A DNA stretch of 64,000 nt from NCBI GenBank assembly GCA_015179025.1, contig WHUX01000002.1, positions 744,001-808,000 on the forward strand. The letters are read 5' to 3'. Positions 1 to 64,000 of this stretch are shown in pieces. Position 1 is the stretch's first letter. Each line of letters begins with the position of its first letter. Below the pieces are notes generated by a model, which did no database searches, had not been told where the DNA came from, and saw only the letters and a program-made list of their open reading frames with translations. This DNA is from Terfezia claveryi. Taxonomy: Eukaryota; Ascomycota; Pezizomycetes; Pezizales; Pezizaceae. A program made the translations under genes and the position numbers.

Positions 1-711
1 ATTTTGGTATTCAGTTGATGCTGCAGTTGGTACCATGTGGACAAGCGCAGCGGTACTGCGCCAAAGGCGCCTGCAACCAGACTATGTTTCAGTTACCGTA
101 CTGTAGAAACTCGAAAACGAGAACCACATCCGAACTCACGACCCTTAGATTTCGGTGACGCACTTGGGCGCTTTGCAAAATTTGCTAGGTAAACGGTCTA
201 TTCCAATCATTCAATTAGCACTTCGCAATGGTTGTTTTCAAGCACATCCCACTAAAATTTCCGCCGTGGCCTCACAAACAACTCTCAAGGTCATGTGCAA
301 AAGTAGATCTACCAAAAGGTCATTCGGTACCATGATAGGGAGCAATGTCTAAGAGGCTCAGTCCCCAGGGATGAGGCACTGCATGCATGTCTCATAGGGC
401 GCAATTACAAGTCGAACCAGAAAGCAAAAGCCACATGTCCAGGTAAATCAATGGTAGGAAATCTCCTTTTGAACTCATACTACTGCGCATGGGCGTATTC
501 GACCAGGGGGTTTGAGAAGCGGAAGGGTGGGGTATTACCTGAATAAATTTTGGAGGATTTCCCTGAATCTTTCTTCATTCAATTACAGGAACTTGGATTT
601 CCACGGGCGATCCCTACGTATTTTCCACCTTTACTACAGATCTGATCCTTCGAAACCGAGCTCATACGTACACACCTCTAAAGTTTTGCTGAAATATTAA
701 AGTTAACGCTA
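1..711. other. gene-free stretch
   Basis: No supportable gene. Short open frames here lack introns, codon bias or recognisable domains. It holds one exact copy of the dispersed CAACCAGACTA/TAGTCTGGTTG repeat at 74-84 and a small hairpin just upstream (GCGCC-AAA-GGCGC). Confidence 0.5.
74..84 (-). repeat. TAGTCTGGTTG dispersed repeat, exact copy
   Basis: Exact 11-mer in minus orientation. No flanking direct repeat was found. Confidence 0.75.
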
Positions 712-1164
712 ATGGCCATTCTTCACACAATGATACCACTGCTTCTCGCCCCATTACTCGCAAGCCCCGTATCATCATCCCCCATATCATCTACCCTCGA
801 GCGCCGAAAAGGAGGAGGCGGAGGCGGTGGTCGCGGTGGAGGTGGAGGAGGTGGAGCCGGTGGAGCTGGTGGTGGTGGCGCGTAAGAAATCCGGCCCGTT
901 CCAAAGAACCCTTACTTCTCTATACCCCGCTTACGCATAAACAACTCCAGAGGTGCCATGTCTGGCGGTGTCATTGCAGGAATAATCATTGGGACCGTAC
1001 TAGGAGTCCTGCTCTTACTACTGTTAATATGGTACATCAATAAGAGGCAGTTCGATAAAAGTCAAGCGTCAATCGTGTCAAAGGAAGCACTTATTTCGCG
1101 AACAAGACCTATGGAAATTTCGACACCACAAAAGCCACCGGCGGCGTGTCACAGTTCGGGTTGA
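712..1164 (+). CDS. small glycine-rich single-pass membrane protein
   Basis: Two-exon model: exons 712-881 and 951-1164, intron 882-950 (69 nt, GTAAGA donor, CTCCAG acceptor), giving 127 aa. The first open frame stops exactly at the donor, and splicing joins it in frame to the second. In order I see an N-terminal hydrophobic signal sequence (residues about 1-22), an ERRK basic site, an almost pure Gly stretch (about 34-58), a strong transmembrane helix (about 62-82) and a short basic cytoplasmic tail. The topology suggests a type I plasma-membrane or wall-facing protein. I do not recognise a named family. The function is unknown; a cell-wall sensor or an anchor of low-complexity ectodomain type is only an inference. 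Confidence 0.68.
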
Positions 1165-1641
1165 GGTAAATTTGTTCAATTCGCAGATTATTGGGTCTGG
1201 GCAGAGCACGATACTCTGACTCGGGAAGCTCAATTGCGGGATAATGGAAAGGAGTGAAATTTGGTTTGGGTCTCTTTTTAACTGATGTGGCTACCTTTTT
1301 TACTTTTTTTATATGACTAATTTTGACTGAATGGTTAACTGCCTGTATACGTAGTCTTGTTGGATTTTTTTATCGAGATTTATGACCTTTGTATTTCAAC
1401 ATTGATATCACTCCGTTCTTCAAAGCACAAAACGCAAATGCAGGCCTCATGAACACTACTTTAGAGAAGGAAAAGAAATTCAGTAGAGCAGCAAAGACAA
1501 ATGAAGTAGAGAAGGGTTGAACAAATGAAAGGCTGAAGTAGTCCATATTGTGAAAGAAACAAGAGTAGGTAAGCACAAGAGACCTCAAAACCTTATACCC
1601 AACGAAGAACAGACCAAAAAAAAATGATATTGAATAAGAAA
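1165..1641. other. intergenic
   Basis: T-rich 3' flank of the glycine-rich protein gene. A 72-codon minus-strand open frame (1370-1588) is hydrophobic but has no supporting feature. I see nothing else. Confidence 0.45.
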
Positions 1642-1961
1642 CTAGAAGAGAGCAATGCTGTAAAGGTGTTGTATCAAGGTGATCTACTTGACAGCAGAGA
1701 TATGGTTAACATGTCTTACCTTCCTCCCAGCTTCCTCATCTGATCCCCAAGCTCCTTGATGCCATCTCTGATTTCTCGTTGAGTGCATCTGATTCCTGCT
1801 CCATTTTCCCTCTTACTATCGTAGTTTGTAGGTCTCCATAAATATACGAAACCTGAAGCAATTAGTCCCGGTGGTAGATACCATAGGAATGACTGGCCCA
1901 AAGCAGCCAGATTGTCTGCCCGCCTTGTTGATGTTCTTCCCTCAGGGAGCCCTTGTAGCAT
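1642..1961 (-). CDS. possible small membrane protein, uncharacterised
   Basis: Doubtful two-exon model: exon 1 1961-1720, intron 1719-1658 (62 nt, AG|GTAAGA donor whose TAA would otherwise be the stop, CAG acceptor), exon 2 1657-1642, giving 85 aa. It shows one hydrophobic segment (about residues 25-43, starting SFLWYLPPG) followed by a charged, possibly helical tail (REIRDGIKELGDQMRKLGG). The start is the first ATG in the frame, although the frame stays open upstream to 2030 without another ATG, so a 5' exon may be missing. I recognise no family. The splice-donor/stop coincidence is the main reason to list it; it could also be a gene relic. Confidence 0.3.
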
Positions 1962-4392
1962 ACAGTAAAGTCTCCGATATAAGTAGGCAATGGAGTCCCA
2001 CAAGAACTTGTATGGGAGTTTAAGAAACACTCGTTATGGGCATAGTTGTGCTGAGTAATACATACAGCAATGTATAGTCTGGGGGGCTTATTAGTCTAAA
2101 TAATTATTCCCCTTTTCATCACTTCACGTGACTCTTGTTTATAATCCCGCTCGTGGCTGGACGTAGTCCGGACGGACAAATATATATTTAAAGCGCAATG
2201 CTCGTGTTTGAATCTGAGCCCACTGGTATGAGAGTCGCTCACAACTTTCTTACCTTCAATTTTTCAATCCTTTGCACTGATGGTCATTACCGTACGGAGT
2301 ACGGACATGTTATCCAATGATCCGATCTATATATATATACAGCATTGCAACCCCTTATTTCTCACTCCAGAGGAAAGCAACAAGCCTGATACTTTCACAA
2401 CTGATAAATAACAATCAGAACTACCGTACCTGAAATTAGGTTATCCTGAGAGGAAGAATTAATAGTTTGAACTTCCAAATATTTTTGGCCCAGCCTGGGC
2501 AAAATTTGTATGGAGATTGTGTTTTCTCTTAAGAACCCTTTGCCCATTCTATATACGGTTTTAAGTTTAGGTATGGCGAGGGCAAAACTCAAGATTAAAC
2601 AGGTGGATGGTATAACACTGAGAAAGAACACCCCTTGCCAGTTTTTGTTCGGAGATTGTTCGCCAGTGGATGCGTGCATGAGTATTTCCCATGCTGAATT
2701 CAGATCTGTTGAAATAGCACCCTAGGCACGGTATGCCTATAATAACTGCCGTGACATAGAACTCTTTCCGGTGTTTAAAATTCTAGACAATTGTTTTGTA
2801 TAAGGAGCCACGAACAGGAATTCTGTACACAGCAGAAAGAGTGTGCCCAACACCTGTGTCCTGCCTACACCCGTTCTGGGTTTGTCTAAAACTATATCCA
2901 GGTGTAAATAGCCGTTTCACACCAAACCTTGCACCATAGTACCTGACACCCGTCGAGTCTCCGTTCATGGTACCAGTATCCGTTTGCATTTTTGAGCATG
3001 TATAGAGAGTGTCTACCGTCAAACGATTCAAGCTGGTTTGGTAGATGTGATATATAGTTATAATTAGTGGCGTATGAAGATAACTATAATATAATACAGG
3101 ATCAACCTAGATATAGGATTGGCCGATCGAGGCGTGATGCTCAAATGTCAGACGGTCTCATACACAATGTTTTAGATGGTCTCTGCAGAAAGTACATGAT
3201 GCAAGTTCCCGAGAGCCCGTCCTACAGAACACGAATCTGGTTGGATCCAGGGCAAAAGGGCTCATTGTGGGAAAACCAGGGGAATCTGACTCTGCGCCCC
3301 TGTCACCAGCAGTTCTACTACACGTCCAGCAGTACTTACCTAATATAAAGGGCACCCCCAGCGTTGATTTTCCTCACTGGTTCCTCCGTTTTTGCGGACC
3401 AGCATTTAGATTGGGCATTCATACTTTACCCCTGCGTAAACTGTAGTTCAAGTGCATAAAGAGACGTACATGTACCATGGTAGGAGTCAAGGGGAGCGGT
3501 ACCGGCACCCGCGTTGATGGAACTTTGAAAACCGCTCGACTCAGTCTCGAAAGGGCTGAAAGGGCCTCAAGATCTAATATACTGTGAGTGCCGGTATGTG
3601 CGAGAGGGGGAGAGGGGCAATGTCAACCGGGATACATATAGCTAATCAGTAAGTCAGTTCTTGACCCTGAGACATGCTGAATATAGCGCCCTGATGCTTG
3701 ATGTTCTTGATGTTCTTGACGTTCTCTGGATTCGTGACAACTGGTTGAGATAGGAGGACCCCACTTGAATCGCCAACAGAGGGTAGGCCTCAGCGTCACG
3801 GCGGTGACTCGAAGCCGATGTAGGTCTCACGCCCGGCTTCGGCTGGCTATATGTTTGTTCGTTTGAGTGATTCGGTCTGGCTGTGGCTGGTCGTTCGCTT
3901 GTAGGGAGCTTTCCCTCGTTTGATACGCAAGCCATCGCTTTGGCTTGAAGGACTTCCCTTCCAGTTCTCAGGCTGCCCCGCCCTGCCCCACACACCCCAC
4001 CTTGCGGTCCAACTCCCACAAAGCCTGAGCTTGATACGACGGCCTATAATCTGAAGCTTTATATAATCGTGAGTAATTACTAAATGTCTCGTCGGTCCTA
4101 CCATGCTAATAGCATTGCCAAGTTCAAGTGGTGCTGCTGAGTGACCAACGCCTCTGCGGTGCACCATTGAGCCTTGCCCGCCGGACGGGCTTCTTTCTGT
4201 CTTCCCTTCTCAGTCTGCCAGCCGCTTATACGTCTTTTCTTCCCTTCATCTGAACAGCTCAGGGTTCGCACTCCTGCCTGGGATTCACAAAGAGCGGCTA
4301 GAACCACGGCTCGGATACCTCCCGGCCGGCCTTCCCCAAGGGATAAGCACTATTCATAGTAGAGCGGGCCGACCGATCATCGGGCCTCTAAA
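1962..4392. other. gene-free stretch
   Basis: No convincing gene. Overlapping short open frames on both strands (2395-2725, 2783-3355, 3654-4307) shadow each other and show no domain. AT-rich segments near 2180-2345 and a TATATATATA run near 2331 are present. The last 200 nt form the promoter of the 4393 gene. Confidence 0.45.
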
Positions 4393-6309
4393 ATGCCTCT
4401 GAACTCCGCAGTCCCCACACCGTCGCTACCACTCACGACTCAGACAAATCAAGAGAATGGCATTCCACAGCGGCCACCTCATCCGCTTCTCCTGAAAGCC
4501 ATTGATTCCCAAATCCATTTACTCTTCAAGGCCTGGATTCATTATGCATACTCCCTCCCACTAAAGCCTCAGCTCGGAGCTGGTGAGCTCTATAGCCAGA
4601 TGGATGCTCGAGTTCAAATCTTCGCAGTTATCACGTATGAGTTTAATCGACTGATAGCCGACTTTTCCTTGGAATATGGAAAGGATCATCCATGCTTGAA
4701 GGAGACATCCACAAAAGATGTCTCGGCTTATTCAAAGTGTGTAGAGTCAGACATAGCAAAGCTGTGCGACCTCTGGAATGAGTACTCGGTAGCTTTCGAA
4801 GAGAAGTTCAGAGAGGCAAGGAGGGAACGACTTCCTAAGCAGGAGGCAAATTTGATGAAAGAGGAACTGAGTAGGTTGCTCTACGTCAGTAGGGCAATGG
4901 AAAAAGTGTGGCTAGATGGCGAGCAAATGCACCTAGAGACTCGGAAATGCTCTGACAAAGATGAAGGAATCAAGAGGTGGATTGCAGATACAAGCTCACA
5001 TCTCCAAAACGACAGACGTGTAAGGCTAGGTAAGACTATGATGCTAAAGGTATTAGAGGCAAATAAGACAGCATCTGAAAGATTTGTTGAAGAGCTGAGA
5101 GAAAGGCTACAACGTAGGAAGCACGCCATACTCAATCACAATTATGTGGAAGCTGAGGACTATGAAAAGGGGGCTGGTCGGCCGCGGGGCTGCCAAATGG
5201 AGGAGAAGACCACGAGGGTACTGACAAAGAAGACGTGCCCCAATGTGGAATTCAGCACATCTCTACCAAGCTCCATGACAGATAGTCTATGGGATGGCGA
5301 AGGGAACCGGGTCAGCGAAAGCTCTTATGACGAATTTGACATTAACGACCTGAGGTACCTCACCCCAATGTTGTTCCCTAGGCCTCCAACTCACATGGCG
5401 CTTCTTGCGACGAAGCCCTTGATACAACAACATCCCACAACACTACGAGGATCGAATACTGTTCCAGTTATACCTCCTCCAGATCATCCTCCTCCATCTC
5501 CCCCTTCTCCTCCAGACTTACTCAGAGCGAATTGTTCAGCTACCATAGTCACACCACGTTCCCCATGTCAAAATCCCCACTCTCAACAGACAGGTAATAC
5601 AGCCCCGGCATACCCCGCCAGCTCACGATCCTGCTCAACAGGTTCGTCAATACTTGCAACTATCCCCAACGGGGATCCGCGCTTTTCTTTCAAATCCCTC
5701 TTCTCAAAGTCCAGATCGAGAACGGTTTCGAGGGAAGCCGCCCCAGAAAAAAAACCGGCAGAGCCAGTAGATGCAGTGTTAGCATCCCAACGCACCCTCA
5801 CGCCACCCCCGCTCGCCCCGTTCAAATCCATCCCAAAACCTCACAGTATGGCTAGTTTGCGAAGCCCGCAAAGTCTAGCACCAATATTGGCGAATGTTGC
5901 AAGACCACCAGAAATACCAGCTGGAAATCCTAATCAATCACACGAGTGTCAGCTTAGTGGAGTCCTCGTGCCCAACTTGGAGCAGACCAACACTGGTCGT
6001 CGTCCCTACATGACAGCGAGCTTGTATGAACCTGCAGGTGACAGCGGCTGGGTGAGTCGGCCGGGAGATGGGACTGTGCTTTCACAGCCTGTAGACACTA
6101 TGTTGAGACCGAAGGGTTCGATGCTGTTCAATGGTAGGATAGTTAAGGAGGTTCCAAAGGGAGAGGAAGATCCTTTCCTAGAGATGCACGCCTTCAGGGG
6201 GAACCGTTTTAACGTTGCCATGCAGACGACTAGGGTATTCCACTATATCCTATGCGTTCATAGCCAGTTGATAGCCACAAAAATTTTTTGGGGGGGGTTT
6301 TGCAAATGA
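4393..6309 (+). CDS. uncharacterised coiled-coil and proline/serine-rich protein
   Basis: Single long open frame, 638 aa, with ATG in an acceptable context (TCTAAAATGCC). The N-terminal half (about residues 30-255) is charged and helix-forming with coiled-coil character (for example EEKFREARRERLPKQEANLM). The C-terminal half (about 340-560) is low complexity, rich in Pro and Ser, including a PPPDHPPPSPPSPPD stretch and a basic SKSRSRT patch. No signal peptide, TM helix or catalytic motif is visible. The last about 25 residues are of different, hydrophobic character and may be read-through of a 3' intron, because a candidate donor follows the TTR at about 6231; the true C-terminus is therefore uncertain. 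The function is unknown, probably an ascomycete-specific scaffold-type protein. Confidence 0.75.
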   Translation: MPLNSAVPTPSLPLTTQTNQENGIPQRPPHPLLLKAIDSQIHLLFKAWIHYAYSLPLKPQLGAGELYSQMDARVQIFAVITYEFNRLIADFSLEYGKDHPCLKETSTKDVSAYSKCVESDIAKLCDLWNEYSVAFEEKFREARRERLPKQEANLMKEELSRLLYVSRAMEKVWLDGEQMHLETRKCSDKDEGIKRWIADTSSHLQNDRRVRLGKTMMLKVLEANKTASERFVEELRERLQRRKHAILNHNYVEAEDYEKGAGRPRGCQMEEKTTRVLTKKTCPNVEFSTSLPSSMTDSLWDGEGNRVSESSYDEFDINDLRYLTPMLFPRPPTHMALLATKPLIQQHPTTLRGSNTVPVIPPPDHPPPSPPSPPDLLRANCSATIVTPRSPCQNPHSQQTGNTAPAYPASSRSCSTGSSILATIPNGDPRFSFKSLFSKSRSRTVSREAAPEKKPAEPVDAVLASQRTLTPPPLAPFKSIPKPHSMASLRSPQSLAPILANVARPPEIPAGNPNQSHECQLSGVLVPNLEQTNTGRRPYMTASLYEPAGDSGWVSRPGDGTVLSQPVDTMLRPKGSMLFNGRIVKEVPKGEEDPFLEMHAFRGNRFNVAMQTTRVFHYILCVHSQLIATKIFWGGFCK

Positions 6310-7245
6310 GCTAAGAATCAAGAATTCCAGTTTTTGCTATTAGTTAGGGCTTCGCCATTGACTCAAATAATGTAAATAGCACCTAGTGAATATGCTCTAC
6401 AGGATGTGCATACATGATATCTAGATAGGCTCAATACTTATATGCATCTACAATATGCTTGACTACCGGGCAAACGATTCTCCTCTATATTCACTCCTCA
6501 CCTACGCCTATTGTGCCCTAAGATGATTGAGCCCAGGAAGTGTGGCCTTTGGCTTGCAGGTACAGCCAATGGTCCCCTCTCTTTGCAGATATCAAAACTA
6601 ACATTGAGCATTTAGGGTAACTTCACTCTCGTAGTGTCACTACTCAGCCTGTGAACCAAATTTATCCCATCCACCATAATCCTCACACCGCCTCGGAAGC
6701 CCTGTCACCATTGTTGATAGCCGACATATATGGAGTAGTGTATATTCAGGTCTACACCATTTACAGTGTTTAGATGTTTTTATTAAATCATTTCTTTTGT
6801 TTCTATTTTTTATATAGGGAACGGCGGAGGAGGAGGAGGAGAGCGTCAAGTGATTTTTCTAGCAACTCCCTCCGAGTCCCATCTCTAGACCAGTGGGTAC
6901 AATATACATCCTCATTGCGGTTGGAGAGGATATTTGTATAGCAGATGGAGAAATATTTGATTTTTTTGGGGGGGTTGCTGAGACTCGACCATAGTATTGT
7001 TGAAGGTCAGCAAAGCCTAAACAATTGTTGAGAGAAAGTCAATTAAGCTCATTTTTCGACTGCTTTTTGTCTACCTTTCCAGACTATAAATTCTCCAGTC
7101 CTCTTTTCACAAATGTCAAGGTCACTTCAAAGACAAGAGTTCTTTAGAGAACTGACTTGTCTTACCGTTCAGGTCTCATCGTTCTTGTTTTCGCTGCACT
7201 TTCATTTATGCACATATGCTGATTGCATTATATAGCCTGTTTGGA

Positions 7246-7256
7246 CAACCAGACTA
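7246..7256 (-). repeat. TAGTCTGGTTG dispersed repeat, exact copy
   Basis: Exact copy, minus orientation. The flanks share TTTGG on both sides (CTGTTTGGA and TTATTTGGG), at best a decayed target duplication. Confidence 0.75.
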
Positions 7257-7468
7257 TTATTTGGGATGAGTCGGAGATTCCCACATCACTAGACCGATAT
7301 TTCTCCGATATCTCCACTCAGCTTCCGGATCTCTAGCCCGTAGAGTCTTGAACTATGTCTGGCGGGTTCGAAAAACCTTTTGAATTAATCCAACCCCTCC
7401 GCTGAGTCTATATAATATTACCTAAAGGATTGTTACGGTGTCAGGGTGAAGCAACCTAAAGCCTGACA

Positions 7469-7486
7469 CCCCCCCCCCCCCCCCCC
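7469..7486. repeat. poly-C tract (C18)
   Basis: Run of 18 C on the plus strand in gene-free DNA. Confidence 0.9.
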
Positions 7487-9780
7487 ATTCCAAACCCTTT
7501 TATTGCTAATGTACGGGCAGGGATGTAGGAAATACCTTAGCTGTTCCATGACCAGAGCTACCATGATTTTGCTCCTTCTCGTCAACAAGCAGGAGCAAAG
7601 AATCCCAATACAGCTGATAGTGGTTAATGGGAAAAGATAGAAACGGCAAGGTCGCTGAACTGTCTTGGTTTGTGGTACTGAGCTTGACACTACAAACAGG
7701 AGGATTAACATACTTGCCACGGCTCCGAGTTCCTGATCACTCATTATGGAAGTACGGAGCGGCAGGCAGGCAGGCGTATATTAACTATATCAATGATCAC
7801 CATATCTTTATCCAGACTGCTTTACCCTGAATTTCCACTTTCGATCAACCAGAATACCGGAGACTATCAACAAAACTACACCTAGACTATCAGATCATTA
7901 CGAATACTGATCTGGGGAGCTAGATCACATCTACTCACTACTACAGTAGTCCCAAAGTCTAGAAGATATCTAGTAAGTGCAATAAAGGCGTATCCAGTAA
8001 CAGGGTATTCTAATGCATATATTGTAAAACGAACAAAAAAAGATCAGATTCCTAGGAGTCGTGGGCTTTTCTTCTTAATATTACAAAGAAATGAGCAAGT
8101 CCGGTGGTTTCGCTTTATAAGCCACTTACTGTATACTGAAACTACCGTATATCAGTTTTAGAGAAGTGAGTAACACGAGGCTTAGACTCCCGGACCGAAC
8201 GGATGGTCTCGAAATCCATTAAAGATGTAAAGTACAAATGTAAATATCATATACAAACGACAGCGTCATCGTATTCGCCTCTTTCACGTTTGCTCCTCCT
8301 AATGTCTGTTAGTCAACAGTTCCTACACTAAGTTCTAACACATCCCTTACTGTAGTAGCTTCCGGTTCAACTCCCAATAACGCCTCTTTATCATCAGTGC
8401 ACATATGTATGCCAATGGCCCCACCATATATACCGTATGCAGCGGTAATCCATTCTCACTCAAGTCTAGTTGAAGGCCCCCCTTTTCCATATTTTTATCT
8501 TCCATCGCATTCATATTATTAATTCAGCATCAGCCAGCGTGCCTTAGGCGTTTCCCCCCAATGCATGTCACAAACCCCGCGCACCCCCTTTTCCTCAGCA
8601 CCTATCCATCCAGACTATATACCAACCAAACACCAAACCTTGGCCTCCCCCCCCCAAAATAATAATAATAATGATAATAATAATAATCAGATAAAGAATC
8701 TAAGTATTTATATATATATATATATTTTTCTTCTTTCTCAAAATTGATAATTCCAAAATACATAAGTAATTAGATACAGTAACTACAGTATGTGTACAGA
8801 AAAAAAAAAAAAGTTCACTTCATACTATCAAATAATTCCCATTACCGTACGCAACAAAATAAAAACCCAAACCTCACGTAAATCATGTATGCAACCTCCT
8901 TGTTTCAAACTGAACGCCCTGATGAAACTATGCATGTTCATTTTCTTTGCAAACGAGGTCATTGCATACTCCGCCCCCCCAAAAAAAAAACCCTCTAATA
9001 GATTTTCTCGGCGATTACCAACCCTGCAACATAAGTAATACCGAACTAGGATCTAAAAGTAGTACAGAAACCACTCTATTTCAACCTACACCAGGCTCAG
9101 CGAGTGAGAAAAGGAGGGAATGAACATCATGCGATGTATGCTGACCCACACGCCGTGCCACATATCCTGGGCTAGGAAAAATAAGATTGGATTGAAAGAA
9201 AAGAAAAGGCCAAGAGCGGGAGAGCGGCATGATACCGACAGATGTGGTGTAATAGACTATTACCCTGATCGTTAGTCTAAAAAATTCCGGCTCAAGTTGG
9301 ATTCATGAGGATGTGAGCATAGTGGATATATTGATATTGTTAGGAACGCAAAATTGAATTTCAGCGCCGCAATAACCAATGTAAATATATATATATATAT
9401 GCCCTATAACTTTGAAGACAAAAAAGGAAGTGGTTCTCTAGTACCGAAGAACCCAGCATTGCTTCGCTTCCTCTGCTGTTCCTCGGGAAATTGAATTAAA
9501 AACGCCCAAAATAGAAAAAAAGAAAAAAAGAAAACGTCAAACATGATAGTACAAAGTAAAAAAAAAAAAGAATTGAAACATAACCCGTAACTAATGCAAT
9601 CAATATGACAAAAATGTGTGCATAATCCGTAGATTCTCCTTCCTTCTAGGGACATAGATGATTTAGAATGTACAAAGTCAATCCATGTCTCCCAACTCTG
9701 CCCGCATTGCCCCACATCCAGAGATCTCACGTATCCTCTGTTGCTCCAAGAGAGGTAACTTTCCCCACTGCGACCATGTT

Positions 9781-11119
9781 TTATGGACTTTTAGGAGGAT
9801 TGTTCAATGGTATTCGGTCATCCACACCTGGCGTATATATCTCGACCCTCTGGGGCTGTACTGTGCTCTCGCCGCCCAATTCCGATGGTACCCACGAGGT
9901 ATGGGGATGAGTAGGCGAAGAGCTCCCATACATTGAAGCATGTGAGTTATGGGGATGGGTAGGCGAAGGGCTCCCATACATGGAGGCATGTGGGTTAAAC
10001 TGGGAGTGAACAGGGCTGAGGGGAGGGGCAGGTGGTGCCAATCCCTTTCCTTCCCATGATGGCCCTCTTTGTCCATAATATTCGGGGGGAGGATGGTCAC
10101 CATATGCACCGGGGGCGGGCCCGGAATCCACTGCCGGCTGGGCAAAAGGTGTAGCGGCAGCAGTCGCCGCTGCCTTCTCGGAGGCAGACTTTCTTCTCGA
10201 GCGCCCAATAAGGAAAAAAAGCAGGCCAACCAAAGCCACAGCCGCTATAGCGCCAATAATGATACCAACAATTGCCCCAGTCGAGAGGCTCTTGCTTCCA
10301 GATGTATTAGTAGGTGGCCCTTCGGGTGGTGCTGTTTGGCCAGGGCTCATTTCATAATCAGCGTTCTTTGCATTCGCTTGGAATGTTGCGAAAGTTTGAT
10401 CGGCGGAGCTATATGGTGTTATTTGTAGCCCCAGAGAAACAAGAATAGGCGAGAAAACGTACGGATTAACAGCGAAAACCATTCCCCATCCTGCACACGA
10501 ACCGGCACTACTACAATAGAAGAAGCGTGGGTCGTTTGTATCAACCCTCCATGTCCAGGTTTGTGGCTATTATTTTGCACCTCGTTAATATGCTTCCTGA
10601 TGATCAAATCCTGCAAAAGGTTTCATAAACATACATTCGTACGAGCTACCTTTTCCGTAATTAATCCAGACCAAACGTCCTGAGCGCCAATGTGATAAGC
10701 ACTCCATGGAACACAGGGGGCTTTGTAATCGGCCAGAGTGACTGAGTGCGTGGTCGGATAGAATTCGAATTCTTATTTTATTGCAGTGCGCATGTAAGCT
10801 CCTGCACACGAGGAACCATTGAAAAATAAAGAAAACTCACTAATAACATCGCCAATTGTTGCGTTAACAACCTCAGGGTTGTATCTATGGGCTGTCTATT
10901 CCATATATTAGTCATAGGCATGAGGAGGACGAAAAGGGGTTACATTAAACTCACCTTAGCCACAGTCACAATGATTTGTTTCTTGCCTGAGTCTGGACCT
11001 TTGTCGTAACTCGGAGTTGAAGGTGATACTTTTCCCTGCCCTTGTGGTACTAGAGCGACAACGCTGGAAACTCTAAGCGCTAAAACAAGAGCTCCTAGGA
11101 AGTTCATTGAGGGCCTCAT
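9781..11119 (-). CDS. membrane-anchored cupredoxin-domain protein
   Basis: Four-exon model: 11119-10955, 10895-10841, 10771-10635, 10566-9781. The introns are 59, 69 and 68 nt (GTGAGT, GTGAGT and GTATGT donors); all phases agree, giving 380 aa. Order: signal peptide (about 1-22), one cupredoxin domain (about 48-156), Ser/Pro linker, TM helix (about 216-240), basic stop-transfer RSRRK and a Pro/Tyr-rich cytoplasmic tail carrying a 16-residue tandem repeat. Cupredoxin landmarks are GDVIKFEFYPTTHSVTLAD (His82), Cys93, FFYC (Cys137) and SCAGWGM (Cys143, Met148). Many fungal relatives carry His directly before the second Cys of this C-terminal loop; here it is Ser, so copper binding may be altered or lost. 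Likely surface-exposed. The family is sometimes annotated as extracellular serine-rich protein. Confidence 0.88.
9901..9996. repeat. 48-bp tandem repeat inside the cupredoxin gene tail
   Basis: Two copies of a 48-bp unit (9901-9948 and 9949-9996) with a few transitions between them. They encode the repeated tail motif HASMYGSxSPTHPH. Confidence 0.85.
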
Positions 11120-12800
11120 TGTGTCAGTCCGCGAAATAAATCCAAAACTCTGTATTCACAGGGACACTTTAAAAATCGAATCCGAAGAGGCAGCAATTGC
11201 CTGACTGGAGGGCAGAAATTCGAAAACAAGTCTCGAAGGCTGTACAAGCTGCGGGCCCTTCCCCAGTATTTAACAATCCGGAATATGGGTATAGCCCCTG
11301 CAAGCCCCCGTGTTGGCGGTCGGCTTACTTGATTTTCTTGCGTGGGCTGCCAGCAATGGGAACTGGGCTCAATGCAGCCAAAGAGCCGTCTATTTCTGCC
11401 AATCGAAGGTCAGCTTTTCGTTAAGCCACTTGCCTTCCTCGAACCCGTGTGAGAATGACAAGACTAACCATGTGGAGGGCACTCACATCTCGCGGACGAA
11501 ATACAGTTGCATATTCCGAACTGGTATCGGGACGATCCATTATTAGGGCTGAAGCTGACCGGGGGTGGTGTGGTTTGTCAAAAGGAACTTGCATGGGAGG
11601 GGTTGACTTGATTTTGGTCAGGTGGGATCTCCTAGCTTCGTCTCCAGCTTTGTCCACGATGATACAAATTATACTAATACTCAACGGTTGACTTGCAGGT
11701 ACATCATACAAACCTATTGGCCTTCATACGAAGGGATATTGCTTAGCTCCGCAACCCGAGAGGCTGACGCCCGTCACCAATAAATAACAGAGGCATTGAC
11801 AGGTATGTACAGGAAACGAGCATGCCTATATTTGTCCTCGCGCCGCTGTAGGTTGCACAAAGCTTTTATAAGATCTTTTTCATTCCTGCGCCGCATTCCT
11901 TTCCAACTAGCAAGGAAGGGGAAAACTCAATGGGGGGATCACGTGACGGCAATCGAGTGATTGATTCTTAGACCTTCCAACTTATGTACAATATGTCGCG
12001 TGGCGGAAAGAATGAAAATACAGCGACTAAGTAACTAGTCACTAGACAAGTGAGACAGCGTTAGGGATATGCGTATGCACATACCCATAACCTGACTATG
12101 TATGCATGCTCGGTGGTCTCGGACTCGGCACGCTTCCGGTATGTAGGTACAGGATATGGTCGAATGCAATACCATAGTACCTACGGGAAATTAACGCCCT
12201 GGCAAACGATAGCCCCAAGGCGTGAGACTGTCAGGAGAGTGGTTTTGTATGAGTATATCCGTAGGGCTCACGATATCAATCGATTCCCTTACCATAATAC
12301 CGTATCTATGTAGCTCCTCATTACCCTCAGATAGTGTATCTGCCTAAATTTAGAAGTATAAACCTAAATACAAATTCCACAATAAGCATCTACAGGCTGT
12401 GCCAGTTGTTAGCAATGTTTCATTGCATGTATTAATACCTCTTGAACTTTTCGAGACTCTCAAAGAATCAAGCCCTCTTTTACGCCACCCATTTGATATG
12501 GTGGAGATAGGCATTAGTTCTAGCGTAAATCGACCCAGGGTTTCCGTTTGGCGGGGGGCTTGTGCCAACCGGGCTACCCCAGACACTAGTCAACTAGACT
12601 AGCCAGACACAGAGCAAGTCGGTGCCGAAAGTGGTTAGGAAGAGCTTAGTGGTTTAGGTATGCACAGCATGGAGAACAGTTCCCGAACCGAACCCAAATA
12701 TTTCGGCTACTTAATTACAGTTAAGGATATTAAAAAGCATGAACTCCTGGTCACCTTATAAACCATATTTTTTAGGCTAAAAATATCAAGTTCATTAGTC
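11120..12800. other. intergenic
   Basis: Upstream of the cupredoxin gene and downstream of the 899-aa membrane protein. Short overlapping frames at 11197-11711 show no domain. A degenerate copy of the repeat (CAACCGGGCTA) lies near 12567. Nothing else is seen. Confidence 0.45.
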
Positions 12801-15763
12801 CTAACCCCATATCCTATTCCCAAAAGCTAAGAGAGGTACTTTCCGTTCCTCCTCTGGCTCTAGATTGTAAAAGATATCCTCCTCTTCTTCTTCCTCTTCA
12901 TCACTCATTGAATCCAAATCCGAATATCCCAATCCACCTCTACTTCTGGGGAGGGGCAATCCTGCATAAAGTCCACCTTTAACAATTTCCGTTGTTTCAT
13001 GAACCGTCCCGAACGCGCAATGTCCTGGTTTTCCATCCATTCCACTCAAACCCAGTCCTGTGACATTCGAAACTCCGCCTTGGTGCCAGACGCCGAATCT
13101 CAACTTTGTCTCTTCCAACTCCCGTGGAAAGGGATCAGACCCCAAACAGGCTCCTCGACTTAGGTGATCTAAAGTTGGGTTCCGTGTTGTGACCAATATT
13201 CTTGAGAATAATGTATCTGAGCTAATTCCATTACTCCCCAACGAGTGTGCACCGACAATGATGGAAGCAAGTGTTACGGCCACGACAATGCTGTAGCCGA
13301 TCCATAGATTCTGTGTATAGTACTTGAATCTGTTGGAATAGCGTGTCATCTTACAAGGAACCTCTTCCTCCTTGGAAATGACCAAGTTTCCGGCACCCCA
13401 GAGAGTGATCAGAATATCCTCGTGGAGTTTTTTAATACCGGCGGCCAAGTTCGGAATGGTAAATGCAGTCTCCTGGTCCACAAGATTTGTCATACTGATC
13501 TCGGACATAGTGAACGGTACGTTTTTATCGATATAAATTTTTCCTCGCAAGAACTTTCTTAGGTGAACCCCTATGGCATGGTACACAGATACTAGCTTAT
13601 AGTCCTTCTGTCCTGGTCGGAGGAAATTTTTGGGGTCTGGTAGAATTATTCCCCCCCCTCTTGGGTCTGGATCTCCATAAATCGTATCTATCACCGGTCG
13701 TATGTAGTCAATCTTGCGGACTTCTACTCGTTGTTGCGTGTTAACGAAGCTAACGTCAAAGGTATAATCGACATGGTAATGAACACAATGAAAGGTTTCG
13801 GGTTGTAGTTTGTAGACAAACGTGTTTGTAACATTCCTATCTTGGTCTGTTGCATTAACCATTATCGGTTCCGGTAATTTCTCCGTAGTGTTGACAACAT
13901 ATCCAATCCAGAGTTCAGGCTCGTAAAGAAATGTTCCGGCTATCCAGTCCGGGTCCACATCCTGTGGGTTGGATGTCGACTCGTTTTGTGGTTTAAGAAA
14001 ATCCCCATTGGTGACATTCGCGTAGTAAATATATACTCCATTGGGTACCAAGTTCTCCTTTCTCACCATTTGCGGCATCCGATTATAAAGAACTGAATCC
14101 TCGTTGACATTCTCACACTTGTAACCTGGCCCGGGCATTGTAACTGTATATGTACAGTTGTATGCATCACACGGCGTGCTAGAAGGCCCGACGGGGCCAT
14201 TGTTGTATATGGCCTGGGATGCAAGACGTTGGCTTGTATAACTAGGCATGTCATACGACGAGTCTCCCGTGCGTTTAACCATATCCGTATAATTGTAGAA
14301 TGCAAGTGAATTGCCAAAAAACTTGGTAGCGGTTTGAAAATTGTAGTCATTCTCAGCGGAGAAATTCAAGACGGGTACTTTGCAAATGCCATCCACGTGT
14401 ATCAAGCTGACTTCAGAAGTCAACGAAGATGGTGACAAGACTGAGGCGATGGGAATGAGCCTTCATCAACAGCATGCTGTTAGCACTTGCTTGAATGTCA
14501 AATGCAATTAGGAGCAAGATGACTTAGAGACAGATCCACGGCGTTCGGCAGCCACAGCGTCAGTTAACTACCGGGGCTGGCCCGGGTCACGTACCAAGTA
14601 ACCAATGCCATCACAGACGCCAATTTTGCGTTCTTTATCATCTCTGGAGTAGTGAGGAAAAATGTAGGGTCCTCAATTACTCCAAACAAGGCGTCGATAG
14701 CCTTGATTCTCATTGGTTTCCTCCTCATCGTGAGCCAAATCCGTTGTCTGTCAGGTTAAAGCAAATGTTAGTACTTCACTATGAATATGGCAAGGGTGCA
14801 GTTAATGGTTGATTAACTTGTATGATCATTTAGCTAGTCTATGGATCTAGAAAGACAATGATATAGAGAAACTAACCTATAAGCCAAAACCACAGCTCCA
14901 ACCAAGTTAGCCTTTACAAAGAAGGCAAAAGCAGTCCCAATTCGAACCATTGACAGTTGATTTACACTTCGCTTTCCGTCTAGAGATTTGTAGAATGCAT
15001 GATGACCGACGGCACCAATCAAACCTGCAATGAACACAGCCACCATCAATGATGGCAAATACCAATAAACTCCCCATGTTGCAGTCAGCTCAGCCCTTTG
15101 ATCGATGATTTCATGTGGATCCATGTTTCTCGATATCGTATTAGTTGTGCTGGACTTCATCAAGATGGGTGATTTGAAGGCCTTCTCGCCTATGGCGGTT
15201 GGAAGACTTTTTCGCTTTTCTTTTCGACTTGTAACTCCAGACGCACTGCTAACTTCACTCATTGTGGATCCATCAGAGTTTATTTTTCTATGGCCCTTCC
15301 CACTTGACCAAGCTGAGGGCTCGTCCGCTCGCACCGGACGCTCCAAGAGACTGTCGAGATCCGGTGTTCGATATCCCCCGCCTAGAGCATGAAAGTCCGC
15401 TGTCTCTTCAGGCGTTACTAAAATCGCCCGTTTCCCCGCTGATTTAGACCCACCACTCCCACTATCCCGTTCGCTTATTGGCGCTTGCCATTGAAAACCC
15501 TCTTCATGACCAATGTGCGAATCCGGACTCCCGGGAATCTCCATATCTGAATATAGCCGTTCTGAGCTCGTAGTTAAATCCTGCCGTTTTGGATTCTCGA
15601 CGGTGGGTGTTATGTTCTCGTGAGGATCAATGAACCGTACTATACTTGTGGTTCTTGTTTTTCGAGTGGGCTCATTGCCTTCATCAACGTCGTCCCCGCT
15701 GGTGGCTCGATGGTATTGGTATGGGTGCCGGTGTGATCCAACTCCCAGCAAAGGAATTGACAT
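12801..15763 (-). CDS. formylmethionine deformylase-like family membrane protein
   Basis: Three exons: 15763-14877, 14747-14595, 14460-12801; introns 129 nt (GTTAGT...GACAG) and 134 nt (GTACGT...GAAG); 899 aa. The N-terminal 225 residues are disordered and Ser-rich. TM1 is about 231-253, TM2 about 273-296 ending AYRQRIW, TM3 about 338-355. A large, probably luminal or extracellular domain with several N-x-S/T sites and Cys follows, then TM4 (about 731-754) and a cytoplasmic tail with an Asp/Glu run. The pattern VGHHAFYKSLDG / VRIGTAFAFFVK / AYRQRIW / IEDPTFF is typical of a large ascomycete family annotated 'formylmethionine deformylase-like', a name with no biochemical basis that I know of. 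ATG at 15763 is the only start in frame. Function unknown. Confidence 0.88.
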
Positions 15764-18069
15764 GGCGGGAGCTGTATTTGTATAAGAGTTCTGACCAAAG
15801 CTCTCCGCCAACACAACAAAAAAAACCTAGCAACTTTATTGATCAACCTATTCTAAACAGCAGACTCAGCCCCGAGCTATTGCACAGCGGGTGAAGATTA
15901 TTCAGCTTCTGCAGACACCCACCGGCGAATGTCCTCCGAAGGAGTGTGTGCCCCCCAATAATGCTGGTGTGCGGCAATCAGACAGTTTGAAGAAAAGTGT
16001 ACATACAATTTGAGATCCGGTACGATGCAACAAGGGTATCGAATAAGCTAAGTGAGACAAAAATTGATCAGGGGCCTTTTTGATTGGGCCACTATCGTTT
16101 AAAGTGTGCTGTAGAGTAAATGTCATAAACATCAGAGTCTATGTCAGGACAGGATGGCCAGCCAACCAAGATATAATCCGAATATACGCAGCAAGAAATC
16201 CCAGTAAGCTGTACAGGCCCCGGGTACCGGTAGTGGTAAAACAATTGGTACATCCGTATGTACAACAAACTTGACTTACAAAGCTGAAGAAAAATGGGAT
16301 ATGAGTACATTCGCACAGCCACAGCCACAGCCCTGCGTCGTCGTTGTTGTTAATGTGGCTTGCGAATAAACTAGCGAGTGGAGTTGGATATGTATATTCG
16401 AATTCACGAATTGGAATTGAGATTGAGCAAGGACATCTTGTTGGAATTATCGCTTGAATACAACACGGGACCCAAATTTCAAGGCATAATGCAGATAGAG
16501 TAATCTAGGCTCAGTACCAATTATTGGTTTGAGTAAGTACGAGCCACAGCGTAGTGTAACCAGGATGCCTAAGGCCAGAATAATGAAGGTATATTACATC
16601 ATTACAATAGACAAGAATAGAAATATCAAGGCTGCTAATAATAAAGATAATTAGTAAACGTTTGCATCTAAGCGACCGCCAGTCATATGCGCTTGCTTGC
16701 TTGTCTGTAGTCTGGTTGCTTGCCATACTGGCCGACACAATAAAAGCTGCTCTCTAATCGTCTAATCGGGGAAGAAGTTGGAGAGAATCTGAGAAGTTGT
16801 CTGCATCGCGTTTACTAACTTTAGATTTATTGTGCCAACCAGGGCAGCCATCATCGAATAATAATGAAGCTGCAAGCCCCACGTCTACGATGATTCCTGG
16901 CTTGTAAGTAAACGTTACTTATATTTAGTTTAGCTAAAGCCACCGAGAAACGATACCCGCTGTGGATAAGAGAACGTCTATGGAGTCGGTGTTTTCAATG
17001 AGATTCGGTGGACTGTGAGGCAGGACAAAAAAATTAGACTGGCTTTTGGAAATATCTAATAGGACTCAAATGGTAATAGACCAAGATAAGCTGCTATCGA
17101 GGTGATGGATGACCGTGACCGGCTTCTCGACCTCGTGTAACAAATCCGGTCGGACCTACATCACATGCATTCTTTTAGAGTAGATATGATGGTATCACAA
17201 AGACTATCATCGAGATGTACTCCCAGACGGTTACTTGTTCTCGAACCTACCCCGATTTTTTTAGTCACACCAAAGAAGTGTCAGCTCTGCGGGGACAGTA
17301 TGGACTAATTGTTGCACTAGCACCTCAGCTGGAGCATTCTATTCTCAGCTGAAGACCCGTCTCGGTATATACAGAGGGCGGTGCGCTCCAATGGCTGCCA
17401 GATCATATCGCACTGCACTTTCTAGACGTCCCCGACATGCGGGTTGTGTGGCAGGCGAGCTGATGACGTTATACACACATGGCCTGGCTGTCAACCACAA
17501 GCCTGGTTCACACCACACCTGATCGAGTTCAACAGTAAGCACGCTAACGAATAACTGAGTCACTACCTTACTTTCAGCGCATTTTGGCCTCACGGCGGTA
17601 GCTATGTACAACCCAATCAGACTAGGTAGCAGTAAAGTGCATTAGGGTAAGATGGCGCCGCTGTGCTGCGTAAGTCTTTACGAATATGTCATCGGCGGTG
17701 ATATATTGACGCGAAGGAACACTGTCTCAGCGATCTTGTAACCATACCCAAAATATTTGAAAAGCATAAGAGTATCAAGTACCTTAACATGAATCTTCCG
17801 AGACAAATAACCTCTCAAATTTGGGAGGATAGCAGAAATCTTCAGTACGTTCTGGCGGGAAGCCTGCACATAATAAACGAAGCACATATCAAATAAAAGA
17901 GCAAGGAAGCTGGGGGCACAAGTTGGAGGGCATAGACAACAGGGTTGGCAAGGTTGAAGGACGAAATAATAAACAAGCGCAAGCCACAGGCTAGGTATCA
18001 TACTATTTGAAACCAGCTGTCAATATTAAAAAAAAAAAAAAAAAAAAGGTCATCGCAAAACTATCTCGT
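15764..18069. other. gene-free stretch
   Basis: No supported gene in 2.3 kb. It holds one exact 11-mer repeat copy (16708-16718), relatives near 16838 and 17605, and an A-run near 18030. The last part is the 3' flank of the glycine-zipper gene. Confidence 0.45.
16697..16724 (+). repeat. TAGTCTGGTTG repeat with possible 9-bp duplication
   Basis: Exact 11-mer at 16708-16718. TTGCTTGTC (16697-16705) and TTGCTTGCC (16716-16724) flank its core and match at 8 of 9 positions, but the left side lies in a (GCTT)n run, so chance is possible. Confidence 0.5.
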
Positions 18070-18878
18070 CTAGTTGGAATCAGAACCATAATGATGTTTT
18101 TTCTTATGATGTGGTGCCCCAAACACACTGCCACCCCCAGAGGAGTACCCCATGAGATATCTCTTCCCGTGATGTCCTTTCCCTGATCCTCGAGAGCTAT
18201 CACTGTCACTGCTACTGCTTGAACCACTTCCCCTCTTCTTGTAGTGACCATGCTTTTTGCTCTTTTTCTTCTTTTTCTTGTCTTTAATTTTGTTACTCGC
18301 AGCATTTGCTAGCATGGCTCCTGCGACAGCACCTCCAACAGTTCCAAGTACACCCCCGCCCATTTTGTGGGCTAGAGTTGACCCAGCAACTCCGCCAAGG
18401 AGAGCGGAACCGAGTCCACGATCCTGGGGACCTCCATCAGGCCCAGTTGTAGTGTCATAAGCATGCCCAGGTGGTAGCGGCGATGCAGGGCGGGAGCTGG
18501 GGTGTCCGTAGGGGGTTACTTGCCCGTGTTGGTGTGGCTGAAGGTATCCTGCTTGTGGCTGAAGGTGCATGCTTGTTAGCAACGGGAACACTACGTATAG
18601 AGGCGAACAAGTGAAAATGCGGGACCATAAACCTGAGGAGGATAGTGTTGCGGTTGTTGTAAATAATGAGAAAACTGGTACTGGGTGCTCTCTGGACCAG
18701 GAGCATACTGGGCTGGAGGTGGATATCCAGTATAATATCCTGGGGTCTCTTGAGGGGGATATACACCGTAGCCTTGCTGTTGCTGTTGTTGCGGTGGGCC
18801 TTGGGGGTACATTGGTTGGGGGTACGTTGGTTGGGGGTACGTTGGTGGGGGCCCGCCATAGTAATCATTCGCAGCCAT
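18070..18878 (-). CDS. glycine-zipper protein with Pro/Gln/Tyr-rich N-terminus
   Basis: Two exons: 18878-18633 and 18558-18070; intron 74 nt (GTTTAT donor, TTGCTAAC branch site, CTTCAG acceptor), phase 0, 244 aa. The N-terminal half is a low-complexity YPQP/Q/GYYTGYPPP region. Residues about 130-180 form a glycine-zipper hairpin (GSALLGGVAGSTLAHKMGGG, then a second Gly/Ala helix), followed by a Lys-rich segment (KIKDKKKKKK), a Ser/Asp run and a His/Lys-rich end. This architecture matches fungal proteins annotated as 'glycine zipper 2TM domain' proteins. The glycine zipper implies membrane insertion or helix packing. The donor GTTTAT is weak, but the branch site and reading frame support it. 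Role unknown. Confidence 0.8.
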
Positions 18879-20434
18879 ATTGCTTCTGCTGAGTGAATTT
18901 AGAATGCAAAAGTTGACGGAACCAGAGGAGCTGTTTATGTGATGTATCGTATTGGTTTCCGAAGCTTGCTGGGCCGCAGTTCACAAGTTCTTGTCTGGCG
19001 GTTATAGAGAGGGTTTGTGTGGTGGGAAGAGAGGGGAAATGAAGTGCTTTGAATCTTACTAAGTACCACAGCTTCCTAGTCTCATACCCGGGAACTCCGG
19101 ATGAGGCTCCAACTGCGGCGGTGTAAATGGCGCTGAGCAAGGATGGCCAAGTAGAGAAGATCGCCACATCTGTTTTCCCTCTAGCGTCCAAAGACGACAG
19201 AAATAATGAATTCTTCCTCGCATCGACAAGGGATGCATCTATGTAAATCAAATGTAGATTTCATATAAAAAGTGAATCATACAGAAATGTTCACGCAACC
19301 CCCATTGCATAATATGCAGGAGTCCGTGGTACGACATGCAGTAGCGAAAACCACAGTTGTGGAACAAATGACCAGAGCAAAGACAAGTCGAGTCGAGAGT
19401 ATCTGGCTGCTACTTCGATTAGTTGAGCTTGAATTGGCGTTGACGTCCGGTAAAACTCCAGGCCCAGGCCTCAAGGGGGGTCTAAGGATGAGCTTGATGA
19501 TATTACGGATACTAAGAGAGTCATCGTGGGCATGAATATATGTGGTGCATCATAGACAGATGGGCGGCAAGTTAAGCGATTGAGCTACTATCCGGTTCGG
19601 TATTTGTTTTCTTAAACTGGAGCAATAGAAAATGCAGATATGCTGAGCGAGATCAAGATCTGTTCGAAGTGGTCGACTGCAAAGAAAACGCAGATGAGAT
19701 TGGTGATCAAATGATCGATATCATTGAAAAGGACCGCTCAAAAGTAAACTATCTCTTCATCTCTTCAGCAAAAGGTTGAAAGCTAAATTTAGGATATTCA
19801 AGCTACATAGAACTGGGCAATAAGTTACTTTGATAAGGGGATGCTTCGGAGGGTCTATATTAGGATACCTTTATCCTATGCTAGTGGGTAGAAACAACTC
19901 CGAATTGGTATATTGAGATTCTCGAGGGCTTCTTACCTTTGGTCAAGGACGACATGGAATCTATCTAGTATTCATGCAAGATAACTCTTCAATTCACACC
20001 TCATACCTTACTCGAGGTTGGTTGAAAGACGGGAGAATGAGAGGCCGGTGGCAGATCATCCAGCTTATTCTCCAGATTATTGAACATGCCTGGCAAAATC
20101 TTGAAAGGATACTGTATCAAAAGTTTCCACGTCTTGCTTCTTGTCCAGCGGCCGTCAAGAGGAGAATGACTGAATGTTTCTAAGAGGCGTGGAAATATAT
20201 GCTTTCATCTCTGCTGAATCCGCTAACTAAATCAATGCCTTGCCATCTTGCCGTAGATCTGTACTTGCACTTTGCAATTACATGTGCACATCACTGCATA
20301 TGCATATGCACTTGCGCTATTTATGTAAAACCAATAGAATACGTAAATGATTACTTCATAATAAGGTAACTCCTAACACACACACGACTCCCCCTAAAAT
20401 GCCTATTTTTCTTCTACATATTTCATACTCCCAA
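18879..20434. other. intergenic
   Basis: A 128-codon minus-strand frame at 18865-19251 overlaps the promoter and the first codons of the glycine-zipper gene and has no domain. The remaining 1.2 kb shows no gene, RNA or repeat that I can support. Confidence 0.45.
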
Positions 20435-21230
20435 TTAACTCACTCGCGGTGTTTTCTCATCTGGGAACTTTCTGAACAAGTCCGTAAGCTTATCAATTGG
20501 TGCTGCCAACAATCCAACAGCCGTCTCAAAGGGTGGCTTATCGGGAGCACTGGGATGGCTCCTGGTAGGCGTGAACATCTTCGTTCTCTCGAAGCTCTTC
20601 GCGATGTCCGCTGTGACATCATCAGTCAACGCCTTTTCGAGAGTGGGCAAATCAACGGTCTCTTCGCCCTTGATATGCTCTTGAAAATCATTGAATAATT
20701 TGTCCAAAGTTGGGTTGAAGTCGGGGTCCGTTGACCCCAGATTTTGGAACCTCTTGAGTTCGACTTTAAGCTATACATGCACCACCACCACTTAGCTTGG
20801 CAGACAAAGTGCTCGGGATGACGTAATAACCATACCTGGTTATGGTCATTTCTGTCTCGATGTGCCATATCCTTTCCTTTATCCCCTAGATATTTTTCGA
20901 AAGCAGGATAGACAACCAACTCCTATTCCAACGTTAGCTCTGCAGGCTCAAAAACTGCGGAGGGTGGATAAGCCTGATGTGTCATACTTCTCCAATCGAG
21001 TGCCTAGCCAACTCCCACACGAATTGATTCTGCCACCTCGTGGCAGTGTCAGAATCTGGAGCTTTCTTGATATTATTGTAGTAATCCTCAAGCTCCCTGT
21101 GATCGTGTGTGACAGCTTCGGTAACGGTCATAGACATCTTTGATGAATGTGAAGCGGTGGAATATGGAGACAAAAATCGCGAATTTCCAAGAGAACTGAG
21201 AAGAGCTCCTCGGGCAGCAATTCTGAGCAT
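20435..21230 (-). CDS. hemerythrin-like (HHE) domain protein, probably mitochondrial
   Basis: Three exons: 21230-20988, 20922-20836, 20770-20435; both introns are 65 nt (GTATGA...ATAG, GTATGG...ATAG), all phase 0, 221 aa. The first about 30 residues are Arg/Ser/Leu-rich without acids, as in a mitochondrial presequence. The HHE domain spans about 36-150 with likely metal ligands His44 (THDHRELEDYY), His77-x3-Glu81, His102/His108 (HRDRNDH) and His142-x3-Glu146 (HIKGEE), the usual non-haem di-iron helical-bundle pattern. The C-terminal part is a conserved-looking fungal extension. Such proteins bind oxygen or iron, or respond to oxidative or nitrosative stress; the exact role here is unknown. 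Confidence 0.92.
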
Positions 21231-22469
21231 TATATCCTTGGTTAGAGTCCCGGTGGTGACAATGACGGACTATGAACCCCGGGTTATGAAGGTGTAAGAA
21301 ATCCGGTTGAAGGGTAGAAGCATCGCCTATATAACATTATTAGAAAATCATTAAACTTGATTCATAACCTACCCATGTCGTCACTGGGCGCAAGAGATGT
21401 TTCAACTGAACTGGTTCTTGCCGAGTCGTAGCATGATCGATCCGGCATAAGTTTCATGGTCAAGAGGCAGTAGCTAAGGGATAGTTCCGGGCCAATTACA
21501 TAGGCCGAGCTATCTCATGTTATCGTAAGAAATCAGCCATATATCGCCTGTACTTACTCGATACTATAGGCTGTGCGTGTATAGACGGGTATCTCAGCTT
21601 AAACACTGGAGCTTAATATTTGTCATAAGGTCTGGTAATGACCCAGCACTGTGCGAACTTATATCCACACGATATTTTTTTTTTTTCAATTTTATGTATT
21701 ATTATAGAACTTTTTCTAACTGGGGGGATGATGGTTATGACATTTCGGTTTCGATCATCCCTTGTTTTTGATATAGTTAGCCACGAGAAACCCGAGGAAG
21801 CCAATGCCACGCCGCCAGTACAAGCGCACCTGGTACTTCGCACTTCAGGCCATGGCACATTGTCAACCTCAGCTGGGCTCTGAGGGTCATCACCATTCAA
21901 GCATTTGGTGAAGTCACATCTTTGCTCAAAACGATGACAGCATCCTCCTGGACATTGATACCAATCCTGGGGACAAGAGGGTTCATATCGTCACACGGAA
22001 GTATATGTCCAGGCTTTGAAAACCCTGTGAGTGTTATTCATGCGTTGACACAGGTATGAAGCGGGACAACATATTTCCTTTTAATGCGTGCATTGTGTTA
22101 GACACCTAGCTAGATCTGCTAATTTTCTGGTGTATAGAATTCTCCGTTGAATTCTCACTGGGTGACCAAGTTCCTCACAGCTCTGTTTGTCTTCCCAATA
22201 CTGGGAGATGTTTGGCAGGTCTTCGGAGATTCAGAGACATGAGAAACTAGGTGATGTGGCTCACTCAAGGTCTCGTGGAAGCACTGTACCTGCATTGTTC
22301 CCGTATACCTTCCCCACAGGAAGCAATGGTAAACATGACCCATGGAGCCCTTGGGCATATGCTATTTTCTGGCCATGCAACCAGACCACCTCCACACTAA
22401 GGGTAATTGAAGGTAACCTGATTATACCCCTGAATTACAACTTCGAATTTTGGAGAAATAAAGCAGGTG

Positions 22470-22480
22470 CAACCAGACTA
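22470..22480 (-). repeat. TAGTCTGGTTG dispersed repeat, exact copy
   Basis: Exact copy, minus orientation. The flanks show AAGCAG...CTGCTT as an inverted, not direct, repeat. Confidence 0.75.
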
Positions 22481-23066
22481 TTAACTGCTTGAGTATTTTA
22501 ATGCATAATCTTAGGTCAAAGCTGATTGTATCTGATCCAGCTCTACCAGAATCAAACCCAGAGCATTCAAGTACCTACTCTAGTCCCCCTACTTCTAGGA
22601 TACAACATCTAAGTTTGTCCGCAAACCCTATTAATATTTTTATACATATGTAGATATTCTTATCCATTTCTGCAAAGTACATCACAGCAAGGATCTGTAG
22701 CTGGGGGAATGATCTTAAGTTTAATCTCAGCACTATTTAAGCTCCAAGGTATACAATGGAATCAATGGATACAAAACTAGGTACGGAGGGGCTGGTGCCA
22801 ACCAACGAGGTAAGTATGAGGGGGGGGTGTAACCAGTGTAACAAGTGCATGGAACAGGTACTAGCTGCGCTTAGCGAAAAAGTGAAATAGTCTGGTTAGA
22901 GAGTAGACTGCAAGTACTTCCCTCTTAGTCTGGCTTATCTCTTACACTCTTATTACTGTCGTATATGCACTTCAAGCTGGTTTGGTTGGCAACATAATTT
23001 CGACAATGCCTGCGGGTTAGCCTCGCCTCCGTGTGTGCAAGTAGACTACCTCCAGATCCAAAAGCG

Positions 23067-23131
23067 TAGTCTGGTTGAAAGGGCGGTTAGAGGGCGGCTA
23101 GTCTGGTTGGAGAGGGCGGTTAGTCTGGTTG
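23067..23131 (+). repeat. cluster of three TAGTCTGGTTG copies with 9-bp duplication
   Basis: Exact copies at 23067-23077, 23099-23109 and 23121-23131, all plus orientation. The middle copy lies in a 13-nt insert (23098-23110) flanked by identical 9-mers AGAGGGCGG at 23089-23097 and 23111-23119; the bases next to the 9-mers differ, so the duplication is exactly 9 bp. The related GGGCGGTTAG beside the first copy suggests nested or successive insertion. Confidence 0.85.
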
Positions 23132-24466
23132 GAGGCTATGCCCGCCAGATCAAGTCTTGAGATACTGTTCTAGCCCTCTAATATACAAGTAGATACGTTT
23201 GGTTTAGTTCTCAGAAATACCTGATAAGAGTTAGTTTCGCAGCCGAATAGCGAGTCGTCCTTAATCTGGGGTCGTCCCGATTTTGTGTTTGCAACCAGAT
23301 TACAATATAGTGGTCCATTTCCCAACTCTAGTCTATACAGGATTCGAAAGAGCCATTGTGCAGCCAGGCCGGGGCACAACCGTACGGTCGTGGTCGATCA
23401 TAAGTAGAGGGGAATCGGACAGCAGATCTAAAACTGTGGTTGTTTAGTAAGACCAGTCAGGTGCGGCAGCGTAGGCCGTTCCTTTTTTTTTTTTTTTTAA
23501 ATACTTATTACTCTTATTCGGTCCCAGTAAGGGGACCATGAAGAGCCACTCGGAAACCCGAGTGAATTCAGGACAAGGCAACTTAGGCAAGTTAATCTGC
23601 CAGGTCCGGCGCGCAGAAAGCAGAAGATAGATACATGTGTGAAGGGAATTCCTGAGAGTGTGAAACAACTGTAGAAAGGACTCAAAACAGACGTAAAGCA
23701 GAGACTCGAGTGACACGAAGCTCCCATGCTGTCATTAACCGCCTAAATGGCAGATGACCCCAAGGGGCCTGACTGAAGCCCGTGACAAAACAACCCGCGG
23801 AAGCCCATACAAATATAAAGGGAAATCATAGGGCAGAGGGCCTCCATACTGTCATTAACCGCCAACCCGTTCCTGAGACAGACCTAGACCGCATGCATGA
23901 ACAGGGCTTGTCTGAATGTCCTTCCTAGGCTTGGGAGGCTGCATATTTGTAAGTCTGTTGTTCCGAAGGCATAGAGGATGCCGCAGGGACCTCGTATTGG
24001 CCTTAAACTCTAAGTTATGGGAGCTCTGACTCTAGAAACGAAAGGGAGGCAGCTGGAGACCCCGGGCCGGGGCCGGGACCCATCAATTGATATATACCCT
24101 AGGTATTACTCAGGGTTAATATTAACAGTACATGTGTTTACAGCTTCGTACCGTATACGACCTATGTGATCTACTCTTCTGGTTATGTATCCTTCTGGGC
24201 CGCTTGTGGCAATTTGGTAGTGCTAAGTGGAATCGGTAGTGGAATTGAATTAAGTAGTTATAAAGTACTATACATAGTAACATTGCTAAGCTTTAATAAG
24301 CCCACGCAAACCTAACTACATACCTACGTGAGTAACTATCTGTCTGGTCGGAACACGAACCAGATCTACCATATGAACCGTGGACTCCAAATCGAATACC
24401 GAGCCCGCAGATCGTCGGTGTTAAATAAAGATATTAATATAGTCTTCCTATATTATTACAGGCAAA

Positions 24467-24534
24467 CCTCTATAATAGCATAACGTCGGGACCGGGGGCT
24501 ATTATGCTAATAGAGGAGTTATGCATTTATAGAG
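24467..24534. mobile_element. pogo/Tigger-like terminal repeat fragment (relic)
   Basis: CCTCTATAATAGCATAACG at 24467-24485 is followed by its imperfect inverted copies ATTATGCTAATAGAGG (24501-24516) and GTTATGCATTTATAGAG (24518-24534). A run of CTCTATAA...TTATAGAG sub-repeats at one end is a common build of fungal Tc1/mariner-pogo termini. No matching opposite end or transposase is seen in the window. The family call is inference. Confidence 0.4.
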
Positions 24535-24848
24535 TTTTTGTGTGGTATCACGTGAGCATGGAGTAATATAATGTTCAATTTATGAAAAGCTAGCTACACA
24601 TCAGCCCTGCACGGCCCCCGCTGCCCGCGTTGTCCCCGCCCCTGCTACCCCCCTACTTCCACTACCTCTACTACTCCGCTACCTGCAAATTTTCATAAGT
24701 TGGGTCCGCCCCATGCCACTATTGTATGTATGCAGGGTATATTGTTAGCACTTGGCAGGATTGGAACTGGTAAAATGCTATGCATGCTATTACAGAGTTA
24801 TGCTATTTTTGCCATAGTCCCAAACTCGGGCCGAGCTGCCTCTATGCT

Positions 24849-24859
24849 CAACCAGACTA
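24849..24859 (-). repeat. TAGTCTGGTTG dispersed repeat, exact copy
   Basis: Exact copy, minus orientation, no direct repeat found in the flanks. Confidence 0.75.
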
Positions 24860-25922
24860 ATCACCAGGAGACATTTCGCTCTGTTATACTGAATGTATGT
24901 ATGCCAAGCCAGCCTTTGTTTGCTCTTTCCCTGAGATAACGCTCACAGATAGAGTTTCCATCTACTCTTTTTGTCTTCTTCATAGCCACTCCGGCTTCCT
25001 CACATATAGCAAGTGTATATTTGACAATTCTCCTAACAATACATTTTCCAACCCTGCACTGATTACAGGTCTTCCATCTATTACCTGTTTGCATTGGATG
25101 TCCATGCTTTTGGATCGAAGGCTGTTCGATTCCTTGAGCAAGCAGCAAGATTGATTTGATAGCTCCTAAGTGCTTTGCAGGTCTAATCACGTGGCTGCCC
25201 TCGCCCAGAGTGCTAGGTCTTGTAAATGAAACTTCGTTGCCAATTACCCTCAGACGCGTAACCTTCCCATATTTAAATGTACAATAAGGCAGCTGTTCAA
25301 CTACAGCTCTATAGCTATACGGTTATACCACGGTGTTTTTTACGAACACAAGTAAGTTTGTAGTTTGGCCTGCGCTTAGTTGGTTTACCGTCCCACCATG
25401 GGTTTTTTTGTATGAGATTCATATTTATATTTTAAAAGCTTTCCTCTAGCTCCCATATGCATGAGGTTAGCTGACCCCGTGATATATACTTGGAAAATAT
25501 GAAAACGTAAATATTTAGTACTCGAGCCGTGCTCGTGCTCACTGGAAGGTGCCGGGCCGCGGCGCACATCCTGACGAGACTCTCCTGAGACCTGAGACAA
25601 CATGGTACGTCTAACAATAGCTAAGTACATACATTTACTCCTAAAGTCGCACCCCCAACAAATCTCGACACGCTTCCAAGTACACCGGTATGCCTGGTTG
25701 CGTATGTCCAGACCCTCATTCCTCCTGCTAGGCATCATTTACTCGCGATCGCCGCGTGAGACATACTCTGGTTGGTACTGGTGATATTGCACTGTTATAA
25801 CTTCTGCAGTCCTGGTTCTTGTTTTCTCCACTACCTTTCGTCCTTGTCGCAAATGTTTGAATTCAGCTTGTTCCAGTATTCTTGAACGCGAGCTCAAATT
25901 CATCCTAACACATAAGTGTACC

Positions 25923-28900
25923 ATGGCTTCCAGCCGATTTCATTCCGGTGCACGTGCAGCTACCAAGGGCAATACGGCAACGCAGTCAGGGGCAAATTTC
26001 CAAACGGAAGATAACGACGTCGATGATGTCGTTGCAGCCCAAGAAGAAGCAGAAATTATAATTGCATACCGTCTCAGTCCCGTGCAAGCCAGACTACTCA
26101 GTCCCCACCGGCCGCGGACGTCGACAATCACGAAAAGGAGAGATAATTTCTTGTCTGGCTCTGGGGCCCCACCATTACCCAAGTCCACCGCCCCGCCAAG
26201 CACTTCTGGCTCGACCACTCCGACCTTACATGCGCCGTCAGCCTCGTTCCCTTACTGTTCCGGACCGGGCGATCATGATCAGCAAGACAGGTTATCTGAA
26301 GCTGCAAGAAGATGTCAGGAATGGGTGGAAACGAGGAGCGGAGAAGTTTTTTTTTCAAATTCTTGCAGTGCTTCCGCAATTCCGCAATATTCTGGCGCCG
26401 GTACTGGCCACGTCAAAGGGAGCCCACAGAAGTGTGTCCCGGCTCCCTGGAAGGTAAGTTTACGTGACACCGGCGAAAACAAGAAGGTTATCGATGCCAC
26501 TGAAAGGGCTTGGAGGGACATGGTGAACAATGACCCACAAGTACCCATAGTCCCACAGACTGAACGACAGGGATGTCCCGCTTTGGTGTTTGATGAGGCA
26601 GTTGGCGGTTGGGGTAAGAAGAAACTCACTGAGCCCAGCCTAAGGGACCCTGTGGTAATGGACACTACTGCATATCCTGCCACCAGAGAGGCCCAGAATT
26701 TACTCCCGGTGTGCAGTCCACGACCTTTGCGACCGTCCAATAGATGCTATGACAAGCGGCGCGAGACCGTCACTAGTGTTATTACTTCAGAGGACGAGGA
26801 AGAAATTCGGCTGAATCAGCTGAGGCTTGAAAGAGAGCGAGAGAAATCATTGGAAGAACGGGAGCTACGAGAAAGGAACAAGAAGAAACCACCACTTCGG
26901 CTTCTATCACTAGGTATGTTTTGTGTCCTCCTGGCAGCCGACCCTCGGATTGACCGTATAACAGATGGCGGAGGTATCCGCGGTTATACAATGATTCTTG
27001 TTCTCGAGGAGCTTATGCATCAATGCTTTGTGTCAATTCACGGGCGAGGTAAGCTTCATTCCTAATGAACCTATCAGGAATCTCCATTGACATACAGTAT
27101 GTCTAGCTCCTGACGCTCGAAAGGGAGAACGCCCCTCCAAACCATGCGAAGTGAGTACACCACATTTCAATTGATGGTAGAAAATTCATAACATATCTCG
27201 CTTGGCAGGTTTTTGATTTGATAGGCGGTACCGGAATTGGCGGGTGAGTGATAATTGCTTCTCGGTAATTCGAAAGATTCAGTCACTGTTGCCTCCATCT
27301 ACATCGGCCCTAAACGTGTGCTCATATTTGCACTCTGAATATTTTCTAAGGGCTTATACAGGCTTATTGCGATCTTCCTTGGAAGGCTGAGACTCTCTGT
27401 TACCGAGTTGAAAGATATGTACCCGTCATTGATGCAATCTATACTGCAACACGATAAACGTATGTTCGGGGTCCCTTTCCGGTCCACTCTATTCAAAGCG
27501 TCGAAACTAGTGGAAGTACTCCGCACGACCATACGACAACAGGGAAATATAACATATTCAGAGCTTCCAAAAGACCCCTTTGACAGTGATGAATATGATG
27601 AGGAAACCACACCCCGGTGGGCCAAAGGTTATACAACCCCTATTAGTAACTACGCAAAGAGTCCGACAACGCCAGATTGGCCGACTAGTGCTGCTACTTT
27701 CTGTGATTCTACCGCTATTATGCCAGAATATGGAAGTCACACTCAGCGGCGTAAATCGTTGGATGATACTTTGAAGAGCTTCTCAGACGGTAGTAACAAA
27801 GGTGTTGCACGCAAGGGATTATTCCGTGGTGGCTTCACAAAGAAAAGTCTTAATGATCTCAAGGCGTGCTCGCCTACAGCCATAGAAACAACCGAAATCT
27901 CACAAGCCCCTAAAGTTGGTCCGAAGTATTGTGATGCTACTGATCTGAGTGTTGAAGGAATCTCCGATGAGATTCTGTATGATGCAAGAGCAGGCAGGTG
28001 CCGAACGTGAGTGTTCTACTACTCTTACTTTTCTAGTCTAACCCAAGCGTAGGTTTGTCACAGCAATCCTCAAGGGCTCCTTTTATGATCAAGAACCCGC
28101 CCTTCTCAGGTCTTATAACTCCCCTGCGGAAGCGTTACTAGAGCCAAACTGCGCGATTTGGCAGGCATGTGCAGCCACAACTGCCGTACAGATGCTGTTC
28201 AAGCCTGTCCAGATCGGGCAACATATATTTCATGACGAGGGACCTGGTAGTTACAATCCTACACCTTCAGTTCTCAAAGAGGCAGCTGAGCATTTGTGGA
28301 AGGGCAGGGAAATTGGGTGCATTACTAGTATAGGCACTGGCAAACTGGGAAATGGCCCCTCGCTGGAGCACGCCCATTCTGCCGATCGATGGGAAGGTCA
28401 TGGTGGTGGAGTGGCAACCCTCACAACTACAAAAAGAAGGCTAGGCCACAAGCTCGATGCTTGCGAAACAATTCATCGGGAGTTGAATCAAACGACTCTT
28501 CAACAATATGGAATTTTGACCGATGATTACTTCAGGTTCAATGTTGATCTTGGCTTGGCTACCAGTGAGTTAAGTGAGTGGGACAATCTTGCAGAGTTAA
28601 ATACCATGACGAAAAGGTATTTGGGAAAAGTTGATGTTCACGATGCCCTCAAGGAATGTGGTCGGAGGCTAGGTGCTATAGAAAAAATCAGAGAGAAAAT
28701 GATTGAGGTAATTTCCTGTCCAGGCCACAGCTATTTGTATGACCTCCACTCATAAGGAAACAGGCCATGTGCCCAAAGCAACATTCGACTATACTGAATC
28801 CAAACCATACTTGCGGCGAACTTTCCCATTTTAAAGCCGAGTTACCAGCAGACGAGCCCGTCAGTTCCGTGTACCAACCTGTGGAACATGATGCTGAGGC

Positions 28901-29063
28901 TTACGCTGAGCTACCTACTCAGGAGGTGTTAGATCGCTCAAATCGAGAATTTTTCCCCCCTAAGCTAACTTCTCACAATACCCCATCGAAACGGGAGACG
29001 TTCTATATCGTGAGTGAGCTTCCATTTTTCGAAATTCCACCAACGAGTGAGAAGGGTTTATGA
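25923..29063 (+). CDS. patatin-like phospholipase-family protein, probable pseudoenzyme
   Basis: Seven exons: 25923-26913, 26965-27048, 27098-27150 (or from 27107), 27209-27243, 27362-28006, 28053-28707, 28764-29063. The introns are 46-118 nt and all phases agree; about 920 aa. The start is ACCATGG at 25923. Residues 1-320 are disordered, ending in a charged helix (about 285-320). The patatin domain begins LRLLSLDGGGIRGY (oxyanion loop, about 326-338), continues FDLIGGTGIGGLIAIFLGRL where the usual GTSTGG nucleophile motif is GTGIGG (Gly385 in place of Ser), a 150-residue insertion, SFYD...SYNSPAEA, then HDEG (Asp664, normally DGG/DGA) and SIGTGK. Loss of the Ser predicts no classical Ser-Asp lipase activity. 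The family normally hydrolyses phospholipids. The intron-2 acceptor is ambiguous by 9 nt. Confidence 0.85.
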
Positions 29064-30249
29064 AAACGAGCCTTGCGACGGAGAGGGAGGCAAGGATGAA
29101 CTTTAGTCGGAAGGCAATTTGCTATAAAACTAAATAACGCGGATTTTTCTTTTCCTACCCTGAATTTCAATCTGGGGATTGTATTATTAATAAGAATATC
29201 AGGAATGGGGGGGGACATACTAAGTGGCTGATCCTATAGCTGAGCTGTGGGTCTGCATTTGATATTTCAAAGCCCATCCATTGATAGAGCGCGTCGCAAC
29301 TTGAGTTGATATTCCGTAATAATTAGCGAGTAAGAAGGTCTTAAACACGGGTATGGGGTAGGCAAACTATAGGTCAGATACAAATACATTTAATTTATTC
29401 CTCCCATACCCAGTTCCCCTCACCTAATCTACCACGCTGGAATACGGATATACACTTGTTAAGATCGGCGCTGTGGATCGTTATGTTGCAGTTCGTTATG
29501 ATTCATGTATCGTGTTATTCACATAGCCTGGCCAGGGTAGAAAGCCCCTCCCCCGTAACTGCTTTGTATTCAACGCGCCACGGCTTTGCTACCCGTGGTC
29601 TCGCAGATACAGTCCTATTGGGTTCGACTCTCTGCTCACCAATTATTCCGGTATAGGATCAATATCCATCGATATCTATTCGGGTGGCTCTTAGCCAGGC
29701 CAGGTAAGACTTTAACTAGCGTTTGTGTTACTTCCCTTTTAGAAAAATTGATTACCGTATTCGGCAGCAGTCGCCTAGCAGGCCGCCAACACCTCATCTA
29801 CCTACATGCAGGCACGTAAAACAAGAACTTCAATCCTGATCGGCGCGGGCTATGACGACCAGAAAACAGGTTTGCAAACCCCAAGGTATGCGAAAATTCC
29901 GGATTAGTTTAAAAATTTCCGGATGACGATGCAAAGCCTTAACAAGTACGTATTGAGCAAATGTGAAATTCATCCTGTGTGATGCTTGGATTGAATAATT
30001 TAGGGCACAATTATGTGGTATGGCCTATCAAAAGGTACGCATGGTATGAGGACATGTTGGTTCGGGCAGTCCAGTCTACCTAGAAAATAGGTTGGAGCAG
30101 GGCCGCTGTGGATAGAATAAAATCCTTCTGGACCAAGAACAGTGCTTTCTTTAACTCTCCTATCATTATCGTATCTAAACCTAGATCCAAAAGACTGAGT
30201 CGACCAGCTGCAGATTATACAGAACACTCCGAACATCGTACAGTTTACC
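29064..30249. other. intergenic
   Basis: No supported gene. A minus-strand frame at 30000-30338 overlaps the start of the small basic protein and has no domain. Otherwise nothing is seen. Confidence 0.45.
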
Positions 30250-30594
30250 ATGCCCTTCCTAAGATCGACCCACACAACTACCGCTAAACCATCCCTAATG
30301 TCTCGCATTATGGGTCGTTCCCCCCGTACACATACCACAAGGACTACACCAGTTCACCATCATAAACGACGCCCTAGTATTGGTGATAGGATCTCAAGTG
30401 CTATGCTGAAGCTCAAAGGAAGTTTAACCAACAGGCCAGGGCAGAAGGTAAGCTCGGAATCCCCAGGATTCAAACCGATATTTAAGAATAATTACTAATA
30501 TTGAGAATAGGCAGACAGAAAGGGCACAAGACACACGAGAAGACGCCATGCCGGCACCACTACAGCCCCAAGGAGGCGAAGGAGGGTTTATTAG
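30250..30594 (+). CDS. small basic fungal protein (GDRISSAMLKLKGS motif)
   Basis: Two exons: 30250-30447 and 30511-30594; intron 63 nt with GTAAGC donor, a perfect TACTAAT branch site and AATAG acceptor; phase 0, 93 aa. The protein is strongly basic, with Thr/Arg-rich ends and a central block RRPSIGDRISSAMLKLKGSL followed by a Pro-Gly-Gln-Lys turn. I recall similar GDKISG-x-LKLKGSLT blocks in small ascomycete proteins annotated as hypothetical, sometimes with a conserved C-terminal Arg/Gly tail; here the tail is Arg-rich. No signal peptide or TM helix. Function unknown; the basic composition suggests nucleic-acid or membrane-surface binding. Confidence 0.75.
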
Positions 30595-31728
30595 GAGAAT
30601 TACTAGAGTTAATTGAGTGATTTTGAGTGAGGTGCTTGATATGGTTGGTGGGTAGTACGTAAATACTTACTTATACGTTGGGAACGGTATTTTATTCTCT
30701 GGCTTGACGTTTGTATACTACTGTACTTTATCTTCGAGGCCTCCGCCTATGCATACCTAAATAGTAGCTAATGCAATCATATTTTGCAGCCTCTAGTTAC
30801 AGAAGTTTTGCCTTGAATATCTTGCCACCTACGTATGGGTTATTTCCTAAACCACCCCATGTATGCATATTTTTCTGTTAAAGATAAGCGTACATATGCG
30901 CCAGATGAGCTCAGTGTTGGGGGCATCGATATATCGGGCCCACTCTATAGAAGCCTAAAGGTGTGCATTCAAGTTGGCCTCAACGTCCATATGCTTGAGT
31001 AAAGTTTCATCTGCAACCAAAAAGATTAAACGCCGGTCCGCGTCGGTGTCGAAATATAGTTTTGTTCAATCCAAAGCCTGAACCCTGATCTCGTGACCGG
31101 CCTGAACCCAACCATAGCTTGGATGCTCCAATATTCCACGCCTACTGCCTAGTACCTATGGCTACTTTCTCGCATTTTGGAGCTTGCTTATGCCCTGCCT
31201 GATATCCTTCCGCCTATGGTTCCAAAAGTTCGAACTGCACCTTTCCCTCAAACAACTAGAGCTATAGATTGAGGGTAACGCCCCAAAGCCTCAACCTCTA
31301 ACGTGTTATGTTAAGGTTTAGATTCCCAGCGCCCGATCTAACCGGCGAACAAGCTACCACAACATGGCAAACTTTCGCTAACCAACGGTGCTTAGGTACA
31401 CCTTGATACTCAAGAATATGCTTCCATCAAAGTTAGTTGTATGTAGGTCACAGGAGTATGTATCCATCATCCCACTGACCTTGGGCCTATCCCAACAGAA
31501 CGGAACCCTGAGCATTAGCATGCAGACTCATACTCACTCTCTAACGTAGCTGAAGACATTTGAACATCAAAGAAAGTCTGAATATGGGTCAAATTCCTAT
31601 ATAAGTCACACCCTCCAACCGTTTCTGCCTTTCTATTCATCAGCACACTTCCGTACAATTCAACGGTATAGACACTCTTTTATATTCTTTCCAGCTACAG
31701 ACCTTCCTTAAGACCTTTTTCGAATTCC
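30595..31728. other. intergenic, promoter of the secreted precursor gene
   Basis: 1.1 kb without a gene. The distal part shows nothing recognisable. The last 130 nt contain a TATA box and a C/T-rich leader. Confidence 0.45.
31599..31606 (+). promoter_or_regulatory. TATA box of the secreted precursor gene
   Basis: TATATAAG lies about 190 nt upstream of the ATG, with a pyrimidine-rich leader (CCCTCCAACCGTTTCTGCC) after it. This suggests a strongly transcribed gene. Confidence 0.5.
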
Positions 31729-31779
31729 GTAAGTATCTAGAGGATTGTGATATTCATTCACAAACTAACATATCCTCAG
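31729..31779 (+). other. 5'-UTR intron of the secreted precursor gene
   Basis: 51-nt intron: GTAAGT donor, ACTAAC branch site, TCCTCAG acceptor, ending 8 nt before the ATG. Confidence 0.7.
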
Positions 31780-31787
31780 ATACAAAA

Positions 31788-32360
31788 ATGCAGTTCACTG
31801 CTTCTCTTTTCGCGGCTCTCGCTACCTTCGTCACTTTTACCGTCGCGGCTCCTCAGGGATTCGGTGGTGGTTTCGGTGGTGGTTTCGGTGGTGATGGCTT
31901 CGGTGGTTTCGGCGCCAACGGTCTTGGCGTCATCCCCACCGATCTGAACCTCGATGACAACCAGAACTACAACATTAACCAGAACGACAACGCGAACGAC
32001 AACGAAGAATTCCAGTTCAACGAGTTCGATCATTTCAATGCTATCGACAACATTCTCGAGAATTTCTGCACCTTCGATGGGGAGTCTGGAGAACTCGAAT
32101 ATCTCGGAAAGAGATCTGACCTCGTGAAGAGGGGATTTGTCGGATTCCCTGGATTCGATAACTTCGACTTCAACAATAACCAAAATGCCAATGTCAATCA
32201 GAATGCGAATCTCGATGAGAACTTACTCCAGAGCATCAACAACGACAACATTCCCATGAATAATGGCGACTTCTTCAACGGATTCTCCGGCAGCTCATTT
32301 GGTAGCCTCATCGACTGCTTCTTCAACGACGACGGTATTTTAGTCGCTGGCAAGCGCTAG
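31788..32360 (+). CDS. secreted Gly/Asn-rich precursor with Kex2 sites
   Basis: Single coding exon, 190 aa. Signal peptide about 1-21 (cleavage near VAA|PQ), a GFGGG repeat (about 24-45), then two imperfectly repeated modules. Each has an Asn/Gln/Asp-rich stretch (NINQNDNAND; NVNQNANLDE), a hydrophobic segment with one Cys (Cys94; Cys177) and an acidic turn, and each ends in a dibasic Kex2-type site after Gly (GKR at 107-109; GKR at 188-190). An extra VKR lies at 113-115. The layout (signal peptide, repeats, KR ends) is that of a Kex2-processed precursor such as fungal KEP/RiPP-type or secreted peptide precursors. The sequence itself is not one I recognise. The strong promoter and 5'-UTR intron fit high expression. 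It could also simply be a low-complexity wall protein. Confidence 0.88.
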   Translation: MQFTASLFAALATFVTFTVAAPQGFGGGFGGGFGGDGFGGFGANGLGVIPTDLNLDDNQNYNINQNDNANDNEEFQFNEFDHFNAIDNILENFCTFDGESGELEYLGKRSDLVKRGFVGFPGFDNFDFNNNQNANVNQNANLDENLLQSINNDNIPMNNGDFFNGFSGSSFGSLIDCFFNDDGILVAGKR

Positions 32361-33232
32361 ACACTTTTTTTTTTTTTTGCGGACGTGTATAAAATCCACG
32401 GCTTGATGGTTTTTGAGTTTGTTTCTACTTCACTCTAGATCTTCTGTTCTTCTCCTTTCCGTGGTAGCCTGCTGACGAGCTGAGCTTTGTCACCTTGGTT
32501 TCTTCTATGTTACTTTGTCCAAGAAACAGTTTATGCAATATCTGTAGATAGTCAATTTCAAACTGTTTATCCGCACCTTGATAGTTTCAAGCTTGATGTT
32601 GATATTCAGAGCTTAAAAGCTTAAACTCACCCGGTTGTGGTGCCTAGACTGTTAAATCTTTCCTATGTTAAACGAGAGACTCACCCCACTGTTGTTAATT
32701 CTAACGCAGCTTGCAGCCCTGCAGCCAGGCAGACCTCGATGCGAAGCTGATGGAATCGGGGCCTCATCCCTGTCTTCGTCGATGACGTCAACCGATCATA
32801 GGTTACAACCAACAGGAGCACGACATCCAACATGAAATGAGTTTGATAGACAGTTTCTGTGACCCAATCCTGCAGATTGCTCCCACAACGCAGCCTCACT
32901 CTCCTCATGGTCCAACCCTCATAGAATTCACTTTCCAGGTTCAAGGAATTGCAGGACCTGCTTATGCACACACATGTTGTTGTCCCCTGGTAATACTAAC
33001 AGAACGTTCGAAGCAAGAACTGGGAAGGGAGAATTACACGGCTACCAACGTCATATACGAGCTGGGAGGTATGAAGATAAATTGGTAAACCCTCTGCCTC
33101 TTCCCGTCCATTTTTGGGGACAAATCAGCACGTACCCTTCGTTCACTCCTTTTCTCGTAAGAGGGAAATTAGGAGAATTAAAAGACCTTTCGAAGATACC
33201 AACGTGTCAGTAACCAAATTCCTTTATTCAAT
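32361..33232. other. intergenic
   Basis: Contains the T-rich 3' UTR of the secreted precursor (T-run at about 32367). Short frames at 32681-33213 on both strands have no domain support. Confidence 0.45.
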
Positions 33233-35098
33233 ATGCCTATCGTACTTGATGATTCAATCCTCATACCCCCTTCCCTCCGCCGAGGCCCTCCCCCCCGAGT
33301 TTACAATATAGTACAACCAGGAACAACTACCACCACAATTATCGAGCCAGGAGCCTCTCACATCCCTCATCGTCCCTTGACACCCCCAAGATCCCCTGTT
33401 TTCATTCATCAAGAGACTACCTCCTATATACCCCCTCAAGATGATTTGGGTGAATTCCGAGGTGAGGTAGAGTATGTAAGTCCAGGTAGTCGAAGGAAAC
33501 TCTACATAGGGAATGATTCCGGAAGATCGTCCCGTTACAGATCACATAGCATTGATGCCCCTCACGAAGGAGGCTTCGAAGTGTCCCGCCCTCGACACTA
33601 CTATGACGATGACTTTGAAGACGACAGAAGGCATGGATCTCATACAGCAGGTGTTGAGCACAGTCACCGCCATCATGGCCCTCATGTGATTCCCGGCTTT
33701 CACGGACATGAAGATTACCCAGGGCCTCATGAATCCGAACGACATCACAGACGAGTACGCCATCTTGCACAAGCAGGGCTAGCTGCTGGGGCTTTGGGGG
33801 CAGCAAAAGAGATTCACGATCGCGGAAGGCGAAGGGTCGAGGATAGATCTCCCTCCGATTCCTCCGACGGGGGTCATGGGCATCATAAAGGACGCAAAAT
33901 TGCTGCTGCAGCCCTCGGTGCCACTGCCGCAGGGGCGGCTGCTGCACACCACATGTATAAACGACGACAGAGATCTCGAGCTCGATCATCTGACTCTTAC
34001 TACTCCTCCCCGTCTGACACTGACCACCACCCAGGACGAAAGGTGGCAGGGGCAGCGCTTGGTGCTACTGCTGCAAGCATTGCCGCACACAAGATTCACC
34101 AACACCGTCAGAAGTCCAAATCCAGTTCGGGACGGTCACGAAGCTCCTCCTCGGGTAGGGAGCATCCTCATCATCGAAAGGCTAAACTTGCGGCTGCTGC
34201 AATTGGTACCGGTCTTGCTGCACGGCATCTTCATCACCGTAGAAAAGCGCGATCCAAGCCGCCTTCTAGATCGCCATCAAGAGAGCGAGAGCCTTGGGGA
34301 CGCCATCTGGCTGCTGCTGCACTTGGTGCTACTGCTGCTGGTCTTGCTCACCATGAATATAATCACCATCAGGCCGAGCGCCCCAGACCAGTCTTGAGGA
34401 GAAGCTACAGTGATGAAGGCCTCAGAGGACACCGAAATCATATTTTTTCGAGGAACCGTTCTCCTTCGCCACATAAGCATAGCAAGTTGAAGAAGGCAGC
34501 TGCAACTGCTGTCGCCGCTGCTGTTGCAAAGAAAGCAATCGATCATTACCGGGAGGGGAGAAGCAGGAGTAGGAGTTCTGATAGGAGCCCTGAACGCCAC
34601 CGCGGCCTTTTCCACCGTAATCACTCACGGCCACGTTCCCGCTCTAAGTCTCGGCACCGAATTGGAATTCCGGAGGCAGCGGCTACCCTAATCGGTGCTG
34701 GTATAGCTGGAGAAAGGGCGCATAAGAAGCACAAGGAGAAGAAGCGAGAGCAGGAAATGCATGGACGTGGTGTTGCAGTCCCAACTGGAGATCCACAGCA
34801 CATGCACCATGGTTCCAGTTCCCCGTATGCTCACCCTGGTGGTTCCCTCAATGGTGGAGGATATGCTGAGACAATAGATTCAGATACCACAACCACAACC
34901 ATACCTCGAGATAATACCCCTCCACCGCAAGACCGGAATCGCAGCCGGAGGGCAAGCCTCGATGCTAGTTCGGTTGATGGGTTTATGAATCGTCATGCTG
35001 AGGCACCGCACCAGCGGAGGACTTTGGGAGATGGACTTTCACCAGAAGCTATTGCTTATAAGTTGGGACAGACGATTGGGAGAAATAGTAAGCATTAA
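33233..35098 (+). CDS. His/Arg/Ser-rich alanine-repeat protein, DUF3824-like
   Basis: Single exon, 621 aa. After a Pro-rich N-terminus (about 1-75) and a His-rich region (about 130-175), the protein carries five to six repeats of a short Ala/Gly helix next to a basic residue pair (GRKIAAAALGATAAGAAAAHH, GRKVAGAALGATAASIAAHK and similar, about 180-510), separated by Ser/Arg-rich linkers (RSRSRS, SRSPSRERE). The repeated glycine-zipper-like helices plus RS-type linkers resemble the fungal DUF3824 family, some members of which are annotated as 'glycine-rich' or 'PRP8-like' without evidence. I cannot assign a function. RS linkers suggest phosphorylation; the Ala helices could be membrane-associated. 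The ATG at 33233 is first in frame, directly after TTCAAT. Confidence 0.8.
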   Translation: MPIVLDDSILIPPSLRRGPPPRVYNIVQPGTTTTTIIEPGASHIPHRPLTPPRSPVFIHQETTSYIPPQDDLGEFRGEVEYVSPGSRRKLYIGNDSGRSSRYRSHSIDAPHEGGFEVSRPRHYYDDDFEDDRRHGSHTAGVEHSHRHHGPHVIPGFHGHEDYPGPHESERHHRRVRHLAQAGLAAGALGAAKEIHDRGRRRVEDRSPSDSSDGGHGHHKGRKIAAAALGATAAGAAAAHHMYKRRQRSRARSSDSYYSSPSDTDHHPGRKVAGAALGATAASIAAHKIHQHRQKSKSSSGRSRSSSSGREHPHHRKAKLAAAAIGTGLAARHLHHRRKARSKPPSRSPSREREPWGRHLAAAALGATAAGLAHHEYNHHQAERPRPVLRRSYSDEGLRGHRNHIFSRNRSPSPHKHSKLKKAAATAVAAAVAKKAIDHYREGRSRSRSSDRSPERHRGLFHRNHSRPRSRSKSRHRIGIPEAAATLIGAGIAGERAHKKHKEKKREQEMHGRGVAVPTGDPQHMHHGSSSPYAHPGGSLNGGGYAETIDSDTTTTTIPRDNTPPPQDRNRSRRASLDASSVDGFMNRHAEAPHQRRTLGDGLSPEAIAYKLGQTIGRNSKH

Positions 35099-35755
35099 TT
35101 GCAGTATTCTAATTTAGAGATATTAATTTCTTTCGACTTCCTTTCTTGCCCATCTGACGGAGTTAGGAATTTCTTTTCTTTTATGGTACGTATGTTTTTG
35201 TACTTTACAGGATCAGGAGGATGGTTGATGTATATACATGGTGCATATGCGGTGATAATAACTTTCTCCTCTTGATATCTATGACTACGTAGCTGCCAAT
35301 GACATAATGTGTGTAGTCTAAGCCATCGTAGCGTAATAAATTTGATCACACTCTCTACCATTATACATCGTTGTGTATAGTGAGCCCTTACATTCGTTAA
35401 CGGATCGTGGCCCGGAATTTAGGGCTATTGCCGCATACTCAGTTGCCGCTCTCGGCACATCACTCGAATTGCTCTGGTTCGCCACTTGGACTACCCGCTT
35501 GGGTAGTTCTACTAAAACCAGACTACTCTAAACGGAACTTCATTTTTACAGCCCCACCTCGATGCCGAGACTACCCCACCTCTAGCCCCACAATGATATC
35601 ACTGCCGGCAATATTGGTCCATATACTTGTGTACTTGAAGTCTATAGCTATCGATAGACTTCGCTTGAAATCCTTCGCTCACAAAAGCTTCAGCTTTCGA
35701 ATAAGATACTACAGCTGTTATATACTACCATTCTTATTTTTTTAAAACGGTATAG
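35099..35755. other. intergenic, promoter of the SDR gene
   Basis: No gene. Contains a near-copy of the dispersed repeat (AAACCAGACTA, 35516-35526) and a palindrome at 35638-35663. Confidence 0.5.
35638..35663. promoter_or_regulatory. palindrome upstream of the SDR gene
   Basis: Perfect 9-bp arms GAAGTCTAT / ATAGACTTC around an 8-nt centre, ending 93 nt before the SDR start codon. Possible dimeric transcription-factor site or hairpin; not matched to a known site. Confidence 0.4.
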
Positions 35756-36761
35756 ATGTCTGGATCTCAGAGGCCTTTGGAAGGGAAACTTGGGATTGTA
35801 ACGGGTGGTTCCAGAGGTGAATACCTATTACTCCTGTACATATGGATTATTGCTTTCAAACATATTTCATCTGTTCACGAACCAGATCACTTTCCATACT
35901 GAATATACTAGCGGATGAACATTGACTTGACACCCTTGTCCTTTTCCAGGCATCGGTGCTGCCATTGCAGAAAATCTCGCTTCGAAAGGCTGCGACCTCA
36001 TCCTTAACTTCACGTCCCCTTCGTCTGCCGGACCCATCGCCGCTATCGCTGCCAACCTCAGTAAAACCTATAATGTCCAAGCCGTTGCCCTCCTAGCCGA
36101 CATGGAAGATCCCAACGGTCCTGCCACCATTGTCGACTTCGCATTGAGCCAGTTCACCCCAACACACACAAATCGTGAGACAGGCCTATTACAGATCGAC
36201 ATTATAATCAACAACGCTGGTGTCTCTTACAATAAATACATCCAAGATTGCACTCCCGAAGACTTTCACAAACAATACAATATCAACGTCCTTGGCCCTT
36301 TACTTCTTGTCCAGGCTGCTTTGTCATACCTCCCGTATGACCGCTCAGGACGAATTGTGAACGTGTCGTCTGTGTCTGCAAGTCAAGGGTTCGAGGCACA
36401 GAGTGTCTATGGAGGTACCAAGGCAGCGTTAGACGCAATGACCAGGACTTGGAGTAGAGAATTGGCAGAACGGGCAACAGTGAATTCTATTAACCCTGGA
36501 CCCGTAACGACTGATATGTATGCGGGTACTTCGCCGCGCTTTAGAGAGAAGTTGAGGCCTTTCAATGAGCATACACCATTGGCACAGATGGATACCAGTA
36601 AGATGAGTGAGGAGGAAAAGAGGAAGTATAAGGTGCAGGGAGGGCGGGAGGCATCCCCAAAGGAGGCTGCGGGAATAGTGGGTATGCTCTGTGGGAAGGA
36701 AAGTGGGTGGTGTACGGGCAGTGTTATCTGTGCCAATGGGGGGATGGTATTCAGCACCTGA
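35756..36761 (+). CDS. short-chain dehydrogenase/reductase (SDR)
   Basis: Two exons: 35756-35816 and 35950-36761; intron 133 nt (GTGAAT...TTCCAG), 290 aa. The classical SDR fold is complete: cofactor-binding TGGSRGIG (16-23), NNAG (108-111), structural Asn131 (NINVLG), catalytic Ser161 (NVSSVSA), Tyr174 and Lys178 (YGGTK), and the PGPV-T motif after the active site. It ends in a C-terminal GSVICANGG typical of 3-oxoacyl-ACP reductase-like SDRs. It probably reduces a carbonyl or oxidises an alcohol with NADP(H): Arg20 follows the Gly-rich loop and there is no Asp at the end of beta-2 (LILNFTS). The substrate cannot be inferred. The intron splits the Gly-rich motif, a common fungal arrangement. 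Confidence 0.95.
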
Positions 36762-37938
36762 GCAGCCTAGATCACATCTTTGCTCGTTGGAGATATTAAC
36801 CAATTGTATATTTACATCTCGGCTGGAGTAAAGCCTTGCCTGTGCAACTCGTTCCTATGGCTATCATGATGAAACATACATTATCTAGAAATTCTTGATG
36901 CATACTAGGTGGACTTCCAGGTAATGCCAGAGGACTTACTGCCTGTTCTCCCAGACTACCTCACGCGTAAAAGCAAGACAGCTAGACCAACCTGCATCCA
37001 CAAGTATGAATATCTCCTTATGATTATCCTGCTTCTATTGGCGGGCAGTCACAAACTCCCCTGTCTGTTGTCTGCCTCCCCCTAATAACGCAGATGATGA
37101 TCACTGCTCAAAACAAATCATCACAGCTGTTCAAACTTGTCTGAATAGGCACAGTTGCCCCATGTTATTCTCGGCTCCCCCCCCCGTGTACACGCGAATA
37201 ACCGCCAAAAGCGGAAACCGAGACCAGGTGGCACAGTGAAATAATGTCTCTGAACTGCGCCTTTAATCACCGCGCTTGCCCCGCATCTCCAGCGCGGATC
37301 TTGCTGGCGACTGTAAGCGCTGAAACCAAGTTTGTGATTGTGACAATCCATATATTTATTAATAAAAAAAAGGGAACTTGCATATGGCTCAGTTAGATGA
37401 GACATGTCAATATCCCGATGTCAGGAACGACCTCTTTGTGCCGAGTACCGTGGTAGACAAATCATTTGAAATCATTTCCCATCGTCCGTTTGGTCTCTTC
37501 AAGCCTGACCTAGGGACTAAAGAGGAAGAATGGTGGTGAAAAATATCAAGTGTTGATTGGCAATAATTCGTCTGGATATTCGAGCTCTGCTGGAATACAG
37601 GTATATATGCACAACAGTAGAATACAAATTACTGTCACTGCCAGAAATGAACAGAAAATAGTTTGCCAGTGCGTATTATCGATCCGCAATAACTTGATTG
37701 ATAATTGATTGTGTATCTCCCCCATCTTGAGTGAATTCCTCCAGTGTTTGCCTCGTCATATAGATGCACACATGTAATCCGACCTCGAGGAAGCAAGTGC
37801 ATAATGGAACACAACATTACTAACACCACAGCCTAGTCCTCGCACCGCTGTACTTTGGCCCAAAGGTCCTCAATTATGCCTCAACCAATGTATGCAAGAA
37901 AATACATGATAAAAGTGTTGCATTTACATCCCTCCCGC
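36762..37938. other. intergenic
   Basis: No supported gene in 1.2 kb. Short frames on the minus strand at 37121-37405 and 37635-37829 have no features. Confidence 0.5.
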
Positions 37939-38301
37939 CTATTGCCCAAGGACATCTGAAAACAACTTCTTGGCGCGCCTTTCATAAATGGTGTCGAAGT
38001 CTGATCCCTCAGCACATTTTTGAGCCACATCAAGTTCCTCTGCAACGTAGAATCGCTCCGGGCTAGGAGCGTTGGGGCTAGGGGCAAGTTCCTCCATTGA
38101 CCTGAGGCACTTCTCTGGATCACCAGTAATCGGATTGCATGGGTCATCGAGGTCTTTGGTGGAGTCATAGGTGTAAGTCTTCGTGAGGACACGCCCTGGA
38201 GTGGTGCTGGTTGTCCCGGGGATAATATGGGAGTTTGAAGGGAGGGCGAGCGCCGTGGCCATGGCTACGGAAGCCAATAGTAGAAGGAAGTGATATTGCA
38301 T
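37939..38301 (-). CDS. small secreted protein, uncharacterised
   Basis: Single exon, 120 aa, starting at the second ATG of the frame (38301) because it directly begins a clean signal peptide (MQYHFLLLLASVAMATALAL, cleavage near residue 20). The first ATG at 38328 would put nine polar residues before it. The mature part is acidic to neutral with three Cys, a DPCNPITGDPEKC stretch, a Pro/Ser-rich linker and a C-terminal helix containing RRAKK. No known domain. The odd number of Cys makes a fully disulfide-bonded fold unlikely. It has effector-like size, but no other evidence for such a role. Confidence 0.75.
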   Translation of the reverse strand: MQYHFLLLLASVAMATALALPSNSHIIPGTTSTTPGRVLTKTYTYDSTKDLDDPCNPITGDPEKCLRSMEELAPSPNAPSPERFYVAEELDVAQKCAEGSDFDTIYERRAKKLFSDVLGQ

Positions 38302-38409
38302 TTTTGGCTTTTGGCTATGGATATCCAAGTTTGGATTTGGAGATTTCTTTGTGGCTGGCGGAAGTCTTTCAGACTCTCAGATCTTGTGGTTGCTGATAGG
38401 AATGCACCG

Positions 38410-38417
38410 ATATATAA
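38410..38417 (-). promoter_or_regulatory. TATA-like box of the small secreted protein
   Basis: TTATATAT on the minus strand about 110 nt before the start codon. Confidence 0.4.
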
Positions 38418-39442
38418 CACTCCTGGTTTGACTAGTGCCAGCTTTGCTAATAATTGATAGCACGGAGTCAGACAGAGGTTTAGACTTTTAGGCCTGTGAA
38501 AATTGGATAACGTAGAGTTCTGCTATCTCCTCTGCCCCGTGAAGGACTCCCTGTGCCCAGCGAGCCTTCAACAACCACTCACAAAATATCAACATACAGT
38601 ACACAAACCTACAGAATACCCCACGCACTGTAGTTCGATGGCTCATTACAGTCACTGCTGAATATTAGCAAATATAATTCAGATAGAAGGAAATGCGTGT
38701 GATATATAGAACGAATACGCCAGAGATTGATTAATTGAGCTTGAGTTCTGCCCAGTAAGAATCAGCTCCATGGTCTAGACCTAGAGACCCCTTGGCAACG
38801 TCATCACATCACGACCAACCTAATTGCCCAACGTCAACTCCCATTCAACAACCGTCTGGGAGGAAAATCTTCTCACGACAACGCAAACAACTACATTTGA
38901 TGCAGTCGGTGTAAACCCTCACATTGTCCAATACATGTGGGCTATATCTGTGGGCTATATCTGTGGGCAAGCTGAGCGCTCAAACCTACATGAGACGCGT
39001 ATAACCACATGCAGAACTCCTATTGTGGTCCAGAAGTTGAGCAACCTACCGCTGGTTGATCCATGAGGACCCAACAGAGCGGAGTCATTTAAGTTTTCTT
39101 GGTCGACTGTATCACAGGCGTCCCGGGGGATCGGAACCTAAACCGTTCGTTCGTTAGTCCAGAAGATTACTAGCTGTGATCCACGATCGCTTCGGAACCA
39201 GATCCTCGGACCTTTAAGCCTCCAACGCTCACTGGTTTCCGAGTCTAACAATTCCCGCCTCCATGTGATCAGTCATTTTCGGTGGGGCTACCTTTAGGGC
39301 TTTTCTCTTCATTCCGTTATCAACCGGATCCGAAGATATCAAAAAGCCGCTAAGGACTCATCGAATGTTTGTGTGGAGAACACTCTCTTAAACCGGTCCA
39401 GTTGAACATGAAAACATCAAGTTGGATTAGAAGTTGGATCAT

Positions 39443-39475
39443 AACCTCACCTTGCCAACCAGACTAAACCTCACC
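39443..39475 (-). repeat. 15-nt mini-insert with perfect 9-bp target duplication
   Basis: AACCTCACC (39443-39451), then TTGCCAACCAGACTA (39452-39466), then AACCTCACC (39467-39475). Flanking bases differ, so the direct repeat is exactly 9 bp. The insert is the reverse complement of TAGTCTGGTTGGCAA. Confidence 0.9.
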
Positions 39476-39491
39476 CCTGCCCTCATGGGGC

Positions 39492-39502
39492 CAACCAGAC
39501 TA
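39492..39502 (-). repeat. TAGTCTGGTTG dispersed repeat, exact copy
   Basis: Exact copy 26 nt from the previous insert, same orientation. No direct repeat found around it. Confidence 0.75.
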
Positions 39503-39608
39503 GGTGCATTGATGTGAAGAACTTATTTCGAAAGGAATAGTTGCCACGGCCTGTGGGATGATTGTGCGAGCCACGTCGTTACTATTACCCACCAGAGGGT
39601 CTTATGAT

Positions 39609-39641
39609 GGGGATGTTTAGTCTGGTTGGCACGGGGATGTT
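39609..39641 (+). repeat. 15-nt mini-insert with perfect 9-bp target duplication
   Basis: GGGGATGTT (39609-39617), TAGTCTGGTTGGCAC (39618-39632), GGGGATGTT (39633-39641). The duplication is exactly 9 bp. Confidence 0.9.
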
Positions 39642-39934
39642 GGAGATATCATGAACTGCATTGGGCTGGAGCCAACTGAAGCCAGGCGACGCAATCGCCC
39701 ATGGAGAAAGTAGGTTGGTCATGAAACCCCTCACCAATACCCCATGCTCGGTGGCCTTGCTCTGACGTCGGCATGCATGGATCGATTGAGCTTTTTCTGA
39801 GAGAAGGCACTATACACATTTGTGCTTCCACTATCCAGATGGTTCAGTCGACAATCCTGGTTGATTCTGCCGCGGTACACGCCTTACAGGAGGGCCCAAA
39901 GCGCATAATCCCTAGTATGGCGGGGCACGAGAAC

Positions 39935-40147
39935 ACTACCGCATCCACTGGTGTATAACGGTCCTTGTTAGTTTAAAGACAAGGGTCGAGCTTATACAGT
40001 ACTAAAGGTTATATCCAAGCGCAATGGTAACACGCTCACTGAGGTATAACGGTCCCCAGCTTATTGAGAAAGTGCACTAATGCTACCTATGTCTTTAAAC
40101 AACCAGACTACTGACAAGGATCGTTATACACCAGTGGATGCGGTAGT
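39935..40147. mobile_element. MITE with about 38-bp terminal inverted repeats
   Basis: 213-bp non-coding element. The left arm begins ACTACCGCATCCACTGGTGT and reads on to TTTAAAGAC (ending about 39980). The right arm (40092-40147) is its reverse complement with two substitutions and one 11-nt insertion, CAACCAGACTA (40100-40110), the dispersed repeat. An internal direct copy of TATAACGGTCC lies near 40045. A 9-bp direct repeat TAGTATGGC occurs at 39913-39921 and 40144-40152, the latter overlapping the right end; it may be the target duplication if the true ends differ from the TIR ends. The superfamily is unknown. Confidence 0.85.
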
Positions 40148-40250
40148 ATGGCTTAATTGGACCGCCTAATCTCAAATCTGGCGATTGTTGTGCAAGCCAG
40201 CTCTAGCGATTGCTTTGCTTTCTGCTAGCTGGTTCTTTCTGGGGACTCCC

Positions 40251-40273
40251 GGTTATCTTAGTCTGGTTATCTT
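40251..40273 (+). repeat. minimal insert with perfect 9-bp direct repeat
   Basis: GGTTATCTT (40251-40259), AGTCT (40260-40264), GGTTATCTT (40265-40273). Together the junction reads TAGTCTGGTTA, a one-mismatch copy of the 11-mer. The duplication is exactly 9 bp. Confidence 0.75.
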
Positions 40274-40408
40274 CGGGACTGATACAGTTGGCCAGTGACA
40301 TTAAGGATTCTGAGACTATGTGCGGCCCCCTTCCGCTTATTGTCTATTTTCCTTACTTTTGGGAGAGCTGGGATTCCTGCTCGCCTATGGCGTGTCTTGG
40401 GTCTATAC

Positions 40409-40419
40409 CAACCGGACTA
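40409..40419 (-). repeat. TAGTCTGGTTG dispersed repeat, one mismatch
   Basis: CAACCGGACTA, reverse complement TAGTCCGGTTG. No direct repeat found. Confidence 0.5.
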
Positions 40420-40629
40420 GGTCTATACTTAAACTACAGCTCACATTACATGCGGTAATTTCGGCGCCAGTGATGCTGTCACTCCTTGATATGGGTCACC
40501 AAGCAGAAGATACCTCACCCTCACATCTATGAAAAACTCACATTGAGGCTAGGGAACTTGCACTAGGTAATGCCAATGATGTAACAAACATCATGTCTGA
40601 GAGTACGGTACTATGGAGTGGGCTTGTGC

Positions 40630-40640
40630 CAACCAGACTA
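40630..40640 (-). repeat. TAGTCTGGTTG dispersed repeat, long form
   Basis: Exact copy. The extended match TTGTGCCAACCAGACTA runs from 40624 to 40640 (17 nt), the longest version of the motif. No direct repeat found. Confidence 0.75.
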
Positions 40641-41590
40641 CGGGTATGATGCAGTTTCCTCTTTATTTCAATAATCTACGGAGTATCACCTCGTAAACTC
40701 ACCGGAAACCCTTGCCGCACCATTTGCCGCCTAGCGCCTATTTTATTTTATTTTTCTGCAGGCGCGTGATCACTTTGGTGTGACTTAATTTCCCAGCGAG
40801 TCAAGTGAGAAGTCTCAGAGCTTTTAAAATAAATACAGTTTGTTTCAAGGTAATAAAACTAAGCAATGAGGAAAGCTGAAGTGGAAACAAGAAGATTGCT
40901 TGGCGGCGCGGAAGCTGAGCACAGAACGCGGAAACACACAACCAATAGCTTTAGCGCCTGACCAGCATGCAGCCTTCATGTTAGTGCTAGCCGGGAAGCT
41001 ACGCAAACCGCGTACAGGGCAGTTCGATCCGGGGGGAAGGACCACGAGTGGCGTGCTTATTGGCGAGAGGCCTCGAGCGAGCCATTACTGACTCCTAGCG
41101 CGGAACTTTGGCTGCAAATACGAAGCTCTTCAATTGCCAAAGTCCCCAATGTGTTTAATTTCAGGTCTCGGCCCCATCGCTAGCGAGGAAATTCGCGTAT
41201 GTCGTACAGGGTTGATGTGGAAGGGGGAATACACTCAGGATAAAATGATAATGATCCAATATGCGCCTGCTATTGGCGGGAAAACCAGGATCTCCCGAGA
41301 CAAATTTGCGATGCAGCCCACTGGAACTAAGCCGGGTGAGTGGGCGCATGTGCCGTGGCAACGACCACTGAGACAATCTAATAAATGACAAAGTGCACGA
41401 CAACAGCGGGTATTTCTCCTCGGCGTAGACAGGAAGGGCACTGCTCTAGCTGGGCCATCGTACCCTTGAGCCGGCCATCTTGCTTTAATTTGTCTCATGG
41501 AACTGAACTCGGTAACATGTTTAGCAGTTTTCGATGCGCAAGTCGGGCACCATGTGATGCGCATGCCGCAGGTTCCGTAATGGAGGGAGT

Positions 41591-41650
41591 CTAGGGCTTG
41601 CGTAGGGGGTTTGCGTAGCCTAGGGTTTAGTTTACGTAGGGTTTGCGTGT
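41591..41650. repeat. degenerate TAGGG-TTTGCG tandem repeats
   Basis: Several imperfect units of the form CTAGGG(C/GG)TTTGCGTAG and GTAGGGTTTGCG within 60 nt. They are somewhat telomere-like (TAGGGTTTAG once) but not a perfect TTAGGG array. Confidence 0.6.
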
Positions 41651-42195
41651 AAATTAGCGCATGTTTGTCATACCGGGCGATGCTTTGCGTTCGGTTGAAT
41701 TTCGGATGTTAACGATGGCCACTTGTTTATCGGCATGGGCACTGGCAGGGAGGAGCCGCCCTTCTGTTGCCTAAACGCCGCGAGGTTCCGGAGTTCAGCA
41801 CATTGGGCTTACGGGCTACCGGTACAGTAGAGTAGTCGGCACCTTCCTTGATGAATGCATGTAATCTCACTGCCAGTCATGCCAGTCATGTCCATGTCAG
41901 TCATGTCAGTCCTGTCAGCCATCGTTCGATATACGAGGGGCGTCCCTCGCCTCCAAGACGGCTATTATAGGCCCCCAACACCCCGAGCCCGCTTATGCAA
42001 GCGGAGATTATCATATGAAACAAGCCCAGGCAGGCGGCTGTTTTCTGGCCGGGCAGCAATCTTGCAATTGTATATTAGAGTAGGTGCGAGGAGAGAGTTC
42101 GAGGCTGACCGCGGTGGAAGCTGTGTCCACGAGTGTCGCCCCGGAAATGGACCACAACTCCGCCAGATTTTGGCAGCAGAATATAATTGCATGGT

Positions 42196-42241
42196 CCACC
42201 ACCACCACCACCACCACCACCACCACCAGCAGCAGGAGCAG
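42196..42241. repeat. (CCA)n / (CAG)n microsatellite
   Basis: About eleven consecutive CCA units followed by CAGCAGGAGCAGGAG. Confidence 0.9.
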
Positions 42242-43450
42242 GAGCGCATTTACTTTTTGGTTGGGGCGCATTGAGCAACCATAAGCTGGATCGTTGCACC
42301 CCACCAGGGGCAGTCGCTCTGCTCTGCCGTTTAGCGCCGCGCCGCCAACAAACGTCACGCACGCAGCAGACGGAGGGAAAAAGCGTCATGAATAGCACAT
42401 ACCGGCACATCGTATTGCATACATCCACTGCATACATCCACTGCATACATACTTACATTCACACCTACATTCATACATATCTAGTCAGTAACATACATAA
42501 CATATCGGTAAGTGCTTCTAAAGCTACCTGGGGCAGAGTCCTCTCTTCCGAAACCATACGTACCCTCCTCCTGCTCCTCCTCCCCCACATCCCCCTCCTC
42601 GCCGCCCACCGCCCACCCCCACCCCCCTCCCCAAAGCCCGGCTGCCTTCTGCCCAGCAGCACGCAGACTCTGGCGCTGGGCGGACGGTGATCGCAGGGGG
42701 CCTTTCCCTGCACTGCGTGTACAGGGAACATGCACAACATGATCCCTGCGGCCAATTGGTGCTAGACGCGATTACCGCACGCCTTGCCTCCCATCATGAG
42801 CGCTGCCGCCCTGCTGCTGCTGTACATACGTACGTTGCAACACACCCAGTGCTCCCGCCTCCTCCAAAAAAACAACCAAAAGGCCCAATATACCACCCGT
42901 ATCCCACCCGTATCCCACCCATCCACACCCTGCTCGCCTGAACGGCCCACATAAAACAACCGCTCGACATCTCGCCGCCCGTCTCAGCAAGGTTTCCTCA
43001 CAAAAAGTCCGCCAGCTGCCCACCCCCCCCCCCGTCCCAAAAAGAAAGCAAAGTACTTCAAGACGGCTGGCCTCTGCTCTCCCAGGCTTCTGGTTCTGCA
43101 AGCCATTGGACCGTGTCGACGTTCGCTGCGCGAAATCGAATCCCGTTCGATACTCGCCTACCCTCCTCACCTACGCTCACTTGCCTCTTGCCTTCTCACG
43201 TACAAGTAGCAGCCGTAGTCGCACCCACAGAACTTTTCCCGCCCGACCCGCCCCCCCCCCCCCACTCCCCCCCAACCCCCCATCCCCTCCCTCTCCTCTC
43301 CCCAAAAATTCTATTCCCACGGAAACCAGCCCATATTAGTCCCCATCACCTAGAGGGATCAGGTCTTGAGCCACCAGCTCCTGCACACGCCACCGCAAAA
43401 AGCATACGCACGCAGACCCGCAACCCAGACGAAGTTCACCACTCAGAACC

Positions 43451-45321
43451 ATGCGAGAAGGAGATCCCATCAACGCGGTTGCCCCGGCAAACCGTTCAAC
43501 CTCCCAGGACGATAACACAAGGTTCACAGCTGTAAATAACGCGAGCAACGGGAACGCTGCGACAGTAGTCGTCGGTCACAACCGGACAGCAATAGGGCCA
43601 ATTGCGGCCTCGCCACGAACCGCTGGCCCGCCTGATGACTGGCAGGACAATTCCGTGGACCACCCGCAGAAACGAAAAAGGACACCAGATCCAACATCTG
43701 GGCTGCAACAACACCCCAACCCGTATCCACAACACCATCTTCAGCAGAATCTCCAGACACCTCGTCAACAGCAGCCACAACCTCAAACACAGACAGCAGG
43801 AAGTGAATCCGGAGTCGTGATGGAAGAAAACATGAATCCCAAGCATCATCCAATAGAGAGTAGTCATTTAGAGCAAGGGAAGGCAGGGGGTGAGGCCAAA
43901 CTCGGTGATCTCCGCGAGTTGCGAATGGTTGAGGGATCCCCTCAAACTCCGACCCATGAAGGTAATGAGCAGAAGAAGCGGAAGAGGCAGTTTGCCAACC
44001 GAACGAAGACCGGTTGTATCACCTGCCGAAGGCGGAAGAAGAAATGTGACGAGGGCAAACCGGAGTGTAGGTCCTCCTTCGATTTCGCTTCATTCACCTG
44101 TACTCCCACCAATGGATGGAGAAGAGGTACTTGGTGCTTTAATTGTGTTTATGTTGACTTCCGAGGTTAATGTTACATGTCGGAGCTATGAACTAATTAA
44201 GGCTTTCAGGCACAAACTGTAAACGCGGGGGCTTTGTTTGCGAAGGATATACAAACAAAATTTCGTGGCCCAAAGCTCCAGTAAAGAGTACTCAACCGAT
44301 ATCGATACAGTCAAAGGACATCAATGCATCCGCGTCAACCTCCCCTTCCCCGGGGGCGGCTCCATTAGTTCTCTCAACTCCAGGTCACCTGCTTCTAGCG
44401 GGAGACCACCAACATTCATCCAGTAATCCCTCACCGCAGCAACGACCAGCCAATATTGAGAAAAGCTATGTGGCTGTCACTCCACCACCGGGTGGGCAGC
44501 CTCAGCCGGCACAGAAAACTCCAGTGCTGCGGCACCAACCCCAAGAATATGGTCTACCTCGAACACCTAACTTCGTGACCTCAGGCCCCTTAATACCTTC
44601 TCCACGAGCTGCAACACCAGGTCCCTCTGTGGTGTATGGGGGTGGGGAGGTGACTGACAAGCAGAAGATGCTGTCGGGGCAGTGGTATTATGGTTCTTCC
44701 CCCGAATTAATGGCTGAGAGGGAAAGGTGCAAACAAGCATGCTACAGATTCAATAACGCATTGATGATGAATGCGTCTAAAGCGGAGCAGTGGAGATTAT
44801 TTGTGGAGACACTCCGACCAGGAGGGCAATACGAAGGTATGCCTGGTGGAGTTGTCAATAGGGTTGATGTAGAGACGCCGTTTCATTGCAATTATGGGAC
44901 AAATATTTCGCTTGGTGAAGAAGTCCGCATTGGCCCTGGTTGCTCAATCATAGATGCGGCTCCTGTTACAATCAAAGCTCGAACAATTCTTGATGGAGAC
45001 GTCAAGATCTATACTACCATCCGCAGGCAGGATCCGAGACGGAGAATGGGCGCGAAGGGTCCGGAATGGGCGAAGCCCGTTGTTATCGAAGAAGATTGCT
45101 GGGTCGGCGGGAATGTAACAATTCTGTACGTTTTTACCCATTTTCAGCTTGTTGACATCGGCTAGCTAACTGATAATCACAGGCAAGGAGTAACTATCGG
45201 TCGAGGTTCTGTCGTTAGGCCTGGTAGTGTTGTCTGTAGAGATGTACCACCGTACACTGTGGCTGATGGTCACCCTGCTACAATCCTGAGTGGCGTCTAT
45301 AATAATGGGGCTGGGATGTAA
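43451..45321 (+). CDS. Zn2Cys6 cluster protein fused to maltose/galactoside O-acetyltransferase
   Basis: Three exons: 43451-44066, 44210-45125, 45183-45321; introns 143 nt (GTAGGT...TTTCAG) and 57 nt (GTACGT...CACAG); 556 aa. The first intron splits a cluster cysteine codon (T|GC), restoring Cys206. The N-terminal 185 residues are Gln/Pro-rich. The binuclear zinc cluster is C189-x2-C192-x6-C199-x6-C206-x2-C209-x6-C216 with a basic CRRRKKKC loop and the RGGFVCEGY end common to this subfamily. After a Pro-rich linker comes a maltose-acetyltransferase (Mac) domain (about 354-410) and a left-handed hexapeptide beta-helix (about 430-545, GEEVRIGPGCSI... GRGSVVRPGSVV), ending ILSGVYNNGAGM. The DNA-binding plus acetyl-CoA transferase fusion is a recurrent Pezizomycotina architecture; its substrate is unknown. 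Confidence 0.93.
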
Positions 45322-46654
45322 GAGGCGAGCTGAGATCTAGGCGTGGGATACAGGATGGATTGCAACTTCATCCTTCCAAGCACCATTTTCGCATTCTTCG
45401 TACTGACTTCTATTCCTTTTTTACCATTTATGCAACACAAGAGTTGTACTTGGGTTCTATACCCGATATTCACGGGGACGGTTTCAACGCCATTTCTACG
45501 TTGATTGTCTCAAGATGTGGATCAGTTTTTTGTTTCTAAAAGGCGTTAACCTGGTGTTTATTTCACATTATTTTTGGGTTGGTATAATGCGTGGGAGCCT
45601 GGTTGGATGGACAAATTCTTGATGCGGGCGCACCGCAACCTAGATTGCTTATGGCTGCCCTTCTGGCTGCGATGGTTCATTTATTTTTTTCATGTTTTTT
45701 GGTTTGGCTTTTGCTCCTTCATCTCCTTGTAACTTTCTTCTATCTGTACAACTTCTGTTCTGTTTAACCTTACTGCGTCATTGTTCTAGCATTCAAATCC
45801 AGTGTCATATTCACGAATGGAGGGGCTTTTGACTGTATTTTTGATATTTTGATATTTGACTCCAGAAGAAATTTACTCTGCAGAATATGCTTCTTAAATC
45901 TTTTAATTTGTCATCCGGTGACAACTAGAATGATCCAATACCATCGCTTTTTGCCAGCTGTTTTTTTCACAAACAGTTGATGATGTCAGTTCAGTGGATA
46001 CTTAATCCAATGCATACGTTGTGGCGCTCAAATATAGGCAAATTTCCCAAGATGGTAGTGCGCGATTGCCGAATCGGGGAACATGGCGTTGGGGGGCGCT
46101 CAAAGGTGGCTTTGCCATAAGTAGCTTACGCTGAGCTGAGAGCCCCACTGCCATTGTTTTCAGGTAATTCAGCGCCAGGAATTTTGGGGGGGAGGGGGTG
46201 TGGGGGAGTGGGGCCGGCGGTCGGGGTGGAGGGGGGGCGTCTCTGCAAGCTAAGCTGTGCCGCTACTCTAAACGCCACACACATTAGTTAGCGTAGAGGG
46301 TTTTTTTTTTTTTTTTTTTTTTTTGGGGGGGGTGTTAAGAAAGAACTAACTTCCAACAAGTTTTGTTTACTTTAGGGTCATGATGCAATCACATACCCAC
46401 CAGTGACGTCTAAGGGGGGGGGGTTCTATAGCTTTGCTACTCTTTATTTTTTTTTTTTTTTTTGGGGGGGGGAAGAAATAAAGACATATATAAGGCTGGC
46501 TTGCTTTGCTGGAAATAAACTTATTCAAACCCCCCGTTTACTTGATACCACGGAATTGAATTTTCTAATATAATAATTATTTATATATATAATCAAGAAC
46601 TTTTGCAGTCGAGGAAAAAAAAAAAAAGGGAAGGAAAAACAACAATAACTCATC
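45322..46654. other. intergenic with poly-T/poly-G tracts
   Basis: 3' UTR of the fusion gene, then a region with T24G8 (46301-46332), G10 (46414-46423) and T17G9 (46447-46472), and an A-run near 46617, leading into the con-6 promoter. No gene. Confidence 0.55.
46301..46472. repeat. two poly-T/poly-G composite tracts
   Basis: T24 followed directly by G8 (46301-46332) and T17 followed directly by G9 (46447-46472), 114 nt apart, with a G10 run between them. Confidence 0.85.
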
Positions 46655-47499
46655 ATGTCGACGACGAAGGATGAGGAGGCTCTCAGGGCGAGTGATCCTT
46701 CGTATCCAAAGACTGAAAGTAATGTCATTGGTGGACATAAGGCCACAATAAGCAACCCAAGTACCGTCCCCCCCCCCCCCCCCCGGGGCCTCTCCCAAAA
46801 AAAATAATAATAAATCATATTTTTATTTTCAATTGTTTGCGTTTTTTTATTTTTTTATTTTTTTGGTTGGCATGTTTCTTCATATTTTTGAATCGAAGTT
46901 CATTCGATCCTGTCATACGTTACATGGCGTTTAATGCCACCCCCCACCTCCCTCCCCCCCAATGTGGGTGTTAACTCTCTGTTATACCATTTTTCAATGA
47001 CATCTCCCATTTAGTAAGTTTTCAACGAATTAGACTTTTGCAGGGCTTACCATGCTTTACTTTTTGTGTGTGGGGGGGGGGGGGAAACAGGAACTTCTGA
47101 GGAAGCCAAACAACATTCGCGAGAGGTTCTTGAGCAGTTACATGGCGGAGGGGAGACGGCACATTCAGCTCCCGAGGGTGAAAAGGACCATGGGAATGTC
47201 AAGAGGGGATTGAAGGCGTAAGCATAATTTCCTCCCCCTCCTCCTCCTTCTCCTCCTTCTCTTCAATTTCTGCGGCTTCTTGTCACGATCAATGTTACCA
47301 CATTCACAGGACGGGTACGATGTGCCTCGTGACACTAATGCCGTAAGTGGATGTTGGTTAGAAGACAAGAGACGAAGGGTGTTTATGTGGCAGATTAGTG
47401 GACTAACGTTGAATGTGATGTAGAACTATCTCCAACCAATTTGTTTCCGATGAGGCGAAGGAGAGGGCAAAGGAGAGATTAGAGACGGGAGATTATTAG
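46655..47499 (+). CDS. con-6: conidiation-specific protein 6 (con-6) homologue
   Basis: Three exons: 46655-46760, 47091-47217, 47424-47499; introns 330 nt (GTACCG...AAACAG) and 206 nt (GTAAGC...TGTAG); 102 aa. Two con-6 repeats are complete after splicing: SNVIGGHKATISNPR-TSEEAKQHSREVL (about 22-49) and GNVKRGLKATISNQ-FVSDEAKERAKERL (about 71-98). Both introns interrupt a repeat near KATISN, and only splicing restores them, which strongly supports the model. Con-6 proteins are small, hydrophilic and induced during conidiation, desiccation or light exposure. Intron 2 contains a possible in-frame 33-nt cassette exon (47310-47342). Intron 1 carries C17 and G13 runs at its two ends. Confidence 0.93.
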
Positions 47500-49746
47500 G
47501 TTGCATCGAACAGAAATCATGTAACAATCAGGGAGGGGGGTGATTTTCATATTAAATAGGGGGTCATTATAATTCTAGGCAAGAGAATTATAGTGGAGAG
47601 GTTTACATCGCAAAACTGCGTCTATTTTTTTTTTCTCTTTTTTAAACACTCAACCAGCTTTACATTACCGCATATCTCTCCCTATTGTCCGCGCATGTAT
47701 GGTAGTTTGATTAAACTGGACTTTGTTTTGCGACGTTTATTTTCCTATGAGATATGCCCTGCAGGCCACCCAACCAGGAAGTTGATGCATATATAATAAT
47801 ACATGCATGCTTGGATTCCGCTCGTATTGAGAGATAAGATGGTTGCCAAAATAATGATAGGAACCTCCCCCCCACTCACTTCCCTCCTCCTTCCCTCCAC
47901 TGCGAAGGTGTAAAGTGCCAAATGACGGAGAGTGTTTTAAACGACACCTGAATTCACTAAAACAATGTCACATTTACGTCACATACCGTAACCCTAAATA
48001 GGATGGTAGAGGCCTTAATTATACGCGATGATTCCAGCCGGTTTGTGAATAGGCTAATGGCGGGTATTGCAATCTTTCCAATTTTTTTTTTTTTGGAAAT
48101 GATCAGTTGTATGGAGTTAGTCACATGATTTGGGATGTTCAGAATGGTATTCTCATCTTTTTTTACGTGGCTCTTCTACCTATTCGATCGTCTGCCGAGA
48201 CTGGATTAGAGCCCCCTTTTCCTTCGGGGTTCAGGCCCGCTGGCAGTATATATAAGGTGAAGCCCGAAGAACTGTACATAATTTCATAGTGCTTATACAT
48301 TCCAACTGAGAAGCGCGACACGGATTTGATTGGTGCGGACTGACACATCTACAGAATGTTGAATAAAACCGCTTGCTCAACGAGATCATCTGCTTGCTCA
48401 TGTCATGCGCGACAAAGCAGAGGGAAAAGGAAAGGAAGCCCAATTTTACAGGACAGCACTGATACTGTCCCACATCAGAGATCTTCAGTAAACTGTCAAT
48501 GGGGTTTGAGATCAGGGAACGCTGTGGTATCGCTAAGCTCGCATGGATCTGTGGCACAGCTGCTAGACTTTGTACCAAAATGTCTGGGTAGAAATGTACG
48601 CATGCGCACATATGCGTGAGCCAGTTCAACACCTTGGTTTATGGGATGCTGTGATCGATGTGGGTGCATAATTAGAGTAAGATGGGTGCAGTATCGATTT
48701 TCACTGCTTCGAATGGCGGTATGCATGTCTCGACACATACAATGCCCAGGGGTCGGACATGTACTCTACTGTCAATAAGAGTTCCTCCTCTACCTCTGTA
48801 CTAGACGCGATATATCAGCTCCGAGACGGGTGTCTTCACTTTCGCACTTCTATTTCGCTCGAGGAAGCACTACGGGAGGTTGGTGCCCGCCAGGCTGTAC
48901 CGGTAAGTAGTGAAACATGATAATAGATGTGTGTTGTAGCTGGACCCAGAATGTGGTTAAGAATCAGAAAGCCCCCTCCATATAATTGAATTTAGTTCGA
49001 GTTAGATAGTTCTACCAACCAATACTGGGTGAAAATGCAGGCCCGTCTGCGCCGGTAGAGGGTTGTGCTTGCATAGAGCTGCACAGTTCAAAAGTAGTGT
49101 ACACCATTCTATCCTTAGTGAAGTTGATTAGGTACCACCTACACACATAATCAAGATTATAATTTATATGATAGTTCGTTCTTACGCGCGGTTTCTTGCC
49201 ATCAAACCACGCTTAGGGTCAGTATAAGAACCCGGGGAATGGAAGATGTAAGTATACCCTACGAACCTGTTTATCCGTTTTGCACACAAGGAACCTCTTC
49301 GGTTGTTGTAAAGCAAGAAATATCGATCACGGCACCGTCTTCGTTGCTATCCGCTGCCTACAGCCGCACTGTCCACTACCCGTTTGCGCAAGGTAGAGCT
49401 CTTTTCTCAAATCACTCCAGAGAATATCAAGGCATAGACGCTTCCAACATCTGCAATAATTCTATTTAGTGAAGATATCCAATGCATGCTTGCATTTTAA
49501 GCTTCATCAGATTTAGATTCTGTTGACTAGGAAGTTGGTGACTCCATTGAGGGCCGTCCAGCCCGGTTTTTTTTTCTGTTTCTTCTGCCTGGAGGAGGTC
49601 AGGTAGAACAAGAAAGACCTGACTTAGATGATGGTACCTTGTTGGTATAATATTTCAGGTGTACTACGATGAGAGATATTGCCAGTGTTGACGTGTAGTG
49701 GAATAGAATACCAAGCTATGGTTGATCCTCATGATCAAGAGGGTTA

Positions 49747-49805
49747 CCCTGAGCCTAGTCTGGTTGCACAATACGAGAGGTTGTGCAACCAGACTACCGT
49801 GAGCC
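49747..49805. mobile_element. 41-bp palindromic mini-element with 9-bp target duplication
   Basis: CCCTGAGCC (49747-49755), element 49756-49796, CCGTGAGCC (49797-49805; 8 of 9 match). The element is a perfect inverted repeat: TAGTCTGGTTGCACAA, a 9-nt loop, TTGTGCAACCAGACTA. Two exact copies of the dispersed 11-mer face each other as terminal inverted repeats. Confidence 0.85.
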
Positions 49806-50736
49806 CACCGAAGATCCATAAGTTCTGACAGGCGTTCTAGGGATGTTCTGAGCCACAGTTAGTAATCGTTACCAAAAAAGCTGCTAAATCGGCCAACTCA
49901 CAAATTGTCTAGTGATTCTTCCTAATTACACGTGCAAATGCACCATCTCCAAGGTAATATGCCATTATTCTCACTTTCACAATTGCAAGATCCTTGCCGT
50001 CTAAAGGTCTAGCAGATAGGTTGGGGCATGGTAGGGTGGAGAACTGAATCGAAATGAGCGATATTTTCTGTTTTTGGGAGCTGCTTGAAACATAATATCA
50101 CAATAGCTAGAGCGGGGGCATTCTGCCTAGCACCACATATATTAGCAAGTCGTAATGTAGTCTGGGCAGGTATATTAATATTGGAGCTCACAATAAAGCT
50201 AATTCGGTCAACTCCTCAGTATACTGTATTGTCTTGCTATTCGTCGTGACGGTCTTATCATATTTCCCACAATGAAACAATCCGATGACATGCATAATGA
50301 GTAACATCTATCATGCCCGCAATAGGTAGATCCTTGGACAAATGATCTCGGCAATATTCGAATGCTGCGCAGTGAGAGATATGTTCGTTGTCAAGTTCTT
50401 TCTTTTGACGCCTTCTGTAGAATTTGAATCAGAGAGTGTATTATAGTAAGCATTATGAATTTCGTACGTGGAGAAGTGAAGTTCAAAATGCTACATACAA
50501 TTAGAAGCAGGAGAAAGTTTTGACTACGGGGGTGTCGGCGGCATAGAGCGATAGCTCTAAATTATAGAGGATGAGCTGGCGTTTATGGGGAGGGCATGAA
50601 CATTTTTATCGGAAATAGGCATGCTGAGAATGTAGATGATCAGCTATGGGATTTCTGGTAGAGTTATCGGAGGGTCAACTGCCTATGATGTTGGCTTGTC
50701 GTCCTCCTAACCTGGTGAGGGTACTTAGTACTTAAG

Positions 50737-50747
50737 TAGTCTGGTTG
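50737..50747 (+). repeat. TAGTCTGGTTG dispersed repeat, exact copy
   Basis: Exact copy; followed by GTATTCGAAG and preceded by GTACTTAAG, a resemblance too weak to call a duplication. Confidence 0.7.
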
Positions 50748-52283
50748 GTATTCGAAGCCCTATAGCTATTGCGTTTGCTTGGTTTTTTTTTTCTCGGTGA
50801 TCCAGCTCAATTTTTCTAGATGGTAGGTATATACTATATATATAGGCAGTGTGAAGTTTCATCATTTTTTGACTTAGTCCACTTCTACAACCAGATATAT
50901 ACAGCCCCAATCAGAAAGTATCCGGGACTCATAAAAAGCACTAGACGCCGGCTGAACCACTACTTAGATTAGTTACGTCTACAATCGTTTTCAAACCAAA
51001 CATGCCCAGAGAGAGAGTGAATGGACCGAACCCACCTCCGGATTCTTCACATTTCCCGGATGAGCTTCATTCACTCACCATGAAGCCCGATACGAGTAAT
51101 GTATTTAATAAGAAACAATCTGTTATGCAGATATACAATCTGCTGATTATATTGCTACTGGTATGAGGGAAATTTATTGCGAAGACAATCAAAATTTCTA
51201 GGAGATGATATGTTATTTAGGAAAAACCTCAAACCTGAAAATATCAACTCTCGCTTCATGATATTGGCACCTGCAGTTTTAGATATTGACCACCCATACT
51301 CCAAATTTGCTAATATACATGAAGTTATGGAGGATCTACTGCAGATTCAGCTCAGACTATAGGCAATTGCCACCTACCGCTTTCCCCTGAGCGGGGGGCA
51401 TCTCTTAGTAGTTTGTATGGACGCTCTTCCCTGCTGAGGCCTTTACCAACTCTATTTCATATTCGTACGTCATAGTTATGCCCTTGGATAATCTCGAAAC
51501 AAATAGAAGTGTAATACTTACCCACAGTCCCCGAAGCATTCGTGTGTTTCCTATCATTAGGTGCAAGATAGCTAAACCCCTCATCATAACCCAATTCTTG
51601 TCAGATATATTGTATGTAGATTCTTCTTTGGGAGTTGGCGTGGCTCTGAGTGGGATCATCCAGCTGTGGTCCCGCATGGGATGCGCGTCTTCGGGCAGAT
51701 AGCTTATACAAGTACTGAATTACCTTCCCCCCCCAAAGAAAAAAAAAAAAAAAAAAAAAAAAAAACTTACCCCCAACGGCAATAGCATAGTCCAAATGAT
51801 CACATCTTCTGCTACATGTCATCTCCTTATGTCCAGTCTGCAAAAGGAGCGTGGTGGACCTTGCTGAGTGTGCCATAGAGTCATGCTCAGGAGAGTGCCT
51901 TTCTTGACGTCAGCGATCAGCTTCCTTCCGTAGAACGGTTTCATTTTACCTGTGACGGTATGAGCCTGATGCATAAACTGGATGCCACCTCTCTAGGGGT
52001 ACTTTATATATGTTGAATTACCACGGGTACACTTCATCCAGCTAAACACCTATACGGTGTTATGAAATCAAAAGAGATATATGAAATTAGTACCCAGCAG
52101 CCGAGCTAGATGAATATTGATAAGATTAAACCAATATAATTACCCTTAGGCGGAGCGGTTCAAGCGGAGTCTCGGTTCCTTCGGTGTTCAGCATAGTTTG
52201 TGGGGCTGGTATGAGATAATCTTAGAAACTTGATGTTTATATAGCTCTCGGCGAAGTATAATTACAGCTCAACAGAGTTCTAA

Positions 52284-52363
52284 GTCTCCGTAGCTCAGTG
52301 GTAGTAGCGAGAGATTGCAGCTCAGTTATCTCTAGGTCAGGCGTTCGAACCGCCTCGGGGACT
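52284..52363 (+). tRNA. tRNA-Cys(GCA) with a short intron
   Basis: Acceptor stem GTCTCCG / CGGGGAC (one T-G pair) with T as discriminator base. D-arm GCTCAGTGGTAGTAGC has one extra base compared with the usual GCTCAGTGGTAGAGC. Anticodon stem AGAGA / TCTCT encloses a 14-nt loop TTGCAG...A, so anticodon GCA is followed by about 7 extra nt (CTCAGTT) at the canonical 37/38 intron position. Variable loop AGGTC; T-arm AGGCG-TTCGAAC-CGCCT. A-box (TAGCTCAGTGG) and B-box-like (GTTCGAACC) sequences are present and a T-run terminator follows. The U73 discriminator and GCA anticodon both fit Cys. Confidence 0.88.
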
Positions 52364-52379
52364 TTTTTTTTTTTTTTTT
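52364..52379 (+). terminator. RNA polymerase III terminator
   Basis: Sixteen T directly after the tRNA discriminator base. Confidence 0.85.
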
Positions 52380-53465
52380 ATTTAAAAATCTTCAACTGAT
52401 TGCCTTAGTCAGCGACTTATACTAAATATATCACGTGACATAAGTGGGGCAGTTTTCGCGGTGCAGAAATAACAGACCAACATAATATAAGTTCTCGTGA
52501 GGAGGAAACCTACTTGTTACATACTCTGGCAGTAATCTGGCTATAGTCTCGTGCCCAGAGCCTCGTAGATCATTTGCGTCCCGCGATCAAAGTTTGTTAG
52601 GTAGCTTTCCCCCGCTTGTTGCAAATCAATATAAATTGTTATCCCATACCCTCATGATAATATGTCAGATAGTTAACCAGACTACCGAAAGGTATGCCTG
52701 GCAGGTGAGTATTTGACAGTCTACTATTCTATCCTACCACTTCATGGCACATTATTGACGTATCTAATAACTCAACCCTAGGGAAGCTTGTGGGATGATC
52801 GAGAGCCTTACACCGCTATGGACCTCTAGATCTCTGATGAAAGAAAACTCTGCCCCCTGGTATTTTCTAGAATAACTACAGAGGCCCACGGACTGAATAC
52901 TATCACAAGTCCTCAAAGCTCCTAGTTTCATGTGTTTGCTGGGCCTATTTCTCCTTCAATAGTAACAGTATGGCAGCCCTCGAAAATGCTGTAATAATTT
53001 GCGTGCCAGTTTTCTGCCCTATGAATTCGAAGCATGCTTCAAACTTCTGGAACACAAAATGTGGAATTGTAGGCGCTATTGACTGTATGCTTGGAAGCTT
53101 CGTGCACAAAAATAGTTGGGGCAGCTGCGCCCGGGCCTCTGGGACCCTGAAACCAATTGAATAATCTAGGGGCGGCTGCACTTCGAACCGTGCCGCTTCA
53201 AAGATTCCCTCGATCTAAAAGTCGTTTCAGTGATGTCATTCGTTGGCAGCTGGGTAGATGCAGTATAAGATACATCCGAAGTATATTTTTCTGTAGCTTA
53301 ATGGACTCTGAACAAGTTCGCAAGGGATGCACGCATCCGATAGTACAGATCTTCCTTTGAGACCGTGAAGTTTATCCATCCGTTGTACTATCGATCTCTT
53401 CTGAGGCACTAGGAGGACAGGGGTTTCTGTAGGATCGCAGGTGCGTGCAGCGTAAGATCGGTACA
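52380..53465. other. intergenic
   Basis: No supported gene. Contains a one-mismatch copy of the repeat (TAACCAGACTA, 52674-52684). Confidence 0.5.
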
Positions 53466-53972
53466 ATGAGTATTCAACAGACCAGATCCTGCTCGAATGT
53501 GAAGCCAGGTGTCAATCGATTTGCCGTTCCATGTATTATATCGGCTTTCATTCATATTATTTGTCAGTATGGTTTTCTGCTCGGAGCAGCTGAGGCTAAG
53601 CGTGAACCCTCTGTTGCGGAAGCAATGAAGGGTTTCCATGCCATATTAGACCCTCACCGGTATTACCAAACAAGCATACACACACGCTTTGATTGGAAGG
53701 GACAGTCGCTCATTGACAGAAGAGTCTGTTGGTTGGCTATTGTATCTTTCGTATTAAACCATCTCACAGTAGCTAAATATTTTCTTCAGATATTTAGCAT
53801 TCCAGAAACGCATTTGTCGTTCCCCTCTTTCTTGACTAACGTGAGAGAACCCCTCCTCAAAACACTTGCTTCCCTGCCTCCAAATATTGGAAATCCAATC
53901 TCAATACTGGTTTTGAACACGGTATCGGGTCTCCAGCATACCACTTGCTATCCGTTAGGTCTGCAACAATAA
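53466..53972 (+). CDS. possible uncharacterised membrane-associated protein
   Basis: Open frame of 168 aa from the first ATG (the frame stays open slightly upstream). Two hydrophobic segments are visible (about residues 20-42, AVPCIISAFIHIICQYGFLLG, and about 88-112, RRVCWLAIVSFVLNHLTVAKYF), with polar stretches between. No domain recognised, and no intron evidence. It ends 98 nt before the alpha/beta-hydrolase start on the same strand. It could be a genuine orphan gene or an open relic; a five-hundred-base open frame alone is moderate evidence. Confidence 0.35.
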   Translation: MSIQQTRSCSNVKPGVNRFAVPCIISAFIHIICQYGFLLGAAEAKREPSVAEAMKGFHAILDPHRYYQTSIHTRFDWKGQSLIDRRVCWLAIVSFVLNHLTVAKYFLQIFSIPETHLSFPSFLTNVREPLLKTLASLPPNIGNPISILVLNTVSGLQHTTCYPLGLQQ

Positions 53973-54070
53973 CCACCCATAGTGCCAGTCATCTGTGTTG
54001 AATTACTCATTTCCCTGACGGGGGTGTCTGTAAACTCACTAGTTGGTTGAGGTTCGGTGAACGAAGCCAG

Positions 54071-55566
54071 ATGGTCCAAAAATACACTTTCACGTACTCT
54101 AGGGTCTGCGGTATAGACATCGAGCTGGATATCTACCTTCCAGATTCTCAAAGTGTCAGCACAGTGGGAATAACTGCGATACCAGGAAGATCTGGAGCCC
54201 CAACTGCGATTTCTTCCGTGGTATTCTTTCATGGCGGCGGCTTGACGTGGGGAAATAGGGAAATGCTTCCCGAGCAGCTGAAAGGTATGATGATTCTCGG
54301 TCTTAGCTTCCGCCCAACCTTCTTTCTAGCAGATTTCATCCTTTCTTTCTTCTTGTGTCGTAAGTATACAGAATTTCCAGTATCTTCCTTCTATTCTTCG
54401 TTCGGCTTTCGTACAACTGTTCGAAACGCAGTAACTAGGCCACTTGTCTTTCGTCCCCGCTAAAGCACCAACGACAGTCGCTGGCCTTGCCTTCTCGTAC
54501 AGGTTCAGAAGGATTTGGAAGTCATTCATGTTTTCTCTCGACTTTATCCACGAATGCTAACAACGGGACTCATAATCCACCAGACGCCGTCCTTGGTTCC
54601 TCAATAGCCTTGATTTCGGCAGACTATCGCCTCCTATTTCCATTCTCCGCACGTCACATTCTCGAGGATGTCCTAGCTCTTTTCAGCTACCTTTCGACCA
54701 GTGTGAATCAGAACCTCATCGCTCAGAGTCCCACTATGCAACCGGCATACCTTATCTCGGACAGGTTGTTTGCCGTAGCAGGGGCTTCTGCAGGCGCATA
54801 TCCAGCTATGCTCGCCGCCTTGTATGCTACTCCACGTCCACGCGCCTTGTTTTCGCTTTATGGGATAGGTGGAGATCTCCTCTCGCCTTTCTACGTGCAC
54901 CAGGCACCGCTTTCAGGTTGGGAATCAAATTTGGGAGATAATCGGATGTTCCTCGTACCCACCGCCCAGGATAAACTATCCTTATTACCCGGCCTGTCAA
55001 ATTGCCCCGTCGACTTGCCATCGAATACGGTCATACCGGGCTATGAGGCGCGTGTGAAAAGCTTATACCGAAAGCTACTGGAAAATGGTACCTTCCTAGA
55101 CCACCTAATGGCCTTCCCAGGGCTAGGCGAACTGTTATTACAGGCGGGCAAGAAGGACAGTACGTCGGATCCAATCTCTCCATCGGCGGTCAATTGTTCC
55201 TCAGCATCCATAGGCTCTAGTGGCACCAGCCCATCATCCTCTGATACACAGAAACTCAAAAAACAGAAGATGGAAGCAGCCATACCAGAGAGTATTCGCT
55301 ATCTTTTCCCACAGCTTCATATCACAAGCAAGTTCCCTCCAACGTATTTAGTGCATGGCACGAACGATAAACATGTCGACTGTCGGGAGAGTAAAGAAAT
55401 GGCAAAACGACTTTATGAGGTTGGGGTAAAATGCGACCTTGTCCTAGCTGGAGGACTGGGACATGCATTCGACATGGCCCATGTATCAGGTCCTATGGGA
55501 CGGGTATTGTGGGATAGGTTTCTTGGAGAAGTGGTACCCTTCTTGCTGAAACACTTGAAGGAGTGA
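54071..55566 (+). CDS. alpha/beta-hydrolase fold-3 esterase/lipase-like protein
   Basis: Two-exon model: 54071-54284 and 54503-55566; intron 218 nt (AAAG|GTATGA ... GTACAG), phase 1; 425 aa. The ATG at 54071 starts a beta-strand pair (YTFTYSRVCGIDIELDIYLP). Oxyanion HGGG is at 54-57, followed by ISADYRLLFPF, the nucleophile elbow GASAGA (Ser167), acid GTNDKHVD (Asp360) and His392 in GGLGHAFDM. A Ser-rich insertion (about 300-320) precedes the last strand-helix units. The triad is complete, so the protein should be active on small esters or lactones; the substrate is unknown. The intron is long for this locus and contains a possible 30-nt in-frame exon (54332-54361, preceded by TTTCTAG and followed by GTAAGT), so the segment after LPEQLK is uncertain. 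Confidence 0.85.
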
Positions 55567-56682
55567 GAAGCGGTCGAGTAACGAGACTTGAGTTCAGTTC
55601 AAAATTAGCGATTTGACTGAGAGAATAACTAGCATATAGGCGATCGGCTAGGTGGGTACGATGGGAAGTATCTATTACCTAACAAGCATCCAAAGGGAAC
55701 ACTGGATATGCTTTTTATCGGAGGGCCCTAGAAGCTGACAAGGTTAAGTATCTAAATAAGCATGAATGCGGGAAATGTCTTCATGATTCGTTATGCATGG
55801 TGTATAAAAAGTTACCTGATCTATTTCTTCAAGTTTCCTATATGTATGTTTCGAGGTTAGCGAGTAAGGTCCTAGAATTGACAATGAGATGAAACACATA
55901 TTCGACCGAACCAAATCCATGCTTTGCTCCTCAGACTTTTAGCACTATCATATAGCTAGTATGTGGCGTGGGAGTTTAAATAAACTCCAATAACAGGCTT
56001 CCAAACTCATTGTATTCATGTTGTTACATCCTCCTTGTGATCTCGACCACAAGATGTCATTTTTCAGCAAAGCAAGGTAGAGAAGGCAATATATGTGATG
56101 GGCTTGTACTGATCGGGGAGCGTCTGCATATGTACCACGCATACATCGATCTCAAATCCTACACATCAATTTCGTGACCGCCACTATCAACCGTTCCAAC
56201 AATTGGTGGATAAAAACACTGAGATACCGTATATCACATTCTGCTATTTCGTGTGTCTGAGAGGTGTTTACTTCCCCAATTCCAGCCCGTTCTGCGTAAA
56301 ACATGCTCTGCGTGGCGGCACCTTTCTCTTAGTTGGTACAGTTACACACAGTTGTTAGTATTTTGATCGAGACTGTATTTATAAATTAGGATGGACCGGC
56401 TCAAAATATCAAGCATGCATGTGCCAGTGTCAATACCATCTCCAGTGTGACGGCTATGGTATCTAGCTCCGAGTGGCAGTGTGGATGTGACTAGGGCGAG
56501 AACATTCAAGTGGTTTGTTTTCGCCAGATGGTCACTTTGGCCGAATGTTATTTGTCCCTGCTTGTAGTTTCGGCCTAGGTACGGAGAGATTGTGGAACCA
56601 ACGAACTATCTTCATGAGTTGCCATGAATTACAAAGTGTGTCGTACCACAAACCAATGCTTGCTCTTTCTTGATATGTAATG

Positions 56683-56713
56683 TGGCACAAAGGTAGTCTG
56701 GTTGGCACAAAGG
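56683..56713 (+). repeat. TAGTCTGGTTG copy between 11-bp direct repeats
   Basis: TGGCACAAAGG (56683-56693), TAGTCTGGT (56694-56702), TGGCACAAAGG (56703-56713). The right repeat also completes the long motif TAGTCTGGTTGGCACAA. The direct repeat includes the 9-bp duplication GCACAAAGG. Confidence 0.8.
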
Positions 56714-57198
56714 GTGACCTGAGGTATTTGGTTCAAGATAATTCAGAACCTCGGGCTAGAGGTCGAGGTATATTGGAACCGCCGTTACGTAGGTCATTTA
56801 GGTTAGCTGTGGCTTCGAAGAGGGTGGAAGCAATTGCAAAAACTTCTGGCTAAGTAAATGTAAATGAAAGTGTCCTGAGGAAGAGAACTCACCTTCATTC
56901 AGCCTGAAAGCATTTTGAGCGATGATCATGACCGGACAAGTTCTTGAGTAATCACCAGCCTGTCTGTGCGGTCCACTTTGCAATTTGCTAGACACGGCGG
57001 GCCTTCACCAGTGGGTCTAAAAGCGACTTGCTTGTACCTCCATGATGGTGGAGTGGAGAAGTTTGGGCAAGATTCATGGTGTGAATTGTGGTAGTCCGAG
57101 GGGCTAGTGCAAGCCAGTGGTAGGTTTCACGGAAAGTGTAGTGTCTAACTACTTAACTTGTGGCTTATAGGTCTTGGGGAAGTTAACTTACCGTGTGC

Positions 57199-57209
57199 CA
57201 ACCAGACTA
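57199..57209 (-). repeat. TAGTCTGGTTG dispersed repeat, exact copy
   Basis: Exact copy, minus orientation, extended TGTGCCAACCAGACTA (57194-57209). It faces the plus copy at 56694, giving a 516-bp segment bounded by 16-bp inverted repeats, but without a matching target duplication. Confidence 0.75.
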
Positions 57210-57370
57210 GGTTTATGTACCTAACAATAACACTTAAGTGAGTTTGACTGAAGGGGTACAATAGCGCCGCTTTATCCCCACATACCTGACTACACCTTGA
57301 GATATATCGGAAACGCTGTCCGCCGCCTAGATATCTCCCGATCATTAGTCTCGAATTAATCACCTATGAC

Positions 57371-57419
57371 TAGGAGGCTAGCTAGTCTGGTTGGCACAAC
57401 ACCCTCCATAGGAGGCTAG
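57371..57419 (+). repeat. 27-nt mini-insert with perfect 11-bp direct repeats
   Basis: TAGGAGGCTAG at 57371-57381 and 57409-57419 flank a 27-nt insert (57382-57408) that begins CTAGTCTGGTTGGCACAACA. This is the longest non-palindromic insert of the family with clear duplications. Confidence 0.85.
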
Positions 57420-57509
57420 ACACGGTAGCCTGCCAATCTCCGCCAGCTACTCAGGCGAAAATTGACGTGTAGGTGATGATAGATTTGTGAACCCACCAAC
57501 TTCAAGTAA

Positions 57510-57650
57510 CTGATAATTGAAGCATATCAAATCCTTTGTGCTGTAGCCTATGGGTATCATGGTGTTCTTGAATTGCTTCTGGATGCTGGTACAGAAACTG
57601 AGGCAAGGACCTATTTTCATTGCACACCGTTGAAAGATATATGCCAATGA
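57510..57650 (+). pseudogene. ankyrin-repeat fragment (relic)
   Basis: Reading the frame CTG ATA ATT GAA gives LCAVAYGYHGVLELLLDAGT followed by ETEAR..., then TPL, the hallmark ankyrin pattern (A-x-x-G-H-x-x-VL-x-LLLDAGA...TPL). The frame has a stop just before (57507-57509) and a stop at 57648-57650; no exon structure extends it. It is about one and a half ankyrin repeats of a decayed gene. Confidence 0.6.
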
Positions 57651-57993
57651 TGTGAAGAGGCTGAAAAAGCATTGGCAGCGATACTTCTGATATTCCTTAC
57701 CTAAATTGTAGGAAATTTGAGCAGGAATTTATAAGAAGCAAGAAGCAGGGACATCACTGGCTGACATTTTTCAGGGCTGGACAATCTTGTACTCCAAACA
57801 AGGCTTGATTCTATTTATTCAGAAATCTAGCAGAAGTGAACGATGACATTCGAAACTCTCCCACACCCTTCCTCGTACGTCAACAATAGGAGGAGGAATA
57901 CATAAATCGAGGAAGGACATGTACAAGGTATAGACTCTGGTGGATGAGCAAATATTAAGTGAGCATCTAGAATTGCGAGTTAAAATGCAAATC

Positions 57994-58025
57994 TATTCTG
58001 GTTGAGCTTAAGCTCGACCAGACTA
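57994..58025. repeat. 32-bp palindrome of two diverged repeat copies
   Basis: TATTCTGGTTGAGCTT joined directly to AAGCTCGACCAGACTA: arms match at 14 of 16 positions, no loop. The ends are one-mismatch copies of TAGTCTGGTTG in inverted orientation. No target duplication seen. Confidence 0.7.
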
Positions 58026-58425
58026 AGGAGCTGCTCTACGGAGGATGCGCTGGTCAGTGAGGTACTCTACGAACGAGTCATCTAGACGCAAGAGCATTCT
58101 CACTGTAGTTACAGGGAGCCGACGAATATTAAACACTAAAGTACATAGACTAACACTATACTAGTAAAGGACAAAAGGACAACAAAGCAGCATCTAAAGA
58201 CTTCTTAAACACTCCACAGCCCAAAATCGCAAAGAATTTCTTTCATGCACAGGAAGCAAACGAAAAGGAGAAAACAGAATATTCCACAATCCCACGAGCT
58301 ATATTATGCACTATTGATCATCAAATTCTGGATTCTGCTCAAAGTTCAACGTTAGCATCCAATGTTGCAGAACGTCAAGAGGAGCAGTAAGAGTCCTCAC
58401 CGAATTGACTCAGCGGGGAGTAGCT

Positions 58426-59745
58426 TTAAGCCACTATTTTTGACAGCTTTCCGCTTTTCCATTTCCGTACTGCACTTGGACCTTGAGCAGTTTTAAATGT
58501 ATCCATGGTATCAAGCCCAAGTTTTGACCATCGCGGGAACGCGTCGAAGTCAGCACCCAGACCTACGGAAAGTATCTCTTGAGGCTTTGACAGGGTCAAG
58601 CTTGTAACTCGCCTGGAAAGGGGCCGAGGCCGTGGTTGTACGTCAGGTACCGTACGGTTATTGAAGGGTCTCAACCTGCTGTGGGGCTGCTCACTCGATC
58701 GTACGCGTGTATGTGAACGGGGAGGGCAAGAGATAGAAGAAGCTCTTCGGGAAGCTTCCCTCTGAAGTGAAATATGCCCTGAACTTCCTCTTTGTGGTTG
58801 TATATCGGAATCTGAGTGACTACTATGCACAGGTAGGCTCCTGGTTTGAGATGCCCCCCTTCCGCTTTCAGAGCTTGCACGTTGTAATTGGACATCACAG
58901 CTCGAGGGCGTAGGAGATGAATGCCTGAACATTCGGGTACGTGTTGGTGATCTACCTCGTCTATGGGTTGTATTGATCCTCCAAAGGCGGCAACTGGGGG
59001 ATCCCTCTCTTCTGCCAGAAGCCATCTCTTTATCGCTTTCAAGTGTTTCTAGCTCATCGTTTCCTGAATTTTTCATGGGTGTTCTCTCATTTTCTTTCCT
59101 TCTCACTGACTTATCTCGCTTCTTAGCTGTACTTCCTCCAAGTTCCTGGCAATGGGCTTCAAGAAGCTCCTTATGGTCATGTATCAATTTAACATGAGCC
59201 CTTCTGAACTTTTCGAATTGGAGCTCCAACCCACGGAGCTGAATTTCCATTCGCTTGACAGTCCCTTCCAAGCCTGGCTCTGTTATGTTGGCACCTAGAT
59301 CTAATGGCGGAAGTTTTGGTGGCTTTGTTAAGTCTAGCAATTCCGTCGACGCCTTTTTTGAGCATGTCGTGGGTTGTCGACGTAACATTGAATTGGACCT
59401 TGAATTTGGTTCTCCACTGCTTGGGAGTTTTGTGGCCAGACATCTCATGCTCAGAGACCTCGTACTCATATTGTCATCTGCTGGCACCATCTTCGATTGG
59501 GTGCTTGCCGCTGGGGCATCTTGAGCGGAAACTGACTTCGTGTTGATCTCTAAAGCTGCATCTGAGGGTTCCTTCCCCATATTCTCCGTATTCCCCGTGC
59601 TTATGGACTGGGTCTCCTGCAGAGGCATTACTGAGGCGTTGCTGCCATTCTCTAGATCTTGAGTGATATTGTTTGTAGATTTGACCCCCATCTCAGCTAT
59701 AGGTGTGGATAATGATGCGGGGCTTGACGGTAGCATTTTAGACAT
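58426..59745 (-). CDS. uncharacterised Ser/Arg-rich coiled-coil protein
   Basis: Single open frame, 439 aa, ATG at 59745. The N-terminal 135 residues are Ser/Thr/Asn-rich and disordered. Residues about 155-200 form a coiled coil (RMEIQLRGLELQFEKFRRAH VKLIHDHKELLEAH). The remainder is Arg/Ser-rich (RRGRSPTRTR, SRRASSIS) with short SSxSDSDIQPQRGSS-like repeats. No signal peptide, TM helix or enzyme motif. RS-type segments and basic charge suggest a nuclear or cytoskeletal scaffold; no family was recognised. Confidence 0.75.
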   Translation of the reverse strand: MSKMLPSSPASLSTPIAEMGVKSTNNITQDLENGSNASVMPLQETQSISTGNTENMGKEPSDAALEINTKSVSAQDAPAASTQSKMVPADDNMSTRSLSMRCLATKLPSSGEPNSRSNSMLRRQPTTCSKKASTELLDLTKPPKLPPLDLGANITEPGLEGTVKRMEIQLRGLELQFEKFRRAHVKLIHDHKELLEAHCQELGGSTAKKRDKSVRRKENERTPMKNSGNDELETLESDKEMASGRREGSPSCRLWRINTTHRRGRSPTRTRMFRHSSPTPSSCDVQLQRASSESGRGASQTRSLPVHSSHSDSDIQPQRGSSGHISLQREASRRASSISCPPRSHTRVRSSEQPHSRLRPFNNRTVPDVQPRPRPLSRRVTSLTLSKPQEILSVGLGADFDAFPRWSKLGLDTMDTFKTAQGPSAVRKWKSGKLSKIVA

Positions 59746-60737
59746 AGAATCAAGGCAAAAATAGATCTCAACTGTGAACCCTTAAGGTTACAAGCAAGAT
59801 AGGTGCATCCAGTACAGGCCGTATTCAAAAAGATAACAGGATGCTAATAAAGAAGTACGTGTAAACGAGGGGAACCATGAAAGATACAAAAGCAAATAAT
59901 AGTAGCGAGTGACTGACTGTTGATCATTATCGTACGAACTTGTAAGAGGTCATGATCAGGCCGTAAAACAGGCAAAAGGCGGGCCCAGGATTGCTGGAGG
60001 TGGAAGGGGAAACATACTCTTCTTCTGAATAAACTCCCGGTTCTCTCGAAGTCCTGCATATCGCAGTGTACAGACTACCGCTTCAGGTAACTCCCTCGAA
60101 TGAAGATTAGAAGTTCATGCTAATTAGGTACTTCTTCCTACCAGATTAGAAGCAGCCTGTAAAAGGTTTCGTTTCATATGTAATTGAATGTATTTAACGA
60201 GCTGGGAAGAGAGACCAGCCCAGGGGTTAGATAATCCACTGGGCTTTCTTGTTATGAGCTACGAGTACTGATTTACTCCCCCCCCCAAAAAAAAAAGGTT
60301 TTGGTTCATAGTGAAGTATCTGTATACGGATGCACCTTCTAGCATGCTGAAGGGTCTCGGGGCCGTTCTGGCTGATAGACGTTTAATGTTGCGAGATCTA
60401 GGTCAACCCGACTATTGGCTACTGTACATGTAGGTGGCTGGCACTTCGGTAATCTGTAGTTTTAATTGGGTAGGCTTGCTGGCCATAGTCGTCTGTTACC
60501 ATTCGAATTCAGAGAACGGTATTCCCTTGGCTTTACAGGGGTATGGAAATTTTGTACTCGTTGTTGTGGCATTAGAGAGAGAAACTAACTCGCATTGACC
60601 ATAAAAACAATTACAACGCCGAATATGCCCGTACTTAACAACTAAACAACAGTGTTTTGATCCACCATCCTCCATCCCATATACCCGAGATTCCGAACTA
60701 CACATGCTCTCCGATGCAACCTGGAATAACCCAATCC
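59746..60737. other. intergenic
   Basis: No supported gene. Short minus-strand frames at 59844-60059 and 60496-60741 have no features. A C-run/A-run (CCCCCCCCCAAAAAAAAAA-type) is at about 60279-60297. Confidence 0.45.
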
Positions 60738-61532
60738 TCAATAATTATACCCCAGCTTCAGTCTTGTCCATTTCCTTCTCTCGACATGTAAATTTTCATA
60801 CTTCACCTTCAAATTTTCAAACTCCACGGCTAGTTCTGGAAATTTACTGGTATTAATGGTGTTCCCCTTTCTTGGTGCCTTGACAATCTGAATGGCTCTC
60901 TCCAGATGCAGCTCGATGAATTGATTCACACCCTGCGTGGACGAAGTATTGAGATCGTCGATACTTTTATATGCCAGTTTCTCGTTCTCGGTCAAAGCCA
61001 GATATGCCCCCACTTCCCTCCCCATCATCCCAACAGCTCTTTCCCACTCATTAATTAGATCTCTGACTTCACCAATCCACCGTAGCCAAAGTGGGCGGAC
61101 CAAAGGATGTGTGATATGTGCTTGAAGGCTGGTAATCTCTGAGGGATCAAGCAAAGAAGGTGGGTAAATAAAGCGGTATTGTTCAGGTAAGCTCCGTGTC
61201 TCTGGATTGCTCCGAAGGTCGTTCAAGTTATTGAAGTAATCTATGAGATCCTTAGGAGTCAAAGCTGGTAACTGGGGTTGTTGAATTATGTCCACTTCCA
61301 TAATGCACCCGCGTCGAGGGTTCGCAATGGAGCTTGGCAGAGAGTATGCTCGGAAGACCTGCTTGAGAAGTTTTGGTGGGCCGATTTCTCTATTGAAGGT
61401 TGGTGTGAGAGGGCTGTTGCGGAGGGTATACAGCGGACTAGATGACGATCTGTTGGGTATAAAAATCTCGCTATGTGGCCGTTCCCTCATCTTGAACTGA
61501 CTCGGATCCGAGGTATCTAGATGTCTGTACAT
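60738..61532 (-). CDS. uncharacterised protein with C-terminal helical region
   Basis: Single open frame, 264 aa, ATG at 61532. The first 75 residues are basic and Ser/Pro-rich. From about residue 88 the protein is largely helical with conserved-looking aromatic positions (LTPKDLIDYFNNLNDLRSNP, EQYRFIYPPSLL, HPLVRPLWLRWIGEVRDLIN) and ends in a charged coiled-coil-like helix (EFENLKVKYENLHVERRKW). No TM helix. I recognise no family; probably a fungal-specific protein. Single-exon structure is unusual beside the intron-rich neighbours. Confidence 0.7.
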   Translation of the reverse strand: MYRHLDTSDPSQFKMRERPHSEIFIPNRSSSSPLYTLRNSPLTPTFNREIGPPKLLKQVFRAYSLPSSIANPRRGCIMEVDIIQQPQLPALTPKDLIDYFNNLNDLRSNPETRSLPEQYRFIYPPSLLDPSEITSLQAHITHPLVRPLWLRWIGEVRDLINEWERAVGMMGREVGAYLALTENEKLAYKSIDDLNTSSTQGVNQFIELHLERAIQIVKAPRKGNTINTSKFPELAVEFENLKVKYENLHVERRKWTRLKLGYNY

Positions 61533-62704
61533 CTTAATGCTTGAGAAAGTACTTGTATGATTTTATGGAGGTTTGTGGGTGTTGGTGATGCCCTTATCCC
61601 GTTAAAGATGAAGAGCCCTCGGGAACAGGACTGGATGAAAAGGGAACAGAGCATCAGGACTAACTAGTATTTAAATCGATGACAGATGATCTCTCCCACA
61701 CAAGATATTTTTGCTCCCTCAGTGCCAAATGTAGCTCTGGAGCCGAACAAGGCTATCATTACACAAGAAAAAGCGTTATTTACGCATTTCATGCTGCTGT
61801 GGTCCGACGGATACGTGTTATCCTTATCACGCCACCACCATCCATCCATCCAAGAGATTGCTTCAACACATTGCTTCAACCTTCAATGATACTAAGAAAC
61901 TTGTATGGGAATATGCGGCCAAAAGAAAATTGGGTATATAGCCAACAAATCCAAGAGACGGACCGTTGCAGCCGACAGAACACTACATAAGTCTCTTCCG
62001 GAGTCGCCCAATTAGTAACTTTCTCCTCCATGCAGGAACAATCATGAATATGTGAGATACTCAATACGTTTCATCATGCACGCGTGCTTGTGCATCTCAA
62101 CACCAAGTACGTTCCTGCAATTGGAACCTGGCACAAAAACCTTAAAACCTGCTAGTGCATGCGCACTCATCACTCATGACCGCCGTTGCCGGAGGAGGGG
62201 GCAAGGTTCGAGTCGGGGGGTACCATATAGAAATTCCTAAGGTAGATAAAGATATGAAGTTTGGAGTGGGAGGGGAAATTCTCATACGAGATATGTATCA
62301 AAGTATCTCCCGTACTTGTAATCCCCATAGTGATGACAGAACTTCCCGAGCTTCTCAAAAGGTGACACCAGTCTCAGCTCTGTATGGGCTCGGCAACATG
62401 CCATACCTACTTAGGAACCAAGCTACGCCGTTTTATAATCGGTAACCAGACAACTAAATTGGGTATTGTCTACCATAAGAAGTTCGCGCCGAGACCATAG
62501 TGAGCTATCTGGCTCTGGAGAGAGAATAGTGAGCGTTCATTGTTCTTGATTCCACACTTATCCATTCTATTCCCTCGATCCTCATATATACAGTACGGTA
62601 GCGAAATCCACAAAACCACAAAATCTCTAGAAGCTTCAGTTTGTAAGGTTACCGAACCAAATTATTTCTAGTCTATTTATACAACACTACCATTGTGCTC
62701 CAAA
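61533..62704. other. intergenic
   Basis: No supported gene in 1.2 kb; short frames on both strands at 61664-62445 shadow each other. Confidence 0.5.
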
Positions 62705-63786
62705 TCAACCCTCCTCAAACTGACTATCCCGCCGCAAATACACCTTTCCTCCCTCATACGTTCCTAAATACACCGCCAACCCTAATCCCGACCACAGCCC
62801 CCTCAGGCCCACCCCCCGCCATAATCCTTTGAACCCATCTTCCTTCAAGATTTCAGTCAAAGCTGCTTTATATACCCCAGGCGGTCGCTTTCCAGTACTC
62901 TTCCCTCCCACCACCCGCCCCTTCTCCTTTTCGCCACCCTCTTTCCCGGCATTAGCAGCCAACATCACCCTAGTCTTCATCACATCCACCGGCGTAGTCA
63001 CCACAGCTGCCACTGTCCCCGCAATCGCGCTCGCCATCATATTCACTTGAACTGTCTTGGCTATATCGTACTTAATCTGCCGCCCCTGAGTAAACCTTTT
63101 CTTCAACTGCTCATACAATGGAAATTGTAACGCAGTAAAAGGCAAGTTCCTCCCCACAAGAGCAAAATACCCTCGAAATAAATCCCTTGGATGGCTTGTG
63201 AATTTCACAAGCGCTTGGAGGGATGTACTCTCCGCTACTACTCCAGCGACAATAGGCCTTTTGCCTCCAAATCTTATAGGTTCTTTTGACTGTGGCTTAT
63301 TCCGCAGAGTTTGGGCGTGCTGCTTTAACACCTCCGCTGGCGTAAGGATTGCGCAGGAGACAAGCTCTGCTGTTGACGAAGAGGCGGAGTGAATTGCCGG
63401 CTCAGGGAGAAAATTTGGGAAAGTATAATTCAACAATGACTTTGAGTATTCATAGGTCGTGAAAAATGCAGCAGAGGATGGTAGAGTAGCAAAAATGACA
63501 GAGCCAACTCCCTGGTATAGACCCTTCCATAAACTGGCCCGGTTTACCTTTCCGGCATAGAATTTCTTGTAGTCTTTGCTTTGTATTCGGGTCTTCACCG
63601 TATCGAGAGGATATATTAGGAGGTCAACGGTAAATGCTGCGAATGCTCCAGCCTTTTCCGCTGGTAAGTGAGTTTTTAATATCTGTCAAGAATCAAATGA
63701 CGAGAGCAGCTCACCAGTACAATATCCCGGGGTGTACTGTCTGGTTGAGCTTCACAAGAATTTGCGCTTAATTTTATGTTCCCCAT
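62705..63786 (-). CDS. mitochondrial carrier (SLC25) of SAM-carrier type
   Basis: Main exon from about 63682 or 63660 down to 62705; a short first exon starts at ATG 63786. All three carrier repeats are present: PLDTVKTR after TM1 (signature PxDxxK/R), TPAEVLKQ after TM3 and TPVDVMKTR after TM5, with six helices and a LFRGYFALVGRNLPFTALQFPLYE segment. The PAEVLKQ and RG-Y-x-x-x-RN-x-PF pattern resembles the S-adenosylmethionine carrier group (Pet8/SLC25A26) and fungal relatives. It would act in the mitochondrial inner membrane. A Lys/Gly-rich loop is inserted before the last helix pair. The 5' end is unresolved: splicing after GTACTG gives a 32-nt intron and 349 aa; GTACAC to TTACCAG gives a 77-nt intron and 334 aa. 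Confidence 0.88.
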
Positions 63787-64000
63787 GTTCAAGGCTCCCC
63801 CAAACTCCCGGAACTCTCTATGAGGGTATAATTCAGCCAGGCTATTCAGTGATTTGTTCTTCGGAAGAGTGCAAGAAGCAGGGTCATAAAGGGCTGCACA
63901 TACAAACGGGTGATGACATCAATGAGTGACGGTAAATCCTGCCAAGCAATTTGATTGATGTCTGAAAACGGTAGTCGCTTAATCCCGGCTTGATCAGGAA
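63787..64000. other. promoter side of the carrier gene
   Basis: 214 nt at the window edge; no feature seen. Confidence 0.4.

Follow-up and report, generated by a model that had tools for sequence, protein, structure and literature searches.

Dispersed short inserts with 9-bp target duplications in the Terfezia claveryi genome: candidate excision scars of a DNA transposon

In the genome of Terfezia claveryi a short motif, the 11-mer TAGTCTGGTTG, is dispersed in thousands of copies; of the copies examined, about half form an insert flanked by 9-bp target duplications. Judging from the sequence, these copies are probably excision scars of a cut-and-paste DNA transposon that had TAGTCTGGTTGGCACAA at its ends and duplicated 9 bp of its target. 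A preliminary description had already offered excision scars of a Mutator-like transposon with this terminal repeat as one explanation; the scars remain the best reading, while membership of the motif in the Mutator group is not established. Excision footprints are a known kind of sequence. Unusual here are their number, their fixed lengths, the often intact duplications and the failure to find a parent element in the part of the genome searched.

Motif copies and target-site duplications

The window, the whole 64-kb stretch of DNA analyzed (C112:744001-808000), belongs to a genome assembly of 72.56 Mb in 794 contigs; judging from its open reading frames, its genes resemble those of filamentous ascomycetes. 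It contains 19 exact copies of the 11-mer on both strands, all at the positions given in the preliminary description. One-mismatch copies also exist as described there, in a number of 16 rather than about ten. The exact copies start at:

Copies 1-10: 74, 7246, 16708, 22470, 23067, 23099, 23121, 24849, 39456, 39492
Copies 11-19: 39618, 40100, 40630, 49756, 49786, 50737, 56694, 57199, 57383

None of these 19 copies overlaps the 14 open reading frames of at least 200 aa in the window (15,081 bases), in agreement with their earlier placement outside coding exons. Genome-wide, the 11-mer occurs exactly 5960 times (2935 and 3025 by strand) against 57 (32 and 25) for its reversed control, and the 17-mer TAGTCTGGTTGGCACAA 1616 times (807 and 809) against none. 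The window is thus about 3.6 times as dense in 11-mers as the genome, with 19 copies against a mean of 5.3 per 64 kb. A longer form, the 31-mer TAGTCTGGTTGGCACAAGCCTCTCGTAGAGA, is present in 78 identical copies. A 24-mer end pattern gave no match in viral contigs and none in prokaryotic genomes. The motif as first reported is confirmed.

Duplications were identified by seeking the 9 bases that precede TAGT again downstream, with a flank borrowed from another copy as the null. Our less biased set, of 81 exact copies, was drawn from the window and from the C1 loci L001-L008, L036-L052, and L171-L188, and is still partly picked for 17-mers and facing pairs. In 41 of the 81, the upstream 9-mer recurs past an insert of 7-41 nt: 29 repeats are exact, 10 have one mismatch, and 2 read as 8 bp, leaving 40 copies with none detectable. 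The corresponding null values are 0.40%, 0.67%, and 0.20% (1.3% overall), so that exact repeats are about 90 times the null. A larger set of 203 copies, in which some loci were picked because they carry the 17-mer and a palindrome enters once for each strand, gave 81 exact, 17 one-mismatch, and 11 8-bp repeats and 94 copies with none, the null being 0.64%, 1.4%, and 0.32%. The comparison of 9-bp flanks with controls proposed in the preliminary description thus yields a strong excess in both sets (29/81 vs. 0.40%; 81/203 vs. 0.64%). Both duplications are kept around a leftover end, as in a footprint, in about half of the copies and exactly in about a third. The mode of the duplication length is 9, with 12 of 125 reading as 8. 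Among 92 exact repeats, 64 could not be extended past 9 bp, near the three quarters predicted by a true length of 9.

The scan for direct repeats in the window covered 34 of its 35 copies (19 exact and 16 one-mismatch). Exact 9-mer repeats flank the copies at 39466(-), 39618, 40419(-), and 56694, and repeats matching at 8 of 9 positions those at 12601(-), 23099, 49756, and 57383; the remaining scanned copies have no 9-mer repeat at one mismatch or fewer. These sites bear out the earlier count of at least four perfect 9-bp loci and agree in substance with the two 8/9 loci then listed. Two 11-bp repeats had also been announced, and they can be recovered, at 56694 directly and at 57383 with a one-base shift. 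The inserts and copies in the window are as follows:

39618..39632, plus strand: 15-nt insert TAGTCTGGTTGGCAC with exact 9-bp repeats GGGGATGTT at 39609-39617 and 39633-39641
39452..39466, minus strand: 15-nt insert TAGTCTGGTTGGCAA with exact 9-bp repeats GGTGAGGTT at 39467-39475 and 39443-39451
40409..40419, minus strand: 11-nt insert TAGTCCGGTTG with exact 9-bp repeats GTATAGACC
56694..56704, plus strand: 11-nt insert TAGTCTGGTTG with exact 9-bp repeats GCACAAAGG; 11-bp reading TGGCACAAAGG
57383..57411, plus strand: 29-nt insert TAGTCTGGTTGGCACAACACCCTCCATAG with flanks GAGGCTAGC and GAGGCTAGA matching at 8/9; exact 11-bp repeat if shifted by one base
49756..49796, no strand: 41-nt double-ended insert, ends inverted, with flanks CCCTGAGCC and CCGTGAGCC matching at 8/9
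23099..23111, plus strand: 13-nt insert in a three-copy cluster, with flanks GAGGGCGGC and GAGGGCGGT matching at 8/9
12587..12601, minus strand: 15-nt insert TAGTCTAGTTGACTA, composed of the left part and a right end GACTA, flanks matching at 8/9
40100..40110, minus strand: 11-nt TAGTCTGGTTG carried by one arm (right) of an inverted-repeat element and missing in the other (left), without 9-bp repeat
40630..40640, minus strand: exact copy extended to the 17-mer, 9-bp repeat not found
57199..57209, minus strand: exact copy, 9-bp repeat not found

The two arms compared at 40100-40110 differ by 11 nt without any duplication, a case against the rule of insertion with duplication.

Empty sites with a single 9-mer, also named earlier as a check, were found among paralogues of host repeats within the genome. 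We compared 121 joined sites with the sequence in hand; hits other than the accepted pairs were mostly overlapping loci or motif-to-motif matches. The 31-nt insert of L039 is missing in L145 (86 bp, 93% identical, no gap, one 9-mer), and the 11-nt insert of L140 and L141 is missing in L139 (L141/L139: 51 bp, 90%, no gap). Less clean are a 15-nt insert in L141 compared with L140 (diverged) and a 54-nt insert in L012 compared with L150 (weak). The accepted paralogous pairs all oppose an empty site to an insert, and none contains a long element.

Copies lacking a full repeat show an excess of trimmed 9-mers. Trimming on the insert-facing side is seen in 16 of 94 such copies (suffix of at least 5) against 3.4 expected, and the opposite trimming, taken as a prefix control in the same 94 copies, in 8 against 3.8 expected. 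The target preference is weak and mirror-symmetric about the center of the 9-mer: the first base is seldom T and the ninth seldom A, an A is found two bases before, and C is depleted two bases after. Over 82 independent sites the mirror correlation is 0.65, a value reached in 12 of 2000 column permutations. This symmetry speaks for the joint insertion of two identical ends, and not for a one-ended or RNA-primed insertion.

Insert lengths and double-ended inserts

The outer end TAGTCTGGTTGG is common to the copies, and the inner boundary varies by subfamily. Past CACAA, we distinguished the subfamilies GCCTCTCGTAGAGA, GCCCCTCGTAGAG, CACCCTCCACAG, CACCCTCGTAG, CGACCTCTGA, and TCCCCCCGCCAAACGGG, among others. 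The lengths of 41 inserts are bimodal, with one class of 7-15 nt (mode 15) and another of 25-41 nt (mode 31): 9 inserts measure 15 nt, 22 fall between 25 and 36 nt, 5 measure 31 nt, and 2 measure 41 nt. Among 19 newly fetched 31-mer sites, 14 have a repeat and 5 have none; where a repeat is present, the insert ends exactly at 31 nt in 9 cases and at 30-32 nt in 12. Some single-ended inserts of 18-36 nt include 3-11 nt of the other end (5/52, with about one expected by our estimate). Of 32 distinct sequences, 10 have an inner part able to form a hairpin with a stem of at least 4 pairs (shuffled mean 1.0, maximum 4).

Other inserts carry two closely spaced inverted ends. Exact 17-nt ends at a spacing of 6-36 nt were found at 26 sites, and a second search, for 12-nt ends spaced by 0-14 nt, also returned 26. 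Fifteen of the sites with 17-nt ends were examined as loci, and exact 9-bp outer repeats flank nine of them, among which L011 and L023 represent a single locus in two near-identical versions. Elsewhere among the 15, the outer repeat has one mismatch (L021), is an exact 8-bp repeat (L017 and L022), or matches at 7 of 8 positions (L019), while L016 is a cluster and L009 a nested case. For the analysis of junctions, five nested or multi-copy sites were left out (C1:725085, C112:981890, C424, C434, and C568), and the string at C112:981917, part of a cluster left out of the 17-nt-end sites, was kept. The 47 sites hold 44 distinct strings. The three repeated strings, left out as duplicates, are those of C408, a copied locus near-identical to the C3 locus, of C301, a different site, both among the sites with 17-nt ends, and of C773:224804, among those with 12-nt ends. 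Full resolution into end plus end without filler was obtained for 24 of the 44 strings (shuffled null mean 1.9, maximum 4), several of which share a base or more at the join. Filler, or an end outside the list used, has to be assumed for the remaining 20. One string measures exactly 15+15 and is bounded by exact 9-mers. The string shared by C190 and C301 is flanked differently at the two sites. The finding of 44 strings at 47 sites is expected of the joining of two cut ends, since a copied palindrome would repeat one junction; variable joining of two ends is likewise a feature of footprints.

Search for a parent element

In the first 764 kb of C1, which contain 80 exact 11-mers, a clear surplus of facing over outward pairs is limited to distances below 60 bp (7 to 0); the counts are 23 and 18 between 60 bp and 10 kb, with 12 and 6 between 3 and 10 kb. 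None of the 23 facing pairs of exact 11-mers in this stretch, spaced by 65 bp to 9.5 kb, has equal outer 9-mers, the best pair matching at 6 of 9 positions. The facing ends at a distance that the preliminary description had suggested looking for were thus not recovered there as a bounded element. Three other candidates were rejected. On C712, two 31-mers face each other at 3.2 kb, as a full element would, but their outer 9-mers agree at just one of 9 positions; the left copy, unlike the right one, is flanked by an exact 9-bp repeat of its own. The 213-bp inverted repeat at 39935-40147 in the window has ends TA-CCGCATCC that recur elsewhere with varying neighbors, which marks it as a separate element, probably Tc1-like. 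As for a RIP-mutated parent, there are 113 copies of the TAGTCTAGTT type. We fetched 16 among the most altered of the 100 matches listed; 13 of the 16 lie in stretches of at most 35% GC, and several likewise hold a short insert, of about 28-33 nt, between decayed repeats.

Transposase genes were approached by their domains. The genome has 21 MULE domain matches, of which 12 were read at about 3.3 kb and 6 also at 7.9 kb; in none of the 12 loci do TAGTCTGG ends face each other with equal outer 9-mers. The terminal repeats of six MULE loci measure about 0.8-2 kb. L139, the sole locus of these six with resolved ends, has the ends GGGGAAAACC and its own 9-bp repeat. The terminal repeats of L137 and L138 contain facing TAGTCTGGCTGG-like copies, whose flanks are inverted, not duplicated, the outer flanks continuing the inverted repeat. 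The copies inside the MULE terminal repeats of L140 and L141 are inserts with their own 9-bp repeat. The 9-bp duplication fits a Mutator-like label, and a MULE parent may exist, since the loci read cover 12 of the 21 matches and the ends were resolved in L139 alone. The 12 hAT loci read, of 150 matches, likewise lack TAGTCTGG ends that face each other with equal 9-mers, and the one 8-kb locus read among nine KDZ matches lacks facing TAGTCTGG ends. Merlin elements are IS1016-like and make 8-9 bp duplications; no DDE_Tnp_IS1595 match was found in the genome, the control being positive in Haloferax. The P-type transposase domain PF21787 gave no genome match, and its control was likewise silent.

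A parent with altered ends would be missed by the search for facing pairs on C1. Such a parent, a single roaming copy, a lost parent, and self-moving short units are all possible. The identical 31-mers look young, so that a parent should still exist, which counts against the reading as scars.

Excision scars and competing explanations

Observed here are the inserts with their duplications, the two classes of length, the empty sites, the diverse junctions and the symmetric target; from these we infer an excision, an offset cut, a ligation and a parent, in the following course of events. A transposon of several subfamilies with the common end TAGTCTGGTTGGCACAA would insert, duplicating 9 bp, and would later leave, so that one or both ends, of about 15 or about 25-36 nt (peak 31), remain between both 9-mers. 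Most likely, the transposase would cut one strand precisely at the boundary of the element, and its complement at a point about 15 or about 28-31 nt further in. Because of this offset cut, each flank would keep a single-stranded 3' tail of the transposon end. Ligation of one tail to the facing recessed 5' end would give 9-mer, tail, and 9-mer with both duplications whole, that is, a single-ended scar; if both tails were joined with nibbling, inverted double-ended scars would result. With two preferred lengths of tail, the cut would have to be offset by a long distance. The trimmed 9-mers and the partial other ends fit end joining. Against excision scars stand the failure to find a parent, the 40 of 81 copies without a detectable repeat, the missing duplication at 40100-40110, the 20 of 44 junctions that are not simple, and the string present at two sites. 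In addition, excision repair elsewhere is usually sloppier, as the rice data reported in PMC4423477 indicate.

Excision footprints in general also consist of two target duplications around leftover terminal bases, and they also arise by end joining with nibbling and with bases shared at the join. Usual footprints are of a few bases, often with flanking deletions; in the rice data of one report, 8 of 94 excisions were perfect, with two exact duplications (PMC4423477). Here, in contrast, about a third of the copies retain both 9-mers intact, the leftovers measure about 15 or about 31 nt, and thousands of copies exist with no element where we searched. As excisions in rice rarely keep exactly two duplications, an ordered ligation is worth proposing for the T. 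claveryi inserts.

Duplications made by the P element of Drosophila, to which THAP9 is related, are 8 bp long, whereas those described here are mostly 9 bp, and the end of the motif is presumably unrelated in sequence to P element ends. The proposed offset cut may nevertheless be likened to that of the P element, whose transposase, as far as two reports describe it, cuts 17 nt inside the 31-bp terminal repeat and leaves 17-nt 3' tails (PMC7776569, PMC10983969). According to the first of these, the other strand is cut at the element boundary, and such a long offset is atypical (PMC7776569). Mutator-like elements share the 9-bp duplications and are present in the genome as MULEs. For the Mutator-like element Muta1, a report gives mostly precise excision in the presence of target repeats, and occasionally up to 13 bp of end left in their absence (PMC5225508). 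MITEs are likewise short and non-coding, with inverted ends, a target duplication, and many copies, but the inserts described here have neither a common interior nor one fixed length and so lack the homogeneity of MITEs. In the literature we recognized no report of such scars in a fungus, which does not prove their absence from print, and a text search for the 12-mer returned nothing related by title.

If the inserts are scars, a single genome has preserved, without any experiment, the outcomes of thousands of excisions and repairs due to one group of transposons. They would give statistics on the position of the cut, the length of the tail, the nibbling, and the bases shared at the join, data that reporter assays usually provide from tens of events. 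Should there truly be no parent, the inserts would be the tracks of a lost transposon, or units of 15-31 nt would be able to move by themselves; a few more genomes of the genus would allow both to be tested.

That the 15- to 31-nt units, or palindromic units of about 50 nt, are themselves mobile, served by an outside transposase with no longer parent, seems to us doubtful. Such units would be exceptionally short for eukaryotic units with a transposase-type target duplication. They would explain the lack of a long element where we searched (764 kb of C1), the 31-mer that is present 78 times unchanged and whose right boundary is sharp at 12 of the 19 sites fetched, the accepted paralogue pairs that oppose an empty site to an insert and never to a long element, and the double-ended string shared by the differently flanked sites C190 and C301. 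However, right ends vary by subfamily, so that no second recognized end is apparent, and the double-ended inserts are 44 strings at 47 sites, not one palindrome. The two-fold symmetric target also argues against this explanation, and end joining would account for the partial right ends as well as for the trimmed 9-mers. It is improbable that a transposase inserts pairs of loose, cut-off ends at a 9-bp stagger, with repair joining the two or losing one. Although 9-bp duplications, symmetric targets, and double-ended inserts would then be accounted for without a resident long element, one-ended inserts outnumber the four double-ended sites in the set from C1 and the window, and each of them would need the exact loss of one end.

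Retroposition of a tiny SINE-like RNA, truncated at one end, would agree with one fixed and one variable end and with the small hairpin possible in the inner part of some units (10/32). We regard it as very improbable, given a duplication length nearly constant at 9, two-fold symmetric targets, and some inserts with both ends inverted. The likelihood that the motif is a dispersed regulatory or structural signal, or a product of chance, with no history of insertion is negligible: the high copy number alone would speak for it, whereas exact 9-bp repeats are about 90 times as frequent as in the null and empty paralogues exist.

Mutator-like loci and a short inverted-repeat element

The Mutator-like element (MULE) loci L136–L141 carry terminal inverted repeats of 0.8–2 kb, which are internally self-similar. 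One of these elements, L139, has GGGGAAAACC as its ends, with a 9-bp target repeat present, and facing TAGTCTGGCTGG-like copies were found within the terminal repeats of two others, L137 and L138.

A different inverted-repeat element, 213 bp long, was identified in the window at 39935–40147. As its ends read TA-CCGCATCCACTGGTGTATAACG, this suggests a MITE of the Tc1/mariner type. With up to one mismatch allowed, its end 19-mer occurs 105 times in the whole genome, and some of these copies face each other at a spacing of approximately 150–690 bp.

Altered motif copies in AT-rich DNA

Loci L155–L165 include AT-rich DNA of 17–35% GC, in which copies of the dispersed 11-bp motif are altered at CpA/TpG positions. 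These changes are consistent with repeat-induced point mutation. One AT-rich repeat is present in two copies, in L161 and L165, with the motif at the same site and dissimilar motif-bearing inserts, of about 49 nt versus 29–35 nt in the two copies. The two inserts possibly represent separate scars of one ancestral insertion, the target repeat being indistinct.

Clusters, tandem arrays, and near-identical loci

In the motif clusters at window positions 23067–23131 and at L021:828–859, the target repeat of one insert contains or adjoins a further insert, resulting in short tandem motif arrays. Elsewhere, L154:1–800 harbors a tandem array of the 34-bp near-palindrome TATCACACACGTAGGACGGGTTACGTGTGTGATA, spaced by about 49 bp, near a match to a KDZ transposase. 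In the window, a 48-bp unit occurs twice head-to-tail (9896–9991; 90% alike) within a minus-strand ORF (9781–10482). Finally, L011 (contig C3) and L023 (contig C408) are 99.7% identical over 3-kb stretches and share the same insert, reflecting either a segmental duplication or the assembly of both haplotypes as separate contigs.
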